Source of the DNA: Thuidium tamariscinum
Lineage: Eukaryota; Streptophyta; Bryopsida; Hypnales; Thuidiaceae
DNA: 64,000 nt
Assembly (NCBI GenBank): GCA_947034885.2
Contig: OX344749.2
Location: 8,819,501 to 8,883,500, forward strand
Direction of reading: 5' to 3'
The notes under the pieces are model-generated. The model worked only from the letters and a program-made list of their open reading frames with translations, did not search any database and was not told the origin of the DNA. Shown here piece by piece: positions 1-64,000 of the stretch. The number at the start of each line of letters is the position of its first letter. The stretch's first letter is position 1. Made by a program: the position numbers and the translations under genes.

Positions 1-108
1 AACACATTCCGGAAGGTGATGGAATGAGCAAGTTGTGATCGATGGAGAAGGATTCACCAGGCTAGAGAGGGCAACAGGTTATGCAAGAAGCAGGTATGGG
101 CCTCTATT

Positions 109-152
109 ATCCCATAAGCGTTGCTGCATGCAGTTCCATTATGTGCCTATAA
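109..152 (+). promoter_or_regulatory. U5 snRNA promoter: USE-like element and TATA box
   Basis: ATCCCATAAGC at 109-119 resembles the plant snRNA upstream sequence element (consensus RTCCCACATCG) in its first six bases, and TATAA lies at 148-152. The element starts 75 bp and the TATA 36 bp before the inferred U5 start at 184. The same two distances recur at the U5 copies starting at 8918 and 10463, which supports a real promoter. Confidence 0.72.
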
Positions 153-183
153 GGTTCTCCAAACTCCCTCTTCTCCCTCACGC

Positions 184-301
184 AGCCGGGTGCTCAGCAC
201 AGAGCGGACTATTCTTTCGCCTTTTACTAAAGAATACCGTGCGCTGGGTACATTCACCGGCATACCCCTCTTTTTGGACTGCCCCTCACGGGGCCCATCA
301 A
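184..301 (+). ncRNA. U5 spliceosomal snRNA gene (copy 1)
   Basis: U5 is the snRNA of the U4/U6.U5 tri-snRNP that holds the exon ends during both splicing steps. The invariant loop I (CGCCTTTTACTAAAG, about 218-232) is intact and closed by the stem TATTCTTT/AAAGAATA. The 5' end AGCCGGGTG can pair with CACCGGC to form the basal stem. A U-rich Sm-type site (CTCTTTTTGG, about 269-278) is followed by a 3' hairpin, GCCCCTCACGGGGC. Start and end are inferred by comparison between copies in this window, so the ends may be off by a few bases. The promoter elements sit at -75 and -36. This copy looks functional. Confidence 0.9.
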
Positions 302-1186
302 TGCAAACACCGAAAATTGGACCAATGATCCCTCACTCGGTGTCACCTGCAGACAGATACAACGTGATATCATGAAGCTCTTGTGCATCAGAACAACATT
401 CCCTCAAAACTGAATGATAGTTTTCATCAGGCATCTTAGCTTATGGTCTATGTGCTCAATTCAATAAATGTGAGCATTAGACATTCTGATTTCTCACTTC
501 CAAAAGCATTCCGAACAGCAACATTGGACAAGGCTTTGTAAACTCAATTAGAGTCATGTGATGGCCTGGTTCACAGTGCATTATCTGATTTTCTCACCTG
601 CAATGAGAAACTGTACGTTGAAATGGAAGTGTTTCAATTACCACATTTCAAGAGCTGAATTCCATCGTCTACTTGATAGCTCAAACCACTCAAAGAATCT
701 GCCTCAAATTGACGAATTCCGACAAAGGAGAGGAACAGGGCGAACCATGATGAAATTGGTACCAGACCCAGCTGGAGGGTGCAATTTAAAGAACTAGAAC
801 CTAGTAGGTGGGGCGTAAAGAGAATCTGTATCTAAATGGAACGAGAATCCCACCATTCTCGCATCCGGTTTCTTCGTTGACCTCGGAAATTCTGAAACAA
901 AGCTCCTCTCTCAAAACTGTAGAGCTACTTTCCAAGCAACTGCACTTTCAACCTTACGCAAAGAAATCAACACCGCCTTCATAATTCACCAATTTTGATC
1001 AAGGGTGAATTAACGAGTCCTCGTCTAGCACTACAAGAAATTATAACCTCGGCAGGTACGGCTTTGCTGTCCGTTTCAGGAACTCGCCAATATATGATCA
1101 CAATTAAACAAGAAATGCTCCACAAATGATGTGATATCATCGCACTTGGGCTTGTACAAAAACTTCGGCCTTAAAAACATCTTGGA
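302..1186. other. Spacer between U5 copy 1 and the LPD 3' end
   Basis: I see no gene here. The right part probably holds the 3' UTR and polyadenylation region of the minus-strand dehydrogenase gene. The short open frames in it match nothing I recognise. A CACTACAAGAAA motif near 1029 resembles CACTA transposon ends but has no partner nearby. Confidence 0.5.
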
Positions 1187-4100
1187 TCAAACAGTTACCG
1201 GTTCAGCTGCCTTTTCTGACGGCACTGAGTGATCCTCAAGCTGCAACAAGTCAAAGCAGAAAGAGTTAGTTTGTTTAATAATTAGGGCACCACACGACCA
1301 TCCAGCAGCAGCTTATATAACGTCACTAAATTTGGCCAAGCTCAAACGCCACTACTTCCTAAAATGCACTGAATAGATGATAATAGGAGCATCCTTCAGT
1401 CCAACAGTCCCGTGTAAGAGAATTCCATTCCCTGTCTTTTCTGAAAGAGAATTACATGGGCAGACTTGAACAGCTCATCCAACACTTCAGACAAGGTGGG
1501 ATGGGCATGCACAGCAAATTTGATATCCTGAGAATTCAAGAGGCAACAGAACCGGGTAAGGATGACTTCTAATAGAAAAGGTAAGGATTCGGGTATCAAG
1601 AGAATGCAAAAGAACAAGAATAAAAGATTGCAAATTACAGTTATCTATGCTATTTTAAAAAAGAAAACCACATAGACAAGGAAATTTGCCTCCCCGGCAT
1701 GATTAAGAGGGCTTGTGAATTCTGTTTCTGACCTTGATTGTATTGCCCATAGCTATAGCATTTGAAGCTTCATGAATAAGGTCAGCGGCGTGGAGACCTA
1801 GTATATGAACTCCTAAGATCTCTCCAGTATCAGGTCGATATATCAACTGCCGACAACACAGTCTAAGCGTGAGTCCTTTACATTTCAAGACTGAAGCCTC
1901 GTGAACTTGAGACAACTTTCACAGAAAGTCTGATGACAATTTCATGCCTCTACAATCCTTGCATGAGGAAACCTTTCATACGATTCTGAATTTTTTCTGG
2001 CCGGTGCCTAAAAGAAAATTGCGACATCCTCACACCACTTGCAAACAACTCGAGCATATGACAACAAATCCTTCTATGATCGACCAATCTCAACATCATC
2101 ACTCAAGAAGCAATGAAAATGGAAAAAAAAGATACTACAAGATTTTGAGTTGTGTTACCTTGGCTAACCCGTCACCTTCATTCTCTGCAAGTGCTTTGGT
2201 GTTGGCTTTGAAGCTGGTCTTAGCAACGCTTACTTTAAAGGCCTCCTTCTCGGCTAGTGCTCTTGCTTGTGGCTGCCATTAATTACTCACGAGTCAAGCA
2301 TCTTACTTCCGTGAATATTAGATTTACTATCAATGAACTTCAAGTCTAATTTCCAACCGATCATTCAAAAAGCTTTAGAAATAATGCATACGGTACACCT
2401 TAAACAGTCGGCTTTGATGAAAGCGTCTTAAGAAAATTACCTCAGTAAGCCCCACCATGCTAATTTCTGGGTGCGTGAAACAAGCTGCAGGAACGCTGTT
2501 ATGGTTCAAAACATTGTCTCGCCCAGCGATCTGCTCAATAACTGTGGAAAAATCAATAACCCGATGAGAAAATCATGCGTTAAGATCATACAAACTTAGA
2601 GAATCAGCCTAACCCCCAAGGGCCAGGTTAAAATAGAAATTCGCTCCGAAAGCTAACAGTCCATGAAAGTAGCTTTGGAAGCGGCCACTCTTACTTAATT
2701 AGGGCATTGGGCACTCGGGAAAACAGAATAGCTCAATTCGGCATATTAGGTCCAGAACACTTGACCTTGAAAGCTACTTCAAGTCATTCAAGATGGATGC
2801 AGCAGAAGCCATGGACTAACCAGAAATGCCTTGAGCACTTGCCGCATGTGCCAGCATCATCTTGCCGTTGGCATCACCAATGCAATATAGGTTGGGAACC
2901 TGTATCATCAAAACAAACAAAGCACAAAATGTTTGATCTATGTTACTCAGAACGCAGCAAATGCCCCTTCAGTCACCCCTTTTTAAACATATATACGAGA
3001 ATAATTAAAAACACAAACGTCTTCGTACAACAATGTCCACTCACCTTGTTTCCTTCCGCATCTAACACTTGCATTCGCTCATCCACGGGTACAAAGCCCC
3101 TCTGTGTAACTATATTCAACTGCCAAATAAGAACACAGATGTGAATATGGTTTGACAGTTTACTAAAGACGCAGAATTGATGACATCACTCGCAATTAAG
3201 ATGCCCATGTTTCCCTATTAGGAAAGAATTTAATACAGCGCAGCACCTTTTCAAGACCCAAGCCTTTCGTAAAAGGAGAGCGCCCCGTAGCAATCAGCGC
3301 CGCATCCACCTGGAAGTCAGAAGGAACAATAGAAACATATTCGTGACTTAAAAACAGAACCAAAATTTAGAGCAGACATAAACCTAGAATGTGAAAAGTC
3401 AGTATCTAAATGAAACCCAGGTGAGGAGAGAAATTACCTCAAGAGTTTCCTTCACCTCCTTAGTCTTTGTGTCAACCAGTTCAATCTGAACTGGCTTTCC
3501 ATTCTTAGCTGGCGTGATCTATAATACAAAAACATCAATGAACATTATTTCTGAACTTGACCATGTCGTAATCTCTTACTAAAATTAATTCCCTCACCTG
3601 CAGAAAAATTATTGCTCACATCGCAAACACAAGTCTTTGAATAACTTTGAATAAACACACAAATTAAAATTATGCAGACTTCCAAGGAGATATCTCTTAA
3701 CATCGAAAATCCCTCACCTTCTTGGCCAAAACACCGACATGGTAGTCAATTTTTCGGGGATTGATCAAAATCCGCTGCGCAAGCTTGCCAATTTCAGGAT
3801 CAAACCCTGGCATCAAACCATCCAGCGCCTCGATGAACGTCACCTGTTGGTAACCCAAACTAGAAGTAAGCCCTCGGAAGGAACCAGATGGGAAGAAGCA
3901 CTCTTGAGCAAACTTATAATATGATCCTTACGTAGTAGTGATAGCATAAAAAGAAAAGAGATGCCGTCATGGAACCAGTACTAATTTTGAGTCCATGCTC
4001 TGCGACACACAATACTTACCTCGCTTCCAAGGGCTGTGTACACATCACTAAACTCTAGACCAATGTATCCGCTTCCTACTATCGCAATCCACTCTGGAAT

Positions 4101-6492
4101 CCACTCCAGCTTCAAAGCATGATCACTTGTGAAAACAGTCTTTCCTGCGTATTGAAGAGATGAGTGCTGTGGTCATTTACAAAATCAATGGTGAAGTTTT
4201 GTCCTTCAAGGAGTAGTGTAAACATATAAATTCTTCCATATTTTAAAGAAGCCTATACTGAGAACTACCAGAATTTGGGGGCCACGCACTGATAGCCACT
4301 CGTAATACTTAGCCAAAAGACCTAAGTTACATAACTCATTATAAAACGAACCTCAGCTTCGCACACTTCCATTAAAGAAACTTAAGATGCATTAGATGCA
4401 GCAACGACATCTAGAATACTTACCATCGATTTCAATCCCTGGAGGCACAAATGGGACTGATCCAGTGGCAATTATGATATTTTTTGCTGTGATGGTTCTG
4501 TCGGCAAATCCGATTCTACCATACTTCACAACTTGAGGAGCCTGTGCACAGGTCATGCCATAGATCATGTAGCAGTTAATCGTCCCGCCAGGGAAAAACT
4601 CCTCAAGGCATAAGAAACTATGCATTAACTGTAAAGGACAACCAGGCCCAAATTGATCCAACTGTTTTTTTAAAGCAGTCTAAAGTAGGTCATACAGAGA
4701 CTTGCTCTTGTCCAATGTTACTTACTATTTCACCAAAGCCTTCAGTGTTCTTAAGTGATTCTGGCGATATAAAATTTGGCCCCATCTGACTTCTCACAAT
4801 ATGATCAATTCAGTTGATTATTTTAAATCCATGGTCTCTTGGGAGGTAAAGTTCTAGGGTGTACTCCTGCTGATAGTCCTCTTGCGATGGACAAATAGAT
4901 CTAGACAAGAGCATTCGACATATTTGGTGTCTACTGCAGGAAACCACTATACAAAGCATCCAAATGAGAAAGAAAAACAGCACTCATACCACGACGGAAC
5001 CAACACCAGTCAGGATGTCGACCCCAATGGCCTTCATTGAGTTGGTCAGGTTCCCCCGAATCTTGGTGGCCAGGTTGTTAGCATGATCTGCAACTGCTTG
5101 CCTATCATATTCAGCGGCTGCTACCTGCATACAATTCACCTCAAAGTGTAAGGAAGTAGGACACTACAACTGAAGCTCCCAACGTATTCTTCAGGAAACT
5201 TCGCAGCCCATAAATTATTACAAACTAAGGCAAAAAGAGGTCGAAACGAAAACACTAAAACGAAAACAACCTAGAAAGATGGCCTGCATAATACTGTACA
5301 AAGTTCAAGAAATGAGAGATCAACCTGGATTCCAAGGGCCTTGAGATGATGCTCATCACGAAGCTCCCGCATACGTCCACTAACAGCTAAAAGTGCTTTG
5401 GACGGAACACATCCTCTGTTTACACACGTCCCTCCGACAACGTCTCCTTCGACGATTGCTGTCTTTAAACCCTGTGGATAAAAAAAAAACCATGCCAATT
5501 TCAGGAATCGGAGAACCGCGCATCCCAGGAAAGAGTCCTGATTGGCACCACCGGAAAAACTGGTGTACACCAATTAACATAAGGTTCGGGCCCTTATTGA
5601 ACTACATATCCAAAATTTCACTCAGTAGAAAGCTCAAACCAATGAAAACTGCCACAAGCTAAGATTCCATTCTTGCGAAGTGTGTGGGTTTAACCGTCTC
5701 GTGCAAGGAGCTAGGAAGGTCAGAAAAAGCATAGTCTTAAACATAGATTTGGAAAAGACACCCTAGTGACTTTCAAAATTCACAGCTGAATGACTACACC
5801 TCCAGAAATTAACGAAAAAACCAGCGTCGGCTTCCATTTCTTTTGGCGACTCCAAAGATTCAAAGTCAATTCTAATCATATGCAAGTAGGTCAGATCCTT
5901 ATTTGCACGGAGCTTACTTTAGGTAGCCAAAGGAATAGTAACTCTGTTCAATTCCCACCACTAACGCCAATTCAAAGGAGAGAATATTCTAACAGTAGAT
6001 TTCACCACAATCCTTACAACAGACAACACTGAGACACCCGCATTGGATTGCACTCGCGTTCAACCCAAAAGCATCTCCCAATTGATCACAAACCCATCAC
6101 CGAACCCACGAAACAATGAAACCAATCACAATGTAGAAAGCAATGCCAGCCACCTTCTCCACAGCGTGAAGTGCAGCGCCATGGCCGCCCACCCCCGCTC
6201 CAATAATCACCACATCATAATCAAACGCCTGCGGGGCGCCATTCGTCGCCGCAGATTCCACGTTCAATTGCCTGTTGCCCCTCTCTACCCTGCCCACTCT
6301 GGATGCCGCCAGCACGCGAGCCTGCGAGGATTTAGCACAGAAAAATCCCACACTGCTCTTCTTCTTCAACCCGGAATACGAAATGAGCGCCGGCACATAC
6401 GACGACGAAGAGGAGGAGGGAGTGGCCGCATAGGAGCTACAGTGCAATCGGACATTCTCCACTAATCCTCGGGACACCGCCATCACCTCCAT
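1187..6492 (-). CDS. LPD: Plastidial dihydrolipoamide dehydrogenase (E3 of pyruvate dehydrogenase), 15 coding exons
   Basis: Exons (complement, 5' to 3'): 6154-6492, 5325-5471, 4990-5124, 4424-4541, 4020-4144, 3718-3843, 3438-3518, 3247-3309, 3045-3119, 2821-2899, 2441-2541, 2159-2272, 1733-1846, 1456-1527, 1187-1240. All introns are GT-AG and the joined frame is open for 580 residues, close to the usual length of plastid forms. Residues 1 to about 85 are Ser/Ala/Arg-rich, like a transit peptide. The FAD motif GAGVGG is at 98-103, the redox disulfide is C129/C134 (GGTCVNRGC), the NAD motif is GSGYIG at 270-275, and the catalytic dyad is H548/E553 in HPTLSE. The enzyme reoxidises dihydrolipoyl groups of the plastid pyruvate dehydrogenase complex, feeding fatty acid synthesis. 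Family knowledge supports the plastid rather than the mitochondrial form, because the CVNRGC centre and this N terminus are of plastid type. The last exon (17 codons) rests on a good acceptor and a fitting stop. UTRs are not defined. No broken motif is seen. Confidence 0.95.
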
Positions 6493-8734
6493 CCTCGCTG
6501 AAATTGCAAATGCGTGCAGATGGCACCCACAGCTAGAGTTGGGGTTGCGAGTTACGGAGGTTTAGTAGTGAATGGTCGCTATGGCGACTACTTCGATGTT
6601 AACTTAGTTGGAATGACTACTTTGGCAGCGAAGCTTGAGCTGCGTGGGGGGCTTGTAAGACCAAGAGGATCAAGAGAATTGGATGAGAATGGATCAGCCT
6701 GCCCGTCATCATACTGTACTGGCGACCAGTGTGTTGCGACTGGTCGAAGTGCAGGAATTGGTCGCTTTCACGGAGCGAGGACGGCGAGCTCCGTAACTGA
6801 GTTTGGAGATACGAGCAAGTGTCACGACGAACGCTAACTTACATTGTAAGGGTTTGAGCATGGTTCCCATCATTGAATTTAAAAAAAAATTGGTGGATCT
6901 TGTTAATACTTCAAAGAAGATTTTAGTTTCTTTTTTTAATGCAATTTTTGGATGCTATATGAAGCAACTCTGAATTTTCAAAGTATTGAAAATAGGTGTA
7001 CACAAATTTGATCCTAAATTTTCATGTATGAAAGTTGTACATTTTTGGTAAGAGTGTAGATGGGACAAATTGGCAAATAAGTTACTTGTTACCTTAAGGC
7101 AAGTAAAGTAGGTTGTTATCAAATCAATTGTGATTCAATTCCTTCAAAATCTAAAAAGGCATGTTGTTGTAAAATGCCAATCTAATATTACTCAAAATCT
7201 CATAGTATAGGACATTCCAACATTAAGACACCTTGGACAATCATAGATTGGTAATCTATAATGAATGCATTTTGACAAAATTCTAGATCCACGCTAGATT
7301 TTACAACAACTAACATTATATTCTTTTTTCCATACCTTAACTTTTCAAAGGAGCAAAATAATGGGGAAGAGACTCAACCCATTCATATAAAACCTCATAA
7401 AAATACTAAAACCTATTCTCTGTTATTCATCAAAAATGCTAATTTTGTATTTGTGTTTGAAATCAAAAATCCCCAATTAGGTAGAAGAGTCATTGAATAA
7501 AGAATTATGCATTTTACAATTTAGAGACTAGGTTTTAATTTGGAGACTTAGATGGGTCTTTAAATCCAGTGTATAGGTTGGTTCATCCAAATTCAAAATT
7601 ATACCTTCAAGATTAAGAGATTAATACAATTTTACTATATTTTCTTCCAAATTCAATCTTTTGTTGTGATGGAGGTCATTTTATCCCTCTCAAACTCTCA
7701 AAGTTATGATGTATCTCTTCAGTGTGAACACTAGTAAAAAAGGATGTTTTGACACCCAAGCTTGGTGCCAAAAGCTTAGTGCCTATATAGATTTATAGCA
7801 CGAAGTTTTGATACAATAATATAGTACTATAAGTTTGCAATTGATTTTCTATTGGTGAAGAGAATCCTAAAACATCAATATTGATGTAATATGTATATTA
7901 CATTTGTACATTAGTATACATCTTATAGCAAGGTAATATTTAGTATAAATCACTTTAATTGGACTTCAAATTAAGTACTACTTGTTCTTGTTTAATAAAT
8001 TGAAACTTTTGAAAGGTTATAGGAGAATGAATGTTAGTTAAAAAGTGTTGAATTAAAATTGTAAACTTTATAATAATCAATAACTATGACTAGTAACAAG
8101 AGCTTATCAAGAACTAATCAACATTAAAGGACTAAAGCTATGCAAACACCACTAAAGTAATTTTTGTATATGGTAGTTATACTAATTATTTTGTAGTATC
8201 TTTGTTTTTGGAGGACCAAAATTGTCATTAATATTTAAGAGTGTAAGAATCCAAGTATTATGATAAGTGTAGATCTTAGGTTCTAATATATATTGAAATT
8301 GAAATCAAATAATAAAATCACTTTAAGAACTAAATCACAATAATAATAATAATAATAATAATAATATAGTGATAGTAGCTCCTCCCCAAATTTTGTTACA
8401 CAACAATATAGATCATTCCTTCTTTCTATTGTTCTTTTATACAAGCTTCCTAAATGATTATCAATTTGATGGAGTAGGCTTGTTCAAACATTCATCATTA
8501 ACTTGTTGTATAGATAGTGGAACATTGAAGGGCTAACTAGAAGCTAGATAATCAAATAGTATGTACTTCTAACTTGGTGTCAAGAGTAGTGATAACTAAG
8601 ATCTTGAAATTGAATTTGGACAAAGCTTTGGACTAGATTCATTGTGCTAACACCACTCCTAACACCAAGTGTTTACTGGCATACAAACTACTAATATCTA
8701 CGGTGTAATTCTTGCATTTATAATAGCAATGCAC
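6493..8734. other. LPD promoter side and AT-rich spacer
   Basis: About the first 350 bases are of mixed composition and should contain the 5' UTR and promoter of the minus-strand dehydrogenase gene. I could not place a TATA box with confidence. From about 6850 on the DNA is AT-rich with no convincing coding or RNA gene. Confidence 0.55.
8341..8366. repeat. (TAA)n microsatellite
   Basis: About eight perfect TAA units lie in the AT-rich spacer. Confidence 0.95.
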
Positions 8735-8842
8735 AACACATTCCTGAAGGTGATGGAATGAGCAAGTTGTGATCGATGGAGAAGGATTCCCCAAGCTAAA
8801 GTGGGCAATAGGTTATGCAAGAAGTAGGTGTGGGCCTCTATT

Positions 8843-8886
8843 ATCCCATAAGCATTGCTGCACGTAGTTCCATTATGTGTCTATAA
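8843..8886 (+). promoter_or_regulatory. U5 snRNA promoter (copy 2)
   Basis: ATCCCATAAGC at 8843-8853 is 75 bp before the start of U5 copy 2, and TATAA at 8882-8886 is 36 bp before it. Both sequence and spacing match copy 1. Confidence 0.72.
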
Positions 8887-8917
8887 GATTCTCCAAACTC
8901 CTTCTTCTCCCTCACGC

Positions 8918-9035
8918 AGCCGAGTGCTTAGCACAAAGCGAACTATTCTTTCGCCTTTTACTAAAGAATACCGTGCGCTGGGTACACTCACCGGCATACC
9001 CCTCTTTTTGGACTACCCCTCATGGGGCCCATCAA
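8918..9035 (+). ncRNA. U5 spliceosomal snRNA gene (copy 2)
   Basis: The invariant loop I CGCCTTTTACTAAAG, the TATTCTTT/AAAGAATA stem, the Sm-like CTCTTTTTGG and the 3' hairpin CCCCTCATGGGG are all intact. Differences from copy 1 are mostly in the basal stem (CCGAGTGCTTAGC), which weakens one pair, and in positions that keep pairing. The promoter is conserved. It is probably functional. It lies 768 bp (start to start) before a U1 gene on the same strand. Confidence 0.87.
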
Positions 9036-9616
9036 TTTGAACTGCAAAACTGGAATCATCAAAGGTAATTGGTCTGGTGTGTTTGGATATGTTTGAGATG
9101 TGGTGGTGAGACAAGGAACTTGGATTGCTGCCATATCATCCTACGCAATGTGTCGAATTACTAGAACAGGCTTGGTCTGGTGTGAATTTAACTAATGGTG
9201 TGGATCTGTGTTCTATGCATTGCAATCAATCTTATCATGTTCGATTTATTTGTTTTCATGATTTTCTTGATGTTAGTCTTTGTAATTGTAACATTCGTTG
9301 TGCACACTTGTATCAGCGTTTTACAGCATCTTATAATAGATTGAATTGCCGGAGAATTTTAAGGGGTGATCGAGTGTTCGTTGCAGAAGAGTTTGGACCA
9401 AGTTACTACTCCTTCAGAAATCCCAGACCAAGACTTGTACTTAATAATCAATGCATAGTATGCATAGTCACATCTGTGCAAGAAACGAGCTATTTAAGTG
9501 CTAAAAGGATGTATTCCAAAGTATCACAATTTCTATGTATTCAAAACAAAGAGTTAAATTGATTGAGATCCGACCGAGAATTGTCAATCACAGTGATGAT
9601 GAACTCGCCAGAGATC
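9036..9616. other. Spacer between U5 copy 2 and the 9686 U1 gene
   Basis: A 145-codon open frame at 9125-9562 has no recognisable domain and unremarkable composition. I do not call it a gene. Confidence 0.4.
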
Positions 9617-9627
9617 GTCCCGTAGCT
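9617..9627 (+). promoter_or_regulatory. USE-like element of the 9686 U1 gene
   Basis: GTCCCGTAGCT starts 69 bp before the U1 5' end. The two other U1 genes have GTCCCATAGCT 68 bp upstream. A convincing TATA box was not found. Confidence 0.6.
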
Positions 9628-9685
9628 TTCGGTGGCTCATGGGGCTGTCTCAACCCGTAAAGAAGGCCATCGTTCGTTACTCCAA

Positions 9686-9847
9686 ACACTTACCTGGGTG
9701 GGGTCTATCCACGATCCGGAAGGTGGATGGCCTAGAGCAACCGTCTCCATTGCACTCGGGACATGGGAGTTCCAGTACCTTCCTACGGGAGGTATACGCG
9801 TCATAATTTGTGGCAGCGGGGGGCATGCGTTCGCGCGGCTCTCACCC
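9686..9847 (+). ncRNA. U1 spliceosomal snRNA gene, divergent type
   Basis: U1 recognises the 5' splice site. The 5' end reads ACACTTACCTGGG (canonical ATACTTACCTG, one change at nucleotide 2). Stem-loop II keeps the U1A-type binding loop CCATTGCACTC. The Sm site ATAATTTGTGG (about 9803-9813) is intact, and the terminal stem-loop has the typical GCGTTCGCGC tip. Length is about 162, as expected. Loop I reads GATCCGGAAGG against the usual GATCAYGAAGG. It differs from the other two U1 genes at many positions, mostly in a way that keeps stems paired, so it is an old, probably functional variant. Confidence 0.88.
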
Positions 9848-10387
9848 AACTGAAAATCCAACACTGGAATCACAGAGAACTCGTGAAAACACCGTTCTGA
9901 GGTCTCACGTACTGCAATGTCCTCATCCATCCCAAAACCTACCACAAACCCTAAGCTGATTTTTTGGAAATGAACCTCACTTCAATTGTACGCAAGGGTG
10001 AACTCGGCACGGTTGGATTGACACCCGAGTGTAATGCTTTGTTGATTGAAGTACTTGCTCGATCGGACAGCTGAAAGAACGAATCGCTATGTCTTAGCAG
10101 CGATTTTAGGAGTCACCGAATAGATCATGCCACTGCCTCGAAAATGTGGGTGTTGTAAGGTAAAGTTCGGGCTACTCTAACTGCATTGGCGTGCAATTAA
10201 ATGTTGCAACGGCCTGAAAGTGATAATGCCAATGCAGTGCATTCAATATTCTTATGGGGATGCCCTGCGTAAGTTGTGACGGATAGAGGGATATGCCAAA
10301 GAGGGAAATTTATACACGTCGGAGACTTCAAGCTCATTTGCGGTGAGGTAGGTGTAGTCCGCATGAGGATGGGATAGGTCTCCATTT
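9848..10387. other. Spacer between U1 (9686) and U5-like (10463)
   Basis: No gene is seen. Parts of this spacer (about 10090-10160 and 10229-10330) resemble the spacer between the 12076 U1 and the 13018 U5 pseudogene, indicating that a U1-spacer-U5 cassette was duplicated as a unit. Confidence 0.6.
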
Positions 10388-10431
10388 ATCTCATACGCGC
10401 TGCTGTACGCAGTTACACTCTTCCTGTATAA
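10388..10431 (+). promoter_or_regulatory. Promoter of the 10463 U5-like gene
   Basis: ATCTCATACGC (10388-10398) is 75 bp and TATAA (10427-10431) 36 bp before the inferred start. The geometry is kept, but the element has lost the CCC run. Confidence 0.55.
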
Positions 10432-10462
10432 GTTTCTGCATACACGCACCTCTATCATTCAA

Positions 10463-10580
10463 AGCTTGGTGCTCAGCACAGAGCGAACTATTCATTCGCC
10501 TCTTACTAAAGAACATCGCTCGCTGGGCACACTAACAGGCATACCCGAGTTTTTGGACTGCCCCTCCAGCGGCCGTCAGT
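10463..10580 (+). pseudogene. U5 snRNA variant or pseudogene (copy 3)
   Basis: The overall U5 layout is present, but loop I reads CGCCTCTTACTAAAG, with a U-to-C change inside the normally invariant uridine run. The AAAGAATACC arm is AAAGAACATC, and the 3' hairpin (CCCCTCCAGCGGCC) is partly unpaired. The Sm-like stretch is GAGTTTTTGG. Substitutions in both the loop and the stems suggest decay, though expression from the recognisable promoter cannot be excluded. Confidence 0.75.
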
Positions 10581-10753
10581 ATGAATTGCTAAGCTGGATC
10601 ACTGAAAGGTTCCCTTGTACGTATTGAATGGATTGCGAAGGTGTTCTACGAGATGATTCGAATGTTAGTGAACCCTCGCCTCGACTCTCAGCCAAGGCTA
10701 GTCCAATCAGGGTTAAATCTGCACGATGTTGAGTAGCGCACGGTACAATTACT

Positions 10754-10780
10754 GCCATACCCCATCAAGGGGCCCATCAA
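10754..10780 (+). pseudogene. Fragment of a U5 3' end
   Basis: GCCATACCCC followed by AAGGGGCCCATCAA matches the 3' end of U5 with the Sm site missing. It lies about 170 bp after copy 3 and has no loop I. It is a short relic. Confidence 0.5.
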
Positions 10781-12007
10781 TGTTACTTGCGGAAGTGGAC
10801 CGACTGAGGGATTTCTCTTGGGACTTCTCGGAAACCTCCGGCAATACTGTGGCATTAAGCTGGTCTCAACTACGGTCAGCGACATGTTTACCAGTCTAGG
10901 ATTTGTGTATTTGGACGGATGTTAAAAGAATGCTGTTGCAATGGTAACGCCAGCTGATTTTCTCGCCAGCCTTGAGTCGATAAAATAAATTGATGATTTT
11001 GGATTACAAGACCGGCGTTTGGAAAAGTGCTAATCGCTTGGAGTACATGAAGATGTGTGAGATTGAAGCAGCTTCAGTCGGTGAGATTGAAGTCCTTTCC
11101 AGGTAAGAACTGCAGTTTTGTAATTAGAGTCGGTATGCAATTGAATTTCCTGATTTTAGCGCATCGAGAGTTAACACGCCTAGTTTAACAAAAATCTCTT
11201 CTTGCTATATCCGTTGCGTGCTGCAAAATAGTTTTTTTGGTGTTTTTCCTTTGACCATTTAAAACTAAATTTATAATTTCATATTCAATTCCTAGGCATT
11301 GAACCCCTATGAACTGCACATAAATTCCTTCCCTGCTTATGGCAGTGGATGAGATTTGTGCGCAACTTAATCAAAATCTTGTAGAATTTTAGCGGTGGAG
11401 TTGTTCCACTCAATGTTACCAATCAATTCAAACATGGCTAGGAAGTTCACCCTGCTTTTCAAGTTTGTTTACAACACAACGTGAAATTTTAACTCCACTA
11501 GTCTAATTGCAACCATACAAATCTGAAATGTATTTTGGAGTTCTCCAAAGTTGTTAGAGGCATGTCCAATCTAATGTGTTTTATAATCCCAAGAAGATTG
11601 AATAAGTTGATGAGACTCAAATTTTGCTTTGGTGAAGAGTTAAGAGTTTCAGTACCCAAGTGAAGTGAAGACCGCTGAGATTGCAAATCCGCCCCCACCT
11701 CCTCCTGATCTCCCAAAGCCATGGAAGACCGCTGGCCGGGGGCCAATGGCAACTTCTGATGACATTGTATTGTAGGCAATTGCTCAGACACGAGGAAAGA
11801 AAAGACGATGGCCATGGAATGGAGCTAGGAGCTTGAAATTCACTGAAATGGGTAAGTATAAACTGTGGCACACCTAGAATACTTAGACGGACTTGTGAAC
11901 CAGACTGATCAGATCCATGCTAGTGTATGCCTGTTTTGATTATTCTTGATGAGCCTTTCAGAGCACGAAGACCTGGCAATCCTCAGGCACAGGATCTGAA
12001 ACTAAAT
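10781..12007. other. Spacer before the 12076 U1 gene
   Basis: Mixed-composition spacer. The short open frames on the minus strand (about 11498-11871) match nothing recognised. No RNA gene is seen. Confidence 0.4.
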
Positions 12008-12018
12008 GTCCCATAGCT
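12008..12018 (+). promoter_or_regulatory. USE-like element of the 12076 U1 gene
   Basis: GTCCCATAGCT starts 68 bp before the U1 5' end, identical in sequence and distance to the element before the U1 at 23715. No clear TATA box lies near -30. Confidence 0.65.
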
Positions 12019-12075
12019 TTAGGAGTCTCAAACGATGGCCCAGCCCTTCAAGTACTCCTGGTTGCGAGGCAAGAG

Positions 12076-12236
12076 ATACTTACCTGGGCGGGGTCGATCC
12101 ATTATCCTGGAGGTGGATGGCCTAGGGGAGCCTGCCCCATTGCACTTCGGGCCGGGTGACTGTAGTATCTTCCCACGGGAGGCATACACGTCATAATTTG
12201 TGGCAGCGGGGGCTCGCGTTCGCGCGGCCCCCACCC
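12076..12236 (+). ncRNA. U1 spliceosomal snRNA gene
   Basis: The canonical 5' end ATACTTACCTGGG, stem-loop II loop CCATTGCACTT, Sm site ATAATTTGTGG (about 12193-12203) and terminal stem-loop with GCGTTCGCGC are all present at full length (161). Loop I is ATCCTGGAGG, unlike the usual U1-70K binding loop ATCAYGAAGG, and this change is shared with the 23715 copy. With its promoter (from about 12005) it is nearly identical to 23645-23875, so one is a recent duplicate of the other. Confidence 0.92.
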
Positions 12237-12567
12237 AAATCAAAACCCAAAACAGAATTTTTAATGTGGAGTTTCGGAGAAAACAAGTTCCTCATCTACA
12301 GGCATAATATCATTGCTTGTGTTTCAGCGCGTTAAATGGTGTTACTGAAAATCATGCAGTGGCTCGGTGGACGGTTGCACAACTTCGAATCCGAACTAGC
12401 CGGCCGAGCATTTGTATGGTGAACAAGTAATAGTCTCCTTTGATGCATGAATTAATTACTCTGACAGATTAGCAGATCGCAATGCTAGGTACCCCATTGA
12501 CTTCAGGATCGACCGAAAATACAGGTCATGTCACCGCCTCACAAAATATATTTTGGGAAGGTCTTTA

Positions 12568-12698
12568 GAGCATCCCCATGCCTGCTCTTCAAAGCAACAC
12601 TTCAAACATTTTGGACCACTGATCTTCCTTGTCAGAGAAAGATCAGTGGTCCAGAATGTTTGAAGTGTGGCATTTGAAGAGCAGGCATGAGGATGCTC
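12568..12698. mobile_element. Tourist-like hairpin MITE with TTA target duplication
   Basis: Two arms of about 60 bp pair almost perfectly around a loop near 12626-12637. Ends GAGCATCC/GGATGCTC are flanked by TTA on both sides (12565-12567, 12699-12701), the pattern of PIF/Harbinger Tourist-like elements. It lies between the 12076 U1 and the 13018 U5 pseudogene. A long near-perfect hairpin could also be processed into small RNA. Confidence 0.75.
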
Positions 12699-12934
12699 TT
12701 AGTGAAGTTGGAGGTAGTTCAAATTTCGAGTTTTGCATCGGCCTGCAATGCAATGGACTACATATTCTCAAGGGGATGGAGTGTGCAAGGTGTGACGGAT
12801 AGAGTTACGCCACAGGGAGAAACATATGCAGGTGAGAGACCAGCAGCCATAGCAATTGGGGGTCACGCTCATGATCGAGCGGTATACGAGATTCGGGCTG
12901 CCTGAGAATACATGGAGTATAGCTAGCTCCGCTG

Positions 12935-13141
12935 AGCCCATACGTGTTGCTGCACTCAGTCACACTCTACCTGTATGAAGCATATCCAGCATGCTCTTCA
13001 ACTCGGAAACCGTCTCTCGGCCGGGTGCTCAGGCCATTGCCAACTACGCTTCGGCCTGTTTTTAATGAGTATCTAACGCTGGTTACACTCGCTGGCATAT
13101 CCCATTTTCTAGGCATGCCTCTCTCGATCGGGGTTCATCAC
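12935..13141 (+). pseudogene. U5 pseudogene (copy 4) with decayed promoter
   Basis: The promoter relic AGCCCATACGT (12935) and TATGA (12974) precede a U5-like sequence starting near 13018. The start-site distance is about 8-10 bp longer than in the other copies. CCGGGTGCTCAG is recognisable, but loop I has become CTTCGGCCTGTTTTTAATGAG-like and the Sm region reads CCCATTTTCTAGG. Upstream DNA (12745-12930) aligns with 10229-10380, so the whole block is a cassette copy. It is not expected to give functional U5. Confidence 0.75.
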
Positions 13142-13521
13142 TCAAATCACAAAACAGGACGGATGGGTGTAGTGAGCATTCTGGAAAAGAAAGAGTGGTT
13201 GAGTGGCACTGGACAGACTCGGCGTGATTCCCAACCCGGACTTGGTGAATTTTGGGTTATGTCTGCACTCTGACCTGACCTCCATTTTGCAGCATTTGCA
13301 GCAGGCCTAGCTTCCGCACGAATGAACAACGATCACGCAATGTCCCATGAGCATGTCGTGTTGTGTTTGTGACTTGAAAAGAGACTCCAAGATGCCATTG
13401 AGTCTCCAGCAGTTATTCAGGTGTCAAAGCGTTTTGACATGAAAGCAAGGTCCCTGACCACAATCTTGACTATAGATTTCCAGTTTGATTTCACGCTAAC
13501 CAACATTTATTTGATATTGTA
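13142..13521. other. Spacer after the U5 pseudogene at 13018
   Basis: I see no gene, RNA or clear repeat in this stretch. Confidence 0.4.
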
Positions 13522-13523
13522 TA

Positions 13524-14589
13524 AGGTAGGTACACCCAAAAGCGCCATGTTCTTAAAAGCGCCATCTACAGTGCACATACATTTCCGAAATCAGTCATGT
13601 TCACAGACTGTAGATGGTGCTTTCAGGAACAGACTTTGACTGTTAACCGCTAACTTATATAGTCGATCTAAAATTTCAGGCCCATATCTGAATGGGCAGT
13701 TAAATTCCTGTGCCCATTTTATAAAAAAATTTGGGCAGTTTTAAGAATTAACTATTGAAAACTTTCATTTTTCACTGAAAAAAGTACATATTTGATTATT
13801 GAGAGGTCTTCAAAGGCATACATGTACTATAAGTGAAGTGTAAAGCTTGCCAATTTTACTTCATTTCCTAGCTTTATACAATTTCACTTAATTTGAGATC
13901 TAAAAAATTGTACATATCCATTTGTTTTGAGAATGGTCCCAATGGAAAGAGGAAAGTGTTTTCATGATATTCACCATTGAAAATTTAAACATACAACTAT
14001 TTACTTGGAGTTATTTGCAATTTCAACTTATAAAAATAATTGCATTTCAACAATTGCAAGGTGGATTGTGTAATGAATTTAATAACTTTTCATGTGAAAT
14101 TAAGTTTTTTTGAAGTGCATTTTAGTGTGCTAACACTTTTTGTAGTTGTTCATGTCACCTCAAATCCCCAAAAGCATTTATATGCAAATTTGAGAAACAT
14201 CGTGGGAAAAGGCAGCATACTAAATATAGAAAATGTACTCTTCTCTCGTTATAATCTCACAACTCCAATGTAGTTTTATGCTCAAAATTTGTGTACTTAC
14301 TAATAAACAAGCTCTTTAAACATCTATGCGGTTAGATTTTGAAAAAAAATCAATTTGCTTCACTAGGGATGACTACAAGTCCATACACTTTATTCATAGT
14401 CAAAACACACTTGAAAAGGCTTGGGCATTTAGGGGTTAATAACTTTTGCATATGGTATCCAAATCCTGTTTTCTTTGGTGCGTTGGAACATGCTTTCACT
14501 TGCCAACAAGACTACATAAAAATTTGAACTAATTAATAGCAGGAACTAGGCTCAGTATGCATAAGCAGCGCTTTTGGGTGTACCTACCT
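13524..14589 (+). mobile_element. TA-MITE family copy 1 (interrupted)
   Basis: Terminal inverted repeats AGGTAGGTACACCC/GGGTGTACCTACCT are flanked by TA on both sides. Without the 789-bp nested element and one TTAA copy its length is 273, the same as the copies at 52450 and 56439. The left part folds through GCGCCATCTACAG and its inverse. TA duplication suggests Tc1/mariner-type mobilisation (inference). No coding capacity. Confidence 0.9.
13647..14435. mobile_element. TTAA-flanked (piggyBac-like) element nested in TA-MITE copy 1
   Basis: The 789-bp insert is flanked by TTAA (13643-13646, 14436-14439), and removing it with one TTAA restores the host MITE exactly as in the uninterrupted copies. 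Its ends CCGCTAA/TTAGGGG are short imperfect inverted repeats. No transposase frame is seen. TTAA target choice with exact duplication fits piggyBac-type transposition. Confidence 0.82.
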
Positions 14590-15012
14590 TACAGTACTCA
14601 AAAGCCGAAGAGAATTATTGCATGAATTTATCGGTTGTAACCACTAAAAGCAGTCTGTGCTTTTGCCAGAAATTTGCCATGCTATCACTGCTATGGCATG
14701 TGATTTCTTAATCTCTTTTGAGAGGTTACTTCAATTTTTATAAAGATTTGAGAGTTTGCATGCCCAGCTTAATGTGCTGCATAATACATGTTGCTTTCAT
14801 ACAGCTTTTGAAGGTCGCTTTGCTTCTGAATGCCAAAAGCCGTGAGTCTTGATGTGAAAGAAGTTCTACAAAGCTTTGGAATTCAGTATGCATAAGGGAG
14901 GAGGCTCAGAAACCGCTCATTTAAGAGCTGATCGCCCTTTTTCATGTATTTTTTTTTATGCAAATATTTTGAATTTATTTTTTTTGTCAAAGAAAAATAT
15001 TCTAGGAATCTA

Positions 15013-15128
15013 ACACAAGTTGTTTCATATTTTTTTGAATCATTATTAAATTAGTTATGAATTTTCAAACACACAAGTTGTTTCATATTTTTTTGAAGCA
15101 TTATTGAATTAGTTATGAATTTTCAAAC
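15013..15128. repeat. Tandem duplication, two 58-bp units
   Basis: Units 15013-15070 and 15071-15128 differ at about two positions. A related single unit, followed by the same GCATAGGGCTCT, is found near 33100-33185. Confidence 0.85.
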
Positions 15129-18100
15129 ACAGTCTAGCATAGGGCTCTGTTTGTGATCAGTAGGCCTCACAAACTCATACATGCATAGTTTGGAAATAAA
15201 TCTGGCTTTGTTGAAGAACTAGCATTGCAACGTGGAAAAAGTAATCAAGGTGGTTTCTAAATGCGTTCCTTCCTAAATGCTTGAATTAATCATTATTTTA
15301 GATTTTGTAACACTTGTAAGAAGGGAGTTGAACAACCAAGTCTTATTTTATTCACTTAGTTGGGAATGAAGCCACTATGACTCTGAAACCATCCATTGAA
15401 GAAGGAAAAAACAAACTTTTATCATGCTCCAATGTAATTGGAAATTCATTTACCCACAATCAAGTTCCATTTCACAACCTCCTACTGGATGGTTGCAAAA
15501 GCCTGGGCGATTTCAGAGCCTATAAAAGAACTCTAGAAATCATCAAAGGGACATCTTCTATTGTTGAAATTTCAAACTTGATACAATTGGATCACTAGGA
15601 TGCTACATAACATATAAAAGAATACAAATTCTTATAAATGAATCATTTTACATCATGTGAATTGCAAGATATTCTATTATATTATCATTTTGAGTAATAG
15701 TTGTAATTAAAGTTATTATTACAATTTCTTTATTTTAAATCTTAAAAGACTATGGAGCCCACTCAGGGTTTCATAAGAACTCATAGAAGCTCTATTGACT
15801 TTGCATTTTAGATATTGTGAGAAATTTTCAGAAAAGCTTCTACACACAAAGCTTAATTGCACATCATCCTCATCAATGTTGCAAAAGTTATAAGTTTTTG
15901 TTTTTTCAAATTCAATGTCAAAGTGAGTACTAGCTTAAAATATGTTCTAAGAATAGATAAATAAATTTTATTTGGTTGTAAACATCATTACCTACACAAA
16001 TACTTTTGAACAATTTTATTTTAACTGAAAATTTAGAAGTTATGAAAAGTCTCATTTGTAGAAAATGAAGGTAGAAAGTCCCCAATTTCTAAATTTCTAC
16101 CATAGAACTCATCCAAATCCATTTTTTTAAAGAATTTTAGTGCATTAATTCCAACTTCAATAATTTGCCAATTCTTCATTGGTGGATACTTAAGTACTAG
16201 TAGCTAGGTACATAGAATGGTGGTTATAAATTGTTTAATTATAAGATGTTTATGACTATAGTTAAGAACAAGTTTGTAATTTCACAACAAAACCATTTAA
16301 AAAATTCATAGAAATTAGAATTTTAATCAAAGAAACTATAATTTCATTCCACTTAGTTTTGATTTTTGAAACAAACACACACCTCTAAAGAATTGCCCCT
16401 TCCTACTTTTGGTCCCAAGATATTCAAATTGCAAATTAAGGTGGAAATAGACTAATATACCTTATTGTTTTCCCCTAAAAATATTGAAATGAAAAATGCC
16501 ACCTTTAGGTTGGAATTTGATCAATAAAAAATCAAAGATAATCTAGATTTTCTAAAATTGTAAATGAATTACAAAATGCAACTTAGAAGAATGATTAAAT
16601 GATGATTCTTTAACAATAGTTGTAAAATATAATCCATAGATCATATGCATATGTTTATATTAAATTGATACACAAATTGATATTTTTCAATGATATTTGA
16701 AGACAAATATTACAAATTCCTTCTAAAATTGAATATAGATTGAATATTTTTCTTAATTTTTACACAATTTTTTTCCTTCTAAATTCAAAATGTTAAGTAT
16801 AATTATAGTGATTTTTGAATATTTCATTTTTATTTTTTATTCAAGACACTTTTGAAAGAACCTTTTTGAACCGAAAAAGTTTAAGAAAAAATTAGACTTA
16901 TGAATACTCCTTGAACTATAGAATACTTACAAAGCAAATCTTTAGAATCTATACAATAAGAATATTAATCCTTAAATTTTTGGGCCATTATTGAGATATT
17001 ATAGATCTTGATTTTGTAAGTTACAAAGAGTTGAAGATTGATGAAAGTAAAATGAGTCATTTGTAGGCAAAATTAATTGTAAGATCTTGTATGAAGTTAA
17101 GTCCTTACCATCCCTACAAAGTTTTTTTCAATCCAAGTCATAAATTACAGGATTATAACATAGAAGTGAAAGAAATTACAAGAAAATCTATATTTTGTTG
17201 TAGTTGAAATTGTGGTTTGAGCATCTCTTCTAGGGCCACAACATTTTAGAAATTTAGCATTCTATATTCATTTTGAAGGTAACCAAATTTCACATGCATG
17301 GACACGAGTTTTGTAATTTTAGGACCAAAAATAAGTGAGAGAATGGTCTTGCAATAGTGACAACATTGTTGTTATATTTCAATAATTATAAGGTAAATGG
17401 AAGATTTTACACAAATTTGGATTGAAATTCAAGATCAACCATAGTAGAGTAAAAGAACACAAGAAAAAAGAAAAAAGAAAGGAAAATTTTCTCTTAAGCA
17501 ATAGCTCAAATTCAAGAGCAAGATGTGTATTCTAGTGGTTAATACTAGACACTAACAAGGAAGAGGTAAGAAAATACATACCTTCACCTTTTTGGCTAGA
17601 TTTCCCTTTCCAATGATTCTTTGAGTCTTTATCCAAAACCTACTACACTTTAAAAATTCAATAGTGAATCTTCATCTAAATTTGAATATATATAGCCTTA
17701 TAGCTAACTTTCTTCTCTTTAAAATGAGATCAAGTGAAAGGAACTTTTTACATTCTTAAATCTAGAATTGGCCATTTAAGAAATAAATCAACTTATTTCG
17801 GGTCATAAAAAAATAAAAGGATCAAAGAAATAATACAAGAATCTTAAAAAATTTGATGAATAAAAATTGTATTTTCACATACTTGACATGTGCTTGTGTC
17901 CATCCATTGTTCAAAATTTGAACACTTAGTCTTTTAATGGTTAATAACCTACATTTTGAAGTTTAGAAATATTGATCTTGCAATTAGGGACATATATTTG
18001 AACAAGATGAGTAATAGATCCTACAATTGAGTTTATCAAAAAAATATTTAAAAAATCAAGATTTTAGACTTGTTTTGGTGAGGAGTATCTTGAATCAATT

Positions 18101-19559
18101 TTAGGTGTGCAAAGCATTTGGTTTTAATGTAGGATAGAGTTTTTCTTTGCACATACTCAAACCTTATGCTTTCTCCCCAACTTTCTCATATTGATCTTTG
18201 GACTTTTATTAACACTAAAAAAATGTGTCTCTCACTACATATTTGATATTCAAAATCCTTTTCTCAATGCTTTTATATTGTCACTCTTTGAAAATGAAGA
18301 TTTTGAACCTATCTCTTAAAAATGAAATCATAAGTCTTCTTTGAGTCAAATGAATTTTTGGTATTTTTATAAAAATTTGAAACCACCATGAAATTTTGCT
18401 TTAAAAAAATAAAACAAATTAATAATAAATATAGTGTAAAAAATATGCATAGAATTTTTGAAATTATTTCTACAAATGTTAAATATGATATAGGACATTA
18501 TATAATGTACCAAAGTTTTGTAATATTCTATAATAAAAAAATCAATAGATTATGGTTATTGGTCTGTGGTTATTGGTCCAAAGTTCCAATTGCAATAAAA
18601 AATTCCTTTTTAGGAACTTTTCACATTTTCAAATTGGAGTAGAAACTAATCTTGATATACTTCATTTCATTAGTTCTCCTCAAATTCATGAAAGATCACT
18701 TTCAAATGGTTAGAATTCTAATCAAGACTAAAAAGCTATATATTGCCAAATTTAATAAAAAATATCATATTAATAATATTATATAAAAAACTTGATATAA
18801 GGTTAGCATGCTTTTTTCTATCAATCATCCAATGATGCCACCTACAAGATGTTTTCATTTCCATACTTCAACACTCCTTTAGCATGAAGATCATACACTC
18901 ATCGAAGTGAACTTTAAAAAATAATGGAAAAGTTATTTTTTGCTATAATAGCTTTAATCTAAATGATAATAACATTTGTCAAACTTTGCAATCTTTATAA
19001 AATGTATGAGCTTCCAAACAAATTCTTTGAGGTACCTAAGCATTGAATTCATTGAGTAAAAGCCATATTTACTTTGTTCAAAAAATATATCTCACAAGAA
19101 ATTATTCATTGAATACTATCACTAAAGTTGTACACACATCTTCATACCATTGTATACTTAGATAATGGTCCTCCCATGTTAAGAAGGTATAATTTCTTTC
19201 TAAATGTCTAAGGGACTTATTAGTTGATGCAAAGATTGGAAGTTGTTGAGGAACTAGCCAAGAATCGAGTCCTCTTTTCAAAGATGCGAAAGGACCAATA
19301 ACAAAGTTATTATATCTCCAAAGTAGTGAACCAATGTTTAAGGAGAATTGCTAGCTGGTGGAATTGGAGAAAAAATTGGTTGAAATTTGAAAACTTTGGA
19401 AAAAAATTGGTAAAGAAATCTATAAATTTTCTATTTAGAGTAAAAACTACTGGAAAAAACCAGGCTCGATTCTTGAAAAAAAGGTTCAAAATGAGAATTA
19501 AAGAAAAATAGCTGATAAAACTCAAAAAAATATCCCGAAAGCTGTACTGAACCCAGTCG
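15129..19559. other. AT-rich spacer, no gene recognised
   Basis: The sequence is strongly AT-rich with poly-A/T runs. Open frames such as 18388-18642 are short and built of AT-rich codons. I see no domain, RNA gene or intact transposon. Confidence 0.5.
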
Positions 19560-21250
19560 TTGGAAATCAATTTACCCAGTTCTCACGGAGGGCCTCATTA
19601 TTTAATTCCACCACGCGGATACGCAACAACAATAGTTTATGCAAACCGCGTCCGCCCTCATAACCGCGTCGTTTCTGGCAGCCCCGGCCGTTCACCTTTT
19701 CCGTCGCGAAGACGGCGAACGACGATTTACGGACGACCGCGGACGGGCGACCGCGGCACAGGTCATCCATCTGTACCTGTACAAGAAGCCCTATAGGCTT
19801 CAGTCTCGTTTCGTCTCCAGAGATTTGCAATTGGGGCGCCTTTGTCAATTCTTGCTTGCGAGCGTCCAGTGCGGTACGCCGTTGCTTCCAGTCAACTTAT
19901 ATGTGTCTCGTGTTCATCTCCTCGGTAGTCCGTCAATTGTGAACTTTTCTTCTTGCATTGCAAACTCTTTCCTCAATGGGTGGTTAGGATTTCCAGTCAT
20001 ATACGTGTTGGATTGATTGAAACCTGTTCTAGGGTGATGCTTTAGTCATATACGTGTTGGAGTTGGGTTTCCAAAGCGCGGCCTGTCTTTGTTGATTTGA
20101 CCTTGCCGTTGTTGTGGTGCTTTCCGAGTCCTGCTTTGGTTTCGCTGACCTTTTCGGTGGTCTTGCATTGACAGTCTTGTATTGACAGGGTCGCCAGAGT
20201 TCCCCTTTTTTTTGGTTCGTTTTGGCAATCGGAAGCGGGTGCCGTTGTTGCTCTTGAGATGCCCCTCTCGTTTCGTGCTTCGTGGAACTCTGAGGCGTTC
20301 CATGACTGCAACACCTTCACATTACTTGTCGTGAGGAGGAGTTACGACAGTATCGACTGGTGGGAGGATCGGGAGGAGAGCAGCCAGAACTGGAGTTCCT
20401 GTGGCTGCCGAAGCTCTGATCCTCTGTAGCAGTGAAGAACGTGCCTTCGCAATGGCACAGATCAGGTCGTTGATGGAGCTGGCGGATCTGGGGTTTGTGA
20501 TCGCGTTCCGCTTCTATGGGCGCTACCCAGAGACTGGGCGCACGTTTTACCACCCTCCGTCGTGTGAGAGCGATCGCAGCCCTACCGAAGTTCCCACGAC
20601 GGATACACATCCTGCTGGCAGAAGATTGTCGCCCGCGAGACGCCCGGGGTTGGCGGTGGCAACTTCTCTGATGATGCCAAGTTTTTCAGCCACAAGTTTG
20701 TCGGTTCTTTTCTCCAGTGGAACTCAAGAGGATTTGGGTCAGCTCCCTTTTACTTGATCTGTTTTATCAATACAACACAGCTTTGCCGTTCTCTTTAGTA
20801 ACCAATGGCCAGAGCCAGACAATGTTCCAAGTAAAACAATACCCAGAGCATTTTGTAGCAATGTCATCACTCACACTTGTTGTGAGGCTGTGCTCGGCAA
20901 GAACATGTGAGCGTTCGTAAGACTTAGTTTAGGATTGATTGATAGTGATGCTTTGTTAACTTTTTATTATAATGTCGTATCCGCTTGCTATGGTTAACAT
21001 ATTATTGACATCACTGCTTTGTGTTTTCTTTTTGCTGCTTCAGACGGAGTGCTTCCATCACCCGCGCCTCAGAACGTAGGGGCTCACTGACGTGCTCGCC
21101 GTCAGCCTTAGGAGCATCCATTTTTGCTGTTCTTCTCGTCAAAGAGCAATTGAAGTTTAGGAAATTGTAACTGTCGGAGACACCATCCGGCGTTTACGCA
21201 GATTTCTGTTTTATCATTTGCCGGAAAACTGGAAAAGAAAAGAAGAAAAG
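19560..21250. other. GC-richer island, possible unrecognised gene or pseudogene
   Basis: Composition changes sharply from the AT-rich flanks. An open frame of 125 codons at 19639-20016 (+) and others at 20401-20757 (+) overlap frames on the other strand, and none shows a domain I know. In a second + frame, about 20560-20760 reads as plausible protein (for example CWQKIVARETPGVGGGNF). A direct repeat AGTCATATACGTGTTGGA occurs at about 19995 and 20044. This could be a transcribed gene with introns, a decayed gene or a non-coding RNA locus. I assign no function. Confidence 0.35.
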
Positions 21251-22697
21251 AGAAAAAAAAGTCTCAAGCCGCAGACAAAATTGAACAAAACCCTTGACTC
21301 AAACTCGGGACATTACAGAAGACGATAAGCACCCTTACTCCCGCAGCAATAATCTCAGGGGCGTGTGTATCCTTTAATTCAGTATGCGTAGAGATAGATC
21401 AACGAACAGTCATCCGTGTTTTTCTGAAGGACCGGGGGACCAACTTCAGTCTTAAGTTTTATAAGCAGCTTCGAGTAGGTCAGATGAGGACTTCCGTTTC
21501 TTGATGTCATTTCTTTATTGACCAGAGCATGCAGTGTCTTTTTCACGGATGTTTGTGTGATTGACTTTGGTCCCGTTTGAACTGTATCTTCCACGAAATG
21601 CCCAATTGAATATGGCATTTTCCAACCATGAATCCTGGGTCCTTCAAAACTATGGTATTTTATCACGCTTTTTTTTCCGACTATCTCTTCTCAATAATTT
21701 ATTGTCTTCAATTATACGGAAAGCTTTGTCAGTGTTAGAAGCATCGTCTTGTCTCTGATTGGGAATGTTGAAAAGACCTGAAAGGCACTGTACAGTAATG
21801 TGCAAAGTGAATTCCATGGTTCCAAGAATGATTGTTGCCAGAGTGCACATCATCAGTATTCATTCAATCATGCTTGAACTCCTCGCCATTGTTCTAGACT
21901 TGTGCTATCCTGATTCTTCTATCTCCACCATTCTCTTCATTTCAATCTAGCCTGTAATCAATTATGGAGTCAATTCTACACGCGAGTGTCAAAACATTCT
22001 TGAGTTTCCCTTCAGACTATACTCAGATGAATGTATTTGTGCACAAAGAAAGCTATATTGTACAAAAAGATATGTTCTTTGTTCTTTCAAGGTATATTCA
22101 GTCTATCCTAGCAGTTCAATTGATTGTTCTTAAATCCTCCCCAAAATTGTTGTCACTTCTATCTACACTTCTCTCCCTTGTTGTAATGGATATGCACAAG
22201 CTTGCGCATGATTTCTTCCCACAAAGATGGTCTTCGACAGTACGAAGCTTTTAAATAAATCGGAAATCATCTTTGCCAGGGTAACTAGAAAAGGTTTAGG
22301 TACTATATGTTTGTGCTGAAACAAGTTAGAATTCTGAATCTTAATTTTTCCAATTTAGCAATCACTTTCTCATATATCAATCACATTGAAATACCGATGA
22401 GCCCTGGAACCTCATCAGAATTACCACTGGGTTTTCGAGCCTCTGCCATTTCGCTCATTTACACTTGAGATCCATGTTTGCTCTGGGGTTTGACTCTAAG
22501 TACGGTATGTGTAGTCTAAAGTACATGTTGTCACAATTACAGAGAAATGATGTTTCAATTCTTAATGTAGCTAATTATCGACATTGCCAGTGCAGCTTTT
22601 AAAGGTGTAGCTTACTTACCACTGTGTTGCTACTGCTGGGCGTCTAGGCCGCCCACACTAGTGAAATGATGGTTAGGGTAAAGCCTCGATGTAACTT
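21251..22697. other. Spacer before the 22773 U5, nothing recognised
   Basis: Several 60-95 codon open frames occur on both strands, mutually overlapping and without recognisable domains. Confidence 0.4.
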
Positions 22698-22742
22698 ACC
22701 CCACATGCCTTGCTGCACGCTGTTACAATCTGTGTGGATAAT
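22698..22742 (+). promoter_or_regulatory. Promoter of the 22773 U5
   Basis: ACCCCACATGC at 22698-22708 is the closest match in the window to the plant USE consensus RTCCCACATCG, and it starts exactly 75 bp before the inferred U5 start. The TATA position carries GGATAATT (about 22736-22743), a weak match. Confidence 0.65.
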
Positions 22743-22772
22743 TTTCTGCGTACTCTCTCACTAGTCGCATCG

Positions 22773-22889
22773 AACCGGGTGCTCAGCACAGAGCGAACTA
22801 TGCTTTCGCCTTTTACTAAAGAATACCGTGCGCTGGGCACACTCTCCGGCATACCTATTTCTTAGACTGTCCCTCGAGGGGCCCATCAA
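22773..22889 (+). ncRNA. U5 spliceosomal snRNA variant (copy 5)
   Basis: Loop I CGCCTTTTACTAAAG is intact, and the 3' hairpin (CCCTCGAGGG) is perfectly paired. Two features are odd. The stem below loop I has a T-to-G change (ATGCTTT against AAAGAAT), and the Sm-like site is ATTTCTTAG in place of CTCTTTTTGG, which may weaken Sm ring assembly. The promoter spacing is kept. It may be expressed but be unstable, or be in early decay. Confidence 0.78.
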
Positions 22890-23646
22890 TGCAAATTGGC
22901 AAACCGGACGAGTCTGGAGTATTACTTGTGAGACTGTAATGGAGACTATCGTGATGATCTAGAAGTGCAAACCGGTTCGAGTTTAGCACAGCGCTCCTCG
23001 AATTTCAGGTTGTCGTCGTTACCTCTTGTGGCACAGCCAAATTCAATCACGGAAGAGATCATGCCGAAATGATGCTGCGGCGGTGGTACCGCTGGTCTGG
23101 TTTACATACCAGCCCCGATTTTGCTGAAAGTGTTGATGATCCTAGAAAGCATATTGATTTCTCCAAATGAAGCCGATTTAATATTGATTCCCACATCGGC
23201 ACTTGCATTGATAATTCTAAAGTTGCTAACAATCACCAGTCTATGTCCTGGTTACATTAATTTCAAGCATTATCAATGACTCATAAACTTCAGATCCTTG
23301 GGGGCCAGTGAATGCCACTTTGTTGAAGAGTGTTAAGAGTTCATCCCCTGAGTACGTTTGCTGCTCATGATTATCTACTCGATTGTGTTTTGACCTTTCA
23401 AATAATTCATCGAGCGGATAACCCAGACTTGATCTCGGTGTAGCCCTTCGATGTGCGAAACAGGCGTGATCTCAGTGTAGTTTGACAAGTGCCTCAGTGC
23501 TCTAGTGGTAGACCATCGTGCTGTTGTATTTGCTGTCACAAGCTTGTAAAGGATTGCTACACAAAGGTATGTTCACAAGAGTTGCGATTTCTGTGTAATA
23601 TGCAAAATGTAGTATTAACAGGGCAGTGATTTCCCTCTGGTGAGAT
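22890..23646. other. Spacer between U5 (22773) and U1 (23715)
   Basis: No gene is seen. A tRNA A-box-like string near 23508-23524 lacks a B box and cloverleaf. Confidence 0.45.
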
Positions 23647-23657
23647 GTCCCATAGCT
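23647..23657 (+). promoter_or_regulatory. USE-like element of the 23715 U1 gene
   Basis: GTCCCATAGCT is 68 bp before the U1 5' end, identical to the element at 12008. Confidence 0.65.
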
Positions 23658-23714
23658 TTAGGAGTCTCAAACGATGGCCCAGCCCTTCAAGTACTCCTGA
23701 TTGCGAGGCAAGAG

Positions 23715-23875
23715 ATACTTACCTGGGCGGGGTCGATCCATTATCCTGGAGGTGGATGGCCTAGAGGAGCCTGCCCCATTGCACTTCGGGCCGGGTGACT
23801 GTAGTATCTTCCCACGGGAGGCATACACGTCATAATTTGTGGCAGCGGGGGCTCGCGTTCGCGCGGCCCCCACCC
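23715..23875 (+). ncRNA. U1 spliceosomal snRNA gene (near-identical duplicate)
   Basis: It has the same length and nearly the same sequence as 12076-12236, with the canonical 5' end ATACTTACCTGGG, loop II CCATTGCACTT, Sm site ATAATTTGTGG and terminal loop intact. Near-identity begins about 70 bp upstream (about 23645) and ends soon after the RNA, defining a recent ~230-bp duplication that carries promoter and gene. It shares the unusual loop I ATCCTGGAGG. Confidence 0.92.
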
Positions 23876-24159
23876 AAATCGAAACCCTAATTTGGAAATC
23901 ATTTAGGAAGGGGTAGTTTCACTGAAACAAGATTGTTCGAGTGGACAGACAAGTCACTGGAAGTGACGGAGAAGACGAACGAAGTGGTCGTCCCAACTTA
24001 CGGTTAAATAAATACGAATTTGGAGCCCGACCTCCGATTTCGACAATTCGAGCTCCGGTTGCTCGAATTCGTGGGCATGATGGGAAACTGACGTAGTAGA
24101 ACATCAGTCAATAACGTGGCACAAGGTTTAGGCAGTCTGATCATGAACATGACTCTGCT

Positions 24160-24250
24160 TGGGCCATACGCTTTATTAAAGAATGCCTCGTACTGAGTAC
24201 ACTCCGGCATACCCCAGTTTCTGCATGGACTCCCTGACGGAGCTCCATGA
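24160..24250 (+). pseudogene. U5 remnant (copy 6)
   Basis: GCTTTATTAAAGAATGCC followed by GAGTACACTCCGGCATACCCC matches the loop I to basal-stem part of U5. The 5' half is gone, loop I is altered and the Sm stretch is interrupted. It sits about 445 bp after the start of the 23715 U1, in the same U1-then-U5 order as the other cassettes. Confidence 0.65.
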
Positions 24251-26133
24251 ATTCAAACAATTACTCGGAAGTTTCGCTAGTCTATAATTTCAGAGAATCT
24301 GACTCATTCGGCTGTGTTTCGTGTAAGTCATATATGCTTGAAGAGCTTGTGAGTCTGAAATTCTGAATGGAAAGCAGTGTCCCAGGCAGATCCCGAAGAG
24401 CCCGTGTTCAGAAACTCATTCATTCAATTCGTAGGCAAGGAAAGCAGTTTGGGATCCGAGATTCCGGGATGAACCCGGTTCGTAACTCGGAGCTGCATTT
24501 GATGAAATCTATGCAAAACGATACTGACATGGTTCTTATGAACGATTTTTTAAATTTGTTTGAGCATGACTGTGTAAGTAATCAAGTTGATGAGATAGAA
24601 GAACTGGAACATTTTTATTGTTGCAGCCATAGTATATTATTGGTTCTGAACAGTTGTAAATTGAATGTGGAATTGATTTTCATAATTTTTTGAAACGATA
24701 CAAAATTAACAAGAAGAGATGATTGAAGATTTTAGCAATCATACTACTAAAATCATAACTCCCTCTCTAATGTCACAAATGCTACCATTAATACTAGGGG
24801 CTGGTGCTTGGTATGTTATGCATTCATCATATCACATATTAATAGAAAATTTATATATTTGAACAGAATGCATGATATTGATTTCAATAAGTCCTTAAAA
24901 TAATTATTTTAAGTATTTTATAAGAATGTTTTCAATCATGAATACATGAAAATCTTATTGTCACATAATGTAATATTACAGAAAAGGAGTAGCAATTTGT
25001 AATCACTTTTGTAATATCACTTTTTACAAAGAATGATATTATAAAAATAATGTAGTTGTTGCAATAAAGGTGATATTAAAGAGGATCCACAAGAAGATAT
25101 AATAGAGGTAGCAAATCCATTGGTTTTCTTAGCTTAACGCCTCTTTGCACTTCTATGATTTAGTGCTTTTGTGAAATTTGAGCTTTCATGATATCAATTT
25201 TCTAAATTTTAATGATGATTGCATAGCATAGCAAGCACCAAACGCTAGTCATGAACTAAAATGCCATTGCTAAAATATAATGTTCAGCCTTTGTTTTGAA
25301 TATATTGGTAAGTGTTAAACTATTCTACTAGCAGATGTAATACTTTTAAGTGATTTTTGCATATCTAAAATGAAGTTTACATAACTCTATATAAACATTA
25401 TAGTTATATGAATGTTTATTCCATCATAAAATTTGAATTGAAGATAATGCTTTTTTAAAGATGCATTATAGTGGTCTCATCCAAAAAAAATATGGTCTTA
25501 ATATTTTTTATTGATTTCAATAAGATTTATTTAAATTAATGTATCAATAAGCTAGAACGCATTAGAAAAAGAACATGACTTCAAGAGAGTTCCCAAATGT
25601 AAACCATCACTACTAAGAATGAAAATTAAAAAATAATATTTTTTTAAGATGCCATGTCAAATTGCAATTTTTTATTTTTTATTTTTTAAATAACAAAATA
25701 AACACTATTTTTAAAAATTTGCACTCTTGGTCCATATCCTCTTAAAGTTCCATTCCAAAGAAATCATCTAGTATATAATTATATAAGCTGTAGGTAAATG
25801 CAATTAGTTGGAATCAAAAGGTGAAAAGAAGAAAAATCAATCAACAAACTACATTTGAAGACATCTACAAGTTAAATGTGTTTACTAAAAAAATTAATCA
25901 TGCACAAAGAAATTCTCTAGTATTAATTCTTTCATATAAATTGTACATTGAGTAACTCTAGATTTTAGTTTACATATCTCATCCTATAATGTACCTTCTT
26001 CCAAATTATTTGATCCAAATCAATATGAAGGTTCAAAAAGTTTAAATAACAATCCGAATGAAGTTCCTTTTCAAAAATATCTATTATTCTAAAGTATAGA
26101 CATCATATCCCTCTTTCATTTTTTTTAACCAAT
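24251..26133. other. Spacer, AT-rich from about 24690
   Basis: A 108-codon frame at 24367-24693 (basic N-terminal half, no known domain) is the only notable open frame, and I do not call it a gene. The rest is AT-rich without recognised features. Confidence 0.4.
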
Positions 26134-26830
26134 AGATATGCAAGTACCAAATGTTTGCACGTTTGAGTGATTTTTTTTGTAAGAACGCGATTTTGATTGG
26201 ATGGAGAACATGCCCATTTTTCAAAAGTATTTTGATCATTTTATTTTTTATTTTCCGTAGAGATATGCAAGCACTCAATGCTTGTTCATTTGGGTGAATT
26301 TTGAAGTAACATGCCCATTTTTACAAAGTACTTTATACCATATCATTTTTTAAAATTGTGTAATAGATATGCAAGTACTCAATTCTTGTTGTTTTGGGTT
26401 CAGGTTTGAGTGAACTCTTTTGGAAAAATATGCCTACATTTCTAATACTTTATACCATATCCCCTTTTTCTCTACCAAATGGATATGTAAATGCCATTAC
26501 TTGCATATTTTAGTAAATTTAGTAGGGGTAGAAAAACATGTCTATATTTCTAAAGTACTTTGGACCATATCCCCATTTCATCCCAATGGATATGCAAGCA
26601 ACCAATATACCTTTATGTTTGAGTGGATTTTTCGGAAAGCAAGTGTCTATTTTTTAAAAGGCATTACACCATATTTTTCTTTCTCCCTCCCAGAGTGATA
26701 AACAAGCATCCAATGCTTGTATATTTGAGTGAATTTTGGAATAGAGATATATGCCAATTTTTCTAATGAACTTTAGACCATTAATATCCCTCATTTTCTC
26801 CAAATTCAGATATGTTAGTGCAAAATGATT
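26134..26830. repeat. Degenerate minisatellite, about seven ~110-bp units
   Basis: Units begin with GATATGCAAG-like strings at about 26134, 26261, 26367, 26482, 26590, 26696 and 26810. Each carries a CATGCC(C/T)ATTTTT-like box and an ACCATATC box. Spacing is 106-127 bp and identity is moderate, so the array is old. Confidence 0.75.
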
Positions 26831-27480
26831 ACATGGTCTTGTAATTTTTCCCTTCCAAGTGCCAATATTTATAAGATGTTTTCATTGTTTTCTTTTTCTA
26901 TTTCTATTTTCTTGTCCAATCAATAGGGATATTGGCATATATGGCAAAGCAAGAAGAAACATTAGTTATGTCTTCCATTTTAGCAAGATTTGAAGAAAGG
27001 AGAATACCACTAGTATATTGTTTGAAAAACATTGACCCCTAAATAATGCCTAGAGCACGATATTTTGGTGTAGATTAAACTTTGAAGTTAAATTAAACTA
27101 ATCAAAATGATTTTTTTGTATTTAAAGTTTTTTTAGATGAATATTATTTAAATTCTATTTTAAGCATCAAAAATCTAATTTAAAAAATAATAATAATTCA
27201 AGATTTCTCTATTGAAGATTTTATGCAAGAGTGCATTAGGGGGGATTTGAGGGTGTTGGGAGATTGTGAGTTACATTGAGTTTCCAGAATGTATGAACAT
27301 GCTACATTAGGAATTTGACAGGGTTGAGAGAATGCTATATAAAAAAAAATTAATTTTAAAATTTTAAAGATTTTCTTAAAATTAATTTAATTTTTTAAAA
27401 ACAGTTTTAGTTTTTTTAACACTTTTTGAAATTTTTGAAATTTTTTGAAAGAATAAATAAATTTGAAAATTTTGAAAATT

Positions 27481-27600
27481 CAGCCACATTATGGGTTGGT
27501 TCACAATTTCTAGACAACATGTGAAACATGCAAGGGAACAACCATTAGAAGAGATTTGAAGGAATAGAGGGCCCTTTTAGGCCAATTTCCTATGCTACTT
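27481..27600. repeat. Dispersed repeat related to 47751-47868
   Basis: The segments around CAGCC..TTATGGGTTG and around ATTTCCTATGC align with 47751-47868. The intervening 38 bp (27544-27581) aligns only as its reverse complement with 47813-47851. Confidence 0.65.
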
Positions 27601-27758
27601 CCACAACAGTGATGGAATGGCCAACTACTATCAATCCCTATAAATATTAAAATAAAATATAACTTGTTTGTGAAATTAAAAAAAATTAAAAAAAAATTAA
27701 AAATTTGACATGGCCATCTCCTAACTTCATCAAATTTCAATAGTGGCGCTATTCTTAA

Positions 27759-29189
27759 CCCCTAAAGGACCGCAACTATGTTTCTACCAAAACTGCTCCA
27801 AAACTGTCATTTCTAGGACAGCTACCAAATTTCAGAAAAAAAAACATTTTTTGAAACATGTAACTGTAGGATCTCTTAGTGCACTAGTTTGGCAAGATGT
27901 AGAAAAAATTTCAGAAATTTTCGCCATGTAGATTGCAAGGTATTAGTGTTTGAAGTTACAAAAATCATTTTTTTTCCACTGCGAAAATCCGGGCAGCTGC
28001 ACTTTAGAAGGTCACATTTGTATGAAAAAATGTCCAAAATGGTTGAAACTCTTTGGAATTATTCTCCAATTCAAGTTGGCTACATGCTTGAAAATTTTCA
28101 TATCATTTGGAATTGTACAACATGTACAAAAAAATAGTAAGAAGAAAGAAGTAGAGAATGATTCAAAATACAAAAATGGTAACAATTTATTTATTGAATC
28201 GAAAAATGCCAATCCCAATGGTTCAAATGTTGTAATAAACAAGCTACACCCAAAAATATTGAAAATTGAGTAAAATAAAGGACTTCAAAGTTTATTTTAG
28301 AGAAGAGAATCCATAACTACCCGCAAACTAAAATCCTTCATAACTTTTGACTCATTAAGCCAAATGGAATGATTCAAAGTTTTACATGTATATATAAATC
28401 TATAAAACCAAATTCAAATTTGTATTTCCAAAAAAAGTGATATTTTCTAATCTGCCCAAACTGCTCGAGTTGAGAAACAAACAACATTTTATGTGATAAC
28501 TTTTCAACCATGTAGTCAAAAGTCACGAAAATTGTTGGGCTTTGAAGATACTCCTCGTCCACACCTTCTATTAAATTTTGGTTCCAAAATATGGAAATCT
28601 CTAGCCACATGTACCTGCCCAAAATCGCTATGTTGCCAAAAAAAGCATGTTGGTCCTTAACCCTTGAATTCTTCTATAATCAAATTTTCATATTAAAATT
28701 TTATAATTTAATGAAAATTATTATTTTTCTACAAATAAGAATTCATATCTTCTATCCAATGTGATTTTTAATTTATTTTTGGAAAAAAGATGAAATTTAT
28801 ATGATTTTTGGAATTTTATGCCTTTGAAAATTCATAGTAATTACAAAAAAGCTCAATTTTCCATGAAATTTTTATTGAAAATAGAGTTCATTATATTGAA
28901 CACTATGGTGAAGTTGGCATGCTCTATTTAGTTATACACAAATAAATTCAATAGAGAAACATGTTCCACAATGCATTTTGAAATTCTAAAATTCCCAACT
29001 TCAAATTGCAATAGACAAATCATCATTGCTCAAAATTTGATGGCCAATGGCTCATTGGAAGCGGAATACCTGTGCCCTCACATCTTGTTCATACCCCAAG
29101 AGGAACTAAGGCCAAGAGAGTGTTCCAATTCCCAAAATTCAATCTAAGAGAACCAAAATTGGTTTGCTAGGCCCTAAAGGGTTAAGGGG
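27759..29189 (-). mobile_element. TTAA-specific ~0.9-kb MITE, copy B, interrupted
   Basis: It begins CCCCTAAAGGACC after TTAA (27755-27758) and ends GGGG before TTAA (29190-29193). Without a 521-bp nested element plus one TTAA it is 906 bp, close to the 924-bp copy at 31192 and the 918-bp copy at 34307, with which it aligns in reverse orientation along its length. No transposase is encoded. Confidence 0.85.
28661..29181. mobile_element. Second TTAA element nested in the terminal repeat of copy B
   Basis: 521 bp begin CCCTTGAATTC and end GGCCCTAAAGGG, flanked by TTAA (28657-28660, 29182-29185). Excision would leave GGTCCTTAAGGGG, the host terminal repeat in which TTTA had become TTAA and so offered a new target. 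Confidence 0.8.
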
Positions 29190-29597
29190 TTAAAGTTCCC
29201 CACTATGCAAGAACTCACAATCTTCTATGGAGCCAAATCTCTTCTAATGCCTAAAATAGCCCTCCCTTTCCGTCAAATCCCTTCAAATGGTTCATTGCAA
29301 ATCTTGATTTTTTAGTGTCATTAGAGGCTCATGGACATGAGCCACAAATACATTGGATCTTGAAGAACAATCACATTAAAAGTCCATTTCAAAATATTCA
29401 AGAGTAGATTTTGAGAAGCCAAAGATCAAAATTTGTAGTAAATTTATGCAGGTTTTTTCCTTTAGCGTCATATTTTTTTTCATGATCTCAATTTTAGATT
29501 TGAATACATAAAGAAGATTGGAAGACTTCAAATCATCTTTACAATTTAACACCATGTTCATCAAACATTATAATCTTTCAATTCATAAGGATATAGA

Positions 29598-30226
29598 GGG
29601 CAAATGCATACTACGCTATGCCACTTTTGGCATCATTTTAGTCCATTTTTAATGGCATTTTTTACATTGGATGGATTCAATTGTCCATAAGTTGTTGAAG
29701 ATGATAAGAAAATGATTTGAAAAAAAATATCATTCTAGATAAACACTTGTATGAACATTTAGTGAAGACAACATATCAAAATTTTAACTTTAAATGTGTC
29801 AAATCAATCCCCAAAATTTAGTGGCAATTCTGGATAGATAATAGTCCATATCTACAAATTTTGGTGTCTAATTCAACATATTTTAAACCTAAGCATTTTA
29901 TCATATATAACCCTATTTAAATATAATTCCTTCTTTTGCAAAATATTTGAATTCTTTATTGAACAATGAGTCTTTATGGTGAATGTTGTGGACTGTGACA
30001 GTATATAAAGAGTCCATATAAAAGTCCTTTACAAATAGAATATAAACTACTGTTTGTACAAGATTTCTTTTGCAATGCATAGATAATCAAGTATACAACA
30101 TGAAAATGAGTCCTTTTTTTATATTGCACAATTTGTTTCTATTTGAAATTATAGGAATTCCAAAACATCCTACTGGATTAAGGACTATGACAGTCCATAT
30201 TGGTACAGCGTAGTATGCATCTACCC
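29598..30226. mobile_element. 629-bp MITE with 26-bp terminal repeats and TAGA duplication
   Basis: Ends GGGCAAATGCATACTACG and the inverse of GGGTAGATGCATACTACG are flanked by TAGA on both sides (29594-29597, 30227-30230). The superfamily is unassigned. The 4-bp duplication and GGG start resemble the family at 41424, 54518 and 55403. Confidence 0.75.
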
Positions 30227-30716
30227 TAGAAAGTATCAATTTCTTTTCCTACATGATCCATAACACTTCTAGTTTGAACTTTTTTAGTTACAATTTTCTA
30301 AAAACTACTAAAACTAATCAAAATTTGGATTTCTTTTGCTTACTTTCAAGAAAAATCCAAGAAACTCCCAAAAGACCTTGAGCATTTAGATGGCTAGTGG
30401 AGTTATGAACGAATTTCAAAATAAGGAACAACTTAGAAGTTAGAAAGGAAGGGGGAATCTCCCTTACATGAAATAAGAAAAAACAAAACACTTGCTGGCA
30501 AGGCAGATGGCTGCAACAAAGTTGTCACCTAATAGTAACCTACTAGTAACTTGCCTTTTGAGTGGATAGTGAGGCATCACTACCCACCCAAAAGAAATTA
30601 TTAACTCACCCCTCCTCCCAAATAAACAAACAAAATTTAATTTTTAAAATTTAAAATTTGCATCCTCCCACCTCTTGTAATTCTCAAAAGCTAATGTGGT
30701 TGACAATCCATATGGG

Positions 30717-30819
30717 ATTTTACTTGTATCCTTACTCAATATATGTATTCAGTACTACATACATATTTAGTACTATATACATATTTGTATATATAATCAA
30801 TATTGTACACATATTTAGT

Positions 30820-30851
<32 letters not shown>

Positions 30852-30870
30852 ATATTGTATATGTATTTAA
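30717..30870. repeat. AT-rich simple and imperfect repeats
   Basis: Irregular repeats of TA(C/T)ATA(T)TTAGTA-type strings lead into a perfect (TA)n tract at 30821-30842. A related tract occurs at 46381-46550, and both follow an ACAATSCATATGGGAT string. Confidence 0.7.
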
Positions 30871-31191
30871 TATTTCTATTTCTATTTGGATCCGGATCTA
30901 GATGGTTGAGATTAAATCTCACAAGATCAATGGCTTGTTATTTTTTTGAAAAATTGACAATGATTTCAAAGGTCACCATTTTTTTCTAAACTATTAATGA
31001 CCTATAAATTTTTGGAGAGGGGGAAGGGGGGTGGGGGTCTGGAGGGGCAAATGCGAACCAGGGTGGGTTGCATCTTTTGAGAAGATATTCACACATTCAT
31101 TCAACCCATTAGTTTGTCCTTGAGGATGTTTGCTCCAAAATATTTACAAGCAGGGGCCTCTATTCCTACTTGAGTTTTCGTATGTCCTTAA

Positions 31192-32115
31192 CCCCTAAAG
31201 GACCAAACTGTGTTTTTTGGCAATATAACGATTTTAGGGAACTCACTACAGTTGGAGCTTTTATTTTTGTTCTTTGAAATTTTCACACAACATGTGTCTA
31301 AGGAGTATCTTGAAGGCCCGACAATTTTCATAACTTTTGACTACATGGTCAAAAAGTTATTGCATGAAATGTAGTTTTCATTGGTCGGCGGGTAGCCCAA
31401 AATTTTCTTATAAAAATACATTTTTTTAAATTAATAATTTGAAATTGGTTTTCTAGATGTATATATATGCAGAAAGCTTTGAATCATTCCATTTTGATTT
31501 ATGAGATGAAAGTTATGAAGAGATTTAGTTTGTGGGCACTTATGGATTTTCTACTCTAAAATAAACTTTGGAAGCCTTTACTTTATTCAATTTTAAATAT
31601 TTTTAAAAAAAAATTAAAATTTTGGATGTTGATTGTTTGTCACAACAGTACAAAAATTGGGATTGGCCTTTTTTTAAAATTCTATAATAAAATTTTAACA
31701 ATTTAGTACTTTGTATCACTCTCTACTTCTTTCTACTCATTAATTTTTCCTATATGTTGTACAATTCCAAATGATGTGAATTTTTTGGAGCATGTAGCCA
31801 ACTTGCCATAATGAACAATCCAAAGAAGCACCACTATTTTGGTCATTTTTTCATAGAAATGTGACCGTGTGAAGTGCAGTTGCCTAGTTTTTGCAGGGAC
31901 AAAAAAGGGTTTTTTGTCAATTCAAATGCTAATATCTTGCACTTTACATGGTGAAAATTTCTGAAATTTTTTCCACATCTTTTGACACTAGTTTACTAGA
32001 ATATCCTACGGTTACATGTGTCAAAACATGCTTTTTTAAGAAAATTTGGTGCTTGTAATACAAATGGCAGTTTTAATGTGTTTTTGGTGAAGACATAATC
32101 TCTAACCTTTAGGGG
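31192..32115 (+). mobile_element. TTAA-specific ~0.9-kb MITE, copy A
   Basis: 924 bp, ends CCCCTAAAGGACC and CCTTTAGGGG, flanked by TTAA (31188-31191, 32116-32119). This is the most intact copy of the family. No long open frame is seen. TTAA duplication and CCCY termini fit piggyBac-like non-autonomous elements. Confidence 0.87.
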
Positions 32116-32505
32116 TTAATTGTAATGCCCATTTTTTGAGGTCCTTTATCTTTTCCTACATGATCCATAACACTTCTAGTTTGAATTTTAATGAAGTTCC
32201 CACCCTTGCCTCATTTGAATTGCAGGACATTAAATTGTCACACAAAGTGGGACTAGCTAGATTAAACTTGTGTTATCCAAGGGTATAAGTAAAAAAAAGC
32301 CCTCTATTTTATGTTGTCATTTGGGTATATTCTTGACCTCCAACTATTAATTCAGGGTCTCTAATTGCGAATATGAATTTAGAATTTGCAAAAAATAATG
32401 TGCAAAAAATTAAAAAATTTCAGCATTTTTTCCTAGGGTAAATCCAGCCCATTGGTCTCACTTTGTGGAATGGGTTTAATGGCCTCCTTTAGAATTGTTA
32501 GTCAT

Positions 32506-32530
32506 ATTTATTTATTTATTTATTTATTTT
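32506..32530. repeat. (ATTT)n microsatellite
   Basis: About six ATTT units immediately precede the dispersed repeat at 32531. Confidence 0.9.
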
Positions 32531-32802
32531 GAAATACACAACCTTCAAGGGTTGCAACTAGACTAACACAACACAATACAACAACCAAGACAACTAGGCA
32601 GAATAACCCAGAAATTACACACCTTGGGCTTATCCCCGTTAAGAACAAGTGGAAGAATGCCAATCTTCTCCTTCTGTGCCGGCTCGAAGAGCCTCTATGC
32701 AAGCAATGTCAACATGGGAAGTTGAACTGATAACTTCATGGATTCCAACAGAAGTTCCTACTTCCCACCCCATCACCTAAGGTAGTTTAAGGTCATTGTG
32801 GA
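32531..32802. repeat. Dispersed repeat also present at 52925-53168
   Basis: It shares strings such as CCATGCAAGCAATG-like, ATTCCAACAGAAGTTCCTAC-like and GTAGTTTAAGGTCATT with 52925-53168, in the same order and orientation. It is GC-richer than its surroundings. It may be a fragment of a retroelement, which is not shown by any domain. Confidence 0.7.
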
Positions 32803-33089
32803 CCAATTCACATTTATCTAGACTATTGCAAGAGTGCATTTTAGAGTTTCCATTTAATTTCAAGATTCTCTATCATGTCATGGATTTTAATTTGATGTGA
32901 GTAAGCTTGACATTGGCATCCTTGACATTTTGCTCATGTGCAAACCTACTTTTCTGATTATATGATTCTTTGTCTTCTCCAAATCTATGCGTTGTTAGTT
33001 AAGGTAGGAAGTGCAAAAATTGACTATTTAAGTGCTAGAATTGAATTTTGGGGAGGTGAAACATTTTAGTAATTTTTTTTAGAAAGGCG

Positions 33090-33185
33090 AATGGAATTGA
33101 CATCTAATCCAAGTTATTTCATATTTTTTGAAGCTTTGTGGAATTAGTTGTGAAATTTTGAAGTTGAAATGGCATAGGGCTCTAA
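33090..33185. repeat. Single unit related to the 15013 tandem repeat
   Basis: CAAGTTATTTCATATTTTT, then a GAATTAGTTGTGAA-like string and GCATAGGGCTCT follow the same order as at 15013-15150. Confidence 0.6.
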
Positions 33186-34306
33186 AATCACCCACCTCCT
33201 AGAATGTATAATGCTTTGTACTTTGTACATTGCTAAAGGCTATGAAAAAGCAAAAAGTATAAATAATTTACATTTCAAGAAGTGGATGATTTTAGAATTT
33301 GAGTACTTTCAGGACTTCCTACCTTAAAATTTGTACCTCATGTTGCTATTAACATTGACTTTTGACTTTCCACCCATAAATGGGTTTTTTTTAATGATTT
33401 GAGGTTCATCTTCATATGCATACATTAGGTAAGGTAAGTGGTTTAAGAAATCGACCATGATCTAAGAAGAAAGATTGATATGAAGTTCAAATTGTCTACC
33501 CAAATATTTCAGATTTCTTTTGGTAGATGAAGGAAAACACAATTATAGAATTTTTTTGCTAAATTTCTAATCTAGATTAAATAACATACAATTTTTAGAA
33601 GGCAAAGGTGCATAGGGCACTATTTATGCACATAGGCAATAGTAATGATCACTTAGATTGTGGCTTTTAATAGAATAAGAGAATCCCAAAATCAATTTAG
33701 AAGATGTGAGTATTCAACAAAGTTTGCTCATGGATGCACCAACAAAGTTTCAAAAACCAAGCAAGTTCCTTTTGCAATGAAATTCTATTTCATTTAAAAA
33801 AAATACAAACAAAAACAACCAAGACACATGTGTATGACTCACGTGACCACTTATTTGGCAAAAACTTGACAAGTAAGGACATTTTAATGCTACTTTTATT
33901 GTCATCTCAATTTTTGTTTAAGCCATTCAATCATACAATATTAAGTCACGCACTACACATAATGGTTGTCCACATTGACTATTGATTATCTTAAAACCAC
34001 TCACTTCCAAAAACATTTTCTAGGTTCAAAAACATTTATCTACTTTGCAAAGCATGTGTGCTGTTTTAGGGCCCTTTGTAGGGGTGGTTCAAATTTCAAA
34101 ATAATTGCTCAATTTAAGAGCTTGCTCCCAAATTTTTAATAGCATTGTTATGCAATTGTTTGCTTACCAAAAAAAACATCTAATAATAGTTTGCTTTCGA
34201 TTCCAATAAGACTTCTTACCCTTGTCAGAACATTCCATACATTGAAGCAAAAACTAAGACATTTAAATTAACATTATCCAATAAAAGAAATGTGAAAAAT
34301 ATTTAA

Positions 34307-35224
34307 CCCTTGAAGGACCATTTGTGCCTTTGGGGGACAAGTTGGAATTGACGCAGATACCTACAATCTCAATTTTTGTCATGATTCTTCAAAACTTTAT
34401 TTGAAGATAGAGAAACTCATTATCTTTGAGAGGATATAATTGTTTTCTAATTGCTTCCTAGGAACAAAAGTTTTGTCCAAAATCAAAAGTTATATTCAAA
34501 CCTAGCAATAAAGAAAAAATTTCAAAAATTTCAATACTTTTTTTTTTAATTGTTTTTCTATAGATAAATCTTTTGTCTCTATGAAAAGCTTTAATTCATT
34601 TCGTTTGGATAAATGATGTGAAAGTTGTAGACAACCTTGTTTTTCAAGTAATCCACTATGCATCTTCTTGAAAAATAAGTTGTAGGATTCATTTCTAAAT
34701 ACAATTTCTACAACTTAAAAAAAATTCTATATGGTTTGGTTGCAAGACAATTTTACCATTGGGATTGGTGTGTTTTAATTCCATCTTAGAGATATTCGTA
34801 ATTTAGATTTTCCTTAGACTATCTTGTACCAAGTTCTTCTACTCAAGAATTTTTTAAAGAATGAAATCTAAGTTTGTTTTTTCTTGAATTTTTTTAGGCT
34901 TTCAATCCAATTCCCTACTATAAAGGTTTAAACCTCAAAACTTTGAAGTACAAAATAATTAAGTTAAGAAAGCTCAATGTCAAATAATCTAGTCCTACAA
35001 TTTGTAAGAAAAAATTGTTTTCTTCTTCACTTCAAACACAAATATCTTGCAATATGTGGAATCAAAATTCGTAAAATTTATTCCACACACTTTCGTAGTA
35101 GTTAAGTGTAAGGTCCTACTATTAGATGTGTAAAAAAAATAATTTTCAATCTTTTTTACTCTTTGTAATAGAATGGTAGTTTTGGGTGTTTTTTTGGTGA
35201 AAAAAGTCCTTAGTTCTTCAAGGA
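34307..35224 (+). mobile_element. TTAA-specific ~0.9-kb MITE, copy C (decayed)
   Basis: 918 bp, beginning CCCTTGAAGGACC after TTAA (34303-34306) and ending TTCTTCAAGGA before CTAA (35225-35228), apparently a mutated TTAA. The internal sequence follows copy A (for example ATGATGTGAAAGTTGTAGA). Confidence 0.75.
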
Positions 35225-35578
35225 CTAAACAAAAACGAGCTCAACATGCAATGCGAGATATATTAGAAAATTAGCTAGAAATAACAATAGGTTATTCTAA
35301 AAGCAAGAAAGGAAAAATAATACCCCCACCTAAAATACACTTTGGATGTACACATTGGAGAAAATGAACAAGTTGTGCCTCTTCTCCCAATGATTTGGGA
35401 TACATTTTCAGCACTTTAAAATTCATAATTTATTGGCATATTCTCCAACAATTCTATACTGAGGAAATCTCACATCGTCTTCTAGCTCCTAACAAAAAAA
35501 AACCCAAAAAATTGTAGGGATTAATAATTTTTGGGAACCAAACTCAAATGCTTCATTGGATGATTTTAGGTGCAATTA

Positions 35579-35870
35579 AGGTAGGTACACCTGAAAGCGC
35601 CACTTATTCATACTGAGCCTAGTTCCTGATATCAATGAGTTCAAATTTTTACAATGAGTTCAAATTTTTATGTAGTCTTGTTGGCAAGTGAAAGCATATT
35701 CCAACGCACCAAAGAACGCAGGATTTGGATACCGTATGCAAAAGTTATTAACAGTCAAAGTCTGTTTCTGAAAGCGCCATCTACAGTCTGTGAACATGAC
35801 TGATTTCAGAAATGTACGTGCACTGTAGATGGCGCTTTTAGGAACAGGGCGCTTTTGGGTGTACCTACCT
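35579..35870 (-). mobile_element. TA-MITE family copy 2
   Basis: Same terminal repeats as copy 1, flanked by TA, in opposite orientation. Its 292 bp includes a short internal duplication of AATGAGTTCAAATTTTTA. Confidence 0.92.
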
Positions 35871-35872
35871 TA

Positions 35873-37085
35873 AGATTGAGCACGAGAAGACCCCCGAAAT
35901 TTCGATTCTATTATTGGAAATCGCTCAAAAGTCAAAACCCCTGAAAGGAGCTACCCGCCTACTGTACCTCTCAGTGTTTGAGATATCGATGGCCTCCTTC
36001 GGTCCAAATGCAGCAGAAAAGACTGGATCAGAAGAGGAAAATCCGCGCCCAATGCGAACGACTTTGAGGCCTCCCGATCGAAAGTCCAGGAGAAGTAGGC
36101 CACGATTCCTAGCTGAGTAGGTGCCTGGCCTCAACTTGGACTCAGTTGGCAACGCTGCAAACTAACCGTGACGAATATTCTCCCCCAATTCCTCAAAAGA
36201 ATTCTTTGAGATTTGGGAATACTTACACAACTAGTAGCAACCAGCTGATGTAGAATCCCTGGCGAAGTCTGAACACGGTCCCACTGAAGTCGGGACCTTG
36301 CAGTACCAGCTGCCTGTGAACCTTTTTCGAGCAGGAAATTCTAATATTCTGCGGAGTAGATGAGATGGCCGGGTTGGTGGTCCAGTAACCCGGACGATTT
36401 GTCTAATTTGAGGTGTGAACGCAATTCAGTTGTAAAGTAATTTAAGCACGAGGCTGTCGATCATATGTCCCTGCCGACTGTTGAATTCTGAGGCCTGGAC
36501 ATTTGCTCGTGGAGGCCCAACGTTTAATCTTAGTGCTGGAATCTGCGAATCGAAACGCGAATCCAGAGTACTTTTGGAAATTCAAAGAGTGTCCGACTCG
36601 TGATATACACCAGTTGTGCTCTTTGTGCGGTGGAGGTCACTGGATTTGTGGAGGGCTGTGGGCTCTCATGCATGGACCATCTGTAATGTCATGCTCAGTT
36701 TCCGAGGAATATACAGAGACACCAGCTTTTCTCGAACTGATGCGTTGAGTACTTTACGGTCCTGACTCCCGAAATCCTTCCGGACCCTACTAGCTTTGAC
36801 TGTCGGTCCTCGTACGACGGGCTCAACCATTTAATACATAAAGCCCCCCAATCCTCTTCCATTCTCATCCGAAATTGGTGCTAGTATTTCCATCTCATCA
36901 CCCACTCTGAATGTTTTCAACTTGAGGAGCAACATTTTCAACATCGTGAGTCCAATTTCAATTCCGTGCCACCAACGCGCTCTAAAAAGTGACGTGGTAG
37001 ACAAGTTCCAGTTGCGAATTTAATTGATCACGCCCTGCAGCAGTGAATTTGTCCAATAGGTGGAATTCGATTCCATCACTCTGCT
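35873..37085. other. Upstream region of the 37086 gene
   Basis: Composition is closer to genic DNA. AAATCCGCGCCC-type strings and short frames (35914-36120, 36503-36748) have no recognisable domains. A TTTAATACATAAA string at about 36831 could serve as a TATA-like core promoter about 250 bp before the start codon; this is uncertain. Confidence 0.35.
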
Positions 37086-38384
37086 ATGGCAACTTCAATC
37101 GCCATCACTAGCAGTGCTTTGGTTGCGGTTCAGTCTCGACGTGGGGGCTCGGCGATTGTGAGTTGTAATGCAAGCAGAGGCTTGCTATACAGAGATTTCT
37201 TCCCAGGGAGTTTGGTGTCAGGCAATGCGCTCCGGCAATCGAAGCTGTCGAGGTCGCGGAAGGTGTTTGTAACGCCGTTAGCCATGCAGCAAACCTCAAA
37301 CACGGGCTCGAGGAGTCCCTTGCCCTCGCCGCCCGCATCCCCACGTAACAATAAGGGTTGGATCGACGAGCGCGGCAACCAGAACCCGCGCCTCATCGCC
37401 CAGTTGCACAACATCGCCGTTGCCGCCCGCGACCGCGCTGAGCTCCACACCATCATCAGTATCCAGCGTGACAATTGGAACAAGCTCTGCCATAATACGG
37501 TCGTCACCACGACCGTCGCAGCCGCTCTTCTGGCCTCTCTCAACGGCGCCACCCCTGCGCTCCCGCTCTCCCTCACGGCCTTTCTCCTCAACCTGGGCAC
37601 CTTGGGCCTCATGGTGTTGGCCGGGAAGCTCCAGCCCTCCCAATTGGCGGAGGAGCAACGATCCGCAACGCGCCAGTTTAGGAGCATGGCAGCCGAGATC
37701 GAAGCCACATTGCAAATCGATCCTCGGCTTCGGGAGGATGCGCACCTCTACATTGCGGAGAAGCTCACCAGGCTGCACGACGTCGACAAGGCGTATCCGC
37801 TGCCTCTCACACCTAATGGGTTGCCCAAGTTCCCTGCTGTCGTCCGAGGCTCCATTCTCAACACGCCAGTGAATCTCTCCGAGCCGGAAATACCGTGCAC
37901 GGATTCCAATGGGTGGAGCAAGGCGATGAATGAAGATCTCAAGCAGGCAGCGGATAAGCTGCGGGAGGCGGACATCGAAATCTACTTGCGCTGGGCCAGA
38001 AAAAAAGAAAAGCAGAGCCTCAGGCTTGCCATTGCAGCTCCAGTGTTAGTGGGTGTGGCGGTGATAATCAACTTCCTACAGTGCTGCTGGCCGGTGTGGG
38101 CGTCGGTGCAGACGACGAGCGCTGCAGCGATGTGCAGCGTGGCGGCGATGTTTTGCTTTAGCTTTGCGCAAGGCGGACAGATTGGCATGATCTTCGAGAT
38201 GTATAGGAATTGCGCAGGCTCGTATGCGGATTTAGAGAATACCATCCAGAGATCGATTCGGATTCCTGTGAGTCAACGCGAGGACGGTGAGCTGTTTCAT
38301 GAGAAGATTGCCATGCAGTTGGGAAGGGAGAACGTGGTGCCCTTGGTGCCCCATGGAGACAAAACTGCTGGGCATGTGTTCTAG
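37086..38384 (+). CDS. Plant-specific membrane protein of the 'probable F-box protein At4g22030' family
   Basis: Single exon, 432 residues. Residues 1 to about 65 are Ser/Arg/Ala-rich with few acidic residues, like a plastid transit peptide. Family signatures that I recognise are RDNWNKL (128-134), KLQPSQLAEEQR (181-192) and DKAYPLPL (234-241). Hydrophobic segments lie near 139-153, 159-180, 313-335 and 344-369, so it is probably an integral membrane protein with a central soluble part (185-310) rich in charged helices. I see no F-box, so the family name says little about function. The start ATG has a good plant context (GCTATGGCA), and codon use is GC-rich compared with the AT-rich surroundings. 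Molecular role is unknown. Long frames on the opposite strand here are shadows. Confidence 0.85.
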   Translation: MATSIAITSSALVAVQSRRGGSAIVSCNASRGLLYRDFFPGSLVSGNALRQSKLSRSRKVFVTPLAMQQTSNTGSRSPLPSPPASPRNNKGWIDERGNQNPRLIAQLHNIAVAARDRAELHTIISIQRDNWNKLCHNTVVTTTVAAALLASLNGATPALPLSLTAFLLNLGTLGLMVLAGKLQPSQLAEEQRSATRQFRSMAAEIEATLQIDPRLREDAHLYIAEKLTRLHDVDKAYPLPLTPNGLPKFPAVVRGSILNTPVNLSEPEIPCTDSNGWSKAMNEDLKQAADKLREADIEIYLRWARKKEKQSLRLAIAAPVLVGVAVIINFLQCCWPVWASVQTTSAAAMCSVAAMFCFSFAQGGQIGMIFEMYRNCAGSYADLENTIQRSIRIPVSQREDGELFHEKIAMQLGRENVVPLVPHGDKTAGHVF

Positions 38385-39059
38385 ATAGACCACATGTACA
38401 AATCAGCAATAGAATGATACATTTAAGCTACTAAGGTCTGCGCACCTTCTGTACATACGGTCGACACTACTTACAATTGAACACGACTTATATTATTAAA
38501 CATAGATTTCTCTTATTAGATCGTATTAGCAACTTAGAAGATTATTCCGACACTCATCTAGCATGCATTATTTGGAAATCTTGAAGTATTGTCTCGATCT
38601 AGGTGCACCAAAAATCAACATTTTGCTCTCAGACTTTCATCTTTTGATTGTGTACATCTTGTTTAAACCATATCTAGAAGAGAGAAACTTTTTTTTTACC
38701 ACAAACCGATTGGCAGATTTTCTCTGCTTCCCGGATTCATTTGCCATTTCTAGTTTAAACAAGTTGCCCAACAGGGAAAATTCGTGCCACTGATTTCTCT
38801 GTTTGCCTCTTTTTACTGATTCCCCACCTCGCTAGTGCAAAATCGTTTGGGATACTCTTGATATTTTCGTAAGAGAAACAAGGATAATCTCTTTGTGATC
38901 AATCGACTTATCGGACTTAATCGGTTGATATGATTGCGAAGTTGGAAGTTGATTTTGGGTCAATTGGAGTGTCTGCACAGTATAAGTAGGTTGTGCCATA
39001 TAACCGACTCCTACTTGACGCAAGAGACCTCTGATGGAGGGGCAAGACAATCGGTTATG
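38385..39059. other. 3' flank of the 37086 gene
   Basis: Presumed 3' UTR, then intergenic DNA without recognised features. Confidence 0.45.
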
Positions 39060-40315
39060 ATGTGTATTAGATAACCAACGAGCCGTGGTAGCGGCAAGTA
39101 GGTTATCGGACATAAACGGTTGTTCACTTTTCAATTACAACCTTTGATCTTCATGATCCAAGGGTGTAGGAAGCAAGTTGAAAGGAAAGAAGGTTATGTA
39201 TGTTTAACTTTTGTAAATTGGAAAGTTGTAAGAAAAATGTGCCTTAAATGCTTTCTCGTGTGTTTCGATTATCTTGCTCATGATTCTATGTCTCGATGGT
39301 AATGTATTATATACTCCAAGTCCGAAGTGTTGAAAATATTTGATAGCATTTTCATTGATCATTTTGTGTAAAACACAAACTCATAAGGGTCCAAGCAAGA
39401 AAAGAATCAAGGTGTGAGAGGAGACACAAAAAGACCATTGCGAAGAGTTTGCGCCACTCTTGAGGGCTGCCTCTTGTGCACAAACCCGAGTGTCAAACTT
39501 GCCGCATTCAGTGAAGAGCCTTATGCAGGACTGGTTTAGTGAATCCAGTATCCTATTTTTGGATTTCACACTTTAGGTTAATTCTCTTGGATTGCCAGTG
39601 TGATGGTTTAGACGCAATGGTTGTCATCTGCAAATGAAATACACGAAAGTTACTGGAGTTCTTTTCTCCCCGCTGTGGCTTTCAGTTGGCCTTGGCCTTG
39701 AAATTAGATGTGGCGAGGTGGTCTTCAGACCTGTATGGTACAGTACAGTACATTCAAAATCAATGCTTGCAAATCAACAAGATGCAATTCTCATAGCACA
39801 AACGTTTGTGCATTACAATCGAAGGACGAAAGAAGTAACACAATATTAAATTCAAAATATCTTAGTTCACTTATACTCACCAACAAAAGATCAATGCATC
39901 TCGACCAATGTACCAAATTTTATAGTATCTCAGCTTCAGAGATCCGTGCGCTCCCCACAAGCTGAAGGCAATGAAGGAAATGCACTGAAGTTGTTAACCC
40001 CAAGAGAGATCATCAATTCAAATCCTAATTAAACCAAAAATACGATAAATTGGCTATCTGGAGTGCGCAGGAAAAAATTCAGAAATCATCGCGAACCATA
40101 ACCGGTTGTTGACTTCCAAGGCTAACGTGGCACCACCCATTGCAAACCCACTACCATTTCCATTACAAGTTGCAACCCATAAACTTCTTTCCTTTCAACT
40201 TGCATCCTACATCCTTGGATCATGAAGATCAAAGGTTGTAATTGAAAATGTACAATTGTTTATATACAATAGCTTACTTGCCACTAACACAGCTCATTGG
40301 TTATCTAATATATGA
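39060..40315. repeat. Long inverted repeat, ~135-bp arms
   Basis: 39060-39195 and 40180-40315 are inverted copies with roughly 85 per cent identity, sharing for example CTTTGATCTTCATGATCCAA and its inverse. The 985-bp interior has no recognised gene. It may be a transposon with long terminal repeats or an inverted segmental copy; target duplication was not found. Confidence 0.7.
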
Positions 40316-41423
40316 ACGGTTATCCTCCTCTAAATCTCTAATAATAAAATATATTGTCTAGAAATAAATAATATAGTATTGATAGTTTTCTCTAAAAAGA
40401 TTCTAAAAAAATTTGTATTGCTTGCATTTGATTGGCTCACACTTGATTAGAAATAAGTTCTAGATATAGCTATTTTAGGTGAACCTCTGACATGAGAATA
40501 GAGTCCAAATGAAGAAATTACATTTACATTGTATTAAAATTGAAAATTTATTCCTATAGATTTTTATGGTTTTTGGCAATCTACCTCATCTTTGTTCTTG
40601 ATCATATTGAGCTAAATTTCTCAAAGGATTCCCCATATTCTACTCTCGAGGTATAATACATATTTGAACCATTTATAGTATTCCTACCTTAAGTTTTTGC
40701 TAAATAACTAAGACTTACCAATTACTTCAAGGATTAGGTTGGATGAAGAGTTGTAGAAGACAAGTTTTGTTCACTATAGAGGTCCCATTTTCAAGAATGC
40801 AAAATAGGCTCTTCTTTTATAGGAGAAAAATGTTATGGCCAAAAAATGTTGGACTAGCTTGTATTAAGAAGATTCTACTTGAAAATTGGATCTTTTGGTA
40901 AGGTCTTCTCTCCTTCCTTTTTTATTAGAAAAATTTCATATAACCAAAATAAATCATATGTATTCATTGTAGCCTACAAAAAATCAGACTATAAGCAAAA
41001 CTTTGTACATAATCATTGTATTGGACTTGTAATGCCATCTTTACATATATGAGCTTGAAAATGGACTCCAACAATTTTAGCTCCATTCCTTTATGTATAT
41101 ATCTATCCATTTATCCATCTTTTTATATATTTATCTATCCATCTATCCATCCTTCATGCCTGCTATCATTTTCAATAAATAATAAATTAAATTGGATTCA
41201 AATCCAATCTTGAATAAAAATTGAAGGACATACAATACAATGGGAGCCACATTGATATTTGTGATTTACAAGGTATTTCAAATATCTAATCTAAATGTCA
41301 TGATCACACTCAATAAATAGATGGCAAAGTTTGAAATCTATACAGGTCATGGATGTTTGAAATCTATATAAGTCCAAGATGTTTCAGACCACATAGTTTG
41401 AAATCTATATGGATCCTAGATGT
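40316..41423. other. AT-rich spacer
   Basis: Nothing is recognised except a (TATC/CATT)-type simple-sequence tract near 41093-41160. Confidence 0.5.
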
Positions 41424-42347
41424 AGGTCATTGCAAGAAACACTTGTACTATTCGTTGCATTTTAAACAATGCTCATGATTTTTTCTAGAATACTTTAAAA
41501 TTAGAAAACTATTTTTTTTTAAATTCAAAAAATATGATTAATGTATACACCTCTAAGATGAAGGTTTTTACTAAAGTAAATGAATAGAAAAATTCTCTAA
41601 GTAGGAGAACTTGAAAAAGTGCCAAATCTCAAGAACATAGGTATTTTGATTAAAAAATTAGTTAAAATTAGTATAAATAAGTAAGTATTTTACATGTTTC
41701 AAAATGCAAGCAAAAAAAAACTCACTTTGTAGACTTCCACACCATGTAGAATTAATTATTTTTAAAAATACTTTGTTGGAAAGTTGTATTTTTATAGTAG
41801 AAAGAACTCAACAAAATTTCACACTATAACTTTTCAAAAGAGGTACTCAATTGAGTTATTTGTAAAGTACACTAAATCAGGGCTTAAACCCATGAGTTTT
41901 ATGAAAAAGCCGGTTGAGTTAAAAAAGTCGAAATAAAAGTGGATATGAAACTTATTTTTCCATCAAAATGGTGCCTAAAAAAGTTTGGTCCCCACTTTTG
42001 AAGTTGTGTGACATAAGTATCTTGCAAAAAAGTTTGATGCTTCAAGTATAATTGCCTTCTCAACTTCAAAAAAAGTCGTGCCCAAAGTGGGGGGGGACTT
42101 TACAAATAACTCAAATAGTATTAGAAACCTCCATATTGGCAAGTGTGACATATATTTTAGGCCTATTTTCGGATAGTAAATCATTTTTGAAAATTACCAA
42201 AAAAATTAGGGAAGTTGTATGATAGTCATCACTACCTTTCTATAAATCTTAATTCAATTGGAGCTAAAAGAAAAAAGTTATAGCCAAAAAATTAATCAAC
42301 ACCTAAGGTGTGCCACAAAATAGGAAAAGTGTTTCTTGCAATCACCC
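41424..42347 (+). mobile_element. GGGTSATTGC family MITE, copy 1, with nested element
   Basis: Ends GGTCATTGCAAGAAACAC and GTGTTTCTTGCAATCACCC are flanked by ATGT (41420-41423, 42348-42351), assuming the first G has become A. Net length without the nested element is about 659. It aligns in the same orientation with 55403-56302. Confidence 0.78.
41852..42113. mobile_element. 262-bp MITE nested in the 41424 element
   Basis: Perfect 17-bp terminal repeats TGAGTTATTTGTAAAGT and its inverse are flanked by AAT on both sides. The segment is absent from the two other copies of the host family. Confidence 0.65.
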
Positions 42348-42351
42348 ATGT

Positions 42352-45300
42352 ATAAATACATGGACATCTTTACCTATCTTTGAACTTAGATTTTAGTTTT
42401 GACCACGCGGTTTGAAAAATTGCATATGGAATATGACCATTATAAAAAAATTCATCATATAGTTTTTATATGGTTGAAAAATGAAAATTGTCATTTGTCA
42501 TTTGTCACACATTTTTACAATGCTTTTGAAAATATGATATACCGTGGTTTTAAGAAGAATAAACAAAACAAACCATACAAACAAAAAATATAGATTTTGT
42601 TATTTAAGAAAATTGTAACTCAATCAACAATGTATTAATTGATTAATTTCATTATTTGAAATTAGTAGGATGAATTGTGCACATTCCATCAAAAAATAAA
42701 CATTTAAAAATTATACTCACATAATTGCAACTAGTAGCAATTTGATACAAATCATTTTGACACTGAATGAATAAGTCATGAATAATAGGGTGAAAGTACT
42801 AAACACTTTAATTTTTGTGGCATTAGATGTTGTACTACCAACACTAATTTTATAGGATTTTTGTTGTCACTTGATATTTAAAGGGACATAAAGAATACAT
42901 TGTCTAAAATAATCTATTGTGGAGTATTCTTCTATTTACTGTTAAATTTTTATTACTCAATTTCTCTAATTTGTTACAATCTACTATTTAGAGGGGATAC
43001 AACTATAACGTATCCAAAACAATAACTCTTGTTTGGAAATAGAAGAACAAGTTCTTCAACTAAAGTAATTTTTGTTTGTTAAGGGGAATGTGTGACTAAA
43101 TATGCAATAGCAATTTGCCACTATCTTCTACATGGGAATAAAGAAGGCTTAGGATTTTATGCATGCATGTCTAGACACTTGAAAACATTCAATATTCTAT
43201 TAAAAACAATTATAGAATCTCATCTCCATCAAAATGGTTTTAAATGCATTTTTTTTTTGGAATGTTTTCATTACTTCAATTCTACTACTAAATTGAAGCA
43301 TCTATTTCCTAAAATTTTCCTATAACATATTTTTCCATAATTTTTGGAGTAAAATTTTTATGCATTAAATTTTGAAAATATATTTTGTTTGTAATGTTTT
43401 ATTAATTATCCATACTTAATTTTTTTTTAAATAATTGTTTCCAAAAGTTTTATAGTTTTGCAAGAAAATCTATACAAGCAAAAATATATTAGAAATCATT
43501 TCAAAAGTTTCACCCAATAAAGCATCATCTCTAAGTGTTCTAAAAATTAATACTTGGCTTGATAAGCTATCATATATAGGTATTGCATTTGGAGACACTA
43601 CAACAAAAACACAATGTTATGACTACACAGGTGTTTGACTACTAGTTGATTATGGATGGTTGTTATCATATGTTGTTGGTTGAAGTTCAAAGTTGACTAC
43701 TAGTTATAAAGAGAACCATACAAAATGAAACCTTGATAGGAACTCTATTGGGAATGTATTCCCTTAAAATATGATTTTGTTAGATCTTTTGATTGGCATA
43801 TTTCACTACAAGTAGCCATTGTCTAAAAGTGAGAATCATATTCTAAAACCAGAAAATTTTTAAAGATTTTTTCAACTTGACTAAAGATTTAGGAAGAAAA
43901 AGGACGAATATCTCCTTATATTTATATATTTCAAACACAATCTATACAAGTAATCCTCAAGTGAACATATAGAATCTTCATATTTTTATGTATGTAAATA
44001 GGATGTGTCTTCATGTTGATCATTGCTATTGTACAAACTAGATTTGCACAATTTTTATTCAAATTATTAGATTGTTCAGAAAGTTTTGTTTTGTTAATAG
44101 AGATATATTTTTAAACTTATTAGGAATTGTGACATTTTCTTCTTTGCCTCATATCATGGATGTTTAGTTCAATTAATTAGAAAATTGCAACATCTTCTTC
44201 TTTGTCTCATATCGTGGATGTCTAGTAGAACTCTTTGTTATTTCCTTTAATTCCTTGGATATGATTTAAGGGTCATGGTACTAAAGAATATTGTGTATTC
44301 ATTTGTCTTTGAACACCAAGGTTATACACTTAACAACCAAAGTTTCTTTATTTAATTTTAATTGTTTTTTACTAATAATATAAATTTTATTTTACTTATT
44401 CATTTCCTATTTTTCTTTAATGCAGGGGTCCTTGGGAAAATCATCCTTTCTAAAACTATAGAAATTATTGGTATTAAAAAACCAAAAGAACATAAAATTC
44501 GAATCTAATAGACTGATTAAATAATCTTATAGCATTGCGGTACTTCAAAAAATGCCCAAATCTCTTAAACAATGTAAATCCATTTTTTTTACTAATTTGT
44601 CTCATTTATTATTTTTTGATTTATTTTCTTTCTAATTTGTAGATGACAAAGTTGCTAATGAATTCGATGCTATTGAATATCCATATATTGTATTGTGATC
44701 ACAATGATAAGAAATTAATAGTGTTTTCTTTAAATACATAATGAATCATTTGTAATGTGGTAGTATAAACTAATTCTTTGAAAGATGACTTTGATTCATG
44801 ACAAACTTAAAAGATGCCTTCAATTTGTAAAAATTGCATTTACAACAACCATAGGATAGGATGCTTTGGCAACTTCAAGCTTTGTATTGTTGGTGCAAAT
44901 TCCAAACTTATAGATTATATTTTTGTAATTGAATTGTAATAAAGGAATTAAGTTTTTGAAGTTTGGTCTATACAACAATTTCAAGTTTTGAATAAATCAA
45001 TAAACTAAATATTTCCAAAAAACCCCTTCTATCTTAGAATCATAATCTATTTTCTTTCTAATTAGATAACAACACAACATGCTTTTTTATAGTATAATAT
45101 TTTTCATTGCGATACACATATACCAACAATAATGTTTTAGGAATATATAAGCATATTCACTTCTACATTTGAATTTTGTTTACTTTATCTCTTAAAAGAA
45201 GTGATTGATGTAAATTTTTTTAGATTATTATTATTATTATATATTTATTTTCATCTACTAAATACATGCTTACATAAAAAGAATACATGAACATGCTAGG

Positions 45301-45477
45301 TGAAAGGGTTTGAGGCTTGTTATTCTAACTACCATCGAACTCATTCTTTCTAAATTGTTCAATAGAAGTAGGTATAAAATTGAAGGAATAAATAAATTGT
45401 CAATAGCTATAAAATAGAATTCAGATACACCAATTCGATGGTAAGATTTAATCTAAAAAGCTTATTTAATCTTGTGG
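42352..45477. other. AT-rich spacer with a short tandem duplication
   Basis: Apart from the duplication at 44119-44232 I see no gene or intact element. CACTACAAC/CACTACAAG strings at about 43597 and 43805 resemble CACTA ends but are in the same orientation. Confidence 0.45.
44119..44232. repeat. Tandem duplication, two 57-bp units
   Basis: Both units contain TCTTCTTTG(C/T)CTCATATC(A/G)TGG. They differ by several substitutions. Confidence 0.75.
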
Positions 45478-45640
45478 AACTTTTTTTTGAAGATAGACTT
45501 CAAAATGAATCCAATATGTTATTTTTTCAAGAAGTTTTAATGATTGCCTGCAAAAAGCTTTGCGACTTTCACATCTTTAATCCAAATGGAATGAATCAAA
45601 TCTTTTTATATCAACAAATATAATTTATGAGAAAAAAAAT
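45478..45640 (-). mobile_element. Internal fragment of the TTAA-specific 0.9-kb MITE family
   Basis: GACTTTCACATCTTTAATCC and AAATGGAATGAATCAAA match the inner part of copies A to C in reverse orientation. Ends were not found, so only a fragment is called. Confidence 0.55.
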
Positions 45641-46169
45641 TTATTTCAATTTTTTGTAATTGTATTTTGTTGCCTAATCTCCTCCATCTTCATCTTATTG
45701 TAGAATAATTTTTCTCCCAAGCACCAATTGAAATTAAAGTTATATTTCCTAAAATCTAGTGTGTATTTTCATCTTAACAAAAAGTTTCAAAAATTCTCAT
45801 TAAAAAATGAGGTTACATGAGTATACCTAAAGTCCATTTTGTACTAGGGGACAATGGAACTTTAGTACTCAAAGATCATAATTTATTTGGGGGACTATGC
45901 ATCATCATGTAACCAAGTAGCTATATATGATCTTGAATTTTAGAAAATTTTCTTGTGATGAATTGATTTCAATTTTGTAAGTTTTGTCTAACAACAAGTA
46001 GGCCAGCATGCATGTCATATAGATAGACAAAGTATTCTATCTATTACCTATGAGTGTAATAGATTTGTTATTGAAAACTTGGATTTTGTCAAATAGCTAA
46101 GTTCATTTTGTATCAATTTGCTTGCTATTCACTTGGCATTGATAGACTATTATACCACAGATAAGTTTG

Positions 46170-46670
46170 TGTGAAGCAGTCACTGCCTCCTTTGAGCTCA
46201 TTGTCATTGTAACAAATTGTGTCACAATGAGTTCAAAAACTAAAAAAATTAAAAAATTTTGTGCCCCCTCCCGTCTCATCAATTTGATTTAAGTATTAAA
46301 TTAAAAAAATTCTCAATCTGCCTCTCCCCCACCCCCTCTTATAACTCTGAGAGGGTGGGCATTCTTACAATGCATATGGGATAATTTTCATATCCCATAC
46401 ACATACTTGTATTTCGTATCTATACTTAGTATTCATATCCGCATATGTATTTGTATCCCATTTCTGCATATAGTATTCATACCCATATTTGTACCACATA
46501 TCTATATCCCATATCCCGTACTCGTACTTATATTCAGTACGTGTATCAATGGTTGCTGATTTTCCTTAGGGGTGGGTGGGATTTTTTTTATTTCAAATCT
46601 GATGGTTCATCATTTTTCGATGAGGTAGGGGGACCATGGAAATTGAAAACCAGGCGTGCTGCCTCTTTTT
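46170..46670. repeat. Dispersed repeat with imperfect TATCCCATA/TATTCATA tract
   Basis: A GC-mixed segment with a pyrimidine-rich left part, an irregular tract of TATCC/CATA/TATT units (46381-46550) and a right part ending in GGGGTGGGTGGG. The same order of parts is seen at about 30500-31080. Confidence 0.5.
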
Positions 46671-47750
46671 GTCACATTGCACATTGTCACATTGTTGTAC
46701 CACAGATACAAAGTGACTTTAAAATGATAGAATTGATATGTATATAGGAAATTGTGGTTTGGCCAATTTGACTAGGACTTGAGTGACAAGATCCATGTCT
46801 AACCTTCAAAAGTGACCTTAGTCATAAAATAACAAACTAATTGACCTTTTTTTTATAAAGAATTTAATTATATGGAAATCTTTAGTTTCTATTTTGTCAA
46901 ATTATAGTAGTTCATTATGGAATTTTTTTAATTCATTCTATTAGCTAGATTTTTAATTTAATTTTTAATTTCAAATGTATGTTTTAAAATACCACAAAGC
47001 TATCTATTAATATTTTCTCATGTACCATTAGTGTTTGCCACAACTTTGCTAGTATATTTTATATTGAAACCCTTTAGTCTAGTATATGCAAAAATTGATT
47101 AGTCTAATCAAAATCTCCTTCATTTCAAACTCTACTTTCATTATGTGACTATGTATGAATTTAAAAATATTTGTTAAAGGAATGAAGCAATATGCCTTTT
47201 TCAAGTCACAAATTTTAGAAATCATCTTAGAAGTTTCTTTCAAAAAATTAAAATTATTGTAAAATTTGAATGAAAAGCTTAAAATATTCAGAGCCTATTC
47301 AAAATATGCCTAATTATTTGAAACTTTCATTTTCACACAGGACATCATGGCATAAGCCAAATTTTGGCACAAAGACACCAAAGTCAATTAAAGAATGCAC
47401 TTAAACAAATGTACTATATATTTGTATGCCAATGTTTCTACAATGGAAATGAAAATGCAAGGAAAATCTATAATAATGAAAAATACAATATGGGGCAAGC
47501 ATCTAACATTTTAAACACTTTCATTGAACTTGCAAACACAAGGAGAAATTTGAGGGCATTGGAAGACCACAAGGTCTTTTGAGTTCCCAAACTATGAAAA
47601 CACACGACATCAATAGTTTGACATTGTCGAGAATTGCACATCAAAAAATAGTAATTTATTATTATTATTATTTAGTTTTTTTTTAAATTTAAAATTTAGG
47701 TTTCCTAAAAAAATTTGAAAAAAAATTTGAAAAATTCTAAAATTCCAAAA
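46671..47750. other. AT-rich spacer
   Basis: No recognised features; short frames only. Confidence 0.4.
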
Positions 47751-47868
47751 TTCAGCCATTATGGGTTGATTTATTATTTATAGACAACACAAGTTATAGA
47801 TAGGTGAACAACCCTAAAATGGCCTTCATTTGCCTTCAAATCTCTTCTAATGTAATATTCCTATGCTT
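47751..47868. repeat. Dispersed repeat related to 27481-27600
   Basis: Aligns with 27481-27600, with an internal 38-bp segment in opposite orientation. The segment's end (AAATCTCTTCTAATG) also resembles the terminal repeat of the element at 53558. Confidence 0.65.
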
Positions 47869-47956
47869 TCATTTGTGTTGTACATTGCTATTCCATTATA
47901 AAAAATAAAAGAACGCATTAAAATACGTATGTACACCAAAATAATATTTACATATC

Positions 47957-47962
<6 letters not shown>

Positions 47963-47988
<26 letters not shown>
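47963..47988. repeat. (AT)n microsatellite
   Basis: Thirteen perfect AT units. Confidence 0.95.
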
Positions 47989-50900
47989 GAACACGTATAT
48001 TACTACAACAAAATAGTGCAAATTATTGAATGCTGTGTATTAAGAAAAATAGTTATATGCAATACAAATGAAACATATCTACACCTATTCCACCAATTAA
48101 ATATAATTACATCACTCTAGTGTCATCATTCCCATTAGATCTTATATTACCTTATGTACTTTAATATCATCTGCATTTTCTTTAGAAGATGTACTAAATA
48201 GGATATTTGTTGGCACTGTGCAACCAAGCCCTTATTACATGGGGGCTATATAGGTAAATTTTGTGAATTTCAATAGGGATATCTTTACTTAAATATCTAA
48301 ATTCATCTTATTTCATATATCCTATATTTCATTTATATTATTTTTTTGCACTAATTTTGTATATCCTATGTTTATTATAAATACAAATAGCAACAAAAAA
48401 ATATAAAAGACTTGGTAGGGGCATAGGGGAATCCATCACCCAAAAATGCACCTACAAAAAATGCCATTTACAAAACAAGAAATAGAAAATCCAAGCACCT
48501 TGTTGCAGAGATAAATTACTTTGAAATAGAAAGTACATTCAAATGCTAAATACTTTCAAATTAAGATGAGTTTCAACCACAAACTAGTTTGAATCACAAA
48601 CCTCTTTTAAAACTAATTGAAAGTACTTTCAAATATAAAGTACCATCAAGAAAAAATCAAATAGAAACAAAAATCAAAATCCATTAGATTAAATTTGAAG
48701 CTTCTAGAGGGCCATTTCAATTATATTCCCAAAATTGTTCTTGATATTGCTGGTTGTTGATAGGCTAGCATTTACCTATATATATATACACACACACATA
48801 TACAGAGTCTTGAAATGTGAAAAAAGTCTATAATTTTATTTTTATTTTTTTCAAATTTTTTAAAGACATGGCAATCTCTTAACCACGTAGGATTCTTGTA
48901 ATTCTACATTCCCACGGCAATTTTTGGGTTCTCATAGTCTAGGAGCTCATAGCCTTCTAAAGGCCTCAAATTTCATCTCACGCAAAATCATGCAGTAGTT
49001 AAGTAATATACACCTTAATGTAGTGTCCAACTACATTGTGTAAAAGCAAGTGCTTATGTTACAAAACACAACACAAAAAAATTATAGAATGTTTAAGACT
49101 AGAGGCTATAGGATGATTGGATTTGCATTTGAATTTCTAAAAGTAAGAACAATCCATATTGTAAAATCTCAAATAACCTCAATTCAAAACAATTTGTACA
49201 TATAACCTCAAATCTTTCCTTTTGCTCCAAACCCTTAACCTTGAGCTTCCTCTTGAAAGAACAAAATCCTAAGCCTATTTGCACACTAACATTTCCAACT
49301 CACAATCAAATTTAGTTAAAGTTAAGTAAAAAAATCCTAAACCCAAAAATTTAGTGAACGTCAAAGTCTTTAATTGCAAGTGCCATCATCTATGGTGGAT
49401 GCCATCACCCACCTTCTAATCCGTCGCAATTTCCATGCTTCATCTACTAATGAATACATTTTGTATACTAATTATGGCATTAGAGTTTTTGGCCTTTGGG
49501 AGACTGGTTTAGGGTCATTTTTGGAATTGTTTCTAGTATTGCAAAGTAGCCCCTATTGGATTGAATTTTTGAATTTTAAAAGAAAATTAAAAAAAAATTA
49601 GAATGTATTAAAAAGTATTATAGAATTTTAATATTTTTTTCAAAAAATATTTTGTGAAATATTCAATAATTCATTTAATTAATTAATATTATCTGATGTA
49701 GCACTCACTGGACCACATCAAATTGATGATGTGGTAGTATTTTGATCTAGTGTTCCCAAAGCATTCCCAACATTAGAAAACTTGTAATCTTCAAAAGGCT
49801 CAAATCTCCCTTTATGAAGTATTTGGATACGATAAACATTGGATCTATTGTTAGATGCTTCTTCCTAAATTATACAACAAATACATCATTTACCACATAG
49901 TAGAAGTACTTCTAAAAAGGTTAGATTTTTTTCTTTTGACAAGGGTATTGTAGAAATTAAAAAATGATAAAATTAATTATTATCCCCTACCCTTCATTAT
50001 TTATAAAGATCCTAAATCCATTATGATGATGCTAATTTTTTTTAAGCCATGTTTAAAATTTAGGACCAAGGTATTTATAATTATCCTTCATTTGATTGCA
50101 CATCTTAAAAATTAAATAGAGAAATGGGGGTGCACCCCCCAAGACATTTTCCATCAATAGAAGTGTTCCATCAACAATAATTTTCAGTATAGAAACCTTG
50201 AAATACTCTTCATATAGAAGCCTATTATCTAAATGATAAACTCTTTCAATTGTCATAATGGTAGCAATAGCTATCACAATGTTGACAATAGAATGCAAGA
50301 GTTTGATAGGTTGACCAATCTCATATTGAGGCCAATATGCAATTGACTCACATTCTTGGTTTCTACAATAAACTCAACTATTTTGTCTCATTATGTCTTT
50401 ATATTGAAGAAGAAGGGCATCGTGAATTGTATATTGGACAACTTTACTCAATTCATCTTTGTTCATGACATGTCTAGTTATTTTGTTTATATATTCAAGT
50501 AAATAAGTAATAGCACCTTCAAAACTTGATATCAAATTATACTCAATTATTTAAATGCTTTAATATTCTCTCTATTGCCAACTTAGAATCTACAAAGTTG
50601 ATTCAAATGTTTCATGCAACACTTGTATATTTAATAATCCATAGCCTACAACTAACAATGCACAATATATCTCTGGAGCGCACCGATGTCCAATTTCTAG
50701 ATGATGAACAAATTCTTAATTATTTTTCTAGTCTCATTATTGCTTGGATGGAAGTCATCCTAATCTTTAAAAATTCTTTATGAAGTTTTTGTTCTATCCA
50801 AGGGTTGAATTTGGTATTACCAGATTATATAATTTTCTAAAATTACAAATGTGAAAGTATGTCAAGTGGTTGACTTGTGTTGATTGTAGTTCAAAACCAA

Positions 50901-52449
50901 ATTTGCAAAAATGACATTAGAAAATTAAAGAACAATTTTTTTAAAATCACCATATGAAGATAACCTCATTTCAAACCTACTCCAACAAGTTTACTTGAAA
51001 AATGAGAATATTTTTCTTATAATTGAATTTTAAAGGGATTTAAAAAAATTTCTTTCAAAATTTCTGAAAAAATATTGGTGAAAGCATTGGAGAATCTAAC
51101 CGTATGGATGGAATCTAAAATTCAAAATTTACAACTTTTGTTTGTATCACAATTCCAAAATATTCTTCCAAATAGCACTTTATAATGATTTTTTCCAAAT
51201 CATCCATTTTGGACATGATTCTAGATGCTCTAGGGATAATCTTAACAATTATCCTTATATTTCATATGGATAATACAAATAGTACTATAAAAATGAATAT
51301 ATATTTAAAAATATAAAAATCTTTATACTCTCTAAATATAGTCTTTCTATTCATATACACACAAAAAATTTATGCAAGTGATAATTAATTTGCTTTTTTC
51401 AATACCATAGAAACAAGAATTGTACTTGTTTGTCTTGATGCACCACCTATTTCTATAATGACAAGGGATAATTTTTTTTTCATTTTCATGCATATATTTT
51501 TACTACTTGACATACCAATAATGTTCCTAAAGCTTTATTGCATTCAAAATCAAATATTTGTAGTACAATTTCTTCCAATGCTTATCCCCTCATACTTGCT
51601 TTCTCTTTGACATCCCTTTTCCTCAATGAACCTCTTTTATCTACCTATCTTCCCCGCTCACTTCTTCCACATACTACTTTGCATCTATCTCTTTCCATTT
51701 TAGCTTCAATATCTTTAAAAAAAATGTGAATAAATCTACAGATTTGAATTGAAAATTGTTGTTTAGGATATTTAATTTGGTCATTTTTCAATCCAAATTT
51801 GTTGCTTTTGAATTGTTCATTTGGATGATGTAATACAAATAAACAAATTCTTCCATCTAAGAAAAATGCTAATTTATCATGTCAAGTCAAATTGCCACCT
51901 TACAACTAGTGATGCTAATGGAATTTGAACTCTAGACCTTATAAGAGTAGCAATCAAGCCTATTTATAATCCCTTGACCATCTCTCCTTCCTCTAATACG
52001 TGCACAATGGGTTCAAAAAATAGATAATATAGTATTGAATCAAAACATTGTCACTTGTAAATTATTTTGTAACTTTTCAAAATCCTGTAACTTTTACCAA
52101 GCTCAAAATTTTTGAAGTTTTTTTTGTATATAGGTGTTATTAAGAGGCATCTACTTGAAAAAGAAAAATTGAAAAATAAATTGATCATCTTTTGTGTAGT
52201 AATTATTAAGTGACAAGAGAATTTTTCAAATCACATTATCAAATTTCCCAATGTACATGAATTTTGCAAAACAATATTTTTTTCTTTCTTTTAAAAATAT
52301 AACATTCTTGAATATCTTGACCAAGATGCCAATATAATTTTGATCTTTTGTTAAATCAATGAAGATTTTTTATTGTATATTTTTTAATTTGTATGATTAC
52401 ACTCTTGAAAATTATAGAGAACAAAAGATTGTTTTTCATTTTTTCATTA
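47989..52449. other. AT-rich spacer, no gene recognised
   Basis: Contains a TATATA/CACACA tract near 48779-48800. Short frames such as 49374-49601 and 50526-50783 have no domain I recognise. Confidence 0.45.
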
Positions 52450-52722
52450 AGGTAGGTACACCCAAAAGTGCCACATTTCTAAAAGTGCCATCTACAATGT
52501 GCATACATTTCTAAAATCAGTCATGTTCAAAGACTGTAGATGGCGCTTTTAGAAATAGACTTTGATCGTTAATAATTTTTGCATATGGTATCCCAATCCT
52601 CTATTCTTTAGTGTGTTAGAACATGCTTTCACTTGCCAACAAGGTTGTATGAAAATTTGAACAAGCTAAGAAGAGTAATTAGGCACAATATGAATAAGTG
52701 GTGCTTTTGGGTGTACCCACCT
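52450..52722 (+). mobile_element. TA-MITE family copy 3
   Basis: 273 bp, AGGTAGGTACACCC and GGGTGTACCCACCT ends, flanked by TA. It is an uninterrupted relative of copy 1 and shows the empty site of its nested TTAA element (GATCGTTAATAATTTTTGC). Confidence 0.93.
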
Positions 52723-52924
52723 TAATCATTCTATGATTCACTTTCCAAAATAAAAATGCTGATTTTTAGTAAACTTTTAAATATTTTTTAAAGACCGCAT
52801 TCAAAAACTCATTTAAATGACTAATATTATTCAATTAATAATTTTTTATGTAATTATGTACACTAGGAGTTATTGCTTCTTTAGAACACATTGTATGTGA
52901 GAGGGTGTGAGTTTTTTTTACATA

Positions 52925-53168
52925 CATATAGCCCTTTAAGGGCTGCAAAAAAGATAAGACCAACTCAAGCCATGATAAATCCTAAATCCAAGTCTATTTG
53001 GAACAAGTGGAGGAACAAATGCCTTCTCCATACCAACAAGACTACAAAGAAGGGGAGCCCCCATGCAAGCAATGTTAGCATGCTTGGGCAGTTGAATGAA
53101 GAATCTTGTGAATTCCAATGAAAGTTCCTACCATTTGACCATTGCTTGGGGTAGTTTAAGGTCATTTC
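52925..53168. repeat. Dispersed repeat also present at 32531-32802
   Basis: Same order of shared strings as at 32531, ending in GTAGTTTAAGGTCATT. A 76-codon frame runs through it but is not conserved in the other copy. Confidence 0.7.
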
Positions 53169-53557
53169 AACCAAAAAATATTGGTTTTCAAAGAGAACAT
53201 AAGGAAATTTTTAAAGAATTATACATGGCATAATCCCATTCATTGTTAAGCTTTCTTAAAAAGGATAACACAAAGCAAAAATCTAGATTACAAAATTGTC
53301 AAAGAAATACACATAAAACTTTGATTCTTCAACTAAACAACAATTTATCCAATCCTTAAATCAAGCATCCCACTTTATACACTATGGACCAAAAGTTTTT
53401 AGTCAACCTAAAAAGGAATTGTTATACATATGGATTTGTAACAAAGAAATCAATATGCTATTTTAATAATGCAATATACAAATTGGCTCTTCTTTCAAAG
53501 GAGAAGAATACGAGAGTGTTACAAAAATAATTGAGAGGGTTGATGAAAGATGAAGAT

Positions 53558-53846
53558 GCATTAGAGGAGATTTGGCTCCATTGAAGACTATGACTTCCTA
53601 CATAGTGGAGAATGCTAGGAATTGTGCCACTATTGCATCTAATGCGGTTGGGAGACAACCACGTCAGATTTTAATTAATTTTTTTTAAATCAAATTTTTT
53701 TTCAATTTCAGGACCAAATCTTTTATTTTTTAATATTTTTGTATTTATGAGGGCTTACGACAATTAGCTATTCCTTCACTATTGTGGGAACAACACATGG
53801 AACTAGCCTTAAACAACCTTCTATTCTCCGAAATCTCTTCTAGTGC
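53558..53846. mobile_element. 289-bp MITE with GCATTAGAGGAGATTT ends
   Basis: Imperfect terminal repeats GCATTAGAGGAGATTT and AAATCTCTTCTAGTGC. Target duplication is not clear. Related end sequences occur near 27233, 29232 and 47838. Confidence 0.55.
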
Positions 53847-54517
53847 ATCATTTTAGTATTATAAGCTAGAAATTGTATAATCTCTTAGATCATGTGCTTT
53901 ACACAAATAGTATCAGTGATACTTGAGCTTCAAGCTATGAATGATAAACTTATGACTGCCTTTGTGATCCTTTGCAAATTTTTTTTCTTCAATTTTCCAA
54001 AAATTATCTAGCTTTCTACTAGCCTACATAACAAGCCCTCTATCATAAGATCCATTTGGTTCTAAATTCTTGATGTTGGCAACAACACAAATTTCTTCCA
54101 AGAGGACATAGTTCCCTACTAGCTTGATTTCATTTGTTTTCTTGCAGGGTTTGTAGCATATTCCTACAATTCTATTCAAGATTTCTTTTACAACTCTATT
54201 ATTTTTACCAATTTCTTTGCTTTCTAGTTTGATATGTCTACATTGTAACATTGATGATAGAGGTTCTATGTGTAATTCTCTTCTTGAATATTTGGATTAG
54301 GTTAGACAAACCCAACAAAATACTCACAGGGCTTGGCTTTGGTCTACAATATAGGGATTATTCAATGTTGCAATGACATCAAAGGTTTCCTATCAATATT
54401 ATGTGACAATTTTTTTCTATTTGTGTTGCAAATGAGCAAAGCAAAGAAGATTTTTTTAACAAGTACCAAAAACTCAAGGTGAAATTCTTTACATTTTTTA
54501 TAGTAGAATTGTTTCTT

Positions 54518-55240
54518 GGGTCATTGCAAGAAACACCTGTCCTATTTTGTGTCACACATCGCATTCTGATTTGTTTTTTGGCCATAAATTTTGTGTTTTA
54601 GCTCCGATTGACTCAAGATTTGTAGGAAAGGTACTTATAACTATCATAAAAATTCCAAAAAAATTTCATAATTTTCAAAAATAGTTTACTATCCAAAAAT
54701 AGACCCCAATTGGATGTCACACTTGGCAGTTTAGGAGTTTTCAATACCTGAGCTATACCTTTTTTTAATGATTTTAACATGAAATTTGGATGAGATGGTC
54801 TTCTAATAGACTTCTAGCTTTCCAGGAAAGGATTTTTAAAAAAAGTTAATTTTGTGAGGTATAGAGGTCTACAAAGTGAGCTCCCTTTTGCTTGTATTTC
54901 GAAACATATAAAATATTGTTTTGGTGGTTTTCTTTGTAAATGACCATCTCCATAAAGTTTTTGCAAACGGACACTTTTTATTTTTTGAAAATATCTATTT
55001 TCACTATTTTTCCCTAATTAAAACATGAAGGTATGTATTTTCTGGAGGTTTGGCACTTTTCAAGTTCTCCTACTTAGAGAATTTTTCTATCCATTTCCTT
55101 AGGTGAAAAACTTCATCTTAGAGGTATATACACTATTTATATTTTTAAATTTTTTTTAAAATTAATTTTCTAATTTTAAAGTACTCCCGAAAAAATGAGC
55201 CAAACACAACAAATAGGACAGGTGTTTCTTGCAATCACCC
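54518..55240 (-). mobile_element. GGGTSATTGC family MITE, copy 2
   Basis: 723 bp, ends GGGTCATTGCAAGAAACACC and its near-inverse, flanked by TCTT (54514-54517, 55241-55244). It is in opposite orientation to copies 1 and 3 and uninterrupted. No coding capacity. Confidence 0.87.
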
Positions 55241-55402
55241 TCTTCCTAATTACTATCCTTATCATAGACTTTATATTATTCTTATTCCTAATATATACAA
55301 TTATGAAGGACTACACACAAGACTACAAGAAGAATCAATGATTAATGATCTTCCTATAACTTGAAAGGATCCTAATAGCCTAGTTATAAGAATTGTATAT
55401 GA

Positions 55403-56302
55403 GGGTGATTGCAAGAAATACTTGTACTATTTGTTGCTATTTGCAACAATACTCATGATTTTTTCTAGAATACTCTAAAATTAGAAAACTAATTTTTAAT
55501 AAATTAAAAAAATATAACCTATGTATACACCTTTAAAATAAAAGTACCCAAGGAAGGAAATGCATAGAAAAATTCTCTAAGTAGGAGAACTTGAAAAGTG
55601 CCAAACCTCAAGAAAATAGGTATTTTGATGTTTAAATTAGTTTAAAATAATAAAAGTAAGTGAATACAAAAAATAAAAACTAGCCACTTGTAACAACTTT
55701 ATAGAGGGTCATTCACCAAACACTAGAAGAAAGTTTGAAGCCTTTAATGTGGCTTCAACACAATCTAGATGATGTTTTGTGTTGACTACAACACAAAATT
55801 TGCAAATTTGCTTTGCAATCAATGCAAAACATCATCCAAATTGTGTTGAAGTTATATAAAAGGCTTCAAACTTTCTTCTAGTGAAAAACCCCTACCAAAA
55901 TAACATTTTATATGTTTCAAAATACAAGTAGAAAGAAGCTCACTTTGTAGACTTCCACACCAAAAAAAATTAATTATTTTTAAAATTCCTTCACCCATTA
56001 GCTACAAGACTACTAGAAGACCACCTCATCCAAATTTTACCTCAAAATTCGTTTTCTGGGGTTACTAAATAGTACAAAACCCCTCCCAATTGGCAATTGT
56101 GACATTCAATTGGGGCATATTTTTGGATATATATATATTTTTTTTAAATCAAGAAAAAATTAGGTAAAGTTTATGATAGTCATGAGTACCTTTTCTATAA
56201 ATCCTAAGTCATTTGGAGCCAAAATGTAAAAGTTATAGTCAAAAAACAAATCAGCATGCAATGTGTGATAGAAAATAGTATAAGTGTTTTTTGTGATCAC
56301 TT
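55403..56302 (+). mobile_element. GGGTSATTGC family MITE, copy 3, with nested CACTA MITE
   Basis: Starts GGGTGATTGCAAGAAA and ends near TTTTTTGTGATCAC. The right end and target duplication have decayed. Net of its insert it is about 734 bp, like copy 2. Confidence 0.75.
55721..55883. mobile_element. CACTA-type MITE, 163 bp, nested
   Basis: Perfect terminal repeats CACTAGAAGAAAGTTTGAAG and inverse, flanked by AAA (55718-55720, 55884-55886), matching the 3-bp duplication of CACTA transposons. The corresponding site in copy 2 of the host is empty. Confidence 0.87.
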
Positions 56303-56438
56303 GGGATGTACATGGAATTCAAAATATTGCAATACAAAACAAGATTTTCCATTTCTTCAAAGACTGTGCTTATACCATAAGGAATTAATGTCTTGAAGAC
56401 CAACCATTCAAGTTTCAAACAATTGGTGATCACTAATA

Positions 56439-56711
56439 AGGTAGGTACACCCAAAAACACCACTTATTCATACTGAGCCTAGTTCCTGCTATTAATTAGT
56501 TCAAATTTTTATGTAGTCTTGTTGGCAAGTGAAAGCATGTTCCAACGCACCAAAGAACACAGGATTTGGATACCGTATGCAAAAGTTATTAACAGTCAAA
56601 GTCTATTTCTGAAAGCGCCATCTACAGTCTGTGAACATGACTGATTTTGGAAATGTATGTGCACTGTAGATAGCGCTTTTAGGAACAGGGCGCTTTTGGG
56701 TGTACCTACCT
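56439..56711 (-). mobile_element. TA-MITE family copy 4
   Basis: 273 bp, ends AGGTAGGTACACCC and GGGTGTACCTACCT, flanked by TA, oriented like copy 2. Confidence 0.93.
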
Positions 56712-56713
56712 TA

Positions 56714-57844
56714 TATTTAAACACAAAAAGGTCTTTGTTTTTAAGCTCTATCCAAATGTTTATTAATATGTTTGATATTAATTCTATTACATTAGTGTAA
56801 TGAAAATATTTTGAGTTTTTTCTTTACAAAAACTCTATACTTTCAAATGAACAGGTTTGTTTCAACTGAACATGTGTACCAACTTTTATAGTGCAAAAAA
56901 CATCCATAAGAAATGACTTTTTTTGAAGAAATAAAATAGAAAACCACAAAAATCTCAATATTTTAAAACATAATACTTAAACTAAAGGGAAAAAAAAGTG
57001 ATCATACATTCAATCTAAAACCAATCGTTTAAGGATTTTTCAATCTATAAATCATCAATTAGTGTAGTATAAATTCTAAAAATATGGATATGATATATCA
57101 TTCATATGTTTCATATATTAAAAAATTTGTATAAAAATCATCATTAGCATTCTTAGAGTTGTATATGTGTATTTCAATGTATAGGAGAATTAAAAAAATG
57201 GAAAAGATACATGAGCAATGAAGATAACAATTTCTCCCTTTTATGGTTTATACAATACAACCTTCTGAACATGATGTTGGATGTCATGGGCACTTGTTTC
57301 TAAGAAAAATTTAGATTCAATTAGTCTTCAAAACAGACAAATTATTTTGATGTCAAGATTTTCAATCAAAGTCAGTTGCATTGGATAGAAGATTGGAGTG
57401 CACTTGAGAGATGAAAGTGGAATAATTGTAGCAAGAAGAAGCATACAAGTTCAAATTCAAGTTTCTAAGCTCAAAAATTATACTAGCAATCATGCATAAG
57501 AACTTGCAAATGGTTCTCAACACAGAAGGCAATGCCGCTAAATAGTTTAAAATCAAAGTTTTGCATAGTTGATGATGCAAATCAATATGGAGATGGAAGT
57601 ATTAGAAGATATACAATTGAAAGAACTATACATTATTAGGAGCATGCTCATTAATTGCAACCAAAGAGTTATTGTTCAAATGTAAAAATTGTTAATACAC
57701 CTAAACAAGTTTCCAAGAAAATAAATCTATAATGTAGGAGCAATCAAGCTTTTGGCTTGATGTTATGGGTCTGCAAAGCAATGTATAAGGGCAACTTGGT
57801 AATAATAATCCTAGGGGCTTGAAGCTTGTGCACATGATTTTTAC
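56714..57844. other. AT-rich spacer
   Basis: No gene recognised. Confidence 0.4.
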
Positions 57845-59880
57845 ACACCAAATACATAGTGTACAATATTAGACCATGATCATGCATTTGTATCGTAGAA
57901 TACCAACCAAAATGGCGTTTTTGAATTTGCAAGGGGATAAATTTCAATGCTACCAACTTTGACAACCTATTGAGGGCTGAAATTTCTTTTAAATTTTTTT
58001 TTATCATAAACTTTGTTTTAAAAAATCATCTCTATATTGATAATATAAATGCCAATTTTCAAGGCCAAAAAATTTATACAAAAAAGGATATTTGAAATCT
58101 ACCAACATGTGTAGTTGTGAGAAAAATTTCATTGTTGCCAACTTCAATACTCTCTTTAAGATTGAAAATTTTTCTTTTGCCTTGAAATTTTTTTAATGAG
58201 ATTGTTTCTATGTTGATGTCACGGACACAACATACAAAGCATGTTAGAGGTTAAACCATGAAGACAAGATCGATGACAAATCAACCGTGTCATAGAGCTC
58301 AAAAGTTACAAGGTAGTTTCTATGATGCAGTGATGGTACCTTGTGCCACAAGCCACCACTCTAAGCATGCTTGCGAACCAAGGCAACCGCATCTAGATGG
58401 CTTGTCCTCCAAGCCACCGCCTTAGTTAGCTTTTAAATGAAGGCAATCACTTTTGACCAACTCCAAGTGGCCTTGGGGCTCAAGCAAAGCTTATAGATTC
58501 GCCTTGAAGGCAAAACAAGCTAATTTAGTTCAAGATTAGCATAAATAGAGAGTTTAGGGACACTGTTCTTCACTGTCATCAACACCAGTTGTATCGTACA
58601 ATTTCATCAATCCAAGTCTAGTTCTAAACTTTTGACTCTACTTCTAGCTCTTATTGGAGGAATCCCTTCCATTTTTCTTTTGTTTCCGCTCTTGTTTGAG
58701 GTATCCCCTCATATCTAATCTTGGTTCCATTTGAGAGTTGCGTCTACAGCAATTGATAATGATTTTTTCCAAATTTTAAGGTCAAAATATTCACACCTAA
58801 AGTGTATTAGAAATTTATCAACATGTATTGTTGTAAGAGGTAAATTTACTACTACCAAATTTGACACCCTCCCAAAGGTTGAAAATTTAGTTTCTTACCA
58901 TTGTTTTTTTCCACAAGATCAACTCTATGTTAATATTATATCTGTATCAAATTTCAAGTTCAAAAGATTTGCACAAAACAAGATATTGGAAGTCTACTAA
59001 CATGTGTAGTTGTGAGAATGTTTTTTTTAGCCCTTTAGAGGGTGTCATTTTGTGGGTCAAAGTTTAGCATAGATGTAAAAAATCATTTTGACAACTATAC
59101 ATTTTGATAAATTTCAATATCTTGTATGGGTGAATTTTTTGAAAATGAAATTTGGCATTCATCTCACCAACATAGAGTTGATTACATCACAAAAATTTCA
59201 TGGTAATTAAAAATAATTTTAGCCCTTGGGAGGGTGTCAAAGTTGGCAGTAGTGAAACTACTTTTCACAACTACATATGTTGGTAGATTTCCAATATCTT
59301 GTTTTGTGCAAATCTTTTGAACATGAAATTTGGCACATATATTATTAATGTAGAGTTGATCCTATGGAAAAAAAATTCATGGTAAGAAACTAATTTTTTA
59401 ACCCTTGGGAGGGTGTTGAGTTTGGTAGTAGTGAAATCGTCTCATACAACACATATTGATAAATTTCTAATATCAATTTTTATGTGAATATTTTGACCTT
59501 AAAATTTGGAAAAAATATTATCAACATAGAAGCTATCTTATGAAAAATATTTTAAGGCAAAAAAAAAATTTCTCAATCCTAAGGAGAGTGTCAAAGTTGG
59601 CAATAGTGAAAATTTTCACAACTACATATGTTGGTAGAATTCAAATATCTTTTTTTGTGTAAATCTTTTGGCCCTAAAATTTGGCATTTACATTATTAAT
59701 ATCATGAAAATAATTTTTTAAACAAAGTTTATGATTAGAAAAATTCAATTTTCCAGCCTTTGGGAGGTTGCCAAGTTGGTAGCATTGAAATTTATCCCCT
59801 TGCAAATTCGAAAACGCCATTTTGATTGGTGCTCTATTGTACAATACAAAGGTTATTTTGGTCTAAAACATTGTAAACAA
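57845..59880. mobile_element. Foldback-like element made of inverted ~180-bp units
   Basis: The right arm has units with GGGAGGGTGTCAAAGTTGG-like boxes at about 59030, 59221, 59401, 59577 and 59757. The left arm has the same boxes inverted at about 57955, 58137 and 58853 (the last is displaced by a 535-bp LTR). The outermost parts match too (AAAACGCCATTTTGRTTGGT and inverse). The centre of symmetry is near 59020. No coding capacity. Ends are approximate. Confidence 0.7.
58217..58751 (+). mobile_element. Solo LTR inserted in the foldback element
   Basis: 535 bp beginning TGTCACGGAC and ending CTACAGCA (TG..CA), flanked by GTTGA/ATTGA, a 5-bp duplication with one mismatch. It breaks a 180-bp unit that reads through in its neighbour (TTGATAATATAAATG). 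CATAAATAGAG near 58539 could be its TATA region. Composition is richer in GC than the host. Internal retrotransposon sequence is absent. Confidence 0.75.
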
Positions 59881-62682
59881 AAAAGCAAAAGTTCTCATCC
59901 TAAACCATACATGCATCCCTAAACAATGACATTGACAATCTTTCTCTAGATTTTGACCCTAACCAAGATGTTATAGTTGGTCAATTTATCACTATTAACA
60001 ATAGTATAGAAGACACAAAATTGGAAACATTATTTTTCCTAGAAAAGACCATGGCACTAAATAATGTGCCTACTACTAAATGGAAATTCATGAAGGGTAA
60101 TTATATAGTCTGTATTGGCGAAAACCATTGGCTTTGTAAGAAGATCCTAAAATATAGACTTACAAATACATAAATGGTTTCAAATGTTGATGTGCTCTTT
60201 TTCATGAATTGTCAAATTGGGTGGACTTGGATGGACTTGGATACAATAGTTGTGTTGTCAAAATCTTTTTCTTAAAATAAAACCTACATCATTGAAAAAA
60301 ACATTGTTCCAAGAATATTGATATTTTATTTGTTCAAACACATGCTAAGTTGCTAACCTATTAAAGACTAAAGACATCTAACAACTTGAAAACTACACTC
60401 ATGCATCAAAAGAAAGTGATTATGATTAGAGACAAATTATGGAAGTTTTAAATGTAATGTGCACAATACATAGATAATAGGATTTATATTTAATAATATG
60501 ATGTTTTATGCTAAATATTATTTTTCATTGTATTGTATCTTCTACATATATCAATAAATGTTTGTGTGAATGATGCCAAAACAAATTGTATTTGGCAAGA
60601 AAATGATCATGAGATTGCTAATATTACATTTGTCATGGATTGCTTTGACAATAGTTTATTATTGTCAATAATTTTCTTAATCCTCTTTCTTTTCATTAAA
60701 TATGATAGATGAAGAAAAGGGCAATTGCACTTTAGCAATCCTAAGTGCTCTTTTATCAAATACATTGATGTTGCTCTAGGATTGAAAAATCAACAAACTA
60801 TAATTATGAGTCCAAATTCCAAATTTCAACAAATACTAAAAGCTTAGTATTTTCTAGTATTTTTTAATTCAAATAGATCTGAACTTGATCAAATTCTTTC
60901 CATTATAGTAGATGTAACTATTATTGACACACACCCCATCAACAATCAACACGGTACCCTATTTCCAATCAAGATTGGAATGGATTTCCGTTTTTTCTTT
61001 AGAATGTATGTGTTTGTATTTTTTCAAGGTTTGGACCAATAAGTTAATGACACATAAGTGAGCATGAATGTAGGAAGTAATTTGCGGGAAAGTACTCCTT
61101 GAATGGTTGGAATTAGATGACTTTGATCTAGATGTTGGTCATGGATCATGCCCAACTTTTACCTTTCAAAATTTATAGTAATTTCAATCCAAGAGATAAA
61201 ATTACCAAAGTTTTTGCAATCTCTATTATTTCTATCAATTCACCTTTGAAATTTTTTGCTTTGCCTTGCACTACCCTATATCATGTCCAAATGTACTTAT
61301 TTTATTAGTTATGGGTACTTCTACCATAACCAATTCACATTTTTAAAGAAAATCATTGTTGTTCCTCTAATCTAGATAATGAGTAACAAGCTACACAATT
61401 CCAACAAAATAAACATTCAAATCCATTCATTTTTCGACAAAATCATTGCATTTCTATCAGCAAAGGATAACATGTCAATCCTTTAATGAAAAACACTCAA
61501 ATACCATTGGATGCATGGGCAAGTGACTATGGGTTGTTTTATGTAATGCTCAAAAATCTATTTAACAAATAGTTTTGTATTTTAGGACACACTACTTCAG
61601 AAATCCAAAAAAAATACAATTTTCATTATATATGTATAATTTTGATTTGATTTGATTTGTGAAATAAACCCATACCTCTAGAAAAATATGCCTAATAATT
61701 TTCTTGGAATTGACCCAAAGATGTTCAAATTACTAATTTCAATGGTAAAATGCTTGTCTACCTTACTTATATAAAATTTAAGTGAAGTTAGACTAGTACA
61801 ATTTCTTTTTGATATTCATTTTTGTCACCAAACTTTTGGCCTCAATTCCATCCAAAAAACATCCAAATTTGTTCATTTTATACCAAAATCAAATCATTTG
61901 ATGAAAATAAGGGATCTTATGTCAATCCTTTATTAATAAAACACTAAGTACTTGACTTGGTAGTTATGGCTTTTTTATAGGACATTTATTACCATTCTAT
62001 GGGCGGTTTCATAATTTGACATTAAACCACTTCAAAAATCAATCACAAAAATTACAATTTGACATGGGTTTGATTTGTAAAACAAGTGTACACCTCTAAA
62101 AAAACTATGTACCCCTCTTGGAGTGGACCCCAAAATATTCATATTACAAATCAAGGTCGTAAGGTAAACGAGCCTACGACAAGCCAACTCTCTAATGCAT
62201 TGTAGGTTTTTTCTAATTAATGAGATTAGGACTTCATTAGATAGGTTAATGACCAAATTCAATGCTTTGTATGATGACGATGGAGTGTTATTAGAGATTG
62301 ATTTAGGAACTTCCACCTTGCCAATGTAAAGTCATCATAAGAACTAATTTCTTTTATTCCATCATGTCATGTCCATGTTAGAAAATTTTACAACAATATT
62401 AGGAAATATAGGGACTACTTTAGGTGATATGATGATCACTATATATGGACACTCTCTTTGATGATTTAGGGATACTCTAGAGACTGTTTTGAATCATTTG
62501 GGTTGCACACTTCAAAAATTCTTAACAAATTCATACTTTGTCAAAAAAAAGTGAGATTTCAATTGCTCTCTCCATTTCTCATGTTTGTCTTACTATGGAA
62601 AAAAAAATTAATTTTCAAAAGTGTCAACATGGCAAACCAGTCATAGGCTGTTTTACCTCAATGGGCTTTGTCTCCCATATGG
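59881..62682. other. AT-rich spacer
   Basis: No gene, RNA or intact mobile element recognised. Confidence 0.4.
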
Positions 62683-62825
62683 ATGTCTCCCTTACGGCAA
62701 GTTGATTTGGTTGCATTGGGATTGCAATGTGATGAGCCGCCGATCTGCACTTCTGCTGCAACTGTGAAGCTGCTGCCCGCAATTCTCGTTGCCTGGTGGA
62801 CTGCTATTCCAATTGCCATGGTGGG
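62683..62825 (+). CDS. Possible first exon or gene fragment, function unknown
   Basis: In a locally GC-richer stretch, an ATG opens a frame of about 47 codons (MSPLRQVDLVALGLQCDEPP at its start), ending at a good donor, GGGGTAAGT. A hydrophobic stretch (ILVAWWTAIPIAMVG) closes it. No matching downstream exon was identified within the window, so this may be chance or a relic. Confidence 0.2.
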
Positions 62826-63247
62826 GTAAGTTAAGTTACATAACGAACTTCAGTTATTGCATCCCATATCTTACAAGACAATTCATCAAATATTTGTGCT
62901 GGATCTAGAATCATGTGTATGACAAAATCTGCAAGATCTAGCCATGGTCAGAAACTGTTTGTGCTTTGGGAGTACACAAAACAGCCAGCAAGGCCGTAGG
63001 GACTAGGGAGCTAACAACAGCATTGACGAAGCTCGAGTGGCAGGGGAGCCAAATCTGGAATCCATGACAGTTTCCAAAAATTGCAGCGGGGAGTTTGAGT
63101 GCAGGAGGAGATGACATTCTGGGTGATATGCCGCCACTCCTCTGTTAAGTTACCTGATATTAACTATCAGTATGATCTAGTAGAGGCGACTAAGTTTAAG
63201 TTATGGGAAGGTAGATCAACCTAGTACCACCCTGATTTGCAATCTGA

Positions 63248-63545
63248 CTACACTAAAATTGGTAAATAGTGCCGGCAACACTAATTTGTTGAGATAACAT
63301 TGATTGTGATTTGCAAGGTTAGTTTTAGAAGATTATTAATTCAATCTAATATTATTTTAGTTCTATAGTAAATTACAGTTTTTTAGGAAAGGGACAGATT
63401 TTCGTAGCGGGAGGCAAAAATTATAGTTTCCTTGGAAAGGGACAGATTTTCATGGCAGGAGGCAAAAATTACAGTTTTGTAGGGAAGGACAGATTTTTAT
63501 GGCAGAAATTAAGTGCCCCAACACTATTTACCAATTTTAGTGTAG
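63248..63545. mobile_element. 298-bp MITE with internal 48-bp tandem repeats
   Basis: Perfect 24-bp terminal inverted repeats (63248-63271 and 63522-63545, starting CTACACTAAAATTGG). The interior carries three tandem 48-bp units. Target duplication is not evident. Confidence 0.7.
63370..63512. repeat. Three tandem 48-bp units
   Basis: Units start near 63370, 63418 and 63466. Each contains GGACAGATTTT and TGGCAGGAGGCA-like boxes; the third is shortened. Confidence 0.85.
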
Positions 63546-64000
63546 CTTGGGGCCAATTCTAAGAGGGATACATACTTTTTCATAGGTTTGCACATGTTTC
63601 ACAAATCAAACCGAAGTGGAATTATAATTATCTGATCAAAACTGTAATTTCTGTGAATTTTTGAAGTGTTCAGACCTAAATTACAAAAGCGTCCAAGACT
63701 AGGGTCACCAACGCCCTAATAACAACCCATGAACATCTAGGTTTTCACCAATCATCTATTGCCGCATTATCCTAAATGACATAAATGCATTGATTATGTC
63801 AGATTTCCAAATAGAATTGGCTCATTTCTGAACAAATTTGGATAGTGGAATGGGTAGTAATGGGGCCAAATATAAAGTGACGAAAATGGGTTGTAGGTGG
63901 GATTAGCCACTGGTCTACCATAGAACCATCCATAGTAGATAGTTGATCACTTCAACAACTCTACACATGTTCTAGAGCAACATAAGGCAAAGTAAATTCT
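63546..64000. other. Window end, nothing recognised
   Basis: Mixed composition and no supported feature. Confidence 0.4.

Follow-up and report, generated by a model that had tools for sequence, protein, structure and literature searches.

How did U1 and U5 small nuclear RNA (snRNA) genes come to alternate on one strand of a moss contig, and which of the copies are still working genes? The locus lies in the first 24 kb of a stretch of 64,000 nucleotides of Thuidium tamariscinum DNA (contig OX344749.2, positions 8,819,501 to 8,883,500), referred to here as the window, and it is very probably a nuclear birth-and-death cluster of land-plant spliceosomal snRNA genes, shaped by duplication and then decay. 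An earlier note had listed nine loci and a U5 3' fragment. When the whole 64-kb window is searched with Infernal and Rfam, the gathering score is reached by seven matches, all U1 or U5, all on the plus strand and all inside 184-23873; these correspond to seven of the nine loci (three U1 and four U5), and no further U1 or U5 match is obtained even at E<=1. The two remaining loci are genuine but have degenerated. A U5 profile built from the window's own U5 units, with the copy at 13019 among the training sequences, finds with nhmmer two remnants outside the training set, at 24152-24260 and 10732-10802. In total, there are three U1 genes, five U5 genes (some of them decayed) and two U5 remnants, pointing in a single direction in the order U5, U5, U1, U5, (fragment), U1, U5, U5, U1, U5, as had been described; position 109, given as the start of the cluster in the earlier note, is where the promoter element of U5a, the first U5 gene, begins. 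The loci of the array exist, but as several U5 copies are decayed, the depth stressed in the earlier note overstates the number of working genes. Unless stated otherwise, all features below are on the plus strand.

The three U1 genes, U1a (9686..9845), U1b (12076..12234) and U1c (23715..23873), each give a full-length covariance match to RF00003, with scores of 100.4, 115.5 and 116.7 bits, respectively, above the gathering score of 69.5. U1b and U1c are 99.4% identical, and the U1a gene is about 80% identical to both. The 5' splice-site-pairing sequence ACUUACCUG, the AUUGCAC loop, an Sm site and a 3' hairpin are present in all three copies, U1b and U1c retaining AAUUUGUGG and the 3' stem together with the first two of these elements. 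The 5' start of U1a is ACAC, not AUAC. The first loop departs from the Rfam consensus GAUCAaGAAG in two of ten letters in U1a (GAUCCGGAAG) and in four of ten in U1b and U1c (UAUCCUGGAG); this loop is a consensus feature of RF00003 that is not defining alone, and the departure may be normal in this lineage. A predicted pairing of the 5' end of U1b and U1c with an internal segment has been dropped, as freeing the 5' end costs 3.6 and 0 kcal/mol, respectively; the cost of keeping the U1a 5' end free is 3.2 kcal/mol.

The U5 copies are much more heterogeneous, and the RF00020 gathering score is reached by four of the seven U5-like loci. The best-preserved copy is U5a (184..296, 87.1 bits), in which 27 of the 30 Rfam pairs are standard and which alone folds better than all 200 of its shuffled versions (z -3.5). 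U5b (8918..9030, 80.1 bits) is 93.8% identical to U5a and keeps 25 of these pairs (z -1.97). U5d (22773..22884, 76.4 bits) has 26 pairs (z -1.62) and an intact loop I, and its Sm site is atypical (AUUUCUUAG). U5c (10463..10576, 51.8 bits) is a doubtful gene, with loop I altered to GCCUCUUAC and broken pairs, 22 of 30 being kept (z -1.43). The loop I sequence GCCUUUUAC is found in U5a, U5b and U5d and is absent from U5c and U5e, and the uridine-rich Sm site reads CUUUUUGG in U5a and U5b and GUUUUUGG in U5c, being atypical also in U5e. The latter copy (13019..13131), which is 68-74% identical to the other U5 copies by BLAST, has no Rfam match at E<=1, keeps 17 of 30 pairs and has a fold z of -0.45, and it is a probable pseudogene. 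Together with U5f (24152..24260, lacking the 5' part; nhmmer E 1.8e-10) and U5g (10732..10802, the 3' fragment mentioned above; nhmmer E 3.5e-5), U5e is below the RF00020 gathering score, and these three loci are classed as decayed relatives. Clearly, at least one full-length U5 copy (13019) is decayed, and two more look compromised. The U5 tree has no strongly supported branch, the best values being 86/92 for U5a-U5b and 82/88 for U5e-U5f.

The eight full-length copies share an upstream element, RTCCCAYA, which is exact in four of them and has one mismatch in the other four. In random 45-nt stretches of the window it occurs at a frequency of 0.003 (exact) or 0.045 (at most one mismatch), but these chance figures are optimistic, as the motif has been defined from the same eight copies, which represent two independent groups (U5 and U1). 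The element is located at -75 in most U5 genes and at -68/-69 in U1. It is part of ATCCCATAAGC in the promoters of U5a (109..153, with the USE-like sequence at 109-119 and TATAAG at 148-153) and U5b (8843..8887), of ATCTCATACGC in U5c (10388..10432), of ACCCCACATGC in U5d (22698..22742), of AGCCCATACGT in the promoter relic of U5e (12935..12979), of GTCCCGTAGCT in U1a (9617..9627) and of GTCCCATAGCT in both U1b (12008..12018) and U1c (23647..23657). Compared with the plant snRNA TATA box, which is expected near -30, TATAAG is present at -36 in U5a-c, and the TATA element is weak in U5d (GATAAT) and U5e (TATGAA). No convincing TATA box is found in U1, where the best match has two mismatches and is equalled or beaten by 73% of random 27-nt stretches.

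The distance between the USE-like element and the TATA element in U5 is 39 nt from start to start, or about 3.7 helical turns. Transcription of U5 by Pol III has been considered because this spacing looks short when compared with Arabidopsis, in which the gap between USE and TATA is about 23-24 nt for Pol III and 33-34 nt for Pol II. This reading is not adopted because U5a, U5b and U5c contain TTTTT, which is expected to terminate Pol III. For plant Pol II-class promoters, PMC9845283 gives a USE-TATA spacing of four helical turns. The canonical plant USE, RTCCCACATCG, is missed by all eight copies (best match with 3-5 mismatches). Single USE changes abolish the activity of dicot Pol III promoters, according to PMC12268498, and by this dicot rule the promoters of the cluster should be dead. 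At the 3' side, the plant snRNA 3' box, CA(N)3-10AGTNNAA as given in PMC5079582, is approached only with 1-2 mismatches in all eight copies, in the best of many placements. A scan of the window for other promoters gives one orphan match with exact motif and spacing, at 46382 on the minus strand, downstream of which no recognisable RNA is seen.

It had also been proposed that a U5/U1 cassette was duplicated, and for one U1-U5 pair this is supported. The U1-to-U5 start distances are 777 (9686 to 10463) and 943 (12076 to 13019; about 942 in the earlier note), and the difference is accounted for by a MITE-like palindrome at 12567..12699 in the second spacer, which measures 133 bp by the present boundaries, compared with 131 before, has the ends AGAGCATCC and GGATGCTCT, and is self-complementary to 90% by gapped BLAST and to 54% when ungapped. 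With this palindrome removed, the spacer 12265-12930 aligns along its length with the spacer 9876-10380. This homology is the sole clear case among 15 spacer pairs, with a z of 8.8 (10.4 on repeat), the maximum for 60 unrelated genomic segments of the window being 2.62. It includes a block of 97 columns with 73% identity and 64 bits, compared with a maximum of 35.4 bits in 40 shuffles, formed by 10230..10326 and its counterpart 12746..12840, which begin 385 and 379 nt (MITE removed) past U1a and U1b, respectively.

It is improbable, however, that a single U5-U1(-U5) cassette, duplicated as a block again and again, has generated the whole array. U5-like sequence does lie on either side of every U1 gene, one spacer pair is homologous, and four further pairs are at or slightly above the control edge, namely S4-S6 (z 2.9, then 4.0 on repeat), S1-S6 (2.4 and 2.5), S6-S3 (2.4) and S1-S3 (2.3), where one of 40 real segments in the control for spacer S1 reached z 2.4. 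Nevertheless, 14 of the 15 pairs have z <3 in the first run, and for this reason the general duplication is given the lower odds; in the local search, the next best spacer match scores 34.0 bits and stays below the highest value of the shuffles (35.4 bits). Moreover, U5c and U5d, which are upstream of U1b and U1c, are 81.1% identical and no closer to each other than to other copies, and the U1b spacer resembles that of U1a, yet the U1b gene unit is 98% identical to that of U1c, so the histories of gene and spacer disagree. This 98% identity starts at the upstream promoter element and ends shortly after the gene; directly in front of the USE the identity is 39.5%, and beyond the 3' signal it is 50%. 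The promoters of U1b and U1c are 98.5% identical, compared with 48.5% for U1a and, leaving aside U5a-U5b, 49-64% for the U5 pairs. Boundaries as sharp as these point to a duplication of very small extent or to gene conversion. The unit common to U5a and U5b, consisting of the upstream flank and the gene, differs from the U1-U5 cassette.

Somewhat less probable still is a cluster made up largely or entirely of pseudogenes that are not expressed, with the genome relying mainly on U1 and U5 genes at other sites. The plainly decayed U5e, U5f and U5g, the defects of U5c and U5d described above, the non-consensus first loop of U1 and a USE unlike the flowering-plant form would agree with this, but not the preservation of loop I, Sm site, base pairs and fold in U5a, the conserved elements of U1b and U1c, or the promoter motif common to U5 and U1. 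Multi-copy snRNA families are also generally known to yield dispersed pseudogenes, and a chance clustering of independently inserted retrocopies is conceivable in principle; it is rejected as extremely improbable because the copies have kept their promoters, all seven Rfam matches are on one strand and the spacers of one pair are homologous, this homology being enough to refute the explanation for the cassette pair. The promoter element kept in all eight full-length copies makes RNA-mediated retroposition unlikely.

In the preferred birth-and-death reading, each full-length copy would be its own Pol II unit, with a lineage-specific RTCCCAYA-like element in front of the RNA and a short signal for 3' processing behind it; in the U5 units, a TATA-like element would follow 39 nt after the start of the upstream element. 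The array would have grown by duplication at the DNA level: one cassette would have given rise to U1a-U5c and U1b-U5e, and U5a and U5b would have arisen by a separate duplication. Conversion or compact duplication may have made U1b and U1c near-identical from promoter element to 3' signal, and some copies would have decayed after duplication. The working copies, which would supply U1 and U5 RNA to the spliceosome, are most likely U5a, U5b, U1b and U1c, and perhaps also U1a and U5d. Counted against this reading are the departure from the canonical USE, the missing convincing TATA box in U1, the modest folds of U5b, U5c and U5d, the first loop of U1, the U5 tree and the imperfect 3' box, as well as the USE and TATA box found in all 14 U5 genes of Arabidopsis. 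A further, tentative suggestion, which we consider possible but rather doubtful, is that the snRNA promoter code of the lineage has shifted, such that U1 and U5 both depend on an RTCCCAYA-like element whose distance is fixed, the TATA element being kept in U5 and lost or degenerate in U1, the flowering-plant USE and spacing rule failing as stated, and that linked U1 and U5 units are kept alike by conversion confined to the promoter-to-3'-signal unit. If this divergent element is real and general in the lineage, searches with flowering-plant consensus sequences would miss small RNA genes and usable Pol II/Pol III promoters.

As a gene cluster the array is genuine, yet of a rather ordinary kind; mixed snRNA clusters are already known. 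The linkage of different plant snRNA types, mentioned in the earlier note, is documented for Arabidopsis in PMC545797, with seven U1-U4 pairs and one U2-U5 pair, having genes 180-300 or <200 nt apart, and with a USE and a TATA box in all 14 U5 genes. The Arabidopsis clusters are similar in having two linked snRNA types, several copies, pseudogenes and a duplicated pair as the inferred origin; they differ in the types that are linked and in their short gaps, whereas the Thuidium array combines U1 and U5 on one strand, with spacers of a few hundred nucleotides to kilobases and a non-canonical USE. In Euglena gracilis (PMC2784804), too, U5 recurs in linkage with a different small RNA gene, and U3-U5 variants are explained by locus duplication, but this distant protist has U3 with a convergent U5. 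The Drosophila and mouse families of PMC4291461 likewise comprise multi-copy U1 and U5 isoforms without stable orthology, U5 being the most diverse; these are animal genes, and the covered parts of that paper contain no U1-U5 cassette. No plant U1-U5 cluster is among the matches listed for openly licensed PubMed Central papers, as judged from titles and the starts of abstracts, two of the lists giving the first 15 of 272 and 10 of 144 entries. The Thuidium locus documents that U1 and U5 are linked in a land plant that diverged early, and by separating better-preserved from decayed copies it provides a small natural case of snRNA gene duplication, decay and homogenisation.

Pfam scans of 20 ORFs of the window give only two matches above the curated cut-off. 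One is an exon of a pyridine-nucleotide reductase. The other is a PF14476 protein at 37047-38381, the best named relatives of which are from Sphagnum (53-56% identity), and this is counted in favour of a land-plant host.

The covariance search of the 64-kb window (Infernal with Rfam 15, with the gathering score as cut-off) gives seven matches above this score, all on the + strand and within the first 24 kb: U5a (184-296), U5b (8918-9030), U5c (10463-10576), U5d (22773-22884), U1a (9686-9845), U1b (12076-12234) and U1c (23715-23873). No further U1 or U5 is found by this search in the window at E ≤ 1, and ARAGORN finds no tRNA genes in it. When the Rfam-level genes are used in BLAST, an extra diverged U5 near 13019 (U5e) and a fragment near 24172 are detected. 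The U5 nucleotide profile, which was trained on the five longer U5 copies, U5e therefore being in-sample, recovers all five and also matches, out of sample, the remnants at 24152-24260 (E 1.8e-10) and 10732-10802 (E 3.5e-5); the U1 profile matches the three U1 genes and nothing else. The nine loci plus a fragment listed in the earlier note are thus all real, but only seven of the nine score above the Rfam gathering score.

When the base pairs of the Rfam models are considered (30 for U5, 45 for U1), standard pairs are retained at 27 positions in U5a, 26 in U5d, 25 in U5b, 22 in U5c and 17 in U5e, and at 40 in U1b and U1c and 37 in U1a. The fold of U5a (z -3.5) beats 200 of 200 shuffles; those of U5b (-1.97), U5d (-1.62) and U5c (-1.43) are weaker, and that of U5e is at chance level (-0.45). 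U5a, U5b and U5d have an intact loop I; that of U5c is altered and that of U5e broken. U5d has an atypical Sm site. The U1 genes preserve the AUUGCAC loop, the Sm site, the 3' hairpin and the 5' splice-site sequence (U1a differs once in the latter, at position 2), but all three differ from the Rfam consensus in their first loop.

The earlier note proposed that a U5/U1 cassette was duplicated. The comparison of six spacers as 15 pairs bears this out for one U1-U5 event, but not in the remaining 14 pairs, which have z <3 in the first run. The sole standout is the U1a-U5c spacer compared with the U1b-U5e spacer after removal of the MITE, the palindrome inserted at 12567-12699 (z 8.8, and 10.4 on repeat), where 60 real window segments reach at most 2.62. 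These spacers share a block of 97 columns with 73% identity (64 bits; 40 shuffles, ≤35.4 bits), lying 385 nt and, with the MITE removed, 379 nt beyond the respective U1 genes; the next-best match of the local spacer search, at 34.0 bits, is inside the shuffle range. From this spacer homology, one duplication of a U1-U5 cassette is well supported. In the repeat run the spacer pairs S4-S6 (z 4.0) and S1-S6 (z 2.5) are unexplained; 1 of 40 real segments attained z 2.4 in the S1 control.

The U5a/U5b pair is a second, separate event: the two are 92-94% identical across gene, promoter and flank as far as the window start, and identity drops within ~25 nt 3' of the gene. U1b and U1c are a third, with identities of 98.5% (promoter) and 99.4% (gene), U1a being 48.5% and ~80% identical to them in these regions. 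Outside the unit, U1b/U1c identity drops to 39.5% directly 5' of the promoter element and to 50% beyond the 3' signal. The U1b spacer is akin to that of U1a and not to that of U1c, so that the gene and spacer histories conflict. Gene conversion would yield such a conflict; the alternative is a compact duplication of the functional unit alone.

The most distinctive trait of the cluster is its promoter element. The canonical plant upstream promoter element (USE), RTCCCACATCG (PMC9845283), is matched with 3-5 mismatches in all eight promoter units. An RTCCCAYA-like core is found in 8/8 units, exact in U5a, U5b, U1b and U1c and differing at one position in U5c, U5d, U5e and U1a, although this core was defined from the same sequences in which it is counted and the copies are paralogues; for the latter reason the informative part is that U5 and U1 share it. 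The chance per random 45-nt stretch is 0.003 for an exact core and 0.045 with at most one mismatch. The core lies at -75 in U5a-d, -84 in U5e and -68/-69 in the U1 genes. In dicot Pol III promoters single USE changes abolish activity (PMC12268498), which counts against activity of these promoters unless the rule differs here; species-specific USE sequences are known (PMC12133305). Within the U5d-U1c spacer, TTCCCACATCG (23188-23198, + strand) has one mismatch to the canonical element, and no Rfam match lies between it and U1c.

TATAAG begins exactly 39 nt past the core start in U5a, U5b and U5c, a spacing that seems short for Pol II genes. Two-mismatch matches occur at that place in U5d, U5e, U1b and U1c, and elsewhere in U1a; matches as good or better are present in 73% of random 27-nt stretches. 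U5a, U5b and U5c contain TTTTT, which would terminate Pol III, and for this reason we keep the reading that the U5 genes are probably Pol II units, despite the spacing. In flowering plants, distance sets Pol II versus Pol III use (PMC9841428 and PMC9845283). The published 3' box pattern (PMC5079582) can be fitted downstream with 1-2 mismatches, as the best of many placements. An orphan promoter-like pair, ATCCCATATGC and TATAAG with the 39-nt spacing of the U5 promoters, lies at 46382-46338 (minus strand) near AT-rich tandem repeats, with no recognisable RNA downstream; when the 26-64 kb part of the window was shuffled 300 times, two of the shuffled sequences held at least one such pair.

Linked snRNA genes are described for Arabidopsis (U1 with U4 in seven clusters, U2 with U5 in one, and U2 and U5 copies in tandem; PMC545797) and Euglena (12 U3-U5 arrangements; PMC2784804), so that clustering as such is not new in kind. 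Among the papers listed by literature searches that covered openly licensed articles, none is on a plant U1-U5 cluster. In Drosophila and mouse, stable orthology is missing among the snRNA copies, U5 being the most diverse (PMC4291461).

Parts of a pyridine-nucleotide reductase gene lie between U5a and U5b (6561 to ~1399, minus strand), presumably encoding plastid dihydrolipoyl dehydrogenase, as judged by motif; of four pieces scanned, one scores above a Pfam cut-off, two have matches under the cut-off and one has none. A single-exon gene at 37047-38381 (+ strand) encodes a PF14476 protein (Chloroplast_duf, 'petal formation-expressed'; E 3e-76); among the 120 matches listed of its 157 the best named are from Sphagnum (53-56% identity) and then Selaginella (44%), and unnamed sequences reach up to 77%. 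The DNA is that of a land plant, probably a bryophyte. A dispersed repeat has several copies in both orientations, mostly 83-96% alike (13503-14591, 35653-35889, 52447-52724 and 56437-56732). The snRNA part (1-24500) has a GC content of 39.5%, against 31.7% for the remainder (24500-64000).
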